From the NCBI GenBank assembly GCA_030765065.1, contig CM060986.1:72161573-72225572 (forward strand): 64,000 nucleotides of DNA. Direction: 5' to 3'. The stretch comes from Deroplatys truncata (taxonomy: Eukaryota > Arthropoda > Insecta > Mantodea > Mantidae). The notes below the pieces were generated by a model. That model made no database searches and had not been told where the DNA came from. It worked only from the letters and a program-made list of their open reading frames with translations. Positions 1 to 64,000 of this stretch are shown here, one piece after another; position 1 is the first letter of the stretch; every line of letters starts with the position of its first letter. The position numbers were made by a program, and so were the translations under genes.

Positions 1-197
1 TACATTACTAAATTACGTAATACATTCACATAACATTATTAAACATGTACATATTAATATAAATATTAATACAATGACTGTAATATACACTTTTTATATA
101 TTGTTACATACACATATTGCTTTAAGGCAGACTGTTATTGAATTTATATATTATATAATTAGACTGAAATCATTTAAGTGTTAAAAATACTGCCTCA
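1..197 (+). mobile_element. 3' part of a solo-LTR-like element
   Basis: This is the last approx. 200 bases of the TG...CA element seen complete at 14651-15560 and 40521-41420, cut by the window edge. It shares their terminal stretch, with a run of ATTA-rich sequence and the closing TGCTGCCTCA-like end (here ACTGCCTCA). The 4-bp duplication cannot be checked because the left end lies outside the window. Confidence 0.75.
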
Positions 198-384
198 CAT
201 GACAGTTTTAGTTTTAAAGTAATACAGTTTAACATTTGAATGGTATTTAAATGCCTTAAAAACCTCTTAACCCCCCAAAAGTATATATTTTATGAAAATG
301 GAAATAATAGAAATTTTATTGGTGCCTAAAACAAAAAATATGATTTTTGACCATTTCGGAGTACCTTGTCCCCTTAACAGATTT

Positions 385-586
385 TTCGTTTTAGATTATT
401 CTGCTCTCTCTCCCTCTCTCAATCTATCTCCCTCTCCGTCCCATTGACGTTTCTTTTTCTAAAAGTACTTGACTCAGGGAGCCTCAAAAGTGTAATTCCT
501 GTGAAATCTCATATCGAGTGTTTGTATGAAATGCAATACTTTCCCTTATCTGCAATGCATAAGTGGCAGAGAAAGTAAGAAGAGGG
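385..586 (+). mobile_element. Helentron-like family, 3' fragment
   Basis: The segment retains family landmarks in forward order: a pyrimidine-rich stretch in place of the usual (TG)n tract, CTAAAA before the CCTCAAAA segment, the TGAAATCTC motif and GAAATGCAATACTTTCC. It ends in GAGAAAGTAA. The 5' half is missing. Confidence 0.55.
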
Positions 587-587
587 T

Positions 588-1230
588 GGAAAATTCTTGG
601 TGACGTAAATCTGAAAATATTTTAAAATGTCTCGAACAAATCGTGTATATTTACAGTAATAAATTAAGCGCCCTCTCATAAGTCACACTTGCACCAAAAG
701 CAGGGATAGCGTCACCACCACCATCGTGGAGAGGGGAGGCTTGCAGAGGGCGGGCGATGGACCAAACATGGGCGGGCGGAGGGCGCGAATCAGGGTGGGG
801 TCCTTCAAATCGAGGAAATATTAATTTTAAAAACCATGTAGACACACCCAATGTTCATTTTAAACTCTGTTATCATTGAGGTGGTGTTATTGGTGGTGAG
901 TGTGACTCTTTGTGCTTACAGAGATCTCAATCATCACTTCCCTTTTAATCTCCTCTACCCGACTACCGTGTAACTCAACCTACATCAGAGCTCAGTCGGC
1001 ATAAACCTCAAGCAGGGTGGAGCGCCTTTTGGCTTTACCTTTTGTACCTACATCTGTGTCCCGTTGCTTTGTCATAAAGCATAAAATAATATTTTTGGGC
1101 AATTGTGTTTATCCTGGTTCTTCCATTGATGTTCGCTATTTAGGTTATAAGGTTTTTCTGCATTCAGAAATGTCAACATAAGCTGTTCAACTATTTTGCC
1201 TTTTCATCGTTTCATTGAGCGACTCCTTTC
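588..1230. other. No recognised feature; GC-rich patch
   Basis: A GC-rich patch lies at about 700-810 in otherwise AT-rich sequence. The short reading frame across it on the minus strand does not resemble a known family. No repeat elsewhere in the window matches it. Confidence 0.4.
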
Positions 1231-1530
1231 GTGGCCTCAACCTTGTATTACTATCCTTCTTGGGCAAGAACAGGAGTTAGTAAATTGAAGGGTATAGGAC
1301 AAGATGAAGCAAATAAATGTCCAATGTGTAATGAAGAGAATACGGACTATCATTGTATAATATATTGTAAGCAAACAAAGATACGGAGAGATCAGGTTTG
1401 GCAAAAGAAATAGAGAAATTTGGATGGGGAAGTAGTAATAAGGAAAATTTTGAATGTAAATTTTGGGTATGGTAAAGAGAAAGTGGGTAAGAATGGCTAG
1501 TAAGAGAGAGGAAAAATACATAGCTAATGA
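1231..1530 (+). pseudogene. LINE C-terminal zinc-knuckle remnant
   Basis: The translation contains CPMCNEENTDYHCIIYC, a C-x2-C-x7-H-x4-C pattern like the putative zinc finger at the C-terminus of several non-LTR retrotransposon polyproteins. The preceding residues (TGVSKLKGIGQ) fit the conserved stretch before that finger. The frame closes with a stop shortly after. No RT domain is visible upstream, so this is a small 5'-truncated relic. Its family cannot be fixed from so short a piece. Confidence 0.45.
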
Positions 1531-1734
1531 ATGATTATTATGAGAAAAAGATAGCGGGCCTTCATTACGCAGATAACTTGAGGTTGTGTGTATTGAGGCC
1601 ATAAATTAAAATAGGTAAGTAACTAACAAGTTATAAATGTAGTTATACCACCCTTCTTACCACTTACATAAAACAACCACAGGAAGTATTGTATTTCTCC
1701 CAAACAGAACTTTTAAGGTCCCCTAAATAAAAAA

Positions 1735-2593
1735 TCTGGTGTTCTGCATTCACGTGACTTTCTCTTCCCTCTATTGTTTATTAGCGCGTATAAAACTATT
1801 CTTACTAAAGCTTATGTTTCTATCCAATTCATTTTAATAGACAAAAACCTTTGCAGAAATAACTACATTACACATTTCGTTGTAGATTAGAAGGGGAGCA
1901 GCGATAGTCAAGTGTTTAGGAACTGAACGCCATATGCTGTATTCCATACTCTTTCCACGACATCGCGAGAAACAGCAGAATATCGACAGAGCTTTAAAAT
2001 AATGACAAGGTCTTGAAAAATTCGAACCATTAATAACGGACATCTCAGAAATGGCTTATACCACAAAAAAGTTATTTGAAATAGGATTTGTGTTTTAAAG
2101 AGATCTACATTTTTTGTATAGTACGTTTTTGTCTATCGTTTAACGTTTATCAGTTATATAAGATTACACAAAATTCCTTCCAATGAAGAGGACTTCACAG
2201 TCTATTCCCAGAAAATTCCAGATAATACATTTTATGTGTCATGCAAATAAATTTGTTATTTTAATCAAAATCGTTGGAGCAGTTTTTTAGAAAATAAAAA
2301 ATTTCGGAAAATGTTCCATATAAAGGGTAGTTAGGGTTAGAGGATTTTCTTGAAAATCTTCGTGTCACATCTTTGGAAGATACTGAACAACTCTGGTGTT
2401 TTTCGACTTTTCGTTTTTGAGTTATTCTGTTCACACACACACAGACAGCACGCATATACACGAACCTTTTTCTAAAAACACTTTTTATTTAGCAGCCCTC
2501 AAAACATATATGTCCGGTGATATCTCAACATCGATTTTTTGGGTGGAATACAATACTTTCCATACTTACTAAATATTGTAGAGAAAGTAAAAA
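1735..2593 (+). mobile_element. Helentron-like element, nearly full length
   Basis: It starts TCTGGTGTTCTG (family start TCTGATGTGTTAC) followed by GACTTTCTCT, and ends GTAGAGAAAGTAAAAA. The internal order matches other copies: the GTTTATTAG block, a GATATC-rich block, GGGTAGTTAGGG, a CA-rich tract (about 2431-2452) and the CAATACTTTCC block before the terminal hairpin. It has no coding capacity. Confidence 0.75.
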
Positions 2594-2639
2594 TAACACT
2601 TTTTAAAATAACAATGTCCGTGTCCGTGCTTTTTCTTTT

Positions 2640-3086
2640 ATTATTTTTGTCTGTCTACGAGTATCTGCCCGTAAACAGCAAAACTCAAAAACGAAATGTC
2701 GAATAAATACCAAAGATGTTACACGAAGATTTAATAAAATACCCCACTTCAAAACTACTTCTTACGTATAAAATGATTCATTATTTTTTATTTTCTCAAA
2801 AACAGCTCTAACGTTTTGATTAAAATATATATTTAAGGTAACTGTATAACAAATAAAATTTATATATTGAATTTTCTGCGAATAGCCTGTAAAATCTTCT
2901 TCATTCGGAATGAATGTTTATATTTTGGTATAGCCAATAAAGGTAACAGATAGACAGAAACTTACTACACAAGAATGATGATCTGGTTAAAATACAGTCA
3001 TTTTTCAATTAAATATTTTTTTTTGGCATTAACACTTTCCGAGTCATTCGTTTTTATTGGTTTGAATCTTCCAATACTTTATGCAT
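2640..3086 (-). mobile_element. Helentron-like family, fragment
   Basis: This is the central part of the element in reverse orientation, from the AACTCAAAAACGAAA block through the TTTCCGAG block. Neither terminus is present. A more complete reverse copy abuts it directly at 3087. Confidence 0.6.
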
Positions 3087-4139
3087 TTTTACTTTCTCTA
3101 CCAGAAACATGGTAGGTAGAGAATATTTGCACTTCACTCAAAAATTCTATATCGAGATTTCACCAGAAATACATGTTTTGAGGTCCTCTGAATACAAAAA
3201 GCGTACTTAGAAAAATGTCAATGTGTGTGTCTATGAACAGCGTAACCAAAAACGAAATGTCGAATAACTACCCAACTTGGTATTTAAGTTCAGTACCATC
3301 CAAAGATGCGACACAAAGATTTTCAAGAAAATCCCAACTTTAACTGGAACGTTTTTAGAATTTCTTTATTTTTTGAAAAAAGGCTCAAACAATCTTTATT
3401 AAAATAGCATATATTAAAGATATTTACATGACAAATAAAATGTATATGCTGAAATTTCTGGGGATAGCGTCTGATGTTCTCTTCATTCGAAAGGAAATTT
3501 ATATAATCTTGCATAATTGGTAAACGTTAAAGGATAGACGAAAACGTACTACAAACAAATTGTAGATCTCTTTAAAGTACACAGTTTATTTTAAATAACT
3601 TATATATGGTATCGGACATTTCCAAGATATCAGCTTTTAATGGTTCGAATTGTTCGATACTTAGTCATTCTTCTCAAATCCTGTGGATTTTCATCCGTTT
3701 CTTGCGATAACATGCAAAGAATATAGAATTTTAAGACCAGCATACAGCGCCCAGTTCTAAAACATTTGAGTTTCGCTATTCCCTTTGTTTCTGTAATGAA
3801 ATGTGTAATGTAGTTATTTCTGTAAAGGTTTACCTCGCTTAAAATGAAGTAGATAGGAAATAAACTTTCGTAGGATACTTTTTTTTAGTGCTAAATTTGT
3901 CGTTCGTTTTGTTCCTCCTGGTAATGAGTGGAATTTCAAAGCCAGCATACAACAATATCGCTTCAGCCTCCTGTATCCCTCCTGTACTTATAAAAAAATG
4001 TGCAACGAAGCCATTTCTGTAAACTTTTAATTCGATTAACAAGATTTAGACATAAAAATAAGTTGTCTTGTAATATTTTTAGGAAAATGTAAAAATAAAC
4101 GATAGCAAGAAGAGAAAGTCGTGTGAACGTAACACATCA
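3087..4139 (-). mobile_element. Helentron-like element, full length
   Basis: Read on the minus strand it runs from an end with GACTTTCTCT to GTAGAGAAAGTAAAAA. The hairpin beside the latter end pairs TTCTCTACC with GGTAGAGAA (about 3094-3122). An imperfect internal duplication (about 3650-3830 and 3890-4030) makes it longer than most copies. Confidence 0.75.
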
Positions 4140-4204
4140 AAATTGTTACCACACATTCGTGGGATAAAAAAGAAAAACATTATAAAAATTTGGATCTTTT
4201 GATT

Positions 4205-4500
4205 TCTCTGTCTGTGAACAACATAACTCGAACACAAAAGTCGAATAAATATCAAACTTCGTATTTAAATTCAGCATGTTCCAAAGATGTGAAACGAAGA
4301 TTTTTTCAAGAAAATCTACTGCCCCAAACTATCCTTTACATGGAAACATTTTCGTTATTTTGATTTTCTCAAAACCGTTCTAACGACGCTTACTAAAATA
4401 GCATATGTTTAAAGTGGCTCATAGTTGAATTTTCCGCGTATAGTATATGAAGTCTTCTTCTTTCGCAATAAACTATATAATTATAACCGGTGAATCATAA
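4205..4500 (-). mobile_element. Helentron-like family, fragment
   Basis: It contains the central blocks AACATAACTCGAACAC, GATTTTTTCAAGAAAATC and CCTTTACATGGAA in reverse-orientation order. Both termini are missing. Confidence 0.55.
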
Positions 4501-4954
4501 GAATGCGCACGGATATTTAAATGGCCAGAATGGCCAAACGCCTTGCATTCCTAATCTGCAATAGCTTTTGTTTTGTTTGAAACATTTTAAAGGTTGTCAT
4601 ATTTAATATCGAATACCTTTAAAAGTTTAAATTAAATCGTTTACTTTGTTTTACTGCTTTTCCTTAAATTTTCAAATAAGAGCATTTATTTGCCTTGTAT
4701 TTGTTTTAAATGGAAATTTGATAAGGGCCCAAACATTTATGTACCTGATTATTATAAAGTAATGTATTTATTTGTTTTTGATTAAGTGCATAATAAGTAA
4801 AAAACGAACTTAAACTATTTATTTTATTTAATTGTTTCACTCAAAAGTGTGTTTCATATTAAATGTTTTATTAAGCTGCTAATTTGATAACTGTAAGTGT
4901 GTAGGTTAGGGTTTGAAAGTTAAATCATAGTTTGATACATTTATTGCCACGGCC
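4501..4954. other. No recognised feature
   Basis: Very AT-rich sequence. I see no repeat match within the window and no coding signal. Confidence 0.3.
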
Positions 4955-5080
4955 GTGACACAAACTACGATCTTAGGCTTTTCGTACTGATATTCTACCA
5001 ATGAGCTGTCCTGAAGAGACAGATCTTTCATTTGATTAGCTTATCTAAACCCAAGCCGATCTTAGTAACTACGAGTAAGA
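4955..5080 (-). mobile_element. Decayed tRNA-like SINE head
   Basis: The minus strand reads AGCTCATTGGTAGA, close to a pol III box A. About 40 bases on follows GTAGTTTGTGTCAC, a degenerate box B. The same spacing and similar intervening bases occur near 32941-33000 and 5220-5270, so this is probably an old tRNA-derived SINE. No tail or target duplication is visible. Confidence 0.4.
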
Positions 5081-5149
5081 AGCATAGAAATAAAAAAGAG
5101 GGTAAAAAGGTACTTTGAGCTTGCACGTCGGCCTAAAGTAGTAACTGCT

Positions 5150-5300
5150 TGGAGGTTTACAGAGATGCATGAATCAGTCGAGAGAAATTTAATGCACCTT
5201 CGGTTATTTCGTTAAGGTAAATTATGGACATATCATTAGTGTGAAAAGTCTTAGACCCGTGGTTAAAGCCCGACTATGGTACTACACTTTTCAAAATCTA
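5150..5300 (+). mobile_element. Possible tRNA-like SINE remnant
   Basis: GTGTGAAAAGTCTTAGACC followed by GTGGTTAAAGCCC resembles the box-B region of the tRNA-like repeats near 32950-33000. It is too decayed for a firm call. Confidence 0.3.
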
Positions 5301-5330
5301 ATTAAACTTTGTACTACCAGCTAATGACTA

Positions 5331-6641
5331 TCAGAAACAATTTATAAATGTAATTATAATTAATTCAGTATTTAGATAGGCTATAATCGTTCAAAATAAG
5401 CTAGAGAGATTCGAAGCCTTGAGAAGTTCAAGGTGTTAAAAATTTAATTTTGTTTTCTTCGTCCAAAAGACAATGTGTAGGTGATAATTCTAAATTAAAC
5501 AATTATTTTGTAATTATTTTTAAATTCACGCACTGTAACGGGCATAGATTAGTTACGATTACAGTTACAGAGTCTCTAAAATCATTACTTCTCAATAAAA
5601 TAATTTTCTATAATATACATATCAGATATTTAAAATGCTCCACATAGAACAATTATTATAAGATGTTATGTTTAAACTTAATTTTAAACAATGTGCTTAC
5701 AAATTTAACTATGCGATTATTAATTACATTGCAAACAGGCAAGGTACACAAGGTGCTCTCATTTTTAAATATTAATACATTATGCAACATTAAATTCCAT
5801 TACTTACAAAACTTTGGTTTGGAAAAATACCGATTTGTCGATTTCTTTAACATACATTGCTAAAGGTATCCGGAAAATGTAATTATAAATGTTTCTTTTG
5901 AACCGTTCCAGATTGCGCTAAGGACAAAAATTGCTTGAATTTCCACGTTGATGGACCGCGCTCACATGATAAAAGAGCGTTTAAATATAATTTAGTTGCA
6001 TTTACGTGATCATAAATCAGAAAATCGACATAGAACATTAAATATAAATGAATAAGGGCATACGTCAAATATGTATAAATCTAAACTTTGAGGTTTTCTT
6101 CGTCCATTGCCCGTTAAAATCTTCTTTGTGATGAATTAGGAGAGGAACTAGGAGCGGTCCCAACAAAACATATAGAAAGGAGATGCCAATAGAACTTGAG
6201 ACAACTTCTGGATAATACACTGCGATAATATAGATACCTCGCTCAAGAAAAAAGCAATTTCCTGAGTTTTGTGTGTTAAAAAACCATAAAGTTCTGATGA
6301 CTTAGTTACGTTATATATTTGGAAATGATACGCCCTCTCTCTGTCTCTCTCTCCCTCTCTCTCACCCTGTCGAGCATTTGATGAAACTCGAAGCTTATTG
6401 AGTCATCGATTACATCTATGGTGATTGCGAAGCAGGATAAACATTACAAGAAACGTTTTTCACTTGTGGGCGATCCCATCTCCTTTTACGTGAAATGACC
6501 AATAGATTATTACAATACTTATCAAATATTATATTTAAGTCATGCCTTATTTGAGGAAGTATAGCCAATATTCTCCGAAAGTTTCACACCTAGGTAACTT
6601 TAGAGTAAAGAGTTTGTGCTTTATTTTCTGAAGAAAGAAAA
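5331..6641. other. No recognised gene; CT-rich tract
   Basis: The small reading frames here have no family resemblance. A pyrimidine tract of CTCTCTGTCTCTCTC type occurs at about 6328-6368. Nothing else is supported. Confidence 0.3.
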
Positions 6642-7385
6642 CCCTGACGTATTACAATCACACGACTTTCTCTAGTCACCATCATTTGTTTCCATATCTT
6701 TTCTGCAAATTATTCTATATACCTTTGATTGATCATGATAAATGTGTTTCAAAATGGTTTCAATACACGTTTTGTTCAGCTACATAAAAGCATATAGAAC
6801 ACCAGGATACAGTGGAGTGTTTCAAAATCAGAGCGTTATATGCTGGCTATAATATTGCATAACTTTTGCTTCGGTTTATGAGAAGTAACAGAACTGACAT
6901 AACATTTCAAAAGTGGGTATATTGGAAAATTTAGGCCAAGAACAGAAAATATTTGTAAATGGCCAATACTACATAAAATTATGTAATGAAGTTGAATAAT
7001 TTACAAATTTCTACAAATGTTCGGTAATAAATTTGTCTATCTCTTATATTTCCTGATTGTATAAAATGCTGTTGAATTGTATAAGGATGGAGGATATTCT
7101 TTGAGACGTTTGATAAATAGAAAATAATGAAAAATGTGCCATGTAAAGGTATGGGGGGTACTTCCCGAAAATCATATATGAAATATAGTATCTATCTGAC
7201 TTTTCTTATTTTAGTTTTGATGTTCACAGACAGACATACAGAAAAAACACACAGACACACATGCATGGATCTTTTCTAAAATATGCTTTATTTAGGGTTC
7301 ATGATCTCAAAACGTGTATTTCCGGTGAAAACTCGATGCCAAATGTTTAGATGAAGTGCAATACTTGTTTTACCTACCACAGGTA
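6642..7385 (+). mobile_element. Helentron-like element, diverged
   Basis: The forward copy opens with TATTACAATCACACGACTTTCTCTAG and keeps the block order. It includes a CA-rich tract near 7230-7262 and the AAAACGTGTATTTCCGGTGAAA block. The 3' end is degraded (CTACCACAGGTACATTAT), with no clean GTAGAGAAAGT. Confidence 0.65.
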
Positions 7386-7914
7386 CATTATATTATATGA
7401 TTATTATTGTTATTATGTTATATAGTAAGTAATAAGTGTTTTAATATTTAAACAGAATACTTTACTCATCTGGATTGCTACCATCGACTTAGTGAGAATA
7501 AAGTCACACATATTCAGGTAAGTCACAAGGAAACAGCTTAGCTACATTTTTCATTCAATAAAGAATAAGAAAGGGAGGGAGTGAAGTGAGTAAACAAAGC
7601 AGCGAAATAGAACATGGCATACAGCAATAAATAACCACACGACTAAAGATAACTTGGAATGGAAACTAAAAAGAAGAGGGGGAAGAACTTGAGTGGTTTA
7701 TGAACTCGCGTCCCTCAGCTATGTCATAGCTTCCTTTTTCTAACAAAACAGAGCAAGTGTTTGCTGTATATAAGTCGCAAGCTTCAACATGGAATACATA
7801 CTTTGAGCTTTTTGAGCCTACCTTTCATTGCATGCTGGTAAAGCGCACTTTATAAACCAGAGGATGTAAAGATTTAGGAAAGAATTAACACAATAGTAAC
7901 TCCGGTTTTCTAAA
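7386..7914. other. No recognised feature
   Basis: Mixed AT-rich sequence with short ATTATTATT runs. No protein or repeat family is recognised. Confidence 0.3.
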
Positions 7915-9075
7915 TACGAGGGCGACATTAATTTTTTTATAAAATCAAACAAGGATTAGTTTTAAAAAATTTAAATGGTTTTATTGTTTTTCAAAATATT
8001 CTAACATCAATACATTTTTTGCATTCAGTGAAACCACTCCCTAAAGCAATGATGCCACTCTTCCTGAGGCCCTTCAGAAACCAACTTTTTATAATGTTCC
8101 ATTGCTTCATCTGATGACGAAAAATTGATTCCACGCATTTTATCTTTAATTTTTGGAAACAAAAATCACAAGGTGCTAGTTCAGGGCTATATGTGCTGAC
8201 CTTTAGGGCCTCCAGATACTCAGTTGTTAATTTTGCCGTATGTAACGATTTGTTTATCATGATGTAAAACTATTTTTCCTTTTGGGCATTTTTCACGAAT
8301 TTTTAAAAGAGTTGCGGTAAACATACATTTATGTACCAATCGGCAGTAACTGTACGTCTATCTTCTATTACTATAGTGGCAATTCGGTCCGTTTTAGGAA
8401 AAAAAAAACTAGGAACCATCTTTTTACCAGTACCGCAAATTCGTCGGACTTTTGTAGACTTAGGTTCTGTTCGAAAGACCCATTGAGCCGATTGACTTTT
8501 CTTTTCAGGATCATAACAATAAATTAAAGATTCATAACCAGTAACGATATTCCAAACCAAATTTGAAGAACCACCTTGGAATTTTTCCAGAGTTTTTCTG
8601 CACCAATCAACGAGGTGTTTGATCGGAAGTCAATATGGATTCTATCTACAAAAACGTTTTATCACGTCTAATTGTTACTGAAAATGGTTTGGATTTGACT
8701 CATACCAATACCAATGCCGTCCGAATAAATTCATAAGAGCTCCGTCGATCTTCTTCAAGCATTGCTCGAACAGCGGCAATATTTTCATCAGTAACAACAG
8801 TTCTTGGGTGTCCTTAACGAAATTCATCACTAAGAGAAACCTGATCTCTTTTGAATTCACTCTACCAATTATAAATTGTTGCCTTAGATTGGGTTTCCTC
8901 GCCATTTCTAAGCCGACTTCACATTGAATAGGCGATAATTACGATTTAAAATCGTAAAAAGTCATAGTCTGGAAATGTTCTCTAGTCAGATTCATTTTTG
9001 AGTGAACACAATCTCTTTAAATGGTGATAACAAACTACAGGGCAATCAACTCGAAAAACATAAGAAAGTAGCTGT
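7915..9075 (-). pseudogene. Mariner-type transposase pseudogene
   Basis: Several minus-strand frame segments together cover an IS630/Tc1/mariner transposase. The order is an N-terminal part (about 8675-8905, with SLSDEF-like and DENI-like remnants in shifted frames), a central part (8303-8560) with SAQWVFRTEPKSTKVRR, GKKMVPSFFF and TADWYINVCLPQ, and a C-terminal part (7991-8260) with HTAKLTTEYLEA and STYSPELAPCDFCF. The first catalytic aspartate of the usual TGDE motif has become tyrosine (TGYES, codon at 8534-8536). The HHD of the second motif survives, but a frame break follows it. The third aspartate (LAPCD) is present. The element is therefore dead. GAGGGCGAC near 7919 may mark its 3' end, but no clean inverted repeat pair was found, so the limits are approximate. 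Confidence 0.85.
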
Positions 9076-9316
9076 CAAATATAAAAGCAAATATTTTTTT
9101 AGAAACACGGCATTCTAAAGATTTCCAGTATCGACCTCATATCTAAACATTTTATGAAGAATTACTTTAAATACGAAACATTCGTTGTTCCTCTTATTTT
9201 GTTAAGAAAATTACAGAATTATCTCTATTTTTCCTGGAAAAGTTTGAAAAATTAATGCTAAAATAACAACTTTAAATAAAAACTTGATGCATGACTTTTA
9301 AAATACACAAAAAAAC

Positions 9317-10114
9317 CATGACTTTTCTTATATGAGCTTATTCTTCTATCTGCTTCTTGATAATCGAGATAAACTTCCATTACCATTTGCACATATTTTC
9401 CTTTTAGGTATAAGAAGGATACAACAAGCTAAAGGGGTAGTCAGACTTTTAAAAAGTGGATTGTGATGGCTTTGAAATTTCATGCTCTTTGTATGCCAAC
9501 GAGAAAAACCGAATAATGACTTTCTACATCGAGAAATCATAAGTATTTGAAAATTCAAACCAACAACAGGCAATGTCTCGGAAATGGGTAACGCACAAAA
9601 AAAAGAAAATCTTATAAATTGTATGCTTTAACGAGCCCTACGTTTTTACTTTGAACGATTCTGTCTCTTACGGTTTACCAATAATACAAAGTTCATTCCG
9701 AATAAAAAAGTATTCATGAGCTATTTCCAGAAAATTCAAGATATACGTTTTATTTGTCATGCAAATATCCTAAACATATCGTTTTTAATTAAAACGTTGG
9801 AGCAATTTTTCAGCAAATCAAAAATAACTAAAATGTTTCTATGTAAGGGGTAGTTTGGAATGGGGAGATTTTCTGAAAATCTTCGTATCGCATCCTTGGA
9901 AGATGCGACTTAAATATCAAGTTTAGTATCTAAACAACTTTTCGTTTTTGAGTTATGATGTTCAGACTCATTGACATAAACAAGGTCATTTTCCTAAAAA
10001 TGCCTTTTTAGTTTCAGGGGACCTCAAAATGTGTATTTGCACTGAAATATCAATATTGATTTTTTAGTGGAATGCAGTGCTACTTTTATAGGTAAGTAGT
10101 AGAGAAAGTAAAAA
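9317..10114 (+). mobile_element. Helentron-like element
   Basis: The forward copy opens with a damaged CATGACTTTTCTT and closes GTAGTAGAGAAAGTAAAAA. Internal blocks are in the family order, but only a short remnant of the CA-rich tract is left near 9966-9985. Confidence 0.7.
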
Positions 10115-10224
10115 TGAAACAAAGTCGAACCCAAGTTTCAAATACTAATTTGCAATACATATTAGGATACATACATTCAACCTCGATGATGCAGGGCAGG
10201 GTGCGGACAGCGAATCGTTTTAGA

Positions 10225-10655
10225 TGTTTTAGATGGCTAAGCAGCAGCCATTTCAAACCCTGGTGACTGGCCATCCTGATTAAAGTATTTTTCATGTTTT
10301 TCTGGTTTTTAGGCGAATGCTGGAATGGTTTCTCACGTACCATGGAGTTTTCTGATCCTCATTCCAACTTATTCCCTTCCTTCTTCATCCCTCGGAGTCG
10401 CAGCGGACAATGGTGTGTGGCGTGCAGAGAATGTGCTTTGAGGAAAGAACTGTCTGTATCCTGACGTAGGAACCTTTCGCCCGGACCTGTCCGTGAGGAT
10501 GAGATACACTCAAGGACTACTCTGGAAGCGCCATCTGGAGAAGTCAGCTACCCTCCTGCACCACCAGGTCTGGCCGATCTTCGTAATCCCCTAGCTTATC
10601 CTTTTCTTCTGGAGGCACAATTTGCTAAGTACTGACCTCAATGCTGCAATCTCCC
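10225..10655 (+). mobile_element. Old tRNA-derived SINE (group B-like)
   Basis: CATTTCAAACCCTGG (about 10248-10262) resembles a box B. The next approx. 100 bases (CATGTTTTTCTGG, GGCGAATGCTGG) match the body just after the tRNA head in the SINEs at 38180 and 46044. It is diverged, and no target duplication was found. Confidence 0.5.
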
Positions 10656-10949
10656 TCCAACAATAGCGTACTCAGGAGAAGAAAGGGCTTAGTGGGTTCA
10701 AGTCCCCTCCCAGCTCCCACATGCAGAACAGTCTCATGTTTGTTTTCTGCAACTCTTTTATACTTACGGTTTAGTATACCACACTGTACCTGTTAATGAA
10801 CAAGTAAATAAAAATGCAATGTTAATTAAGACGGTGATACATATTGAGGGATGACAGTAAATTTAGTCCTCTGTTCTTTTGGAAAATTATCATTCCATAC
10901 GTTGGTTGGCAACATTGATTAAATGACTCGCTCCGCTCATTTCACTACC

Positions 10950-11150
10950 TGCACACCTTTAGTCACAACGATTCCACCAGAGGGAAGCCTTCACTGAGCA
11001 GCCTGACAGTGTGAATCTTTAGGGAGACCTCTGCGCCTCTCTGTGACCTTCTGTCTGCGACCTATAGCCTCCCCTCACTTAGTGGTTCCCTCACTTCATT
11101 CGTTCCTCCGGGGGATGGTGGCCATCAGACACGCCTTAGGTCGAGATGAG
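10950..11150 (+). mobile_element. SINE 3' fragment (group B)
   Basis: The stretch with CTGCGCCTCTCTGTGACC, GTCTGCGACC and GTTCCCTCACTTCATT aligns with the last third of the SINE at 26299-26818. The tRNA head is missing. Confidence 0.5.
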
Positions 11151-11219
11151 CGAGGAGTACGTCCCTGTTACCTTGTCATAGTCATACTGTTATGACATTA
11201 GGTATATCGGTCTTTTACT

Positions 11220-11760
11220 TTTCAATCTTCTGTTAGCATAATTAGGTTAGAATTTGCTGGTATCTGTATTTGTAAAGTGTTGGTGTGTTGCAGAAATGAG
11301 TTGTAGAGTCTCTGGTAGCAATCTCGGAGGACTGTTGAAGGATCCGGAATTTCTAGATCACTATGAAGAGTGGTGTTGCGAATACACCAAGGTGTCTCAG
11401 TTATGATTCGGCGAAATCTAGTCTGCAGAGTTTATATTCTACGGGTTTGTGAAGATAAAGCGGGCCCCAGATTGCACAGCCATGCTGCCAATAGGACGGA
11501 TGAGGGAATTGTACAACAATATTTTTGTACTTTAAAGCAAGTGGCGACTTTCTTGATACGATAGGCTTCAGAAAACGAATACGATACCTGATTTTCTAAA
11601 CTAAATTGCTGATGTGGTTATTCCATGTGCATGTGCTAAGATAAAGCCGCCATTTCTAACAGTTTGTGTATTACTGCATCCTTTAGTTTGACAGGATGAT
11701 CATGTTAACATGACTTATTTTGATTTTAAAGGATTCATAGGGCTTCGTCGTCGTTTGCAC
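11220..11760 (-). pseudogene. LINE ORF2, C-terminal segment (part 1 of a split element)
   Basis: Read on the minus strand, overlapping frames give TWNNHISNLV, IRYRIRFLKPIVS, a CAIWG motif and RNTTLHSDLEIPDPS. These match the conserved region after the RT domain in Jockey-type LINEs (W..HI..., GxxxWG, RNxxLHxDLxIP). The reading ends in a stop near 11220. Several single-base shifts and stops break the frame. The segment is separated from the RT core at 14487-14650 by the hAT insertion. When the two sides are joined at the 8-bp duplication the protein order is continuous, so both belong to one LINE copy. Confidence 0.8.
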
Positions 11761-11804
11761 TAGTGATGGGAGGTACCACTATTTCTCGATACTCGATACT
11801 CAAT

Positions 11805-12717
11805 TGAAGTAAGTTTGTTGCTTCACGTATGGAAAGCCAATTTGAAGTAGGTTGTATTGAAGGAGGAGTTGTATTGTAGTTTGACTGTTGGGGAGCCGAA
11901 CTTGAAGTAGTTGCAACCGCACGTATGGTAAAAAGTTTCCAGTAGCCTTCGCCCCAAGTTTAAAAATATTAACTTTGTATTTTTACTGTTTCATTAAATA
12001 TTATATATTTATGTTTGCCTCGGCTGCGTCAGTATTAATTTGTAGAGACACGAATCTCTTAACAAGGCGTGGTGCGGCTGAATGTAGGTTTACACAGATT
12101 ATAATTTTTACTTCACTCCTTGACACGATTTAAATAACACTTCACTGATATAGGGAGCTGTGAGATTATTTATTAATTACTTGCACTTTTTAACACGTGA
12201 ACTATTTTCGTCTCACACTGAATACTATTAAACTTCTCGAGGACCCGTCTCGAGTCCGGTTAGGAACGCTGTCTGCTAGCAACTGAATTCTGAATTTGTA
12301 CAATTTGCCCTATTTCAGCTTCTGATTGGCTATTCCTACTCCAATAGTATACTTTTATTTAACTTAAGCTTTTTTCTGGTTGTTGATTGGCTATTTTATG
12401 AACTGTTTCAAAAATTACATTATTGTTGCTCAAAGAATTACCACTAGCATTATTAAACTTTCTAATTCATTATTGCCTCAAGGTTACCTCATTGTTACCT
12501 TATTGTTAGCAACTTTTGGCCTATTATTCTCACAGCTCCTACGTTATTAAATTACATAAGATTTTCACATAACGTTATTGAACATGTACATAATAATATA
12601 AACATTACCTAATAAAATCACTGTTACATACACGTATTGCTTTAAGGAGGGCTGTTATTGAATTTATATATTATATAATTCGACTGAAATCAGTTAAGTG
12701 TTAAAAATACTGCCTCA
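11805..12717 (+). mobile_element. Solo-LTR-like element inside the hAT
   Basis: It matches the elements at 14651 and 40521 from GTTGGGGAGCCGAAC through the tandem CCAAT-box region (TGATTGGCTATT, CTCCAATAG, TTGATTGGCTATT) to ATACTGCCTCA. The 5' end carries an extra duplicated segment (TGAAGTAAG... then TGAAGTAGG...). The flanking 4-mers CAAT and AAAT agree in only three of four bases, so the exact 5' boundary is uncertain. Confidence 0.75.
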
Positions 12718-13523
12718 AAATAGCGATACTGATTTTGGGCACCGATACGCGATACTTAATAAAAAACTGTAAAGGCGATAGCTTTTTCAATAAGATATGA
12801 AATTATTAGTAATTTTCTGTGTATAAGCGCATGTAATCAATTTTGTACTGTATGCTAATTCCGAAAATCTTCCTGTTTGACATTCTCCAATTGGCAGCAA
12901 TTTTTTTTATCTTGATAATCGCACATATCCCCTATTGTTAGTCAAGTTTAATAATAATAATATATTTTATGTAACTATATTTTAAGCTGAAAACATTCTT
13001 TTAAAGGATATTTCATCCATATTACGAAAATTAGTCGCATGGTATACCTGTAAGCTACGCTCGTGACCCGAGTTTGACTGGCGCAAACACGAACTAACAG
13101 ATGGAAGGGAAGAACAAATATTCTCATGCACTCTATTATCTCACGTCTTAAGTTCTGGTTTGTTTCTGCTGGATTCACAGATTCTGGTGACCAGAGTAGG
13201 TAAATGTAAGTCTGAGAGTGAGTTAAAAAGTCATGCTATTGCAGAACTGGATTTAGTGTCAGCTAAATCAGCTGATGCACTAAAGTATGGCTTAACGCCG
13301 CAACGTCACATGAGGACCTCTACTCCTTCCCCATTGTTTTGCACGTTTTCATTTAGATAACAGTCTATGGAATGTTGCATACAACGCAATCAAGGTCTGT
13401 CAAGAACTATAGTTCTTTGGGGACAGTTGCGAGTCAGTAACGTAAAGAAGTCTCGACTCCTTTCATTCCTTATATAGCATAAAGTTAATCGCAACAACTT
13501 CCAATAATGCTAAACTTAAAAAG
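12718..13523. other. Interior of the hAT-like element
   Basis: It contains repeated GATAC words (CGATACTG, CCGATACGCGATAC) near 12720-12760, as expected of hAT subterminal DNA. Two short opposing frames near 12975-13360 have no hAT or BED-finger signature. Confidence 0.5.
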
Positions 13524-13849
13524 TCTGATGTGTTACACTCACATGACTTTCTCTACTCTTGTACAAACTATTTTTACAAACGCTTATTATCCATATGCTT
13601 CATGTTAATCGAGATATCGAGATGTTAATCTTATTGCTAACTTTCTTGTAGATGCAAGGGGAATTGGTAAGATTTAAGTGATAGTCAAATCCTTTAAGAG
13701 CTGGTTGCTATGTGGCGCATTCCATTCTCTTTGCATTACCAGGACAAAAAAAATGAATAACGAATTCCCATTTGAGAAAAAGTATAAGTATTGGAACATT
13801 TCAGGGAATAACAAGCAATATCTCGAAAATGGTTCACTCAACAAATATT

Positions 13850-13886
<37 letters not shown>

Positions 13887-14386
13887 TAAATTGTGTATTT
13901 TAACGCGATCTACATTTTTTGTGTAGTAAAACTTTGTCTACCTCTTATGGTTTATCAGTTATGCAAAAGTCGGTCACAATGAAGAATACTTTTGGAGACA
14001 TTCCCAGAAAATTCCAGATATACATTTTATTTGTGTATCTTAAATACATGATATTTTAATCAAAATCGTTAGAGACATTTTTGAGAAAATTAAAATTTTC
14101 GAAAAATGTTCCATGTAAAGAGTGATCTGGGGTGGGGGATTTTCTTGAAAACCTTTGTGTCGCATCTCTGGAAGATACTAAAACTAAATACCAAATTTGG
14201 TGTTTATCCAACTGTTCGTTTTTGAGTTATGCTGTTCACAGACAGACACACGGACATGTTTCCAAAAATACTTTTTTGGATTCAGGAGGCCTCAAAACAT
14301 GTATTTCCTGTGAAATCTCGGTATCGAATTTTTGGATGGAATGCAATACTACCCCTACTTACTATATGTAGTAGAGAAAGTAAAAA
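13524..14386 (+). mobile_element. Helentron-like element, full length
   Basis: It starts TCTGATGTGTTACACTCAC, then GACTTTCTCTAC, and ends GTAGAGAAAGTAAAAA. The hairpin CTACTTACTATATGTAGTAG lies directly before the 3' end. Its flanks inside the hAT show no target duplication. It carries an extra (TA)n tract and only a weak CA remnant. The 5' third is of the subfamily also seen at 18815 and 57122. Confidence 0.85.
13854..13883. repeat. (TA)n microsatellite
   Basis: About 15 uninterrupted AT units inside the Helentron-like copy. Confidence 0.95.
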
Positions 14387-14486
14387 TTAAAGGCATCGAA
14401 GATTTAAGGCAAAGTATTAAACATACTTCGATACCACCGAGCATCGACAGTATCGAGGTTTCCACGGTATCAAGGTCCCATCCATA

Positions 14487-14650
14487 GTTTGCACTAATCG
14501 TAGATTTCTTCACAGAGAATGCTAAGCTGTCTGTCTGTCTGTTGATTCACAAGTGCCTTTGCTAAGAATTTAATATCATCAGCATAATGCGCAATAGCCA
14601 AGTTTTCATGTGTTCGAAAGTCAGAAGCATATATTATGACGCATAGAAGT
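14487..14650 (-). pseudogene. LINE ORF2, RT core with YADD box (part 2)
   Basis: The minus strand encodes LAIAHYADDIKFLAKAL, the RT palm motif C with the intact catalytic YADD codons at 14575-14586. To the left the hAT interrupts it. To the right the LTR interrupts it just upstream of the palm. It is continuous in protein order with the pieces at 11220-11760 and 15561-16906. Confidence 0.85.
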
Positions 14651-15560
14651 TGAAGAAGGTGTATTGTAGTTCCACTGTTGGGGAGCTAAAACTTGAAGTA
14701 GTTGCAACCACGTACAATACAAAGTTTCCGGTGACCTTCGCCCCACGTTCACTTTCCGGTGCCCTCGACCCCACGATTACTAATCAACTTTGTAATTTGA
14801 ATGTTTATTTAAATATTATATTTGTATGCCTCGGCTGCGTCAGTAGTAATTTGCAGAAACACGTATCTCTTAGCAGGAGTGGTGTGGCTAAAGAATGAAG
14901 GTTTACACAAGGCTTATAATGGTATTTAACTTCTTTTTATTAACCTTTCACACGATTAAATAACACTTCACTGATATATCATACTGTAGAGCTGTGAGAT
15001 TGTTTGTTAATTTCACTTTTTAACACGTAAACTTTATTTTTATTTTCGCCGTAATGAAGTTTTGTGTCTCACACTTAACCTGTACCGTCCAAGTGCTCGG
15101 GAACGCTGCCTAGTAGTGTCTGGCTTCTACCGCTTAAATTCGTACATTTACTATATTTCACGTCTCTGATTGGCTAATTTTACTCCAATAGAATACTTTT
15201 ATTTAACTTAAGCTTTTTCTAGTTTTTGATTGGCTATTTATATACTGTTTTAAATATTATATTATTGTTCCAAGAATTATTAGTAGCATTATTAAACTTG
15301 TCAATTCATTATTGCCTCAAGGTTACCTCATTGTTAGCAACTTTCGGGTTCTATTCTCATAGCTCCCACATTGTTAAATTACGTAATACATTCACATAAC
15401 ATTATTATACATAAACATAATAATATAAACATTAATACAATGACTGTTACATACATTTTACATATTATTACATACAGATATTGCTTTAAGGCGGGCTGTT
15501 ATTATATTTTATATTATATAATTAGACTGATATTAATGAAGTGTTAAAAATGCTGCCTCA
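14651..15560 (+). mobile_element. Solo-LTR-like element (TG...CA, 4-bp duplication)
   Basis: It starts TGAAGAAGGTG and ends TGCTGCCTCA. It is flanked by perfect AAGT duplications at 14647-14650 and 15561-15564. It contains the family's conserved GTTGGGGAGC block near the start, GCCTCGGCTGCGTCAGTA in the middle, and the cluster of ATTGG/CCAAT boxes at about 15169-15230. It has no open frame. The length near 910 bp, TG...CA ends and a short fixed duplication fit a solo LTR. No internal retrotransposon sequence is present anywhere in the window to prove it. Confidence 0.8.
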
Positions 15561-16906
15561 AAGTGGCCCAATAAGGCTTTCTGAGGTACTTCAGATTATC
15601 ACTGGATACTCACATTCTACAGAATAGGTGTGATTACAGAGGTACTATTTAATCAGTCTGTAATATATACCTACTTGAAATGTAATGTTTAATTTTGTAT
15701 AGTATGCCATCATGCAACACTTTGTCAAAAGCCTTTTCTGTGTTCAGGAAGACGCCTAAGTAAAGTTGTTCTTCGTAGGCATCAACTATGGCATCAATAA
15801 TTCTGAGTAATTGTTGTACACAGAAATGCTTCTATCTGAATCACAATTGAAAAAGAGGTACAGTATGCTCTAGATCTGTTAAAAAGAGAGGTGGAAGAAT
15901 GCGATCAATATTTTTGGAGTAGATGGAAAGAAGACTTATTTGGTCCATAGCTTGCTTGGTCTTTTCTGTCTGTATGGTTTAGGTATCTTTAGTATAACAG
16001 CCTATTTTCACTTTTGAGAGAAATATGTTAAGTGAAGAATAGCACTGAATCTGTAAGTCAACTGTTGTAGTAGTACTTTCTTTATACGTTTTCTAGCAAT
16101 GGTTGTACTATTATAACTTAAACAGGAGATTTACTCTTAGAGTATCTTATTGTATTTCTTACTTGCGCAGGTGTGAAGTAAGTGTTAAAAAGTGACAACT
16201 GTAGAGGTTGAGAGATGAAATTATCTTCTTTGCAGTAAGTTCTGCTTTCAGATTTGGTCTCTAATTAAGCTGATCACTAAGCTGTTCTTAAAAAGCTGAG
16301 CTTTTTCTTCCACAGATGAGAAGCAATGGTTATTTATATCAGTGATGGTGTCAAAGGAAACAGTTTTGTTATCTGTTTTTTCTCTCCATATAGACCCATC
16401 TTGTGTGTTGTATGTTCGCAACTGATTTTCGATACTATTATAGTGTTCCTGCTGTAATGAACGTGTTAGGGCTTCAATAGCCCTATTGTACTTATTTTTA
16501 TATGTATAATATTTTTTCTGTATGTATTTTTAATTATATGTAAATGTTTGATAGAGAAGTAAACCCTCGTTTTGCCTTTAGATGACTAAAGACATTTAAT
16601 TGCTACATTTGCAGCATATTGAATATTTCTTATAATCTGCGAAACTGCAGCGCCAAAATGTTGTGTTGTTTTAAGAAATGTATTTAGTTTTGTTAAATGT
16701 TCAGGTGCTGAAGTGTGTATGCTCCAATTAAAAGTATATTTTAATAATGTAAGAGAACTACTTAAATTTATTCCACTTAGAGATAAAGCCGTACTTACTA
16801 GTAATTACTGCAGCAACAGTATTCAGAATTAGCTCGTACAACACGAAGGCTTGAAGCACATATTAGGTGTATTTTTGCCAATCAAGAAATCTAAAATACT
16901 AGATGT
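15561..16906 (-). pseudogene. LINE ORF2, RT fingers/palm and linker (part 3)
   Basis: Minus-strand translation gives, from C- to N-terminal side: VPQKALLG (15565-15590, equivalent of the RT motif PQGSVLGP), EKAFDKVLHDGILY (RT motif A with its aspartate), then the pre-RT linker with YNRAIEALTRSLQQEHYN, TYNTQDGSIWREKTDNK and NNHCFSSVEEKAQLFKNSL. The last part matches the conserved K...F..SL boundary before RT domains of Jockey-like LINEs. Further N-terminal, HTSAPEHLTKLNTFL and NVAIKC-type residues lie where the endonuclease-RT linker should be. Scattered stops and shifts make it a pseudogene. The linker is surprisingly open for about 100 codons. Confidence 0.85.
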
Positions 16907-18179
16907 ACGAAAGCTGTCCCAGAAGTACCCGACCTAACAAACAGAAAACAAAATATTTGGTAAAAGCATCTTTATTTCTCTATATAGTCTCCTTTCAGCT
17001 CGAAACACTTTTCCCAACGATGTTCAATAGCTTCGATACCTGTTTATACTGAGAACCATCTAGTTCTGCAAAATAGCCATCAACTGCAGACTCCAGCTCT
17101 TCACTGTTGGCAAATCTTTTACCACCAAGCCATTTTTTCAACTTTGTAAACAGAAAATAATCAGAGGGGGTTAATCTGGGAATAGGGTGCATGAGGAAGC
17201 AATTCGAACATTAACTTATTGAATTTGGGCATTGGTAATGGGTGTGTGAACTGGTGCATTTTCTTGATGAAACAAGGCTTTCTTTTTTACTAATTGCGGC
17301 CGGTTTTGCTTGATTTCATCATTCAAATGCTGCAATACTCGCCATTGATTACTTTTCCTTTTTTAAGATAATCAATGAAAATTATTCCACACACATTCCA
17401 AATAAACTGACGCTATGACCTTGCCTGCAAATGGAACTGTCTCACCTTCTTTGGAGCCGATTCTCCCCTTTCAATCCACTGTTTTGACTGTTCCTTCGTC
17501 TCAAGTGTGAAGTGATGGACCCATGTTTCATCCATAGTTTTGAACCGGCACAAAAACTCGGCTTTATTGCAGAAAAACACGTCATACACTCGATTAAAAC
17601 ATCCTCATGACGCTGCTTTTGTTCCATTGTGAGTAAACGCTGCACCCAGCTTGCGCACAGCTTTTTCATGTCTAAATTTTTAGTCAGTATGCGATGTACA
17701 GCACTTTTTAAAATGCTTATGATGTATGCTAGCTTGCGCACTTTCAGTCGATGGTCATGCAATACCATTTTGTGGATTTTCCTCACTTTTTCTGGTGTGG
17801 TCACCTCATTTCCTCGATCACTGCGATGTTCGTCTTGGCAGCTCGTACGCCTCCCTTAAACTCTGCCACCCAGTATTTTACTGTTGTAAACGAAGGAGCA
17901 GACTCCCCCAGAATAGAATCTAGCTCAGCTTTAATATTAGTTTGACTAAGACCTTTCAAATGAAAGTATTGTATCACATAACGATGGCCAGTTATATCCA
18001 TGTTTACAAATTTGCTGAGAGCATTCACTATTGATGGCTGCCAAACAATTACTAAACGACGTAGCATTATCAAACTTCAGACTTAAGCTTTATAAGGTTG
18101 GCAATTTCTACCATAGTCATTTGTTTGAAACAACAACCACTATCTATACATCAGGTCGGGTACTTCTAGGACTGCTGGG
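16907..18179 (-). pseudogene. Mariner element with decayed transposase
   Basis: Inverted repeats at 16912-16935 and 18153-18176 share CCTAGAAGTACCCGACCT or its close variant, and TA dinucleotides lie just outside. The minus-strand transposase runs from about 18030 to 16940. It shows the HTH region (YFHLKGLSQTNIKAELD, TTVKYWVAEFKGG), the second HTH (KIHKMVLHDHRLKVRKLA, SAVHRILTKNLDM), TMDETWVHHFTLETKEQS with the first catalytic Asp intact, a second motif reading HQENAPVHT where Asp is replaced by Glu, and a C-terminal TPSDYFLFTKLKKWLGGKRF with the third Asp intact. A frameshift near 17570 and another between 17193 and 17441 kill it. It was inserted into the LINE and is probably the better preserved of the window's mariners. 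Confidence 0.92.
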
Positions 18180-18265
18180 TAGATGGTACCTCCATCTGCT
18201 GGGTAGAAAGCAGGTTCATTGGGAAATATGTTAGGAACAATAAACTCACGTACACAGACCAAATT
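18180..18265 (-). pseudogene. LINE, possible continuation beyond the mariner
   Basis: The minus strand reads REFIVPNIFPNEPAFYPADGG without a stop, in the direction expected for LINE sequence N-terminal to part 3. The length is too short to assign a domain. Confidence 0.35.
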
Positions 18266-18814
18266 GGTTTTCAACTAGTATTTCAATGAACCAAAGTCTA
18301 CGCTTACTTATTAATAGCTGATGTAATTAAATACTTAACAAACGATCAGTCTTTCATTCATCATGACAATGTTACTCATAGGCTAAATATATACGTTTTG
18401 TTTATATTAACACCAGTTATTTTTATGTTAATAACAGTTTATATTCAACGAGAAGAATTAAATTGACTTTTCTGTGGTATAATTACAGATATTTGTGGTT
18501 CTAATTTTGTGCTTTCTATCATCAAAACGGACTCTAAATATTAACCAGTCATAGCAGACATATAGTTTGATTTTACATTTCAGTTTTTAAAATGTATTTT
18601 CACTGATATATGTTGATGCGAACACTGCAAAGTCTTTCAAATGAGGAAATGTGTTATTCAACAGACAGCTGTCAAAATCAAATAAATTAACTTCCTTGTG
18701 TTTAATCATCAGTAGGTCATTACACTATAGGCATATTAAAAATGTGGGTGGTTTATTTTATTTAATGATTCGAAATTCCTGAATAAGTAAATCTAATACA
18801 GGCGAGCCGTTTCT
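18266..18814. other. No recognised feature
   Basis: AT-rich sequence without repeat or coding match. It may be LINE 5' sequence or host DNA. Confidence 0.3.
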
Positions 18815-20083
18815 TTTTACTTTCTCTACTACGTATAGTAAGTAGGGGAAGTATTGCATTCCACCCAAAAATTCGATACCGAGATTTCACCGGAAATACA
18901 CGTTTTGAGACCCCCTGAATCCAAAAAAAAGCATTTTTAGAAACATGGCCGTGTGTGTGTCTGTGTGTGTGTATGTGTGTCTGTGTGTGTGTCTGTGAAC
19001 AGCATAACTCAAAAACGAACAGTCGGATAAGCACCAAACTTGGTATTTAGGTTTAGTATCTTCCAGAGATGCGACACGAAGGTTTTCAAGAAAATCCCGC
19101 CACCCCAGACTACCCTTTACATGGAACATTTTTCGAAAATTTTAATTTTCTCAAAAATGGCTCTAACGATTTTGATTAAAATATCATATGTTTAAGATAT
19201 TGTAGGCGGCGCCGTGGCCGAGTGGTTAGACCGCTTGCCTCCCACCGAGGCGGACCGGGTTCAACCCCAGGAACCTGCATGTGGGATTTGTGGTGGACGA
19301 AGCGGCGTCTGGGCGGGTTTTCTCCGTGTTCTCCGGTTTCCCTCGCCACTCATTCCACCAATTGCTCCATCATCACCTTTCCTTTCATCCATTTCGCTTC
19401 ATCCACTTCCTTCATCCCATACCAGGCATCGGGCTGATCACCCATCCTGGATGTTCTGTCTGATCCATGAGTGTCTGCTCCTCGATGGGCCTCTGACCCC
19501 AGGCACCCGCCTGTAAGTCCTGGGGGGTATAAGTCCTACATAAGAGGAGGGTAAACAGATAATGAATGAATGAATGAATGAATGAATGTTTAAGATATTG
19601 TCATTAGAAATGAAATGTATATCTCGAATTTTCTGGGAATGTCTTCAAAAGTATTCTTCATTGTGAACGAATTTTGCATAACTGGTAAACCATAAGAGAT
19701 AGACAAAATTTTACTACACAATGTCGATCGCGTTAAAATACACAATTTATGTCATATACATTTTTATTGTTGAGTGAACCGTTTTCGAGATATTGCTTGT
19801 TATTCCCTTAAATTTTCCAATACTTATACTTTTTCTCAAATTCGTTATTCATTTTTTTTATGTCCTGGACATGCAAAGAGAATGGAATGCGCCGCATAGC
19901 AACCAGCGTTAAAATATTTGACTATCGCTTAAAACCTATCATATTCCCCTTGCATCTACAAGAAAATTACCAATAAGATTGACATCTCGATATCTCGATT
20001 AACATGAAGCATATGGAGAATAGGCGTTTGTAAAAATAGGTTGTACAAGAGTAGAGAAAGTCATGTGAGTGTAACACATCAGA
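18815..20083 (-). mobile_element. Helentron-like element, full length, split by a SINE
   Basis: On the minus strand it begins TCTGATGTGTTACACTCAC with GACTTTCTCTAC and ends in the CTACTTACTATACGTAGTAG hairpin plus GAGAAAGTAAAAA. It holds a (TG)n tract at about 18951-18995. The SINE at 19204-19587 sits inside with a perfect duplication. Without the SINE the length is about 870 bp. Confidence 0.88.
19204..19587 (+). mobile_element. tRNA-derived SINE with (GAAT)n tail
   Basis: The head contains box A TGGCCGAGTGGTTA (19215-19228) and box B GGTTCAACCCC (19258-19268), close to leucine/serine-type tRNAs. A pyrimidine-rich body follows, and the tail is (AATG)n. The 14-bp target duplication GTTTAAGATATTGT is perfect at 19190-19203 and 19588-19601. 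It is a single copy of this group in the window. It inserted after the surrounding Helentron-like copy. Confidence 0.93.
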
Positions 20084-20354
20084 TTTTTATTTATATTTTC
20101 TGAACTTTGTAAGCGGGGAAAACAAAAGCAGCTCACGGACTGGATTCGGCTCCCGGATCGTAGTTTGGCAAACACTGCCCCAGAACATCTGGCAATGTTT
20201 AAAATTAAAGTCTCCTCCGATTAAAAATTGATTTTTATTTCATGTATAATTCCTCAAAAGTCCTTATTGGTCATTTTTTTTACATGCGCTCAATAAAAAG
20301 ATATAATTTATATTTTTTGATTAAATGAACTTAGGTGTATTCTTACTATTCGAT

Positions 20355-20645
20355 GTCGTCCTCCGTGGTATAGTGGTTACCATGCTTGCCTTTAGTTCCC
20401 GAGGTCGCGGGTTTAAACCCGGCGGAGGGCGATGGATTTTTTCGGGCGTAAAAATCCTTAGCATGGCTTCCTTCGGAAGAGAAGTAAAGCCGGGGATCCC
20501 GTGTCGTAGATTTACGGCATGTAAAAGAATCTCAAGCCTGATAAACAGACCTCTGAGTGAAATTACCGGTCTTTCATGCCCAATATAAAATTGGACGCTA
20601 ATGACCACAGCAGTTAAAGAGCGTCCATAAATAAAAAAAACTCAA
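20355..20645 (+). mobile_element. tRNA-derived SINE, group A, full length
   Basis: The head has box A TGGTATAGTGGTTA (20366-20379) and box B GGTTTAAACCC (20410-20420), most like aspartate/glycine/glutamate tRNAs. The body includes TTCGGGCGTAAAAATCC and GAGCGTCCATAAATAAA. The tail is A-rich. A perfect 12-bp target duplication TTACTATTCGAT lies at 20343-20354 and 20646-20657. Truncated relatives occur at 27216, 30555 and 59690. Confidence 0.93.
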
Positions 20646-20657
20646 TTACTATTCGAT

Positions 20658-21020
20658 ATTCGTATTAATTTGTGTGGGGAATCTCGTCATATGACAAGCA
20701 AGTTTTAATAAAATTTGCTAAACCTCCTTTCCTATTATTACTTGGGTGATAGCTTTGTATGTTCAGATATGTTAAAGTGTATACCAATAAATGTGTCTGG
20801 GTGACTAGTAATATATCCATTTCATAGATAGGTGTTAACAAAATAGAGTGATTCGAGATATTTTTTGCTATTCCCCTACAATCTCAAGTGTAAATACGAA
20901 TTACTTTCTTAGCATTAATAGACATTACCGTTTTAATAACACAGGAATTAGTTTGAACTAACTCTATTGTACTGAAACTACTCAGAGACCTAACATGCCC
21001 AAGTCAGTTAAATGATATAC
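20658..21020. other. No recognised feature
   Basis: AT-rich sequence with no coding or repeat signal seen. Confidence 0.3.
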
Positions 21021-21021
21021 C

Positions 21022-21384
21022 GGCTGGACTTTAGTTTAGACTTTGCAATATTTCCAAAACTAATCGTTATAGAAAGAAATGTCTTGAATAAAAGTTGCTT
21101 TATAATATGGGGGAAAGCAAATGTCATTAGTCGTGTTTTATTTAGAGAACGCTGTGATGGTCATTTTAAGGTCAATTTAATTTGGCCCTAATTGTAGGTT
21201 CCCATTTTAAAAAAATTATCTTATCCTAAAATGACTATCATAACGTCCTCCAAACAAAACACGACTAATGGCATTTACTTTCCCCCATAATATCAAGCAA
21301 CTGTTATTAAAGACATTTCTTTCTACAACGCTTAGTTTTGGAGATATTGTATAGTCTCAACTTAAATGCTCTACCCTGTATACG
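21022..21384. mobile_element. Palindromic MITE, copy 1
   Basis: The two halves are imperfect reverse complements. AGAAAGAAATGTCTT on the left pairs with AAGACATTTCTTTCT on the right. ATGTCATTAGTCGTGTTTT pairs with AAAACACGACTAATGGCAT. The right end CTCTACCCTGTA resembles the CAGGGTG-type termini of Tc1/mariner MITEs. It has no coding capacity. A second copy is at 52046-52380. Confidence 0.75.
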
Positions 21385-21454
21385 CAATGTTTGATTTCTA
21401 GTTTCTGTAGCTATCTATCTGCAAGCTCAGGAACTTAGTTACATGAGATTTTCT

Positions 21455-22063
21455 TTTTCTAGCACCTAGTTGTAGTAGGTAGAGGAGGTTTCGCATTCCA
21501 CCCAAAAATTTAATATCGAGATTTCATAGGAAATATACATTTTGAGGTCCCATAAATCTAAGAAAGCTTTTTTAAAAAGGATCCGCATATATGTATGAGT
21601 CTGGCTGCCTGTACGTGAATAGCATAACTCAAAAATGAATTGTCTGATAAATGCCAAACTAGATATTTAAGTTCAGCATCTTGCAAGATGCAACAAAAAC
21701 ATTTTTAAAGAAAATCCTCCCAACTCAAACCAACCTTTATAAGAAAAATTTTTTTTTATTTTTCATTTTCTCAAATATGGTTCTAATAATTTTGATTAAA
21801 ATGCATACTATGCATAAGATATTTGCAATACAAATAAAATGTATATATTGAATTTTCTGCGAATATTCTATGAAGTTCTCTTCATTCGGAATAATTTTTT
21901 TTATAATTGTTAAAGCATAAGTGATAAACAAAAACTTACTATACAAATAATGTAGATCACATTACAGCACACAACTTATGTCAAATAAATTTTTTTGTGG
22001 ATTTACCATTTCCGAGATATTGGTTGTTATTGCTTTGAATTTGTCAAAACTTATAACTGTTTA
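21455..22063 (-). mobile_element. Helentron-like element, 5'-truncated
   Basis: The reverse copy starts with a degraded TTTTTCTAGCACC terminus and runs to the TTTCCGAGATATTGG block. There it is cut by the next copy, which begins at 22065 in the same orientation. Confidence 0.65.
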
Positions 22064-22064
22064 C

Positions 22065-22943
22065 TTTCTCTACTACACGTATCTAGTATGGACAGAAGGT
22101 ATTGCATTCCACCCAAAAATTCAATATCGTTATTTCACCGAAAATACATGTTTTCAGGCCCCCGAAAACAAATAAAGTGTTTTAGAAACGTGCGTGAGTG
22201 AACAACATAACTCAAAACCGAAAAGTCGAATAAAATGCAAACTTGGTACTTAGGCTCAATATCTTCCAAAGTTGCGACACGAAGATTTTCAAGAAAATCC
22301 CACCAACCCAAACTACCCTTTACATCATACAATTTTCGAAATTTTTTATTTTCTAAAAATATGGCTCTAACGGCTTTCATTAAAATACCATATATGAAGG
22401 ATACATTCGTATTTACATGACAAATAAAACGTATATATTGAATTTTCTGAGAATAGCCTGTGAAGTCGTCTTCAATCGGAAGGACTTTTGTATAATATTG
22501 TATAACTGGTAAACGTTAAGGAATAGACGAAAACTACTACACAAAAAATGTAATTTCTTTAAAACACACAATTTATAAAAGGCAACGCACAATAAGCTTT
22601 TTGTGGCATGAGCCATTTCTGAGATATCCGGTATTAAAGGTTCGAATTGTTCATTTCTTGACCATTCTCTTAAAAATCCTATCAATATTCAGCCGTCTCT
22701 CGCGATTGCATGGAAACAGCATGGAATTTTAAGGCCAGCATTTAGCGTCCAGTTCCTAAACATTTGACTATCGCTGTTCCCTTTGTATCTTTAACGAAAT
22801 GTGTAATGTAGGTATTTCTGGAAAGGTTTATTTTAAATAAAATGATGTAGATAGAAACGTAAGCTTTAGTAAGAATAGTTTGTATACCTACCCTCTAATA
22901 AACGATAGAGGGTAGAGGAATCATGTGAATGTATCACATCAGA
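22065..22943 (-). mobile_element. Helentron-like element, full length
   Basis: On the minus strand it runs from TCTGATGTGATAC to GTAGTAGAGAAAGTAAA. The (TG)n position holds only a short GTGCGTGAGTG. The neighbouring copy on its left is in the same orientation. Confidence 0.8.
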
Positions 22944-22956
22944 TATTTTCTTCTTG

Positions 22957-23066
22957 ATTAACATGAAATAGAAAAATAAGCTTTTGTAAGAATAGTTTGT
23001 AGAAAGTGTAAAAAAAAAAAGAAACTTTTGTAGCTAAAGAAAATCATGTAGGTGTAACATATCAGG
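22957..23066 (-). mobile_element. Extra copy of the Helentron-like 5' terminus
   Basis: The stretch from GATTAACATGAAATAG to GTGTAACATATCAG repeats the terminal approx. 110 bases of the element at 22065-22943 in the same orientation, directly beyond its end. Confidence 0.65.
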
Positions 23067-24067
23067 TTTTTTTTCATTTTTTCTGTTGTTATTGTTGGAA
23101 TATTTCTGTTGTGACTCAGTAAGTGAAAATAACGAATAATTACAGAGATCTTTATAGTTGCTACTTGTGGCACTAGGTATCTTTGAGCACAGCAGCTAAA
23201 TATTACACCGTGAAACATAAATATTGTTTTGAACTGCTCGTGGCTCAAGAGCTTTTAGTAGAAAATTCTTATGAATTTTAAGTTGTCTTTGAGAAGCCGA
23301 TGGTCCATTAAGTAAACTGGATGTGCAGAAGCGGTAGCAGCCGTTGGAAGGAAAATGCTGTAGGTGGTAGCGAAGAAGACAAGTAGGTAGGCACATGTCT
23401 TCCCAGCAGCACTTTACGACCTAGACTAAAGCCAAGGTACAAGCAAAACTGTCAACAGAGCGGTGCCTTTGAAAACACGCTTACCAACGTTACAGTAGTG
23501 CTACATCGTCACCATCTTGGAGGAGGACTGGTATTTTTGCTCAGAGACTCGGATAAGGACAGTGCAGTCTGTTAATTGGACACTTTCTGTAAGAGAATAG
23601 CTTGTAGACAAAAGAAATAAATATGTCATGTAGGTTTAATAATATTGTTAAAACATTGTCTTGATGCCTAAACGAAACCTTGGATCCATCTGCATTTCTT
23701 GGTCATTTTAGTTTTGTAGAGCTGTTGTCATTATTGTTGTCCTACAAAGCGTCACGTGGGTGACATTTTAAACCTCCAATGACGATTTAATTAATTTCAT
23801 TTACCTCCCTCCACATTCCTTATGAATAGTGGCATCAGTTAGGGAGATCAATGGTGGAGCAATGTGCTTAAGTTACAAGAAATACTGATTATATTACTCT
23901 ACAAAAAAAGAATTACAACTGTCCTTTATATATAAGCATTTTAAAATATCTACCTGACAGTACAGGTGACCATAACGATCCAGAATACAACAGAATAATT
24001 AAAACAGAATAAATTACAGAAACAGAGTTGTTTAACTAAACAATTACATCTTAAAAAATAGAAAAAA
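23067..24067. other. No recognised feature
   Basis: The part at about 23270-23600 is less AT-rich than its surroundings, but its short frames match no family I know. Confidence 0.3.
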
Positions 24068-24885
24068 TCTTGTGTTACATTCATACAACTTTCTCTAGCC
24101 TCTATCGTTTATTAGTGGGTGTACAAATTATTCTTTTGAACGTTTATTTTACTATCTACTTCATTTTAATCGAGGTAAACATTTGCAGAAATAGCTATAT
24201 AACACATTTCGTTAGGGTACATAGGGTACAGTGATAGTCAAATGCTTAAGAACTGGACGCTCCATACCGTTTCCATACAATCGCGAGAAACAACTGAAAA
24301 TCAACGAAATTTATAAAGAATGACCAAGTATTGAACAAATCGAACATTAATAACGGATATCTCGGAAATGATTGACGCCTCAAAAATGATTATTTGAAAT
24401 AAATTGTGTGTTTTAAAGAGATCTACGAGTTTTGTGTAGTATGTTCTCGTCTATCGCTTAACGTTTACATGTTATTATACAAGATTATACTAAATTCCTT
24501 CCGAACGAAAAGGACTTTACAGGCTATTTTCAGAACATTCAATATATGCATTTTATTTTTCATAAATATCTTTAATATATGGTATTTTAATCAAAATCTT
24601 TAGAGCCATATTTTAGAAAATGAAAATTTTCAACAAAAAAAAAAGTTCCATGTAGAGGATAGGGTTGGGAGATACTGAACTTAAATACTAGTTTCGTACT
24701 TATCCAACTTTTTATTTTTGAGTTATGCTGTTCACAGACACACACGCGCGCGCGCGCGCGGACGTTACCAAAAATGCTTTATTTGGATTCAGGGTGCTTC
24801 AAAACACGTATTTTCGGTGAAATCTTGGTATGGTGGAATGCAATACCTTCTCTACCTACTATGCCCGTCGTAGAGAAAGTAAAAA
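24068..24885 (+). mobile_element. Helentron-like element, full length
   Basis: It starts TCTTGTGTTACATTC with AACTTTCTCTAG and ends GTCGTAGAGAAAGTAAAAA. The usual tandem CA tract here is ACACACGCGCGCGC, listed separately. A short stretch after GGGTTGGGAG is deleted. Confidence 0.8.
24738..24761. repeat. Alternating CA/CG tract
   Basis: An uninterrupted purine-pyrimidine alternation with eight CG steps, at the microsatellite position of the Helentron-like family. Confidence 0.9.
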
Positions 24886-24898
24886 GTGCATCTAATTA

Positions 24899-24899
<1 letters not shown>

Positions 24900-24942
<43 letters not shown>
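24900..24942. repeat. (AAT)n microsatellite
   Basis: About 14 units of ATA/AAT directly after the Helentron-like 3' end. Confidence 0.95.
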
Positions 24943-25329
24943 GCATAAATGTAAATTTTAACATTTAAAATTTCGAGTATAAATGATTGTTTAATATTGT
25001 TACAGAGTCCTTTAAAATTGGGATACAAAATATGTTCTGAAGTTGTTTGATGAGCATACCAAGCAGTTTTAGGTAGTCGCTGGTAAATTTATAACACCAG
25101 CCACGAGCCCCAAAAAGCAGAGCTTTCACTTCCCATTCATTTGGAGGTATATTTTATCTCTTACTTAGGTGGGGAATGCATGGTCCGCAAATTGGCTGCT
25201 TCTGCTAATAATTTTCTTTTGTTTTACTACAAGTACTTCACATTTAAGAAAAAAAAAAGAATAATTGTTTTAGGTTAAATGTCTCGTTAGAATTTGCATG
25301 AAAATTCGGGAAACTGCTTCAGGTAATCT

Positions 25330-27180
25330 TGCCCACCCCATGCAGAAATTTAATTGACGCCCCTATTTATGAAAGTATTGTACTACCATCTGGAAGTTTT
25401 TAATGGTAAATCATCCCCTTTTCCTCTTATAGCTATAATTGACCCGTGATATCCCTAATACCGGATGAAAAATCCCCTAATGTTCAAGCAAATGGGTATC
25501 AAAGTATATTTGGTGGATGTATTTCGATTTCCTTAACCTCCCCTCGACAGTTTTCCAAATTCTGAAAATGTTGCGTAAAATCTAAGTGATTTTGGTGCTG
25601 AAATAAATAACGCAAAGGTGAAGTAATTTTCACATAATCACAGTAAATAAAATGTTAAAACTACGTACCCTCGTTTTGGTTATGTAGTTATTTAACAGCA
25701 TAAAGACTACACAGTTTGTATATTATATAGAAACGCTTTGCGTCAATATACAAGAAATGGAGCGAAGAAAGATTCCCCACTCTCAGGCTACCGAGCTAAA
25801 CACTATCAAAATGGCACTATCGAGAAAAATAATATTCTCATTTGTTATAAATATCGGTTGAATAGTTTCTGAAGTTACGGTGGACGCAATTTTTTCTCTT
25901 TATGTATATTGATAATGAACTCCATTACAACTTACAAATGAAATACCACAAGTTTCCCGCAAAAAATATTTTGGCATAAATATCGCATCCATATCATACC
26001 GTTATTGTAAGATACGGTTGTCTTTTGTTTTGATTTGTCTTCTGCATTTTAAGCGGTCATATATATGTAAATATATTGCTTAGAATGAAATATCCAGAGC
26101 TTTTGTCTTCTTTTTGCATGAATTTTCTCTGAACTCGCAATAACTTGTTTGTACGCTATGGCATTCTCAACGAAAAGTCAAAGCTGTCTTCGCAAGCATA
26201 TTCTTTTATGACTCCAACATGTTCATATTATAATATCCAGACCTTATAAAAGTTGTTTACTTATTTAGGAATTGTAACTAAAAGTTATAGCTTAAGTCAC
26301 CGAGTGGGATGTCTCAGACGGCAATGTCTATGCCCGCATTCGGGGGGTCCCAGGTTCGATTCCCGGTGAGCACCCACTCTGACCATGGGGCTTTTCGTGG
26401 TTTTCTGCTGGTCGCCTAGGCAAATGTCGGAGTGGTATATCTCCTTCTCCCCATTTCCACTCATTTCATCTCTACCTTTCACGTTTCAGGTGTGTCTTTG
26501 AGTCCTGCGGTGCTGGCGATATCGGGCAGATGGCGTAGTTGCTTGCGCATTGTAAAGATTTCTCCCCGTGAACGCCAGGGTGCACTGTCCCACCCTTTAG
26601 GGGCGCCTATCTCGGGATTCTTCGCCTCTACTGGTGCGCGGGTGTTCAAACTGGAAATATTAGGGACTCCTGTGTGTCTCTGTGGCCCGTCTGCCTGCGA
26701 ACCTGCAACCTCTAGCGGCTCCTTCACCTCATCCCTGCCTCCCTTGGGCTGTAGCCACAATAGACCTAGGTGTTCGCAGTGGCGAGGTGTTCTCCTCCAA
26801 TAAACACATCCTACATCCTATAGCTTAAGTCCATCGGGAAGAACAGAGCGTTTCAATGATGAAAGAATTATCAGCATTGGTTAAGTGGTTTCCCAGATTA
26901 GATACCCTATATACACTCTTGATATTTTATTAACTAGTTGCCTTACCTGGCGTTGCACGGGTGGCCGGTCAAATCTCAAATGACAAATTAATTGCATTGA
27001 CCTCGCTTACATTCTTTATGCAATTATTGTAAAACGATACAGAAAATCATTATGGTGAACCCTCTGCTTTAACTGTTATAAGTGTAAGTTCTCAAAGTCC
27101 CGTGAATAACCTTATTACAGACGAAAAGTCCCCTGATATAGAGGTTATAGTATAATATGGTTTCTAATGTGCAACGTTGA
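25330..27180. repeat. Old dispersed repeat, copy X, with SINE inside
   Basis: Several blocks recur in the same order at 28080-29215. Examples are CTTCCAAATTCT-like, TATTTAACAGCATAAAGACTACACAG (compared with TATTTAATAGCATAACGGTTACACAG) and GCATATTCTTTTATGACTCC. They lie at similar spacing, about 70% alike by eye. CCTTACCTGGCGTTGCACGG at about 26942 is a motif I have seen in many animal repeats but cannot name. No protein domain is visible. Confidence 0.5.
26299..26818 (+). mobile_element. tRNA-derived SINE, group B, full length
   Basis: The tRNA-like head carries box B GGTTCGATTCC (26353-26363), preceded by GGGATGTCTCAGACGG in the box A region. The body is GC-rich and ends ATAAACACATCCTACATCC. 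The perfect 13-bp duplication TATAGCTTAAGTC lies at 26286-26298 and 26819-26831. The long minus- and plus-strand frames across it are chance products of its GC content. Confidence 0.92.
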
Positions 27181-27215
27181 CATTTATCCACAATAATGGG
27201 ATAAGCCTCTAGACT

Positions 27216-27448
27216 AGGTTCAAACCCGGCGGAGGGCGATGGATTTGTTCGGGCACAAAAATCCTTAGGAAGGCTTCCTTCGGAAGGGAAGTAAAGTCGT
27301 GTCGTAGATTTACGGCACGTAAAAGAACCTCAATCTTGATAAAGACATCTCCGAGCAACATTTCCGGTCGTTCACGCCCAATATAGAATGGAACGCTAAG
27401 AACCATAGGAGTTAAAGAGCGTCCATAAATAAAACCCAATTTAATTTT
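27216..27448 (+). mobile_element. SINE group A, 5'-truncated
   Basis: It starts within the tRNA head at GGTTCAAACCCGGCGGAGG (box B intact) and follows the 20355 copy to GAGCGTCCATAAATAAA. Box A and the target duplication are not found. Confidence 0.85.
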
Positions 27449-28079
27449 CTCTAAAATCTGGGACATTCGAGTTGCTAAGTTCAATTCATAGCCGATAACT
27501 CCTCCCAAATACGCACTGTTACATTTATTGAGAAGGTTAGTTATATCTGTTACGTTGGTGCCTTGTGTTTATATTCCGACTTTGTGCGCCGACCATTTAC
27601 TCACCAACTGACGTATTGATTATAATATTAATTATAGTATATTATTATGATATTACTATTTATATTATTTTAGTTATAGTTATAATAAAACATAACTATA
27701 AGTTGTTCCTCATAATATTACAGTACAGTAATTAGTAACGTTTAATAACTTACGCAAGTAATATAAATTAAGTGCATTGCACGGTTCAGTTCTTAATTTA
27801 ACACTTAAGGTGCATCCAGGTTATGGGTAATCAGCGATTATGGCGAAGAAGGAAAGTGAGCCGAACTCTTGCACGGAAGAAAATAATATACATGCAGTAT
27901 AAATGATATGACAATGACTCATAATGCTAATAGAAGACCGAAATAGTGCTTCTTTTGCAAATGGATTGTCTGGTAATTTCTCTGGTTAAATATCTAGTGG
28001 CTCAAGTTAGAACGTTGACAACCCTGATATGCGGCATCAGCTATCTTTGTTTTCTAGTAACCACAGCTCCCTTGCACTT
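27449..28079. other. No recognised feature
   Basis: It includes ATTATAGTTATA-rich sequence around 27620-27720. No coding match. Confidence 0.3.
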
Positions 28080-29215
28080 ACGAAAAAATATATGAAACAT
28101 CGACGGATGTTGTATTTTTTTATTTCTTAAACCCCACTGCCTGTCAGTCTTCCAAATTCTAGAAATGATGTACCTATAGCCTTTAATAAATTTTATTTTA
28201 TCAGTGAAAAAATTAACTGAATAATTTTAGATAACCGCATTAGTTGAAATGTTGAACTTCTGTATATTCTGTTGGTCATGTATGTATTTAATAGCATAAC
28301 GGTTACACAGGTTTCACATAATACAAAAACGCCTGCCTTCAATATTCAACGAAATAGGAATGAAACTTTTGAATATGAAGACCCCATCCTCTAGCCAACA
28401 GTTTAAACATTTTGGAAATGTAATTAAAAATATTGTTTGAAAGCTTCACAATTTTCTCTATTTACATCATTATTTAGCATAGCCTGGTAATGAACCTGAT
28501 GTAACATTCGTAGCAAATACATCTAAACTTTCTTACTTAGAGGTTATTCAGAGAATTTTGGCATCTAGAAGTTCGTTACATATATGTAAAATTAGAATAA
28601 AGTTTACTCATATTTTTATGCCATATTGTGATGTATGCAAGCATTGTTAAGTGCGTACGTGACCTTGGCCGCCTGGATTGGGGATTACGTAAGAGTGGTG
28701 GGGGTAAGCAAGCTTAGATAGCGTCCCACGCTGAAGTAGCGTGGCTTGGCAGTCAGTGAGTAGAGTCGCAGCAGGCAGGTTGTGTTGTTACGCGCTCCCC
28801 ATACACGAAGATGTATGGCGTCCTCGCCGACGGACATGAAGCTAAGGAGGTAATGTACCCGGCGCCTCCACCAAGATGTCGTGGCCTCGCCTTGTTTAAA
28901 TTGCTTAACTTCCTGGTACCTTATTAGCGAGTCGCTCTACCTCCCATTGAGCGAGTTGTTTAGAGCTCACGACAATATCCTGCACACATCTACAGTATTT
29001 AAATAAAATGCCAATCAAATAAATAAGTATTGCATACAACTAATTTCGTACTGTTAGAAGTAGAACCCGATTATATTTTGTTTTGTTGTGTCCCCTGTTT
29101 TCTAGTTGCTAAATCGTGACCATTTATATATTTTTGTCTTACGTTTCATAGTTCAAAGACTGTTTCGCAACCATATTCTTTTACGACTCCAGCATGATCT
29201 TATTCTAGTATAAGG
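28080..29215. repeat. Old dispersed repeat, copy Y
   Basis: It shares ordered blocks with 25330-27180, including GCAACCATATTCTTTTACGACTCC near 29169. A GC-rich island at 28640-28960 interrupts the similarity and has no counterpart in copy X. Confidence 0.45.
28640..28960 (+). other. GC-rich island; possible promoter and first coding exon
   Basis: GC content rises sharply against the AT-rich flanks. TCAGT at 28753-28757 matches the arthropod initiator. Downstream, an ATG at about 28814 opens MASSPTDMKLRR, and the codons run into AGGAG followed by GTAATG, a plausible splice donor. In another frame, an ATG at about 28811 opens MYGVLADGHEAKE to the same donor. No acceptor or second exon can be placed in the window. 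I do not recognise the peptide. It could equally be part of an unknown GC-rich repeat. Confidence 0.25.
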
Positions 29216-29230
29216 TGAGTTTTAAGTCCA

Positions 29231-30552
29231 CCGACAAACTTCAGAGGGTGATTCCTTACTGGAAATGGAGCTCAAAAGTTCATATCACCGTGTCCATGGT
29301 AGATGGCATGACGTCATTCTCTCATAACTTGCAGTAGGTATGCATGCATCTTGTGTATTGCGGATGGTGTTATTTAAGCAACTAGAAGCACAATGGTCCG
29401 GTATTCATTCCAGGAACAGGCGGGGTGGTGTTCGTGTATGGCCAAGCAGGTGGAAACGGTCAAGAGGCAGCACGGATTACTGTGCCACTTACCCTGACAG
29501 ACAGCACACCAACATCTCACAACATTTGGGGTCATTTTTCGGTGTTTATGCGAGCATGGGTCCTTCAGGACGGCCATGGACTGTGCGTACACCAGACGTG
29601 GAGGAACATATTCTCCATGATATTGAGAACAACCCTGGTACAAGCTCCAGGTAATTGCCCACCAACATGGTGTAAGTCAAAAGACAGTTATCTGTATCCT
29701 GCATGACAACCGCTATTATTCCTATCACCTCCAACGTCTGCAGGGTTTATCACCACCGGATTTTCCTCCACGAGAAGGATTCTGTTGTTGGTTTGTACAA
29801 CAGGTCATCACCATTTCTGTCATCAGCCCTCTTCACCGATGAAGTGGCCTTTGGTAGAGTTGGCATAATCGCCATCTGTGGGCTACAGAAAATCCTCACG
29901 GAATCTTGAAGCGTCTCATCAGCAGCAGTTCAGCATCAATGTTTGGGCAGGGATTATTGGCGACCGCCTGCTTAGACCAGTTCTTCTTCCACAACGCCTG
30001 AACGGGAAACGTATCTGGACTTCCTGCAAAAAGCTCTGCCCCCATTGCTGGAGAATATACTTTGGCAATACGACAGGCAATGTGGTCGCAGCACATGGAG
30101 CGCCAGCCCACATCCGGCACTTCAACATCTTTCCCAGACATTGGATAGGTCGTGGAGTTCCTGTTGTATGGCCTGCTCAATTATCGGACCTCCTGGATTT
30201 TTACTTGTGGGGGCATCTGAAGTGTACAGTGTGCCTGTTCCTGATGTCCAGACCCTTCAACAGTGTGTCCATGTAGCCTGTAACGATATTCGGACACAGC
30301 CCGGAACATTCGAACGAATGAGGCAATCTATGATGCGACATGTTAACATGTGCATTGCATCCCATGGAGGCTAGTTTGAACATCTGTTGTGACATGGATG
30401 GTACTCAGACCATGTGCTGTGGGCCATATACTCTTTGTTTAAAAACGCTCTTCAGTGCCATCTACCGTGGAAACTATGCATTTCCAGACACAGGGTGATA
30501 TGAACTTTTATGCTCCATTTCCAGTCAGGAATCACCCCCTGAAGTTTGTCGG
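29231..30552 (+). pseudogene. Tc1/mariner element with frameshifted transposase
   Basis: Long inverted repeats of about 60 bp bound it. They start CCGACAAACTTCAG on the left and match the complement of the right end through TGGAAATGGAGC and AAAGTTCATATCACC. The right flank is TA and the left CA, so a TA target with one mutation is likely. The transposase belongs to the insect family with an N-terminal HTH of the QRRF type. Recognisable segments are GRPWTVRTPDVEEHIL, YYSYHLQRLQGLSPPDFPPRE, ALFTDEVAF (first Asp), HQQQFSINVWAGIIGDRLLRP, FPRHWIGRG, DFYLWGHLK (third Asp), TLQQCVHVACNDIRTQPG and MCIASHGG. At the second catalytic motif a single-base deletion removes the Asp codon (the frame reads AHGAPAH or HMERQPT near 30090). 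At least four shifts occur. Confidence 0.92.
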
Positions 30553-30554
30553 TA

Positions 30555-30593
30555 GATGGTAACCACTACACCAAGGAGGACGACACTCCTTGG
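30555..30593 (-). mobile_element. SINE group A, tRNA head only
   Basis: The minus strand reads CGTCCTCCTTGGTGTAGTGG then TTACCAT, matching the first 35 bases of the SINE at 20355, box A included. The Tc1/mariner end follows immediately. The rest of the SINE is not found on the other side of that element. Confidence 0.7.
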
Positions 30594-31020
30594 CAATAGC
30601 GGGTGCCTTCTAACCTGTCCGTTAGCGCCCCGACATAATCCGTTGCTCAGCATCAGGAGGCGTGCCGACAACGTATCAAATGGCAGCCGTAGCTCTCGTC
30701 CAAATACCATGTTGGCCAGTGTAAAGCCAGTGAATTCGTTGATGAAGCTCAGTAAGCTAAGAGGAGCACTTTTCATGCTCCACCGTCTTAATATAACGCT
30801 CCACCTTTCCATCCTACTGTGGATGAAGGAGAGTGATAGGGATCTTGTATCCCGAGGCGCTGGAGTAGCTCTCGCATAAATTGTGCTCGAAGTTCGTCCC
30901 CTAGTCACTGGAGCTCCCGAGGTGTCCCAAATCGGCAGAAGGAGTTTGGGGCCCACGACTTGGCACGCAGATATCTCAATGTTTGCACCACATTCACTGC
31001 ATGACCAGTTGTCTTAAAAA
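30594..31020 (-). pseudogene. Gypsy-type integrase fragment
   Basis: Minus-strand frames contain FCRFGTPRELQ, FMRELLQRLGI, DGKVERYIKTVE and then INEFTGFTLANMVFGRELRLP. This is the order of a Ty3/Gypsy integrase core followed by the segment in which the host-virus-like RNA polyprotein family has TPANLVFGRELRLP. The HSDQG motif is broken by a stop (ELQ-stop-LGDE). Three frame changes occur in 400 bp. No LTR, RT or gag is attached. Confidence 0.85.
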
Positions 31021-31124
31021 CTCACTTATAGAACAGCACTTGATGTCGCATGAGAAACGCACTCACCAACTCACTTACTCACTGAATCAGTCGCGAAAAT
31101 GCGCAGCTATAATCCTCCACATAG

Positions 31125-31230
31125 TTCCAGAACGTTCAAGAGCGGGTAGAAGGGAAACTTCCAGAGGATTCTGGTTATCCCTTGTTAGCATTTCTCTCTC
31201 GTTTACGCTGGGCGAGAGCACTTATAATCC
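31125..31230 (+). promoter_or_regulatory. Two heat-shock-element arrays and TATA-like box
   Basis: TTCCAGAACGTTCAAGAG (31125-31142) is four contiguous inverted 5-bp units TTCnn/GAAnn. GAAACTTCCAGAGGATTC (31154-31171) is a second set of four units in 5-bp phase. A TATA-like CTTATAATCC lies at 31221-31230. HSF trimers bind at least three such units. Whether this is a retrotransposon promoter or a captured heat-shock gene promoter cannot be told. The downstream 60 bp are CG-rich (GGCCGGTCGATCGG). Confidence 0.5.
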
Positions 31231-31309
31231 GGCCAGTTGGCCGGTCGATCGGTCGTCGGTAGCTCGGCGTCTTCTGCCGACAACCGAGACCCATAGCTGC
31301 ATCACAATA

Positions 31310-31715
31310 TATAAATGTTCTCCGAGTGTGCTACGATCACCATCTATCCACTACCAGCAACATCAATGCAGAAGTCCTTCATGGTTTCATTTTAAGCCCC
31401 CTTCTTTACTTCTCTTATGTTCAAGATATGTCATGCGCTCCAAATTGCCAATACATATATTCCGAAGGCACGGTCATTTACACCAAACATTATTACATGG
31501 ATCATGCATGTCAACAACTTCGGTCCGCCCGAGATGGACTAACGCAGTGGTCTAAAAGATGGAGACTGAAAGCCAACGGAGATAAGTCAAAAAAGCTGTT
31601 GTATTTACCAAAAGATTTCCTCCATCCAGTATCAACACATATCCCTCTTAGTACATCAGCACGCTATCTGGAAGTTCTGTTGGGCAGTCCTTTAATCTAT
31701 AGACAGCCCCTGTAA
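31310..31715 (+). pseudogene. Jockey-like reverse transcriptase fragment
   Basis: The frame gives VLHGFILSPLLYFSYVQD (equivalent of the RT motif PQGS.L.PLL...Y..D), then IYSEGTVIYTK at the position of FADDT, DGLTQWSKRWRLKANGDKSK and ARYLEVLLGS. The catalytic YADD has become YSEG, so the enzyme is dead. Only the palm to thumb part is present. Later sequence to about 32100 may be more of the same LINE, but no motif is clear. Confidence 0.85.
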
Positions 31716-32519
31716 AGTGTACTAGACAGGGCATTCCAACGATTCATAGCACTATAATTATCGCCTTCAGAAGTTTCAATCCTTTGAAACTCATGCTTTT
31801 GAAATCTGGGGGACAGCATGAATAATTGCAAAACTTAATGGGATCCAACGATCTGTATGTTGAACCGTCACTAGCGCTGATTATCATATCATCAATGCAC
31901 CACCATACGAATATCTGTTCATGCCGATTATGTCAGCTATTACAACATAAATATCAGCTCAACCTTCAATTGCACCCTAATCCTCTGATGCGAGAACTCT
32001 TCAATTGATAGCTCTAGCTTCTTCCTTCCATTCACCTGTCTTCACCTCTGATGAAGGACGCATTTCAGCCATGTTCATACAACACCAATGGCATTCTCGT
32101 AAAGGCAATCTACGAACTGGTGTTGTATTAACGGTGTTCCGTAACGCCATCATATAAACAAATAAAATTAATTCTGTTTCAAACAGATTGTATTTCTATC
32201 AGTGTTGTAATATGTATGATGTAAACGTGAGATAGAGATACAATTTCACTTAAAACATAAATTCTACATGAGATGAGGATGTCATCTCTGTTCAAGAATC
32301 TAACATAAATGTATGTGTTAAAAATATGAGTTTTAACAGTGCAGAGAGCAACAAAACTATTATAATGCTTAGCTATGTGCATTAGTATCATATAATAATA
32401 CGCACATATATACATTTACCAATACTTCCCTTAGCCCAAATAAAATCTTAGTTTGAACTAGTGGAGTGTTTCTTATTAGTAGGTGTAAAGTAATGTTATA
32501 TTGTGTTTTAGTAGAAACC
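31716..32519. other. LINE 3' sequence or unassigned DNA
   Basis: Codon-like stretches (for example LNGIQRSVC near 31826) suggest RT thumb or later LINE sequence up to about 32020. The rest is AT-rich and unassigned. Confidence 0.3.
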
Positions 32520-33320
32520 AAAATTAAAAGTACCTGCAGCATTTGAAATTATCTTTAAACTATGATATGTTAATACTATTGAGATTGCCTTGGAGGTTTG
32601 CTGGGATTTATGAATAAAATGAGAATAATTAGTTGCGTGTCAAGGAATCTCATTAGTCATCACAGCAGCTTAGCAGTAGTGTATTGACAGAAGAAACCAA
32701 AGATCATGATTGGAGTCTGGTTGTGATACTGAATGTTTCAAATCTGATTCAACTTTCCAACCTTACCCCACCAATGGTTGGTTTAAAAGAAGATTTAATT
32801 AGCTATTAGCTAGAAGTCTGGATTTAAAAGCACTTTCCACATTGAAAGTTGCCTTTAGGATACAAATTGTAAAGTAACTAAAATTGTCTTGGAAACTCAA
32901 CAGAATGAATGAATTGAATGAAAAATCAGGGATCTCATCGCAGTAGTACAATGGAGCATTGGCACGGAAAGTCAAAGATCTGTGGTTCAAGCTCCGGAAA
33001 CGCACTGAGTTTTTCAAACTTGATTCAACATTTCAACTTTAACCTACTCAGGACCAGTTTTAAATAACATTTAAAACATGTATAGTAATGGTAATAGTGT
33101 GGTTAGATATCTAGAAATCCAGATTAAAAGTACTTGCAGGGTTGGAAGGCACTTTATATCCCAGTGTAATTGAGAATCCTTGGAGGTTTTTCCAGGTTTT
33201 ATGAATTAGATGTGAAGAGTTCAATGCATGTTTGGGTTTCTTGCAGCTTAGTGGTAGACCTTGGCACAGAAAATGTAAGATATTTAATTTCATTCCCAAC
33301 TAAGACAATATTTTTTAAAT
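32520..33320. repeat. Three degenerate tandem units with tRNA-like core
   Basis: Units of about 290 bp start near 32520, 32811 and 33111. Each opens with ATTAAAAGTAC-like sequence, followed by GAGGTTTnCTGGG, then a GCAGCTTAGCGGTAG-like segment. Unit 2 has GTGGTTCAAGCTCC at about 32979, close to a box B. The units are only about 65-70% alike, so the array is old. It may be a multimeric tRNA-derived SINE. Confidence 0.5.
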
Positions 33321-33870
33321 TTTATTCAGAAAAATAAAAATGTTCAGCAAATAATTTTCTTGTAGCACTCTTGTGGTAGTTCAAGGAACTTGTTGAAGTC
33401 TTTAAGTGGAATTTCAAAATTGATAACTCTGTCTTTGTTTTTCCAAATGTAAATTTGCTCCCAAGTGGTCACTTCCTGTTGCTTTGTTAATTGTTTAAAA
33501 AGAATAGGAGTGGAATTTAAATAATGATTTTTAGTCCAGAAATGAGTGGCCACTGCTGATGTTTCTAATTGTTTATATTTTAATTACTTAGGTATTACTC
33601 TTTTTTTCATGGTTGTTGAATTAAATGTTATCAATTCCAGACTTTTTGTTCGGGGGAATGGTATCCTTTGTTCTTTAATTCAACTCACCTACATAAACAT
33701 CAACAATGAATCATCAGTCAAACATAGGTTGAAAATGAAGATGATTGAACTCTGAAACATGTTCCTAGTTATTAGTATAAGCAGTCTGTAAAGATCACTT
33801 ATTGATTCAAATTCTTCCCCAAATGATTAAATTACACCAATGTTCTTAATCTCCTAAAAAGAAGAAACAA
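33321..33870. other. No recognised feature
   Basis: A 69-codon minus-strand frame (33344-33553, with KDRVINFEIPLKDFNKFLEL) looks protein-like, but I cannot assign it. It could be another exon relic near the GH31 pseudogene. Confidence 0.25.
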
Positions 33871-33879
33871 TTAAATTGC

Positions 33880-35195
33880 TTCCACTTTCAGATGGAATGT
33901 TATATTAAAGCTGATATAGTGTTATGGAAGAAAGCACAGTTATGGAGACTGTCATCAATCTTGGCAATTGGAATAAGTAGAGATGATGTCTTGGAGGACT
34001 GTTTTGACTTATGATCTGACAATTGATATGGAAGTCCAGAACAGCTTCATCAATACTTACCAACTGAGAAGATAACATTTGTTAATTACTCTTATACATA
34101 TAGTAAAGTCTGGAAATAACCAACATAATTCAGAACACTATTTTTTGTTGTCCAGTGGAAAATACATTCATGTGTATGTACCTTTTACATTGACATGAAC
34201 AGCAGGATGAATATTTCGTTATGCTTCATTGCAAAGAGCCAAGCTCCATATCATGAATCATTCATACTTTTCCTTCATACAATGTATGTGTTTAGGAATG
34301 CTCATGACCATGCCATTGGGACATTATTTGTTGAGCCAAGTGTAGTTCCTAATGGGCACATGATTCAGCATCCAATTTGGTTTACTTGGGCATGATATAA
34401 GGCTGATGTGAATGAAATTGCTGCTCTTACCTTTGCTAATGAGATTTTTTTAATATCCCTTCAACATCAGTCAGAAATAGATGATAGCTGGACAATACCT
34501 TATGGGTTATTGACATGGGATGAGAAAAAGTTTCCTAGATGCAAAAACCTCATATTGATTTTGAAGGAGAGTTGTTTTTGTGTCTCTCTTTGGATACATC
34601 CATTTATGAACTGGGATTGTAATTTCTGGTATGCTAAAGCATTAAAGAGAGATTATTTTGTTCAGTATATGAATGGCAGTGTAACCATAAGTTGGTGGGA
34701 TGGGGCTGGCAGCCACATTGACTTTACTAAACCTGCTTCAGTGAAATGGTAATCTGACTGTTTAAGACAGCTGTGTGTCAGCAGTAGAGTTGATTCATTT
34801 AAGTTTGATACTGGAGAATTCAGCAGGCGACCCAACTTCCATGGCTCAATTTGTCTTGGTATCTGTAACCCAATTATTTCACCAGAGTCTATGTGCAGAC
34901 TGCAGCAGCATTTTAGTTAATGATAGAAGTCTGATTAGTTCATCATGTAACAGAATTTTCCCATTTTTGTGCAAATGTATGAAAAATATTCCACTTGGGA
35001 TTGGGGGAATATGATCTCAATACGCTTGTGAGAACACTGGAGCAAATAAACTTAGACTCCTTTTGTATTTTGACATTGTTGGTAGTAATGGCAGTGGAAA
35101 TATGCTAGATAAACAGCTGTTCATTGGTTGGATCCAAGCAAATGTTTTATGGTCTCACCTGTGTTCCTTAGGATTATGATGTCAAGGTAATTATT
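33880..35195 (+). pseudogene. Glycoside hydrolase family 31 (MYORG/tobi-like) pseudogene
   Basis: Successive frames cover a large part of a GH31 alpha-glucosidase-like protein in the right order. They are VLEDCFDL and YGSPEQLHQYLPTEKITF (the usual WYGGPEQ segment with its Trp turned to stop at 34024-34026), EPSVVPNGHMIQHPIWFTWA, a stop at 34393-34395 where family members have Arg, YKADVNE, SEIDDSWTIPYGLLTWDEKKF, VSLWIHPFMNWDC, TISWWDGAGSHIDFTKP, a stop after KW, then VDSFKFDTGEFS with the catalytic nucleophile Asp (34807-34809), DLNTLVRTLEQINLDS, DIVGSNGSGNMLDKQLFIGW and IQANVLW. At least five stops or shifts occur. No introns interrupt about 430 codons of homology. That could mean a retrocopy or a single-exon fragment. 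No poly(A) tail or target duplication was found, and its 3' end abuts a Helentron-like fragment. Confidence 0.9.
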
Positions 35196-35257
35196 TATAT
35201 CAATGCTTGTGCATCCATAATATATACATCTCATTATAATGCAATTGCCTTAAAAAA

Positions 35258-35520
35258 TATGGTATTTTAATCAAAATTAATGGGTAGTTTGGGGTGGGAA
35301 GTTTTCTTGAAAATCTTTGTTGTGCCCTTGAAAGATGCTGAACTTAAATAAGTATACCAAGTTTGTTACTTAACTGACTTTTAATTTTTAAGTCATGCTC
35401 TCTGCTGACACATACACGCATGGACCTCTTTCTAAAAATCTGATGTGTTACATTCACATGACTTTGTCAATTCATTCTTCTAAAAACTGTATGTGTGTAT
35501 AAGAGAGAGAGAGAGAAAGT
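35258..35520 (+). mobile_element. Two Helentron-like fragments
   Basis: A central fragment (35258-35437) is followed directly by a 5' end, TCTGATGTGTTACATTCAC and GACTTTG (35438 on), that decays into a (GA)n run near 35500-35518. The junction puts a new 5' terminus after an internal segment, so it is a rearrangement or second insertion. Confidence 0.6.
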
Positions 35521-35973
35521 CTTACCCTAGCAATCACAGTATTCCAAGATCTCTAATGTTATACACTTATCGTCAAAATATTGTATAACATAGTACTTCA
35601 TTTCTGCACTTTTCTTAACAGTTTAGAGGTATGTGAGGGTATACACACTGTAACTTCCTCATTAAATAGTTTAAGATATTGATCGGTAATAATTGGAAGT
35701 TTATTAAAATAACTACCTAGTTTATAATATTTCTATAAAGCAGCCATTAAAATTAAGCATCACTCCACCCATTTCAGTCAAGCTCCAATTTGACCTACCT
35801 GGTTCCTGGTTAAAGGATGTTAAACCTAAAAAACAAAAACTGTTTTAATGGAACAGTTCATTCATTTGAGCTACTAGAAATTAGGTTTATTTATAAATCT
35901 GGATGCACTCAGAAAAGAGACATTATCACATCATATTGTATTCATTTATTAAAAGCGGTTAAACATTGTGCAT
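35521..35973. other. No recognised feature
   Basis: AT-rich sequence, no family match. Confidence 0.3.
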
Positions 35974-36132
35974 TTTTACTTTCTCTACCACGAACCTAGT
36001 AGGTAGAGAAGGTATGGCATTCCACCCAAAAATTTTATATCAAGATTTCACCAGAAAATAAATGTTTTAAGGCCCCCTGAATAAAAAAGAGGCATTTTTA
36101 AAAAAGTCTGTGTGTGCGAGCATGCGTGGGTG

Positions 36133-36198
<66 letters not shown>

Positions 36199-36917
36199 CG
36201 TGTGTGCGTGTGCATGTGTGTGAACAGCGTAGCTCAAAAATGAAAAGTCGGATAAACACCAAAGTTGGTATTTAAGCTCAGTGCCTTCCAAAATTGCAAC
36301 ACAATGATTTTCAAGAAAGTTTTCCTGACCCAAATTACCCTTTACATGGAAGATTTTTTGAAACTTTTTTATTTTCTAAAAACTGGCTCTAACAATTTTG
36401 ATTAAAATGCCATATATTAAAGATATTTACGTGAAAAATAAAATGAATTTTCTGAGAATAGTCTTTGAAATCCTCTTCATTCAGAATAAATTTTGTATTA
36501 TCTTATATCTTTATCTAACTGATAAAGGTTAGCAATAGACGAAAATGCACTACACAAGAAATATGGGTCTCTTTAAAGCACAATTTATTTCAAATAACTT
36601 TATCTGTAGCATCACCCATTCCTGAGATATTCATTATTAATGGTTGAAATTGTTCAATACTTAGTCATTCTTTTAAAGTCCTGTCGATTTTCAATTATTT
36701 CTAGTGATGTCATGGAAAGAGTATAGAATTTAAAGGCCAGAGTATAGTGTCCAATTGTAACACATTTGATTACCGCTATTCCCTTTGTATCTATAATGTA
36801 CCCATTACACATTTTTATCTTGATTAAAATGTAAATAGGAAAATAAACTTTTATAATTTATATACACACTAATAAACAATAGAAGGTAGGGAAACTCATG
36901 TAAATGTAACATATCAG
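35974..36917 (-). mobile_element. Helentron-like element, full length, long (TG)n
   Basis: On the minus strand it runs from TCTGATATGTTACATTTAC to GGTAGAGAAAGTAAAAA. The 3' hairpin pairs TTCTCTACC with GGTAGAGAA around 35982-36011. The family microsatellite is longest here. Confidence 0.85.
36135..36222. repeat. (TG)n/(CG) microsatellite
   Basis: About 27 TG units followed by TGTGCGCGCG and TGTGCG alternations, all purine-pyrimidine alternating. Confidence 0.97.
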
Positions 36918-38170
36918 ATTTTTTTTAATTGCATATTACTTCATAGAACAAAGTTCACTGCCAACTATTAAAAGCAGAACATATTTTATGAGTATAATTT
37001 TGGGTTAAACACTTGATGAATTATCTTCGGGAGTCATCAACAACTTTTACAAATGTTCCTAATGGCCTGCTATTGAGCAGAAAGGAAGCAAACAACAAAG
37101 AACTGTAGGTTCTTGTTAAGAAGAACATTCCACTCCATGCATCATAAAGTAATGTTTAAAGGGATTTTTCTGAATGCAGTACTGTAAAAAGAAAAACTGA
37201 AAAGTTTTACAATAAATGCTGACTGAACTAAACCTCAATGAATCATACACAAATAATTTTGTTCTAGTATGCTATTTAAAATTAATCAGTGACTGCACAA
37301 TAATTTCTTTATATTCGTTTCTTATGTTTGAAATAAAAATTTAGGACAGATACATTTTTTGGTGCAAGGAACATTTTGTTTCAGTATGTCAGAAGAAATT
37401 AATTAGAAAAAAAATTAAATACTCCAAAAAGAGTTTGAAATAGCTAATTAAAAAGCCTAATACTGAATTCTTCTCTTTTGGGGATTTATGCATGCACAAA
37501 TTTAAATGGCTGATGACAGAGACAACAGTCCCCGAAATATGTCCCAGTAACTTTTTGGGTAGAAAATGAAGATAGAGTAATTAAAATTTAATTTATGCAT
37601 ATAAATGTAAAAGATTTAATGTTTCATGTGTTTAAGACCCTGCATTCCTTTTAAGTAATAATGTAGATTTTTATCTTTTGTAAATGTCTTGCTCTGAGAC
37701 TAGTTTTATGACTTATATTTCTCAGCATGTGTAACATTTTCTGAACTTAAAAGGAATTTTATATTATGTAGTAAGGTTTCCTTTTGAATGTGGTTAGTTC
37801 TTTTTTCCAGCAGACTGTAACAATAGATAAAATTTTACTGATTTGTATGCTGAATTTGCAGGCAAAATAAATTGAATTGGTAATAAAGGCTACTTAGGAT
37901 GGTTCACCAATCAACTCTCCAATATGGTGGATTGACCCCACAGAACAAACAGCACTTGGAATATGAGATAGTAAAATTTGTAATTTTTTTTTACTTACTG
38001 CTTAAAGTTGAGAATTATAGTATGAGGGAGGTCTATATTTTGCAGTGTTAAAGCCTACCTGTTGTTCAATAATTTGTTTTTCATTAGTTATAAGTGTATT
38101 GTTAATTAAATTACCTGTTATAATTATGATGTAATTACATACAGTGAAGCAAAACTAATGCACTTATTTG
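36918..38170. other. No recognised feature
   Basis: Unique-looking AT-rich DNA with no coding or repeat signal. It is one of the longest blank stretches. Confidence 0.35.
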
Positions 38171-38179
38171 AAGTCAACT

Positions 38180-38738
38180 GAGTGAGATGGCTCCGCGGTA
38201 ACATATCCTGGCTCACATTCGGGAGGTCCCGGGTTCAATTCCTGGCAATCAGTTGCTCTGATCATGGATATTTCATGATTTCCCCGGGTCAATAGGTGAA
38301 TGCTAGGCTGGTTCCTCTTCTACTATGACTTTCCCATCCCTCTTTTCCCATACCAACATTTTCTTCATCATCATCTGTTTCAGGGTTAAAGGACCAGGCA
38401 GCAGTGTTCTGAGTGTTGCGGCTGGACAGTGGAGGTGTACTTTGTGAAGATTATTCCCTGGCATCAATCGGATGCTCTTGGAGAAAGCTCCCCTTAAGGG
38501 ACCCCTAGGGGTTAGGGGCTTCTGGGTGAGCTTGAGCAGCGTCAGACGTGTTCTATCTGGAAACATTAGAGGTCCTACCCATGCTTGCGCACATCATCTC
38601 CCAGATCTGGTCATCCTTTGGGTCTCTCCTCTCATCCCTCTCTCCCAGAATCGCAATTGAGCACAAAGGGTCACATGGCCTACATGTGATGCTCTGCCGT
38701 GGTTTTGGGGACCCCTCCATAATTTACCTACCTTATGT
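38180..38738 (+). mobile_element. tRNA-derived SINE, group B-like
   Basis: The head has GAGTGAGATGGCTC in the box A region and box B GGTTCAATTCC (38232-38242). The body has TTTCAGGG and TTCCCTGGCATCA shared with the reverse copy at 46044-46440. The end reads GGGGACCCCTCC...TTACCTACC, like that copy's tail. A probable 9-bp duplication, AAGTCAACT at 38171-38179 against AAGTCAGCT at 38739-38747, differs by one base. Confidence 0.85.
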
Positions 38739-38747
38739 AAGTCAGCT

Positions 38748-39217
38748 TAGGTCGACCACCTGTCCCAAATGTTTGCAGCACAATCCCACGTTTTGGGTCT
38801 TCACAGGACAGAATTGTCTAGAATTTTCATTATTCTTTGAATTCTCTTTCTTTAGTACGTTTTTGATTAATATGCTGTCCACCAAACAATGCATTTACTG
38901 AACAAACTTTCCACTCAGGAGCAAATGTCATGTTCAGATATTAAAAATAGAGTTCACATAAACACACTTAAAGCTGAACTTTAACTAACAAATTTATTTT
39001 TACAATGTGTTCTCCTTGTGTTTTCTAATTCAATAATATATTATAGAGCTGTGTAATAAAACAATTACTAATTTATGAAAGAACCTCTAATTTTCATGAT
39101 ATACTGCACCCCTCAAAACCTTGAAATGTCCCTCTTTTTTGTAACTCCTCAATTATCTCTTATGGAGGTGATCACCCTAAGATAACTTGAATAACCTTAA
39201 TTGCTTCATTCACCTAT
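38748..39217. other. No recognised feature
   Basis: No repeat or coding match. Confidence 0.3.
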
Positions 39218-39350
39218 TTTTACTTTCTCTACTACTTACCTATAGTAAGTAAAGGAAGTATTGCATTCCACACAAAAGTTCAATAGCAACATTTCACTGG
39301 AAATATGCATTTTGAGACACTCCCTGTATTCAAAAGGGCACTTTCAAACA
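39218..39350 (-). mobile_element. Helentron-like family, 3' end fragment
   Basis: The minus strand ends CTACTTACTATAGGTAAGTAG then TAGAGAAAGTAAAAA. Only the last approx. 130 bases of the element are present. Confidence 0.75.
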
Positions 39351-39833
39351 AAAGTAGATGTATTTATTTTCTTTCTTTCTTTTTTATTTATTAAACTTCG
39401 TTTGCATACCTATTACTGAGTAACATTACATGTGTTGTGTTACACAATTATATATTTTGATACAATTGTCACTTATAATTAGTTTTGACTTAATTTGATT
39501 TTGACACTTATTTAAAGCTAATCAAAGTCATTTTCAGAGGGCTATCATTAGAGTCCTCCTAGCATAAACATATTGTTTAAGTTAATAAGTGTGTATTTGT
39601 ACTCTCTATAACTAAAATAAAACTATACCTACACCATATTGTGAGTTTTTATGGATTACAGGTTGTTCCAAAGGCTTTTCTGTGCCTGGTTATTTCACTT
39701 TAGCTATGCCTTTAATTCACCTCATATCCAGTCTAATCTTCATTAACTTGTTTGTACTTGTTGTATAGTTAGTTTTTCATACAAGTTGAATGAGTGAATA
39801 AATTTACAGAAATAAAGTTGTGTTTGTAAGTGT
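39351..39833. other. No recognised feature
   Basis: AT-rich. It may include 3' sequence of the LINE that ends at 39834, which is on the minus strand, but no motif is visible. Confidence 0.3.
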
Positions 39834-40520
39834 TTAAGTATTAGATGCATTAGTTATTGGCCAAGTTCCTCCATTATTGTATATACTTCTGATAAGCAGG
39901 ATCTTTGTTGTTCTATGTCCTTGCATTTGTAGATTAGATGATTTACAGTTTGTTTGGGAATAATTGCATATATATTTTGGATTCTCTGTGATGTGAATCC
40001 TGTATAAATAGTCTTTGGTTTTACCATGATCTGTAACTACTGCACTAAATATTGGTGTTAAGGGAACCTTTAAGATTAGACTTTGTCTAATTGGGGGAGG
40101 AAGATTTTGCAAAGTGACCATTTGTTTGTGTTACTCCACCTATTTTCCCCCTCTAGATATCCTGTATTTTTATTGCAGACTTTTTCGTAGGTTTTGGAAT
40201 CTTATTGTAGATGCTCATAAGTTCTGCATCACTAGCAGTTGCTTCTGCCAGTTTGTCGGCTATCTCATTCTAGCAATTCCTGTGTGCTTTCACCCACTTC
40301 AAGTATATTTTTGTTGTTTTAGTGATTTAAATTGTTTTAAGTGTCCACCACAACAGAATTGAGCTTGTCGTAGTTCTGTAGCATGGACAGAGCTACTTTA
40401 TTGTCTGAATAAATTGCAGTTTTCTTTTACCCAATGTGCAGACAACTGGTGTTATGGAGCTCCTGTAAGGCTCTCAATATAGCTATTTGCTCTGCCTGAG
40501 AGTTTGAACTCTTGCCATTT
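39834..40520 (-). pseudogene. LINE RNase H and C-terminal segment (part 1)
   Basis: Minus-strand frames give SQAEQIAILRALQELH (RNase H Glu), AIYSDNKVALSMLQNYDK (RNase H Asp, codon at 40403-40405), WVKAHTGIA, then LTPIFSAVVTDHGKTKDYLYRI. The last matches the T.HG.F..YL.RF segment at the end of I/R1-type LINE polyproteins. The C-terminal Cys cluster is reduced (ICNYSQTN). Frameshifts occur near 40270 and 40360. The LTR at 40521 separates it from the N-terminal half of the RNase H domain. Confidence 0.85.
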
Positions 40521-41420
40521 TGAAGTAGTTTGTATTGTAGTTCAACTGTTGGGGAGCCGAACTTGAAGTAGTTGCAACAGCACGTATAGTAAACAGTTTC
40601 CGGTAGCCTTCATCCCAAATGTATTTTTACTGTTTCTTTAAATATTAAATATTTATGTTTGCCTCGGCTGCGTCAGTATTTGTTAGAGACACGTTTCTCG
40701 TAGGCAGGGTTGTGATACGACTAAGAATGTAGGCTTACACAGATTATAATTTTACTTCACTTCTTTTATTAATACTTGATACCATTTAAATAACACATCA
40801 CTGATATAGAGAGCTCTGAGATTCTTTTTATTAATTAATTACACTTTTTAACACGTAAACGTATTTTTCGTCTCACACGAATACATATTATATTTCTTGA
40901 GGACGCACAAGCAACACATCCAATTATGAGCACTATCTGCAGGCACACGTCTGGTTATGAGCACTGTTTGGAAGCAACTGAATTGATTTCAACCGTTTAA
41001 ACTTGTAAATTTCTGTATTTCAAGTCTCTGATTGGCTAATCCTACTCCAATAGAATACCTGCATTTAACTAAAGCTTTTTCTGGTTGTTGATTGTCTATT
41101 TTTAAACTGTCTCAAAATTACATTATTGCTTCCAAGAATCACAAGTAACATTTAAACTCTCAAACTCATTATTGTCTCTAGGTTACCTTATTGTTAGCAA
41201 CGTTTAACTTATTATTCTCACAGCTCCTACATTATTAAATTACGTAATGCATTCACATAACATTATTGAACATGTTTACAATAATATAAGCATATGCAAT
41301 GACTGTTACATACATTTTACAAATTATTACATACAACATTGCTTCAAGTTGGGCTGTTATTGAATTTACATATTATATAATTTGACTAAAACCATTTTAA
41401 GTGTTAAAAATACAGCCTCA
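40521..41420 (+). mobile_element. Solo-LTR-like element (TG...CA, 4-bp duplication)
   Basis: It starts TGAAGTAGTTTG, ends TACAGCCTCA and is flanked by perfect ATTT at 40517-40520 and 41421-41424. It includes GTTGGGGAGCCGAAC, GCCTCGGCTGCGTCAGTA and the ATTGG/CCAAT cluster near 41030-41095. It is inserted in the RNase H region of the flanking LINE. Confidence 0.85.
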
Positions 41421-41830
41421 ATTTTAGCTATTGAATTGGCCTATTCTGTTTGTACATCACTGCTGCAGCTCCAACCTTCTCCCATGTTTTGCAGCCATCC
41501 AAGTAAATTTTGAAGGCAAATCAATATCATCCTCTGCTTCTTTGATTTCAGGTCTTTCTGGTTAATGTTGTCAGTCACTTGATGGCAATGGTGCGTCACA
41601 GTTTTCCTTCTCTATTGTGGCATTGAAGAGTCTTATTTTCCCATTCATTATTACATTTGCATGTTGAAGTAATAATAGAAAAAGGGTTGGTGTGGGTTGA
41701 GTCAATGTGGCAAAGAGTGCGGGTAGAGTCGATGAGGTGTCACCATTGGATCCTGGTGAATGCTCTGGAAGTTCTTGTAGGTATGGATGCCATATACTCT
41801 GAAATGTTTCTTTTTTAATTTACCGCGCTA
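41421..41830 (-). pseudogene. LINE RNase H N-terminal half and upstream linker (part 2)
   Basis: The minus strand encodes KIYLDGCKTWEKVGAAAVMY, the first RNase H strand with its catalytic Asp (usual YTDGSK). It is preceded by an RT-RNase H linker with VIMNGKIRLFNATIEKENC. It is continuous in protein order with 39834-40520 once the LTR is removed. The RT domain itself is not seen further right. Confidence 0.75.
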
Positions 41831-42877
41831 AGTTTGTGTCTAGTATGGTAGAATTGACTGGCTGGCAGATAATTTTTATTCAGTAACTATTGTGGATTCT
41901 AGCATGTGTAATTTGTAGTAAAATATTTAAATGTTTCTTTTTGTCCATTATATTTTGAGCTATACTTAAAATTCTAATAGCTCTAAGTTTTGGCAATATT
42001 GAATCTTATCTAAGGTTTTCCATGTTTGAAAGGTAAGATATTTATTACATATAAGTAATAAATATAATAAGTAAACTTTCATGATAATGCTTTATTCTTT
42101 TGCTCAAGGTGCTTTAACAATAAACAATATATAATAATTGAATCAAAGTTTTGCTTACATATTTGCTTTAATTACTTGTAGACTTTCTTTATATTATAAT
42201 AATCAATTCTTTATTAATTCTCGTTGATAATATTTGATAATTTTCATAGTAAATTAATACACTTCTTCCGCTTTCCCTTTAAATGTCTCCTATCTCAATG
42301 AAAATTTTCTTAACAAGCACAATAGTTGAATCTTGTTTATTTAAGCTGTTGTAAAGTTGCTATCAATTGTAAAATAAAATTCATCCAATTTAAAAATTCT
42401 TGCATAGAATGAGTAACCTACTCGTAAGAATAACATATTTACAATCAATTATATTAAAACATATTACTACTTAAATTCTTGCTTTTTGTTGTGTATTTTT
42501 TATTTTCACAAGATTTTTTTTTATTGGGAAGTAACTATTTTTGTATCACTTTATTTAACATATTTTCAATGTTATTCAATTTTCTTTTGTATTACTCAGT
42601 ATAGCAATAAATACAATTCTAATTAATAGTTTAAAATATATAGATACTCAAGGCAAAGTTGACACAAATGGTGTTTTAAAACAATAATACATTAATAATT
42701 ATGATATACGATGCATACATAAATATACAATGTATCAAATTTATCTATCTATTTCATTGGATTTCTGTTTTACCATTCCTTAGCAAGTTTTACAAATTAT
42801 TTTCAATCCTTTTACTAATATCTGCTTTAAGGTTCAATTCCTGCCATAACATGAAGCATCATACAGTATAGTGCTCT
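41831..42877. other. No recognised feature
   Basis: Extremely AT-rich. No RT or repeat signal could be made out. Confidence 0.3.
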
Positions 42878-43018
42878 AAGATTGTATGTGTGCAAGCATG
42901 CAAGGGTGTTTTTCTGAAAATACTCTATTTTTTTTCAGAGGCCTCAAAAACATGCATTTGGGTGGAATACAGTACCTACCTTCTCTACCAACAAAGTACG
43001 TGGTAGAGAAAGTAAAAA
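42878..43018 (+). mobile_element. Helentron-like family, 3' end fragment
   Basis: It ends GGTAGAGAAAGTAAAAA. The terminal hairpin TCTCTACC...GGTAGAGA has an 8-bp stem (about 42982-43009). Confidence 0.75.
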
Positions 43019-43019
43019 T

Positions 43020-43377
43020 GTAAGTCATTAATGCACACAATTTATGTAGAATTCAATTTTTGTGGTACCTATTAACATTTCCAAGATGTTGTGTATTATT
43101 GGTTTGAATTTTCAAATACTTATGTTTTTTCAAGTGGTAAGTTGCTATTTTGTTTATCTGTTGGTCATGTAAAGTGCATGGAATTACAAAGTCATTAATA
43201 ACAAACCCCTTTCTAAATATCTGAGTATCACTTTAGGCTATAGTATCTACTATGAATGTGCAAATGTGTAATGAAAGTTTACCTCGATTGATAAGAAGTA
43301 GGTGGAAGAATAAGATTCTGTAAGAATAGTTTGTAGAAGAGTGACTAGAGAAAGTCATGTGAATGCAACACATCAGA
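43020..43377 (-). mobile_element. Helentron-like family, 5' end fragment
   Basis: On the minus strand it starts TCTGATGTGTTGCATTCAC with GACTTTCTCTAG. It abuts the forward 3' end at 43018, giving a tail-to-tail join. Confidence 0.7.
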
Positions 43378-43631
43378 ATTTTTTTATTTGAACCTATGCT
43401 CCCTTAAGTTTCACATACCTTAATTTCCTTGAATATGTTTCACCATCAATTGATGGTTTCTCTCTGGCTAAGTTCAAGTTCAATTTATTTCATCCATGAT
43501 AACATCTACATGTTGTGGATTCGTCAAGTACAATTATTATTTACAATTACAATATTTACAAATACAATTTATTTACAATTCTTAATTACCAGCCCCACAC
43601 TTAAATTCCCCCAGACTATAAAATGCATTTA

Positions 43632-44060
43632 CTATAGGTGTCTTTTTATTTCTTTTGGCATAGCTTGGTCTGCATTTTTTATCAATTTTATTTTTTCAGG
43701 TAACTTTTTATAAAGTTCTATTCCCATAATTTTTACACAATGTGTGTTTAATGTGCCTCTAATTACAGTTCTGAAATATTCATCATTGTTTCTTAGGCTA
43801 TATGTGTGTATGCCAGCATTTCTTGGATCATTTTCCTCTAAAATATGTTTTATCGTCTCATAAATGTATATATAAGGAACAATCAATATACTATATTGTT
43901 TAAACATTGATTTACATGTATGTCTATTATTAACATTACCTATTATTTTAATTGTTTTTTTTTTGTAATTTAAAAACCTTTTCCACTTCTGTTGTAATAT
44001 TTCCCCACAATATTATTCCATATTTTATGTGTGAGTAAATAAAAGCATACTTGGATGCAA
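43632..44060 (-). pseudogene. LINE C-terminal fragment
   Basis: Minus-strand frames contain YGIILWGNIT near 44030, then YIYETIKHILEEN, SLRNNDEYFRT and IMGIELYKKLPEKIKLI in order. This is the pattern of the region after RT in many arthropod non-LTR elements (YGIIFWGNS ... YETL ... YNTR ... G...YNKLP). The frame is open over about 90 codons at the C-terminus. Confidence 0.75.
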
Positions 44061-44985
44061 TTCAGGACAGTCCTTTAGGAGGCATCTATTGAAGATTTTG
44101 CAAACTTCAGTATCATGTTGTCTTCTGCAGGATGCAAAGGATAATGAATAGCACCAGAAACTCTGTCAATTGACTACTTGCTGAGGATATCAGTATTTGA
44201 TGGTGAAACCTGTCCAAGAAAATACAGTGTGTTTAAATTTACTAAAAAAAAGGTATTATCTTTTATAACCCATCCATTTTCTATTAACATTTTCCAATTG
44301 CATATTCTTTCATTAGTATTTTAAAAGCATTTCCATATATAGCTTTAAGAAATATTGCTAATTTATTGTAAAAACAGAATCTTTTATAAAACATTCCTAC
44401 AGGCTAATGGTTTCAGTATGTAAAATGTATTATAAGTCATTAATTCTCCAATAGTATAAGAATAATAATCATAGTTTATGTTGTAAATATAGCTTTGGAT
44501 TTAAGCAATAGAATAGCTTTATATAGAAATTAAGTTGTTAAAATGTGTTCCTTATTGAAGTTTTGTCATACATTGATTCATATGATGAAACTCTTAATGA
44601 AATAAAAGATTTTACTTTTCCACACAGATTCTTCTGTTAGAAGATATCCAAGTAGCCATTCTGGATGAAGGTGCTATAAGAAGAGATATGTACCTACCTG
44701 CTATCCGGTGGCTATACCATTCATATGGCAACCCCATATAAATGGAACCATGTGGCTTGGTAGTCTTTATGTACCTTTGGATGAACTTTTGTACTTTAAA
44801 TGCATTCCTAGCTCCACAATTCCAAGCTAATACTGTCTCCTGGAACATGGGAGAATATAATTACAATATTTTTGTAAGAGTCTTAATGAAATATTATTAT
44901 GAATACTTATGCTTTTTTACTTTTCTTACTACTGAAAACATTTCCCTTGTTTCTATGTGTAATTTTTATTGGCTATAATAAAGTA
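44061..44985. other. No recognised feature
   Basis: AT-rich with no supported gene. Short frames near 44612-44848 have no family match. Confidence 0.3.
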
Positions 44986-44998
44986 ATTGTTAACATAT

Positions 44999-45545
44999 CT
45001 ACAAATAAAACAAAGACAATGTCTTTTAAAGGGAAGAATCCCATTAGATCAAAGATACTAATAGATAGTAAAATATTAGAACAGGTATCCCACTTCAATT
45101 ATCTAGGATGCGACATTAGTTTTAAATTTGACAAAGACATTGAGATAAAAGTTAATAGCTTTCAAACCATTTGTGGAATGATCAGAAAAACTCTAGGAAG
45201 AAAAACTACAAAAGAACACAAATTAAGTTCTATAAGATTATGGCTTTACCTACGGTGTTATATGGTTCCAAGTCATGCACAGTAACAAAAAGAGAGAGAT
45301 CACTTGTTCAGTCCAAAATGAAAGTTTTGAGTCATTGAAAGGGATGCACTAGACGATCAGTAAACAATAAGATTGGTCAAAATAAAAGAAATTGGAAAGA
45401 ACATGTTGATAGAATGGCAGATGATAGAATTCCAAAAAAATAATGAATTACCAGTCAACAGGCAGGAGAAGTTTAGGAAGACCATACAAGAGATGGCTAG
45501 AGACCGGATCAGGTGATACTACCTAATCCTTGAAAGAAGAAGAAG
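44999..45545 (+). mobile_element. 5'-truncated LINE with 13-bp target duplication
   Basis: It is bounded by perfect ATTGTTAACATAT duplications at 44986-44998 and 45546-45558. It encodes the end of an RT polyprotein: ISTNKTKTMSFKGKNPIRSK, ILEQVSHFNYLGCDIS, then, after shifts, WKEHVDRMADDRIPKK and GRRSLGRPYKRWLE. It closes with a stop and a (GAA)n tail (about 45535-45545). The YLGC...RPxKRW pattern and microsatellite tail fit an RTE-like LINE of arthropods. Both ends are exact, so this is a textbook target-primed insertion. Confidence 0.93.
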
Positions 45546-45846
45546 ATTGTTAACATATGTTGGAACATCAAAACATTTTCTGTTTGCATAACTTTTTGAT
45601 GCAGTGTTTCAAACTGACTGCTTTTAAATGTATCCCAGACATCCTATGAATTTTTTCCTAACAGTTTCTAACTGGGAACTAAAAATAAATCAAAAGTTTA
45701 AAATTCCTGCATTCTCTTTTTGCCATACCTCCAGTCTTTTCTGATACAGGTTAATTTCATTTGCATTGTTGTTTGTTTGATGGCTGCACATATCTACACA
45801 AGCTACTTTGAAAGTGCTTGCTACACTGTTATTGAGACAGTTTGAC

Positions 45847-47058
45847 TTTTTACTTTCTCATCTACATATTTATAGTAAGTAGAGGAAGTACTGTATTCCA
45901 CCAAAAATTCAAGGTCAAGATATCACCAGAAATACATATTTTGAGGCCTTCTGAACACAAAAAGAGTGTTTTTAGTACAAGATTTGAGTATGTGTGTGTC
46001 TTTGAATAGCTTACTCAAAATGAATAGTCGGTTAAATACCAAAAGTAAAGGTAAAGGTGCATATCACTGAGGGGCCCCCGGAACCAGGGCAGAGCACCAC
46101 AGCAGGTCAGTCAGCCATGCTTCCAACATCCCTGCCCACAAGCCACCAACCTCCAGGATCCCCCGGGGCGGAGCCCCATGCTGAGGAGAGACCTAACTTA
46201 GTGGTACCACAGTGATGCCAGGGAAGAAACCTTTACAGAACGTAAGCCCTGCCCAGCTGCAACCCGCCGAACACCGTCGTCTGATCCTACCACCCTGAAA
46301 CAGATGACAAGGAACAGGAAATGAGAGGAAGATGAAGACCACAGCATTCGCCTGGGCTAGAGTGGATGATCACTGGGATAGATCCTGGGACCTCCTAAAT
46401 GCGGGCCACAGTCATAGCCGCCTGAGCCATTCCACTCGATGGTTAAATACCAAACTTAGTTATTTAACTTCATTATCTTACAAAGATACAACATGTTACA
46501 TTGAAGACTTTCAAGAAAATTCACCCATCCCAAACTACTTTTTATATGGAAATTCTTTTTATATTTTTTATTTTATCAATATGGCTCCAGTGATGTTAAT
46601 TAAAATAGTTTATACTTCAGATGTTTATACAAGAACTGAAATATATAACTTGAATTTTCTGGGAACAGCCTGTGAAGCCTTCTTCTTTCAAAAGGAACAT
46701 TGTATGATTTTATATAACAGGTAAACCATAAGAAATAGACAAAAACATACTACACAAAAAATTTATATATCCTTAAAACACACAATTTATTTTAAACAAC
46801 TGTTTCTGTGTTATCAGCCATTTCTGAGATATCCATTATTATTGGTTTGAATGTTTAATGCTTTGTAATTCTCTTTAAGTGATGTTGTTATTCAATTGTT
46901 TGTTGCAAAGTCATGGAAAAAGTATGGAATTTCAAGGGCAACATATATGGACTAGGTTTTACACATCTGACTATTGAATAAATTTCCTCTATCCTCCTTG
47001 TACCTACAAAAAATGTGCAATGAAAGTATACCTGCAAAGGTTTATTTTGATTAGTGGA
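45847..47058 (-). mobile_element. Helentron-like element split by a SINE
   Basis: On the minus strand the 3' end reads CTACTTACTATAAATATGTAG then ATGAGAAAGTAAAAA. The 5' terminus is lost near 47058. The SINE at 46044-46440 sits inside with perfect duplications. Only a short GTGTGTG remains at the microsatellite position. Confidence 0.8.
46044..46440 (-). mobile_element. tRNA-derived SINE, group B-like
   Basis: On the minus strand the head reads ATCGAGTGGAATGGCTCAGG then, about 35 bases on, GTCCCAGGATCTATCCC (degenerate box B). The body shares TTTCAGGGTGG and TTCCCTGGCATCA with the 38180 copy. The tail is ACCTTTACCTTTAC. The 14-bp duplication GGTTAAATACCAAA is perfect at 46030-46043 and 46441-46454. 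Confidence 0.93.
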
Positions 47059-47604
47059 GCATTCTCTAGAAACAGGGACAAGACACTTAAAATTTCAAAA
47101 TGAAATATGCTAATATTTTGTATTGTATTTTAATACACAATGCAAATGGGGTATTCTTTATGTTTACAAATAACTTTTTAGTTGCAGTGTTGAACAACCT
47201 GATTTTTAAAATTACTGTCATTGTCAACATTCATTGTATTTTAGAAGTTACATTTGACTATGAGATAACAGTTTGTTGTAACAGTGAAGTAAGTGCTGTT
47301 TTAGTTCTGATATCTTTGGTAACGTCCTAAATAACTGACTACATGCTAAACTATTAAACTACATGTTTATTAAGAGCATTTAGTTAATTGTGCAGGTATT
47401 TTTGTTGTCCTATATATGACATGAAACAGTTCACTTTTTAAATCATACATGTTATTTGTAGCATTTAAATCTTAATTCAGCAGCTGTAAAGCAAAGATAT
47501 AATGCTGTCCACAATGAAATATTTCCACTATTTTAAGTTCTGTATTTTAAGGATTTATAAACTCTTCTTGTCCCATATGTAACACTTATTTTACAGGTTG
47601 TGAA
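47059..47604. other. No recognised feature
   Basis: AT-rich, with one 76-codon frame (47100-47330) of hydrophobic, low-complexity character and no match. Confidence 0.3.
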
Positions 47605-48000
47605 TAATGGATGTGTCAACTGAAAATAAAAAGAGCACTAGTGATGAAAGAATGAAGAAAATGAGACTAAAGAAGAAGATGGAATATCCGGAATATCAGA
47701 GAAAAGAAAATGAGAGGTTAAAACAACTAAGAAAAAATAAACATATGTCTATGAGTAGCTTATAGAAGTTGCAGAGGGAACAAAATGAGAGAGACAAAAA
47801 GAGGGCATGGAGAGCATCCAAGAATAAAGCTAAAAAATTAGTTCACAATGATGATGCAGGAAAAAAATGTAATTTGTCCTTACCAGAACAGATACAGCTG
47901 TAGTAAAGTTATGAATAAAACTGTAAAGTCTTTGCTAAAATCTCCAACAAAACAGAAAGCTGTAGTCTGTGTATCTATAGAAAAAAAAAGTAGGTATTCA
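47605..48000 (+). pseudogene. Decayed multicopy arthropod gene, N-terminal basic region
   Basis: From an ATG at 47607 the frame reads MDVSTENKKSTSDERMKKMR and continues Lys/Arg/Glu-rich with YPEYQRKENERLKQLRKN, a stop at about 47762, then REQNERDKKRAWRASKNKAK. Proteins with such a charged N-terminus and a C-terminal SHGKG...DG.GG region are numerous in arthropod genomes. Their function is not established to my knowledge, and copy number suggests a transposon origin. The remainder of this copy is at 48895-49725. Confidence 0.6.
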
Positions 48001-48359
48001 ACTAGTTACGAAAATGGATAGTTCCTTCTCACAAGAGCGTAGCATGTTAAATAAAAATATGCACCTCACTGTTAAAGGTTTATTTTTTGCAATGATATAC
48101 CATGCATTCAGTTTATAGCCAGACTATAGATTGTGTATATGTGTAGCTCGCTAGCACTGCAGTGACCTAGGTATGTTCCACTAGCACACTACAGGTGAAT
48201 CATCTACTCAAGGCTATGTTTATCAGCTGTGTTATACTGTGTCAGTTTCTGTCTTCTGTTGTAGCTGTAAAGACTAGTTTGTTCATTGTGTATTTCAAAA
48301 GTGAAAGTGTATTCAAGCCATGTGTTGTGTGTGATGAACATACATTATATTATTCTTAT

Positions 48360-48785
48360 TATTCCACTGAAATGCCTACTGAAAATTCATGCTTGAACCA
48401 AGAATTTTTGTGTAGAATACATAGTAAAAACCAAATCATATAAACAGGTGTGTAGACATTTTGAGGAGAAATTTCCTGGCATTCTAGTTCCAGAAAGAGA
48501 AACTGTTAGATTATGGTTATTAAGTTTAGCACAACGGAGTTGCTAAGTACTAAATCTAAGAAGCGAAAAATAATACATTCTAACAGAAGAAAAATTTTAT
48601 GAAATTGGTGCATCATTCGAATGCTCTTCAAAGAAGTACTGCGTTGTACAGCAAGTTGGTGTTTCAAAAACCTGTGTTCATACTGCTGCTAAAATTTTAA
48701 AACTGAAACCTCACAGAGTGACTTAAGTTCATAAATTACAACCTTGTGACGGTGAGGAATGCCAGGAATGTCTCAAGGAGTTTTA
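48360..48785 (+). pseudogene. Tc1/mariner-type transposase N-terminal relic
   Basis: Frames give CRHFEEKFPGILVPERETVR (first HTH, usual KFP...P...T), then TEEKFYEIGASFECSSKKY, VVQQVGVSKTCVHTAAKILK and LKPHRVT, and finally VHKLQPCDGEECQECLKEF. This matches the second HTH and start of the DDE domain in an insect transposase family with paired HTHs. No catalytic residues remain. It lies between the two parts of the gene at 47605 and 48895. Confidence 0.7.
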
Positions 48786-48894
48786 GAATGGAAAACCCTA
48801 CAGTGTAATAGAAAGTGTGTGGAGCATGCATACTTGCGATATGGCAATATAACAAATGCACAGTATACATATACAGCTCTGACTGAGAGACTAC

Positions 48895-49725
48895 AAAGAA
48901 ATTTAAACTTCAAAAGCATTATCTCACTATGCTTTTAAGAGAGGTATTTTGTTTGTTTAAAGACTACCTTCCTGAAGTTCAAATGAGTTTTACACAATGT
49001 TATTATCTGCATCCAAAAAATGTTCTCCTACTGAAAGATACTCCTGTGGATCAGTGTTGCTGTAGAATCCATGAAAATTTTACACTCAAGTTAAGGAACC
49101 TTAGAGTTGGACAGGACAAATTTTTAAGCTCTGTTTTATGTGAAGACACTGTAAATTCCAACTGTTGGAAAAATACATGTGAAAAATGTTCCAATGGAAA
49201 AAATATTCTGGTTCCTGAACAGCCTGCAAAGCATGTCATATGAAAGCAGTGGGAAAAGGATACTGATGGAAGACTAGTGTTGAACATGAAAGGTGTCTGT
49301 GCTGGTGAAGTGATAAAAAACTAGAAAATATATGACTGTTGCAAACTGATTTTGCTATGTCATACAGCTGTGAGTATCAAAATGATATTAAGAGTGCCTT
49401 TGGTCTTGAGTAAGTGTTATACTTTTTACTATACCCATGTTCTTAAATGGATCTTGGAGAACCCTCCACTTGTGCTCTACTATATCACAGAAGGACAAAG
49501 ACATTGTGTATGTAATGTTGATTAAACACTAAGAGATAATGAGGTTACTCAAGACATCAGCTTCATCCAAGTTCAATAATAAATATATGATGCATATGCT
49601 GAAGTTTTTAGCAAAAATGTATAAAAGAAACTTCAGTTGGAAATATTTTGCAAGCTTCCATGGCAAAAGAATAATTGATGGTATGGGAGGCAATATCAAA
49701 AGTCTTGTATGACAATAGACTATGA
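48895..49725 (+). pseudogene. Decayed multicopy arthropod gene, C-terminal part
   Basis: The frame at 48929-49243 gives LLREVFCLFKDYLPEVQMSF, HPKNVLLLKDTPVDQCCCRI (usual LRPxNVLL...CxCxxHENF), IHENFTLKL, a Cys-rich segment (SNCWKNTCEKCSNG) and, past a stop, KQWEKDTDGRLV. After a deletion comes SSKFNNKYMMHMLKFLAKMY and FSWKYFASFHGKRIIDGMGG then NIKSLV. The central part of the family protein is missing. The Cys pattern may bind a metal. No catalytic assignment is made. Confidence 0.65.
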
Positions 49726-49879
49726 GCAAGGCAATGTCAGTGTTGTACAGAATGAAATACAATCCCTCGTTCCTTGGGAAGGAACTATTAGTGTGCCCAG
49801 GATAGCAGTATATCATATGGCATTGAAATATGAACAGCAAAACTCGTATAAAACAACTCTTTATAATGTAAAAGTAATG

Positions 49880-50035
49880 TATAAGGATAATATACAACCT
49901 AAAACCCACGTTCAAGGTTTCATTTTGTACAATAAACTGCCAATGACATTAAACAACTCACTGGATCAAAATTTAAAACAAAATTAGAAATATTCTTCTA
50001 CAATAAATATTTATATAATTTAGATAACTTGTAAA
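49880..50035 (+). pseudogene. LINE C-terminal scrap
   Basis: The frame reads NIQPKTHVQGFILYNKLPMT and, after a one-base shift, FKTKLEIFFYNKYLYNLDNL then a stop. The ...YNKLP...FK..LK.FL..K.YY... pattern is the C-terminus of the same class of LINE as at 43632-44060, here on the plus strand. Confidence 0.6.
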
Positions 50036-50214
50036 TGATTCTTCAATATTATTATTTTAAATGTTTTAGTTTTGTATATATTACTCTGTTTATTTTCTTC
50101 TTTATGAATTGTAATTTTGTACAATGTCAGAAATTTGTAAACAAATCTATTGACAATAAATATCATAAAAACTACTTCACCAATCCACTACATAATATCT
50201 ATTTGTGCTTCACT

Positions 50215-51110
50215 CCTACTTTTGTGGAATTCATCATTTGGTTTGTAAGCCTGTTTTAGTTCATTTGTTTAATATGTCCATAAACTTTTAACCTTTATTT
50301 TGTAATGTTACTGTGAATATCTGTATATATTTTTATTCAGTTTTTCTTCTGAGTCTGTATTGTTAACTATGAGTTGTAGATCTAAAATTTTTCTTATAAT
50401 TTTGCATTCTTTTTTCCAATATTTTCTATGTCTGCTTTTCTGTTCAAAATTAATGTTACTGCTCCATTGTGGCTCTTTGATTTAATTATGGTATTATGAT
50501 GTCTTAATTGTGTATGCTTAGAAATGCATTTCTTATTATAAATGCTTTGAGTTAGCCAATATGCTGTTTCCTTTGTTGGTATTTACTTTTATTAACTTTA
50601 GATTCCATTTTCACCTAGTATTTAAATTGTGAAACTCGTTTAATCTTTCTATGTTTGGTTTCCATGTATTTTGGTGCTTCTTCATTGGATGAAATATATT
50701 CATTTTTTAGAAGGATATCTGCAGACTGATTTTCTCTACAATTTCTTTTAATAGTTCAATCTGTTTTTGATGTTGTGAGTGAGGATTTCTAGATCATCTG
50801 CATATGCTAGGCAATCTATCTTCAATTTTCCTCTGCCTTATATAATCCATTGATTAATTTTGAGAATTGTTTTCTGTTTATGCTAATATTGTATTTCTGT
50901 TTCAAGAGCACAATTCAAAAGTAGTGCAGAAAGTCCATCTTCTTGTCTTACTCTTCTTTTACTTGAAGGGATTCAGAAGTTTCACCCATGAATTTAATTT
51001 TAGCCTTTGTATCAGTTAGTGTCTGTTTAATAAGTGCAGGAGTTTTAAGATCTAAACTTTATTCTTTCAGTATTTGAAGTGATTCATGATCAATGAAATC
51101 ACATGCTTTG
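50215..51110 (-). pseudogene. LINE reverse transcriptase remnant with intact YADD
   Basis: The minus strand gives KACDFIDHESLQILKE (RT motif A region), LIKQTLTDTKAKIKFMGETS, then CLAYADDLEILTHN with the YADD codons at 50793-50804, IELLKEIVEKISLQISF in a shifted frame, and much later ECKIIRKILDLQL and RLKVYGHIKQMN. The order matches a full RT plus C-terminal region of an arthropod LINE family in which motif B reads VRQGDGLSPLLFN. That motif is deleted or ruined here. The opposite orientation to the scrap at 49880 shows two separate insertions. Confidence 0.82.
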
Positions 51111-51179
51111 TTTTCTGTCAATGAATGTACAACATTATCACCATCATACATGCTGAACCATGCCATGGAGAGTGAAGAA

Positions 51180-51490
51180 TCTGTTCCTCGTACTAGGCCC
51201 ATTTCAAATATGAAACTCCCTAAAGGTGATTGGTGCTTGGTCAGTTACAATAGGGTGCATACCCAGGCAGTGTTATGAGAGTCTGGCATGCATGGAGTTA
51301 AAGTAAGTGTAATAGTATCTGTGCAAACATCATTGCAAGCAGCCCCACCTCCTGATTACATTACATATGATTTCAAGGATGTGATTAGAAAGATGACCCA
51401 CCAGCTGTGGCTTCAAAGTCTTATCACTGCATCATACACAAATTTTCAAAATTGTTCTATTGTAAAGAAACTTTTTATACATCATTAAGG
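51180..51490 (+). pseudogene. Possible LINE RNase H C-terminal scrap
   Basis: The frame has MHGVKVSVIVSVQTSLQ and PPDYITYDFKDVIRKMTHQL followed by W. The pattern P..D....K..I...WQ..W is usual just after RNase H in I/R1-type LINEs. The match is weak, and it could be chance. Confidence 0.3.
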
Positions 51491-52045
51491 TTTAAATACT
51501 CTTAAGAACATTGTTTATTGATACATTAAACCTTACATTGTACTTTCTAAAATCATAATGAATGAATGTTTGGTAATCCCCTGTAGGTACTCTGATATTT
51601 CAGTTCATTGTCCCACATGTGACATATTATATTAATTTTTTAAGATAACTTACAATGTGAAAATTGATTTGGATATTACTGTCAAGTAATATCTCAAAAA
51701 TTATCAGAAAAATTTGAATTAGTTTCCATGTCATAGTTCACAAAACTGTTTGATTGAAATTTACCATGTGTACTATGATGGAAATGTTTGTGTCCCATAT
51801 GTTACAGAGTATTATTGTATCTCTTGCTTGTTTAATTGAAAGATTCTAACCCTGTTAATTGCAACTAATGACCATTATATTCATATGCTGCAAAATACAC
51901 CCCTTTTCTTTAATCTGACTGCTACGTGCAGAGCTGACTGCAGGAGTTTTCACACCCTGTGCAATAACTGTAAGTGCCATCCTCCTCCCTCATGCTTTTA
52001 TCCACAATGACAACCATGCATGACTACTTATTCTCACATAACATA
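51491..52045. other. No recognised feature
   Basis: AT-rich, no match. Confidence 0.3.
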
Positions 52046-52380
52046 TATAGAGTGGACCATTGAAGTTGAAACTGTAAAACTCCCCAAAACTGTGGAAAGA
52101 AATGTCTTGAATAAAAGTTGCTTGATATTATGGGTGAAAGTAAATGCCATTATTCGTATTTTATTTGGAGAACTTGTGATAGTTATTGTAGGTTCCCATT
52201 TAAAAAAATTAAATTGCCCCTAAAATGACCATCTTAATGCCCTCCAAACAAAATATGACTAATGGCATTTACTTCCCAGCATAATATCAAGCAAGTTTTA
52301 TTAAATAGATCTATAATGCTCTATATAATGCTCAGTTTTGAAGATATTGTACAGTCTCAACTTAAATGGTCCACCCTGTA
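52046..52380. mobile_element. Palindromic MITE, copy 2
   Basis: The left end TATAGAGTGGACCATTGAAG and right end CTTAAATGGTCCACCCTGTA are inverted repeats continuing inward through most of the 335 bp. The ends, CAGGGTGGACC next to TA, fit a Tc1/mariner-type MITE. Similar to 21022-21384. Confidence 0.82.
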
Positions 52381-53037
52381 TATTTGATGGGGGATCAATA
52401 AATAAAATTCAAGCAGATGTATATTCTGTGGTAAAAGAACAAGATTGTTTTAAGCAAAAGATAAAAACAGGCAAAATCATTCAATATTTTGAGTTTATTG
52501 CTTCATCAGTAGATTAAAAGACTGAAAGCATATACAAAATGAAAGTATACTTAACAGTCGACTGCACTAGTTAATAAAAATCTTTATTATAGGGTATACA
52601 ATAAAGGGGGACACCTCACATACTATGACCTATGAGAAATCTATTGCAGTTACTACCTCCAAGGAGGAAGTGATAAAGCTACAGTGATGCTGTTTTTAAA
52701 CGTGATGCTTATTGTTGAACACTTGCCACATATGGGATGTTTTGACAATAACCATCAATGAGTGTCATCCAAAGTGACCAACTCTAGCACTTCATGTGTC
52801 ACATATCAAAAAATCTCCAGAAGTCACAAGAATTTAAGATAATTTGTAATTCCATCCTGTTTTTAAATATCTTCTTCATGTCTTAAGATTTTGCTGCCCC
52901 TAAAACCCATCACCCTGGGCGGTGGTGTGGCTCAATCCCCTTGAGCTGGCTCTGCCCAAAACTTATTTCTCCCAATCTTATGTCCAAATATCCCATGCAT
53001 GACAATAGAATGCTGCTAATATAAAACAGATAAAAAA
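52381..53037. other. No recognised feature
   Basis: No repeat or protein match was made. Confidence 0.3.
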
Positions 53038-53118
53038 ATGTTTCTTAAGGATAGTCTGTAGAAGCTACATAAAAGTAATGATAGTAGGTAGAGAATCTCA
53101 TGTGAATGTAACATGATG
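53038..53118 (-). mobile_element. Helentron-like family, 5' end fragment
   Basis: GTAGGTAGAGAATCTCATGTG and GAATGTAACATGATG reproduce the terminal approx. 80 bases in reverse orientation. Confidence 0.65.
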
Positions 53119-53592
53119 TTTTTTTAATGTTCACAGACAATATAGAAAGCAGTTGCTCTCAATGTTTTAATGCAACATTTTGAAAGGAAATTTTGGTTGA
53201 ACTACATAATGCTTAATTCTGAGTGGTGTCTATAAATTCCAATAGCAGTACTGATCTGAAAATGGTGTCAAACAAAGTATCGTACTGTACCTGACTGTCT
53301 TATCAGATCCAACATTCTAATATTTACCAGGATCAATTTATTTTAGAATGATACGCTAAATTATTTGTTACAATCGTAGATAGAAATGGAAGAAGCCATG
53401 CATTAATTTAATAGTACCTATTTATTTTCATAGGTTATTATGTACATCTTTTAGGAGTTTTATAGCATGCAAATTAATGCATTTAACAGAAAGGGAAATT
53501 ACTTTTGCTGCAGAAATATTTCACACACACCTGACCATAAATAACACTCCTTAAAGCTCAGTAGTGTTATCACCTGTGTATGCAATCAGAGC

Positions 53593-54000
53593 TCATATTG
53601 ATCTTTTCATAACGGTTACAAAGTTTTCCAGTTTCACATTTCCAATGTTGTGATAATCATCTGTTGAGACTATCCCAGTACTTACGGGTTCAAAATCACT
53701 AGCAGAAAATATGTTTGATGTCACTTTGTCATAGCAACCATATAAACTAGAGGGAGAGACAGGATCTGGGAGGCAGTCTTTTTTCACATCCACCAATCCA
53801 CCAGCAAGGAGGTACGTGGTTAGAGAGAGGTAGAGTATACATTCCCTCTCTGAGAGTGCCATTGGAGAAAAAATTCTGGAAACAACTAGGCTGAGTATTT
53901 TCAAATAAATATTGATTCCATGATTCTTTAATCTGCTGTTGTTCACCAGAGGCACTGGGGATTAATTGATCTGCATCATTTTCCCTCTGGCTTCCCAATA
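53593..54000 (-). pseudogene. Unrecognised coding-like sequence, two overlapping frames
   Basis: One minus-strand frame runs 120 codons (53593-53955) with RECILYLSLTTYLLAGGLVD and DYHNIGNVKLENFVTVMK. A second (53747-53998) has ADQLIPSASGEQQQIKESWN and QYLFENTQPSCFQNFF. Both look protein-like, and a single frameshift near 53860 would join the N-terminal half of the second to the C-terminal half of the first. I do not recognise a family. The base composition is closer to coding than its surroundings. It could be a pseudogene or an exon with a sequencing error. Confidence 0.4.
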
Positions 54001-54099
54001 TAAAGCTGTGATTCTTTAATTTTTAAGTGCAAAGAAGGTGAAGGGCTCCTTCACTCTCATCATTCCAAAAACCATCACTGCTCTGTAGTAAGATTCTGT

Positions 54100-54582
54100 C
54101 TCTTTCTTATGTTTTAACAATTATACAAAAATCATTCAGAATGAAGAGGACCTTGTAGGCTATTCCTGGAAAATTCAATATATATACATTTTATTTGTCA
54201 TGCAAAGTTTATTAAACAAATGGTCTTTTAATCACAATCATTAGAGCCACTTAGGAGAAAATAAAAATAATGAAACATTTTCGATATAAAGGGTAGTTTG
54301 GGTTGAGGGATATTCTTGAAAATCTTCGTATTACAACCTTGAAGATGCTGAACTACCAATTTTGGTATTTGAACAACTTTTTGTTTCTGAGCTACGCTGT
54401 TCACAGACCAAACATGGATATTTTTGTAATTTTTGTTACCACCGCCACCGCCGCCACTACTACTATTCAGGCAGCCATAAAACATTTCCAGTGAAGTGGT
54501 GCTTCCAGTGAAATTTTGGTATCAAATTTTTGAGTGGAACGCACTGCTTCCTCTACTCACTAAGTTGTAGAGGAAGTAAAAA
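54100..54582 (+). mobile_element. Helentron-like element, 5'-truncated
   Basis: It covers the second half of the family to GTTGTAGAGGAAGTAAAAAA. At the microsatellite position a GCC/ACC triplet run (about 54438-54466) replaces the (TG)n tract. Confidence 0.7.
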
Positions 54583-55674
54583 ATTGTGTTTATTCACAAA
54601 TTAAACAGATTTCATACTTATGTCTGCTTTAGATATTATTTATAAGAAGTAAAAAGCATCATTTACAAAAGGGTAAAGTTAATAATGCAGAAAAAGGAAG
54701 CAGAAATTACATGTGGTTGTAGAACAGCATATAAAATCGAAAAGCATCAGTGATCTTATACTGACACAGGACTTCAGACACTCAATGGATTGCATACAGG
54801 AAGGATTCCTTATTTCTATTTTCCCTGCACTAATATTGTATCACATGTCAGTATGAACCTCCATAATAAAATAGAAAATACACTGTTGAGAATAAAAGAA
54901 AACTAAGCATAACAGATGACTCAACAAATCAACATCAGTTATATGTATAAGATTTTCTGTGAATAATGATGGTAGTATATGTCAAACCAGATGTTTTTAA
55001 TCTCCTTAAATTAGGGAGAAATTTCATTTGCTATTACAGCAGCTATAGGATTAGAACTGTAAAAAACAATTTCCATATTTTGTAATATGGCATTGTAACC
55101 ACAGATTAGAACTTACTGTTAATGATTCTTTTATGATTTAAATAATTCTCTGCATGATTTAAATAATTTTCAAATATTTTGAAAAAACTGTAGAGTGTAT
55201 ATAACCTGTAACCACAGGGAACTTAGGGAATGTGCTATAATTCTAGAAAAACGCTTTTAAAAATTGACGAAATTTTCACTATTCAATGCATTTTGTCTAG
55301 CCAAAGAACTATTCTAACAGTTCTGGAGAGACTTTCAATATCCTTTCTCTCACTTTGTTAAAGCTGAAAATTATAATTTAAGAGACACAAAAGAATGATC
55401 TAAATACATTGTTTTGAAAAGTTATTTATCACCTGATAGCTTTTTGAAAATCTGGGAATAATGCTTGATGAGTGACCTATCATGGGAACTCAAAAAAAGA
55501 AATAACACTTTCCACAGCTGAGGAGAACAATAAAAGTAGGTATTTTAAGCAATGCAAGAAAATCCAAGCCACTACATCAAGATGGCTAGAAAGACTACAA
55601 AGTCTTTAAATATGTTCTCTTAACTAACAAGAACAAAATGCAGTCCAGTAATCAGAAACAATTCTACAAAAGTC
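54583..55674. other. No recognised feature
   Basis: AT-rich with many short frames. Nothing supported. Confidence 0.3.
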
Positions 55675-56631
55675 TGGTGGTAAATTTGGAACTAAGAATT
55701 TCAGTCTAATTATATAATATGTAAATTCAATAACAGCCCACCTTGAAGCAATATGTGTACCTATATAATAATTTATAAAATGTATGCAACAGTCATTGCA
55801 TATGTTTATATTATTGTATCCATGTGTAATAATGTTATGTGAATATATTATGTAATTTAATAATGTAGGAGCTGTGAGGATAATAAGTTAAAAGTAGCTA
55901 ACAATGAGGTAACAATGAGGTAACCTTGAGTCAATAATGAATAAGAAAGTTTAACAGTAGGACTTGTGATTCTTGGAGTAACAATAATGTAATTTTAGTG
56001 AGAGTTTATAAAATAGCCAATCAACAACCAGAAAAAGCTTTAGTTAAACGAAGGTATTCTATTGGACTAGGATTAGCCCATCAGAAACTGTAATATAGCA
56101 AAATTTTTAAATACAGAGTTCAGTTGCTTCTAGACAGTGCTCATAACTGGACGTGTTGCCTACAAACAGTGTTCCTAACTGGACGCGAGACATATCCTTG
56201 AGAGAGACATATTCGTGCGAGACGAAAAATAGTTTGTGTGTTAAAAAGTGCAAGTAATTCATAAAAGAATCTCACAGCTCTCCATATCAGTGAAGTGTTA
56301 TTTAAATCGTATCAAGTATTAATAAAAGGAGTGAAGTAAAATTATAATCTGTGTAAGTCTACATTCTTGTTGCACCAAAACCCTGCTAAGAGAAACGTGT
56401 CTCTAAAATAAATACTGACGCAGCCAAGGGAAACATAAATATTTAATACTTAAAGAAACAGTCAAATTACAAAGTTAATATTTTTTTTAAACTTGGGGCA
56501 AAGGCCACCTGAAAGTACATATGGGGCGAAGGCTACTGGAAACTGTTTACCATATGTGCAGTTGCAACTACTACAAGTTTGGCTCCCCAACAGTTAAAAT
56601 AGGATACAACTCCTAAAATACATCTTTCTCA
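55675..56631 (-). mobile_element. Solo-LTR-like element, inverted
   Basis: On the minus strand it starts TGAGAAAGATG and keeps GTTGGGGAGCC, the CCAAT cluster (about 56015-56085) and the AGACTGAAATTC region before a diverged end. The flanking tetramers do not match, so the ends have decayed or the copy was rearranged. Confidence 0.75.
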
Positions 56632-57121
56632 AGGCGACTAAATTCTGACAATTTCAAGAAAGACATTGTTAACAATGGATCACTTACACAGCTGTATCCA
56701 TCTGAATGGCTGGAAGACTTAGATGCATTGTATGGCCAAGAAAGTGTCAGGTAATTGTGTGAACAATTTAATATTCAAGCAAAATAGTTTGAGCTTATAG
56801 GCATTACAAGGAAAATAGAACTTGGAAAAAACAAGATAATCTCCTCCCCCTGTTGTGAGCAGTCAACACAATTGCTATGCTACAGCAGAGTGTAAACGAC
56901 AAAAAGGGGGGAAGCCTCTGATATTCACAGGAATGGGTATAAAATATTGGTGTATATTGCATTGCATTTCGATTTTCTTAACCTCCAACATTCTTCCTAG
57001 TTCTGTACAGCCGTTAAATATCTGTTGATAGAGTAACAATTATTGGAATGGTCCCAGAAGATTTTCGACCATCATATCATAATCATCTTCCTGGTACACC
57101 ATCATTGAACATTAGATCTCA
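56632..57121. other. No recognised feature
   Basis: A short CATTTCGATTTTCTTAACCTCC near 56966 resembles the start of repeats X and Y (25530, 28110), so a fragment of that family may lie at 56930-57020. Confidence 0.35.
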
Positions 57122-57254
57122 TTTTTACTTTCTCTACTACGTATAGTAAGTAGTGGACGTATTGTATTCCACCCAAAAATTCGATACCGAGATTTCACCG
57201 GAAATACATGTTTTGAGACCCCCTAAATCCAAAAAAAGCATTTTTGGAAACATG

Positions 57255-57290
<36 letters not shown>

Positions 57291-57964
57291 CAGCATAACT
57301 CAGAAACGAACAGTCAGATAAACACCAAACTTGGTATTTAGGTTCAGTATCTTCCAGAGATGCGACACGAAGGTTTTCAAAAAAAATCCCCCACCCCAGA
57401 TTACCCGTTACATGGAACATTTTTCGAAAATTTTAATTTTCTCAAAAATGGCTCTAACGATTTTGATTAAAATATCATATGTTTAAGATATTTTCATAAC
57501 AAAGAAATGTATATCTCGAATTTTCTGGGAATGTCTCCAAAAGTATTCTTCATTGTGAGTGACTTTTGCATAACTGGTAAACCATAAGAGAGAGACAAAA
57601 TTTTACTACACAAAAATGTAGATCGCGTTAAAATACACAATTTATATCATATAGTTTTTTTTTTGAGTGAACCATTTTCGAGATATTCCTTGTTATTCCC
57701 TTAAATTTTCCAATACTTATACTTTTTCTCAAATTCGTTATTCATTTTTTATGTCCTGGATATGCAAAGAGAATGGAATGCGCCACATAGCAACCAGCAC
57801 TTAAAAGATTTGTCTATCGCTTAAACCTACCATATTCCCCTTGCACCTTCAAGAAAATTAGCAATAAGATTAACATCTCGATTAACATGAAGCATATGGA
57901 GAATAAGCGTTTGTAAAAATAGTTTGTACAAGAGTAGAGAAAGTCATGTGAGTAACACATCAGA
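57122..57964 (-). mobile_element. Helentron-like element, full length
   Basis: On the minus strand it runs from TCTGATGTGTTACTCAC and GACTTTCTCTAC to CTACTTACTATACGTAGTAG and AGAAAGTAAAAA. (TG)n lies at 57258-57288. Closely related to 13524-14386 and 18815-20083. Confidence 0.9.
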
Positions 57965-57970
57965 TTTTTT

Positions 57971-58191
57971 TTGTCCTGGTAATGCAAAGAAAATGGAATA
58001 CTCCACATAGCAATCAGCTCTTAAAATATTTGACTATAGCTTAAAGCTTACGAATTCCCCCTGCATCTACAAGAAAATTAGCAATAAGATTAACATCTCG
58101 ATATCTCGATTAACATGAAGCATATGGAGAATAAGCGTTTGTAAACATAGTTTGTACAAGAGTAGAGAAAGTCATGTGAGTGTAACACAGA
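57971..58191 (-). mobile_element. Tandem extra 5' terminal segment of the same element
   Basis: It repeats about 220 terminal bases of 57122-57964 (from the TGTCCTGG block to GTGAGTGTAACACAGA) in the same orientation, directly beyond its end. Similarity by eye is above 90%. Confidence 0.85.
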
Positions 58192-58316
58192 TTTTTTATT
58201 CAGTATTTAGGTAGGCATCATGTTTTAGCATAGTACATTTTTCACATGTAATTTCTGAAATTTTCATTTGTAAGCCTTGTGTATATATGACTGTTATCTT
58301 CTAACAATATTGTGTC

Positions 58317-58546
58317 ATGGACCTGGGAAAGTTCTTTAGCTAAAGTTATGCCAGAAAAATCTTGTTTCCTCGCAAGCAACTTTCAGAGGAGTGAAGCCGT
58401 CTTTGTTTATTATTGTTTAATGGACCTGGGAAAGTTCTTTAGCTAAAGTTATGCCATAAAAATCTTGTTTCCTCGCAAGCAACTTTCAGAGGAGTGAAGC
58501 CGTCTTTGTTTATTGCACCGTTAGGGGTATCCATTGTGTATTTGCA
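58317..58546 (-). pseudogene. Ankyrin-repeat-like fragment with 103-bp tandem duplication
   Basis: The minus strand reads INKDGFTPLKVACEETRFLW, matching the ankyrin consensus DGxTPLHxAxxxG, with LAKELSQ-like residues in the shifted frame. The unit occurs twice (58317-58413 and 58420-58514), offset by 103 bp and differing by one base over about 95. Because 103 is not divisible by three, the frame is lost between copies, and a stop follows each. The upstream residues NCKYTMDTPNGA also appear coding. It may be an exon fragment of a host ankyrin gene. Confidence 0.55.
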
Positions 58547-59689
58547 GTTACGCAGCGAGCCAAGGCCGAGAGGAGGCGAAGAGAAATTGGATATTTTCCA
58601 GTTGATACGTGATATAAAAAATTTTAACCAACGGAGAATTAACATTTTGTAAATCGCGGGAATTTTGAGATTTAACCGCTATAGCCAATAGGCCGTGTAA
58701 GGGAAAAATCGCGCAAAAAACAAAAAATTGTGTGCGAACTAGATGAGTATCTTGTAATATTGAGATGTGTGAAAACATTATTGTCGTTCTTCCCATTTAT
58801 CCCCCCCCCCCAAATTAGTTTGCATTGTCAACCCCATACATATATGCAACACATCGGGAAGTTATGTTTTGTATTTAATAACCTTGGATAAATAATTTAA
58901 AACTGTCTCAGATTTTTCACTTTGCAGCCCATTAACATCTACTAAATTTATTTGTAAACTCCTTCATCTACTGAAATTTATTGAACTGTCACAGGAAAAA
59001 AGCTATTTTGGAGGGGGCCATATTTGCTGTGTATTGCTCAGTAGCAATAAAGAAGCATTTAGCTTTGCTTACAGAAGTTACAATTTTCTTTTGAGTATGT
59101 GGAGCAATGATATTGTAAATTATCACCTCACATTTTGTTCCTCCACATGACAATGTGCAATTCTTGAATATATATTTTCCTTTTGAAGTTGTACACTACA
59201 GTCATTTGAATAGTAAGTTTGATTATGTTTGACAACATGAAACAATAGGCCTTCAGTTGCCACTACAATTGTTGTTGTTATTATTATTTATTTATTTTCA
59301 GATGTATAAGATGTATTCATATTAACGAAAAAGAGGCTATTTAAACTATTGAGCGTACCTTCATATTTGTCAGATTCCATGTGGTGCTTTAAATCTGTAG
59401 CTCACCATGGGACACACCTTACATGCAGCATAATTCTCACTCTTTCTCGCCCGGAAGTGTGTTTCTTTTGAAGCTCTTTTTGGCATTACAATAATTACTG
59501 CTGAAGCCACAATATAGTGACATTAATTCAATGTTCGTTTCAAACATATGTCAAAGCAAACTACCGCTACTAAACCTGTGTCAACTTGGGCTTCTAAACA
59601 CAAAAGAAAGAGAAAAAACGTGCTAATAATAACGAGACGAAAATTACGATATAACTTTACAATTCCAATCGTCAAATACCGTGAGTACC
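58547..59689. other. No recognised feature; poly(C) run
   Basis: An 11-base C run lies at 58801-58811. A minus-strand frame of 82 codons (58548-58796) may extend the ankyrin-like relic but lacks recognisable repeats. Confidence 0.3.
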
Positions 59690-59935
59690 ATGCTAACCTC
59701 TTGTTTCCGAAGTCAGGGGTTTAAATGGCTAATATATTCGGGCGTAAAAATCCTTAGCACGGCTTCCTTCGGAAGGGAAGTAAAGCCGGTGGTTCCGTGT
59801 TGTAGATTTAAGGCACGTTAAAGTACTTCAAGCCTGATAAAGAGGCCTCTGAGCAAAATTTCCGGTCTTTTACGCCGAATATAGAATGGGGCGCTAAGAA
59901 CTATAGTAGTTAAAGAGTGTCCATAAATAAACTCA
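59690..59935 (+). mobile_element. SINE group A, decayed head
   Basis: The body from TTCGGGCGTAAAAATCC through GGCTTCCTTCGGAAGGGAAG to GTCCATAAATAAA matches the 20355 copy. The tRNA part is recognisable only as GTACCATGCTAACCTC and GGGGTTTAAAT. Confidence 0.85.
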
Positions 59936-61613
59936 ATTTTAAAGAAGTAGCTGCGATAAAGGAAGAAACTCATACCGCAGTTAAATAAACTGTCAGATGA
60001 AAGCTTCAGTTTAGAAAACAAACCATACCCTGGATTGAATCTTACATTGGCTCCAAATGCTTCAGTCGCATCCTTGACTAATGGCATATTTTAGAAGACA
60101 TTTATTAAAGCATACAGATTTTTTTTAAACCTCAGGCTGAGCCTGTTACTGAGGGCAGAATGGCAAATCCTCGAAGATTTCCAGTCAGATTATCAGATAT
60201 TAAATTCACATAACCATTTACATGCTTGACGAGCTTATTTTGTTATAACTTCTTTCTGAAGTAGAAGGGCTCTCCGTCCAAACTATAACTATATTTATAG
60301 ACAACAGTTTCCCGAGTTGCGGGTAGGTGTAACAGATTTTTGTCGACTGTCAGTAATGGGTATCTAAAGACCCGATAAGTACTCCTGTGCATAGAAAAAT
60401 GTAAATAAAATGTTCAATCGCTAGGAATACTGCTTGGTGGGTGTTGACAATATTGTACTAAATTTTACTGAGGGTGTAGGTTTGCGTTGAAAAGGATTGG
60501 GAATCCATTTTCGGTGTTCAACCAACACAGCTAAAGCACTTTATGCAATGTATGGTTACACTATACACTTACTTTGTGTTTTATCGTTTTCGTTGACGCA
60601 TGTATAAAGCTGCTAGGCTTTGTAGTAAACTAACTTCTCATATCTTTCTTAATGCTCACAATAAAATAAATTAATGCTGTTCTCAGAAGCTGACGATGAG
60701 AAAAATTCCTTCGTCAAAATTATTGCGTTATTTCGTTATATTTATTAACGCGTTTTCGTTTCTTTTCTTTTAATATTATTATATTATTATGTTTATTAAC
60801 ACAATGACTGTGCATTTAGTTGTCTTTAAATAACGGATATTTCCTTTCTTATGGTTTAACAATGTTTAAACTTCTTGGTCATATCGTGGGGTTACTTTAA
60901 GTTCGTGGGTTCACCTGAGTCAGTATATACCAGACAGATGACGTTAGTTGCATAGTCGCCCTCCTGCGAAATCAGCTTGAGAAACTTGATGACGAAATTA
61001 GTTGCGTAGTCGCTTTAACATACCCTTTGGGGAGGTGCTATCAAGTGGAACTTCTGAGTATTCTTTGGCTGTGCATGTAGCCATTGTGATGCTGATAAGC
61101 AAATGACCTTTGTGTCGCCTTTCTGCACCTCTGCTTAGGTAACTTATTGATAGACGGCTTTAGTTCTGCTGTCTCTCACCCTCCTGTCGGGGAAGGGATC
61201 CGGACACCTATTGAAAAACAGCATTTTTTCAAAGAATGTATATTTTAAATTAATTATAAAGTTATACACTCAATCACATCTACAATATCCATTATTTTTC
61301 TATTTAAGGCCATTAGTAATTAATTACACATAGTTAAAATCAAAGTGTTAGGCTGCAGTCATATGCAGTAGTGGGAGGATAGTCCCGGACGTTTAAAGAA
61401 CCACTTGTTTCCTCTTCACACACATATCACAGTTATAATAACATGGTTAACCCAACCTTTGCAACTGAACACTGAATCTATATAGTCTTCCTCGAAATCT
61501 TCTACGCATATTAAACATGTGGTTTCACATTTTGATGCCCCTGGTTACTTGAATCCATGACCTTGCAATTCAAGCTTATATTGCATTTTTGTGACATACT
61601 GGCTTTTTACTTT
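59936..61613. other. No firmly recognised feature
   Basis: A minus-strand frame at 59938-60087 encodes ATEAFGANVRFNPGYGLFSK, faintly like a sushi/CCP domain, but without the cysteines it cannot be called. The rest is unassigned. Confidence 0.3.
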
Positions 61614-62444
61614 CTCTACTACGTATAGTAGATAAGTAGGGGAAGTATTGCATTCAATCTAAAATTTTGATCTCGAGATTTCACCAGAAATAAATGTTTT
61701 AAAGCACTCTGAATCCAAATAAAGCATTTTTGGAAACATATCCGTGTGTGTATCTGTCTGTGAACAGCATAACTCAAAAACGAACAGTCGGATGATTAGC
61801 AAACTGGGTATTTGAGTCTAGTATCTTCTACGGATGCAACACGAAGATTTTCAAGAAAATCCCCCCACCCTAACTACCCTTTACATGGAACATTCTTCGA
61901 AAATTTTGATTTTCTAAAAACTGGCTCTGACGATTTTGGTTAAAATACATATATGAAAGATATTTACATGACAAATAAAATGTATATTTTGAATTTCCTG
62001 GGGAAAACCTAGAAAGTCCTCTTCATTCGGAAGGAATGTTGCATAACTTGTAAACGTTAAGCAATGGACGAAAACGAATCAAACAAAAAGCTTAGATCTC
62101 TTTAAAAACACAATTAACTTAAAATTATTTTTGTGGTGAGATATCCGTTATTAAAGGTTCGAATTCTTCTATACTTGTAACTCTAAAGTCCCATCGATTT
62201 TCAGGTGTTTCTTGCACGGAAACAATATAGAATTTTAAGGCCAGTATATAGCGTCCAGTTAAACATTTGACTAGGCTGTTCCCTTTGTATTTATAACGAA
62301 ATGTGTAATGTAGCTAACTGGCTATTTTTGCAAATGTTTGTTTGGATTAAATGTAGTAAATAGAAAAATAAGCTTCAGTAAGAATAGTTTGTATATCCAC
62401 TAATAAAGATAGAGGGTAGAGAAAGTCATGCGAATACACATCAG
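61614..62444 (-). mobile_element. Helentron-like element, full length
   Basis: On the minus strand it runs from TCTGATGTGTATTCGCATG and ACTTTCTCTAC to ACTATACGTAGTAGAGAAAG then TAAAAA. A short TGTGTGTATCTGTCTG marks the microsatellite position. Confidence 0.88.
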
Positions 62445-62979
62445 AATGTTTTTCATTGTTGTTTCTCTCGTATGGAGTTTTATTCTTTGTTATCCTTAAT
62501 ACAATATTTTCTCCTAATATGTTTACAACTATGATGTATTTGCTTTTAGATTATACACCTCATATTATTATTTTACAGTTTGAACGCCTGAATTAAGACA
62601 TATATCCCAGCAATTTATTGTCTATTGGTAATTAAAACATTGTTATTTTACCAACTATCTCATATTGTAGCGACTGAACATTGAGTTTTGCTTATTCAGC
62701 TAGCCATTACGACTGGAGGTCAGAAAACTGAGCTAGTGCACTCTTTATCGAACCGTTGGACTCCTTGAATTGATTGAATGAACTCTATGGCATTGGTTGA
62801 AGCAAATACCAAGCGTAGCGGGCTGGATTACACACATCAGCTGACAACACAATGGAAATGATGTGACACACGTCATGATTTCTATTAAAAGCGGAATAAA
62901 TATGCCAATTTATCCATTTTCTTTCCAATGCAGGATTCAAACAAGGATGCAATCCTCTATATTTCAAGTGTGGATTGAA
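62445..62979. other. No recognised feature
   Basis: A 60-codon minus-strand frame (62785-62967) is not assignable. Confidence 0.3.
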
Positions 62980-63190
62980 TTAACCCTTTACGAGTCACAC
63001 AATATAATTGTTTATATCAGCCATCATTTAGGCCGACATTAGTGGGAAGAACTCCAATAATTTACAAGATATGCTTTGAAGTCAAGTTGACCATTTATAG
63101 GTTTTGCGGTGCTGCCAAAAAAAATATAATTTTAACACAATTGTTTTGTATACACGAATATCAGGAGCTGCCGTCAATTTGACCCAGAGA
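62980..63190 (+). mobile_element. Possible piggyBac-like left end
   Basis: TTAA (62980-62983) is followed by CCCTTTACGAGTCACAC, the TTAA-CCCTTT start typical of piggyBac-type elements. Two near-palindromes, GTCAAGTTGACC (about 63083) and GTCAATTTGACCC (about 63173), follow, as in subterminal repeats of such elements. No right end or transposase is seen. Confidence 0.4.
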
Positions 63191-63449
63191 ACTTGTCAAA
63201 GCTTAGAAAGCTGAAATCGATCGTGCGTACTATCCAAATCATACTTAAAACACGAGAATTTGAGCTTTTACTTTACTTCCGCTCCTCAGCAGTCTGGAAA
63301 AGTTTCTGTGAAATGCTGTTATGTCTTCATTCTATACTGATTTTGACAGAAGGAACAGACAAAAACATTTGTAACTGGAATTTTACCATTCCCTTTAAGC
63401 CAAGACCAACATTGCAAATATAAGCACAATTTGACTATAATTATATACA
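63191..63449. other. Unassigned 76-codon frame
   Basis: The plus-strand frame 63193-63423 (SKLRKLKSIVRTIQIILKT) has no recognised domain. Confidence 0.25.
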
Positions 63450-63451
63450 TA

Positions 63452-63815
63452 CACTACGTGATCAAAAGTATCCGGACACCCCCACAAATATACGTTTTTC
63501 ATTTTAGGTGCATTGTGCTGCCACCTGGTACTCAGTATCCGCGACCTCAGTAGTTATTAGACATCGTGAAACAGCAGAATGGGACGCTCCGTGGAACTCA
63601 CGGACTTCGAATGTGGTCAAGTGATTGGGTGCCACTTGTGTCAGAAGTCTGTACGCGAGATTTCCACATTCCTAAACATCCCTAGGTCCACTGTTTCTGA
63701 TGTAACAGTGAAGTGAAGACGTGAAGGGACATGTAGAGCACAAAAGCGTAGAGGCCGACCTCATCTGTTGACATTTGAAGAGGGTCGTAAAGAGTAATAG
63801 GTAGACAATTCAGTG
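63452..63815 (+). pseudogene. Tc1-like element, 5' end and transposase N-terminus
   Basis: After TA (63450-63451) the terminus reads CACTACGTGATCAAAAGTAT then CCGGACACCCC, the well known terminal sequence type of a Tc1-like family. From an ATG at about 63579 the frame gives MGRSVELTDFECGQVIGCHL, SVREISTFLNIPRSTVSDV (HTH), a damaged stretch and KRRGRPHLLTFEEGRKE before a stop at about 63798. The DDE catalytic domain is absent. The sequence past about 63815 is unrelated, so the element is 3'-truncated or deleted. Confidence 0.9.
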
Positions 63816-64000
63816 GCGTAGCCTGATTATCAGACTCGGGTATGTAATTCAACGTATATTGTAAAATTCGTTAAAATGTGACCCAAACTACACTGTTTAA
63901 AGACTCTTCTTTCTCACTGTGACCACGAAGAGCAAGTGCTTGTTTTCCCAAAAAGCATACGGCCTGTACAAAGTGAGAAAGTAAAGCTCTATTCTTTTTC

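Follow-up and report, generated by a model that had tools for sequence, protein, structure and literature searches.

A very abundant HINE family in the dead-leaf mantis Deroplatys truncata and its probable autonomous Helentron partner

The window, i.e., the whole stretch of 64,000 nucleotides of Deroplatys truncata DNA analysed here (contig CM060986.1, positions 72,161,573 to 72,225,572), holds copies and fragments of one short non-coding repeat family. Searching with a profile of five window copies gave 27 family matches in the window; with one of 30 copies the number was 29. The parts of one copy with both ends read, along with its right flank, are as follows:

57122..57964, + strand, full non-autonomous copy (HINE) of the young subfamily, 843 bp, model 1-873, both ends read
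57122..57126, + strand, left (5') terminal TTTTT of this copy, end read
57127..57137, + strand, its 5' subTIR ACTTTCTCTAC, exact letters
57149..57160, + strand, inverted repeat (IR) arm, AGTAGTGGACGT, the pairing partner of the 5' subTIR
57258..57288, + strand, (GT)n microsatellite of its left module
57934..57944, + strand, its 3' subTIR GTAGAGAAAGT
57946..57960, + strand, 3' stem-loop ATGTG..CACAT, then the terminal CAGA (57961-57964)
57965..57972, + strand, target T-run (T8) past the right end
57966..58189, + strand, right part of family sequence (model 634-868), directly after the copy

The other copies and fragments in the window are:

374..580, - strand, left-end fragment, profile match
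1735..2593, - strand, full copy, profile match
2597..3079, + strand, internal fragment immediately ahead of copy 3086 (model 120-600), profile match
3086..4141, + strand, composite copy whose left end lies at 3086; it matches model 1-823 followed by 604-872, a second partial right part
4207..4503, + strand, internal fragment (model 144-466), profile match
6644..7380, - strand, a right-part fragment (6644-7096) and a left-part fragment (7098-7380)
9301..10114, - strand, partial copy keeping the left end (model 1-818), profile match
13524..14386, - strand, full copy with AT microsatellite at 13854-13883, profile match
18814..20083, + strand, full copy split by a 382-bp SINE-like insert (19204-19585)
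22058..22943, + strand, full copy of an older-looking group (profile match, divergence), flanked by family left part 21450-22053 and right part 22947-23065
24071..24885, - strand, nearly full copy (model 1-868), profile match
35223..35439, - strand, fragment (model 121-379), profile match
35973..36918, + strand, full copy of the CTACC/GGTAG type, profile match
39217..39370, + strand, left-end fragment, profile match
42878..43018, - strand, left-end fragment, CTACC/GGTAG, profile match
43014..43377, + strand, right-end fragment, profile match
45847..46058, + strand, left-end fragment, profile match
46434..47081, + strand, internal fragment, profile match
54064..54582, - strand, partial copy with left end (model 1-491), profile match
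61604..62445, + strand, full copy, profile match

The SINE-like insert at 19204-19585 contained no tRNA according to ARAGORN, and Rfam at gathering scores gave zero matches in the window and in L038.

A preliminary description of this DNA had reported a high-copy family of about 0.85 kb with shared termini, and with an 11-mer near one end and its complement near the other. All of these were present where it had placed them. Within the window, GTAGAGAAAGTAAAAA occurred 11 times exactly and 15 times with up to 2 mismatches, while TCTGATGTGTTAC occurred 4 times exactly and 11 times at up to 2 mismatches (some of the latter probably by chance). The both-ended copies (n=34 across 288 kb) were 773-950 bp long, with a median of 861 bp. 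We observed that the 30-copy profile covered 81,815 of 288,128 bases; the reversed-sequence control was nearly empty (60 bases), therefore the family matches do not arise by chance. Genome-wide, the exact counts were 219,782 for a 16-base end (13 for the reversed control) and 123,458 for the 33-base right end (0 in the control). The family made up 25% of the 184 kb examined; extrapolated from these 184 kb to the genome of 4.3 billion bases, its share comes to about 0.5-0.65 Gb. The divergence distribution of the copies looks bimodal, and the present load probably accumulated in two bursts, one at about 0-10% divergence and the other at about 15-25%. This pattern matches the recent and ancient Helitron bursts reported for the Deroplatys truncata genome (PMC12908712), a paper whose text, as far as a search covered it, makes no mention of Helentron or DINE-1. 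The subTIR letters, used as a literature text query, returned no transposon paper as judged by titles and the starts of abstracts.

In its true orientation, the element begins with TTTTT, the subTIR ACTTTCTCTAC, its IR and a GT-rich microsatellite, and it closes with the 3' subTIR GTAGAGAAAGT, a stem-loop and the terminal CAGA. This order of parts agrees with the published DINE-1/HINE order. The orientation was fixed by the open reading frame of an autonomous copy along with Rep matches that have a right end downstream on the same strand (both described below). The preliminary description had thus named the ends the wrong way round: what it called the 5' end (TCTGATGTG and onwards) corresponds, in complement, to the true 3' end, and its 3' hairpin is really the 5' subTIR paired with the IR. 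The correction matters, as it decides which hairpin is the terminator.

The 11-bp 5' subTIR was exact in 34 of the 57 distinct left ends. For GTAGAGAAAGT the figure was 14 of 59 distinct right ends at a fixed offset, a count that misses copies with small indels such as 57122. Complementarity between the IR and the 5' subTIR reached 8 or more of 11 pairs in 50/57 distinct left ends, and the stem-loop just 3' of the 3' subTIR had 4 or 5 of its 5 pairs in 52/59 right ends. Both ends carry subTIRs within the 11-15 bp expected of HINEs. A microsatellite was found as GT-rich arrays in the left module (18951-18997, 36135-36222 and 57258-57288), as in elements of this type, though the array finder lists arrays for only some copies.

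A Rep/helicase element sharing both termini, the search for which had been proposed from the window, was found in the same genome with an unbroken frame. The 2,324-aa open frame in L029 has Helitron_like_N, PIF1 and Pif1_2B domains. Its last 267 aa matched the endonuclease PF14529 at 27.8 bits against a cut-off of 27.4; the match was listed when the C-terminal piece was scanned alone and was absent from the scan of all 2,324 aa at E 0.001. Rep, PIF1 helicase and a C-terminal AP-type endonuclease in one frame are the combination expected of an autonomous Helentron. The HUH motif of this L029 frame (P0001), VEFQMRGSPHEH, has S between G and P; the S in GSP is one of the two positions given as Helentron-diagnostic in PMC4067079. 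Open frames of 2,108-2,543 aa were present in 18 of the PF14214 matches listed. In the autonomous copy read, open stretches beyond the main frame and its repeat stretch reach at most 103 aa, and no RPA frame was seen among them.

The 2,324-aa frame sits between both family ends and reads in the true orientation. The autonomous ends (left at L030:622, right at L029:8006-8038) are the same as those of the family, and the 5' subTIR is identical between family and autonomous copies. Non-autonomous and autonomous elements have in common the left 652 bp, at a best identity of 96.2%, and exactly the final 33 bp, for which the 12 matches listed range over 93.9-97.0%. For four autonomous copies sampled, the right ends were identical through CAGA and then ran into different T-run flanks; similarly, the 99.7% alignment of L031 with L033 starts at the left T5, with none before it. 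The genome has 186 exact autonomous right ends. Among the 75 Rep matches listed on C1-C8, 24 had such an end on the same strand 4.8-6.3 kb downstream, and the proportion was 19/22 for the listed matches spanning profile positions 8-190. None of the 66 stronger listed matches had the exact right end within 12 kb on its upstream side or on the other strand, and the 9 weakest of the 75 had no exact right end nearby.

A partner carrying both ends is decisive for the Helentron class, and this partner, a rolling-circle transposon, very probably drives the movement of the family. We read the repeats, with a probability of about 0.96, as HINEs (Helentron-associated interspersed elements) of the DINE-1 kind, which an autonomous Helentron, its gene still unbroken in the genome, would mobilise in trans; this agrees with the assignment suggested earlier. 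In the orientation used earlier, the element could instead be read as a canonical Helitron (5' TC, 3' CTRR, insertion between A and T). Read that way it does start with TC, and the genome also has a further class of PF14214 matches, most of them broken. However, the coding frame runs the opposite way, the right ends near the listed Rep matches lie in the other orientation only, and both the GSP signature and the endonuclease match are typical of Helentrons. With subTIRs and an IR present, and with neither a CTRR end nor the canonical terminal and insertion pattern found, we consider a canonical Helitron extremely improbable.

The insertion sites were read from filled and empty pairs. For example, the empty site GTA-T8-CTATA (L030, L031, L033) corresponds to the filled site GTA-T6-ACTTTC...CAGA-T7-CTATA in L035. 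A filled site in L018 (T5 + T7) has paralogues with T7 (L019) and T8 (another L018 stretch and L024). At one further site, T6 on the left and T4 on the right stand against T5 in an empty paralogue 87% identical; two more paralogues at about 81% differ there. The preliminary description had seen no target duplication and had expected insertion between T and T; the pairs bear out both points: insertion is into T-runs and, provided that the left T5 is part of the element, leaves no duplication.

The last proviso bears on the alternative of a DDE-transposase MITE whose ends are ACTTTC...CAGA and whose target-site duplication is TTTTT. At pure T-run sites, five duplicated Ts look the same as five Ts that end the element, so a 5-bp duplication of TTTTT is hard to exclude strictly. 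However, the ends ACTTTC...CAGA are not terminal inverted repeats, and no fixed duplication was found. The left T5 was also more constant than the right flank, being present in 58/67 left ends as opposed to 33/59 right flanks (p = 1.5e-4; ends of at least 100 bits, with 12/79 left and 19/78 right ends below this dropped and duplicated loci kept). The T6/T4/T5 site also speaks against a duplication. The Rep/PIF1/endonuclease partner with both ends largely refutes the MITE reading, which we regard as very improbable. Equally, dispersed units of a satellite or tandem array, spread by recombination with no transposition, are brought to mind by an array near the start of C1 (spacing about 3.4 kb, with the element in the unit read). 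Sharp copy ends, differing flanks and clean empty sites leave this explanation a nearly negligible chance.

Family sequence flanked 22/63 left and 18/56 right ends (distinct ends of 100 bits or more, 288 kb). The 184 kb contain 1,401 T/A-runs at least 5 long, and 568 of these already lie inside the family. Nesting was not above T/A-run availability, and a special preference for self-nesting was rejected.

The stem variants were as first described, with CTACT/AGTAG at 57122, 14386 and 18814 and CTACC/GGTAG at 3086, 35973 and 43018; the ATGTG/CACAT stem, formerly assigned to the 5' terminus, is likewise present in the family end. The claimed compensatory change held as one C-G/T-A switch between subfamilies, and not as broad covariation. 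Among the 50 usable of 57 distinct ends, the variable pair was T-A in 28, C-G in 7, a T-G wobble in 1 and nonstandard in 14 (permutation p = 0.012, kinship uncorrected). Pairing over the whole left stem was 10.32 compared to 7.81 for letter-shuffled arms, yet arms swapped between copies reached 10.16 (maximum 10.35). The arms of the 3' stem-loop scored 4.41 within copies and 4.33 between copies (maximum 4.44). Broad covariation was rejected for both hairpins, neither exceeding the arm-swap controls. The left-stem signal is a single two-state change between subfamilies, and the compensatory claim is weakly supported.

Two representatives of the left hairpin folded at z -2.6 and -3.9, while the 3' stem-loop had no stability advantage over shuffles (z -0.2 and -1.1). 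The full left stem folded on the coding strand in one representative per stem type, and did not fold on the other strand of the young representative. In the pair table, T-G/G-T cells numbered 82 compared to 19 for C-A/A-C cells. The excess vanished (13 vs 19) without pairs 3, 4, 5 and 7; the asymmetry depends on about four subfamily-level sites and was rejected as a general rule.

By analogy with the known Helitron pathway, the HUH Rep would nick at the left T5, and the helicase would then unwind one strand to the right end. The 3' stem-loop and CAGA would mark the copy stop, and the copied strand would be inserted at a T-run. A protein probably binds the left subTIR, whose hairpin probably folds on the coding strand. 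A bolder proposal, which we offer tentatively and would rather doubt as a whole, is that no larger HINE family has been described so far. Its 11-bp subTIR would have been kept unchanged while the inverted partner drifted through T-G-tolerant changes, and this one subTIR would have carried two bursts that led to the roughly 0.5-0.65 Gb, with only the 186 exact autonomous right ends left. The family would now be its own target via T-runs, and the unchanged subTIR together with the hairpin strand would mark the strand handled by the machinery.

Much less experimental work is known on Helentrons than on canonical Helitrons. Here, a very numerous non-autonomous family and nearly identical autonomous copies, several of them unbroken, occur in one genome; such pairs are needed for testing how Helentrons cut, end and insert. 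The reported Helitron burst of the dead-leaf mantis is now, very probably, identified by family and enzyme.

The family is a new, unusually abundant representative of the known HINE/DINE-1 type. In the parts of PMC4067079 consulted, the HINEs and Helentrons of Metaseiulus occidentalis, Culex and Drosophila similarly have subTIRs, a 3' stem-loop, T-run insertion without site change, and HINE ends common to a Rep/helicase/endonuclease element with a PF14529-type endonuclease and the GSP diagnostic. The mantis subTIR letters differ, the mantis copies are far more numerous, and the mantis IR pairs with the subTIR as in DINE-1, whereas the mite HINEs are described without an IR and the mite Helentron has the RPA frame not seen in the mantis copy. 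The Pacific oyster Cg_HINE, as far as PMC7492417 was consulted, also has a left module of subTIR, IR and microsatellite and a right module of subTIR and palindrome, with subTIRs of 11-12 bp; its satellite-like central array was not seen in the mantis copies. The sections used of PMC2374699, on DINE-1 of 12 Drosophila species, describe a 5' subTIR, a partly complementary IR, a left-end microsatellite, and a 3' subTIR followed by a stem-loop, with TT insertion. The subTIR there is 13 bp compared to 11 bp in the mantis, and the central tandem repeat array was not seen in the mantis copies read. For D. yakuba, 5,424 block A hits were counted, compared to the 219,782 exact 16-mers of the mantis, the two being different measures.

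For the family of short Helentron-like repeats, the preliminary description had proposed a search for a Rep/helicase element sharing both termini, and such an element was found in the same genome. With 150 of the 291 candidates scored, we counted at least 152 matches to Helitron_like_N (PF14214; Rep matches below); among the matches listed, at least 18 had open frames of 2,108-2,543 aa, and nearly all listed matches sat on the contigs C1-C16. One autonomous copy, on contig C9, was read over 13 kb. Measured between stops, its frame has 2,324 aa, with the first methionine at residue 38, and carries Helitron_like_N, PIF1, Pif1_2B and DUF6570 domains. Exo_endo_phos_2 was absent from the whole-protein scan at E 0.001 and was matched at 27.8 bits (cut-off 27.4) when the C-terminal piece was scanned alone. 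Also present is the GSP signature, which is said to mark Helentrons (PMC4067079).

We also observed an N-terminal domain (240-938 of L029, a fetched stretch holding part of the C9 copy) that matched Herpes_teg_N (42.9 bits); weak matches to tegument-type proteases of solved structure (E 0.003 and 0.017) were also seen. Such deubiquitinase domains are described from Helentrons (PMC9741609). A run of 21-aa charged repeats lies inside the transposase frame (L029, about 1030-1990). In several other copies the frame is longer or shorter than 2324 by a multiple of 21 (2261, 2345, 2387 and 2408), though not in all.

The ends of the C9 copy, left at L030:622 and right at L029:8006-8038, have the same orientation as the frame. 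Three more autonomous copies were sampled on both sides; the sample from C8 begins within the element, with the left end outside it. The four right ends were identical through CAGA and then divergent, with a run of 6-8 T after each; the 99.7% alignment of two copies (L031 and L033) started at the left T5, with none before it. Genome-wide, there are 186 occurrences of the 37-base right end of the autonomous element. On C1-C8, 24 of the 75 listed Rep matches, among them 19 of the 22 spanning profile positions 8-190, had this exact end on their own strand, 4.8-6.3 kb downstream; it was not found near the nine weakest listed matches, and in none of 66 listed matches did it lie on the opposite strand or upstream within 12 kb. 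Non-autonomous and autonomous copies share 652 bp on the left (96.2% at best) and, on the right, exactly the last 33 bp. A second left end was seen about 0.63-0.66 kb inside the autonomous left module (L031:129-1521, L030:622-1958), which would fit insertion of a non-autonomous copy followed by loss of its right end.

The window contains both terminal motifs as claimed, and likewise the 11-mer and its complement. The assignment of the ends, on the other hand, was reversed relative to the order described for DINE-1/HINE elements in two papers (PMC4067079, PMC2374699): a 5' subTIR at the end or a few nt from it, then, in DINE-1, another inverted repeat that is in part complementary to this subTIR, with a GTCY-rich microsatellite, and, at the opposite end, a 3' subTIR with a stem-loop after it. 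We orient the family the other way, with the ends running in the coding-frame direction of the autonomous copy. Once reverse-complemented, full copies show the same order of parts: TTTTT, ACTTTCTCTAC, an inverted-repeat arm and often a GT-rich array, then, in the right part, GTAGAGAAAGT, the stem-loop ATGTG...CACAT and CAGA. When one representative per stem type was folded, a single stem spanned the whole subTIR on this strand; the opposite strand of the representative of the young subfamily gave no such stem. The stretch around the microsatellite presumably resembles the Drosophila core.

A covarying hairpin had also been proposed. Both of its stem types exist, but neither the left full stem nor the 3' stem paired above the swapped-arm control, while the full left stem paired better than letter-shuffled arms. 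In 50 usable left ends of 57 (seven with fewer than 8 pairs were dropped), pair 12 was T-A in 28, C-G in 7, T-G in 1 and non-standard in 14 (permutation p = 0.012, kinship not corrected). The subTIR arm was nearly constant; most of the variation in its partner consisted of changes compatible with T-G pairing at pairs 3, 4, 5 and 7, a pattern that would fit recognition of the subTIR sequence itself.

Insertion between T and T without duplication had been expected. L035 holds a complete non-autonomous copy nested within an autonomous one; the filled site reads GTA-T6-ACTTTC...CAGA-T7-CTATA, and three relatives have it empty, as GTA-T8-CTATA. If the five left Ts are counted as element, this is a T|T insertion with nothing gained or lost; if they are counted as target, the same site is a 5-T duplication. 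T5 was kept in 58 of 67 left ends compared to 33 of 59 right flanks (p = 1.5e-4; ends under 100 bits excluded, 12 on the left and 19 on the right; duplicated loci kept in). Since a duplication would begin equal, the more constant left T5 argues for ownership by the element. One other site has T6 on the left and T4 on the right, against T5 in an empty paralogue of 87% identity, although two more distant paralogues (about 81%) are different at this position; the remaining joined-flank matches were left aside for poor or ambiguous alignments. Thus two results, neither final, favour the left T5 as part of the element and insertion without duplication. Family sequence adjoins autonomous copies on the left in at least two cases (L031 and L033, by profile) and on the right in the C8 copy (judged by eye). 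A special preference for self-nesting was rejected, as nesting overall did not exceed what T-run availability predicts.

The window had 27 family matches with a profile from five window copies and 29 with a profile from 30 copies. In 288 kb, the five-copy profile detected left ends 79 times and right ends 75 times, with both ends present in 34 copies (median 861 bp, range 773-950 bp), and the 30-copy profile covered 81,815 bases compared to 60 in reversed sequence. Exact occurrences in the whole genome numbered 219,782 for the 16-base left end (control 13), 114,368 for the 32-base left end of the young subfamily (control 0) and 123,458 for the 33-base right end (control 0). The 33-mer count takes in a tandem array close to where contig C1 begins (G000:C1:20,512-119,394), with a usual spacing of about 3,409 bp between right ends; a full family copy is present in the single unit read (L038).

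The genome totals 4,289,915,091 bases; the published Deroplatys truncata assembly is given as 4,290,792,545 bases, with scaffold N50 248,405,437 and 15+X chromosomes (PMC12908712). A mitochondrial-type COX1 in the genome was judged to be that of an insect. Family coverage was 21.2% in the window and 27.6% (bootstrap 16-40%) in twelve 10-kb stretches not chosen for content, eight of which neighbour the window. Because the 16-mer density of the pooled sample was twice the genome mean, the share was scaled by the genome-wide exact counts, which put it between about 0.51 Gb (by the 16-mer) and 0.64 Gb (by the 33-mer), or 12-15% of the genome; this total is rough, as the two subsets alone give 0.27 to 0.84 Gb.

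Divergence among 78 matches was below 10% in 18, 10-15% in 5, 15-25% in 46 and above that in 9, and looks bimodal against a rough consensus of two groups, separated on a single motif, with only nine copies in the older group. One recent and one ancient Helitron burst are reported for Deroplatys truncata in PMC12908712, the main text of which has zero mentions of Helentron and DINE-1. Of the published counts consulted, the largest was 5,424 DINE-1 matches in D. yakuba (PMC2374699), obtained by a different measure; larger ones may exist. No such family was found in a search of the open-licence literature. This is a new, unusually abundant HINE family with its own Helentron, of a kind already known.

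Within the copy at 18814-20083 of the window, we observed a SINE-like insert (19188-19601) with a tRNA-like head GTGGCCGAGTGGTTAGA ... GGTTCAACCCC and an (AATG)n tail; its target duplication, ATGTTTAAGATATTGT, has 16 bases. ARAGORN called no tRNA in the insert. Other repeats were as follows.

Other repeats in the window
2-197, 12477-12717, 15304-15560, 41165-41419: second dispersed repeat family, about 250 bp, four copies
20436-20635, 27234-27433, 59732-59931: third repeat family, three copies, 65-85% identity
58308-58514: 103-bp unit, two head-to-tail copies, 97% matches

Elsewhere in the genome, contig C16, more than 672 Mb long and perhaps the X chromosome, has many mitochondrial COX1-like insertions, some of them clustered.
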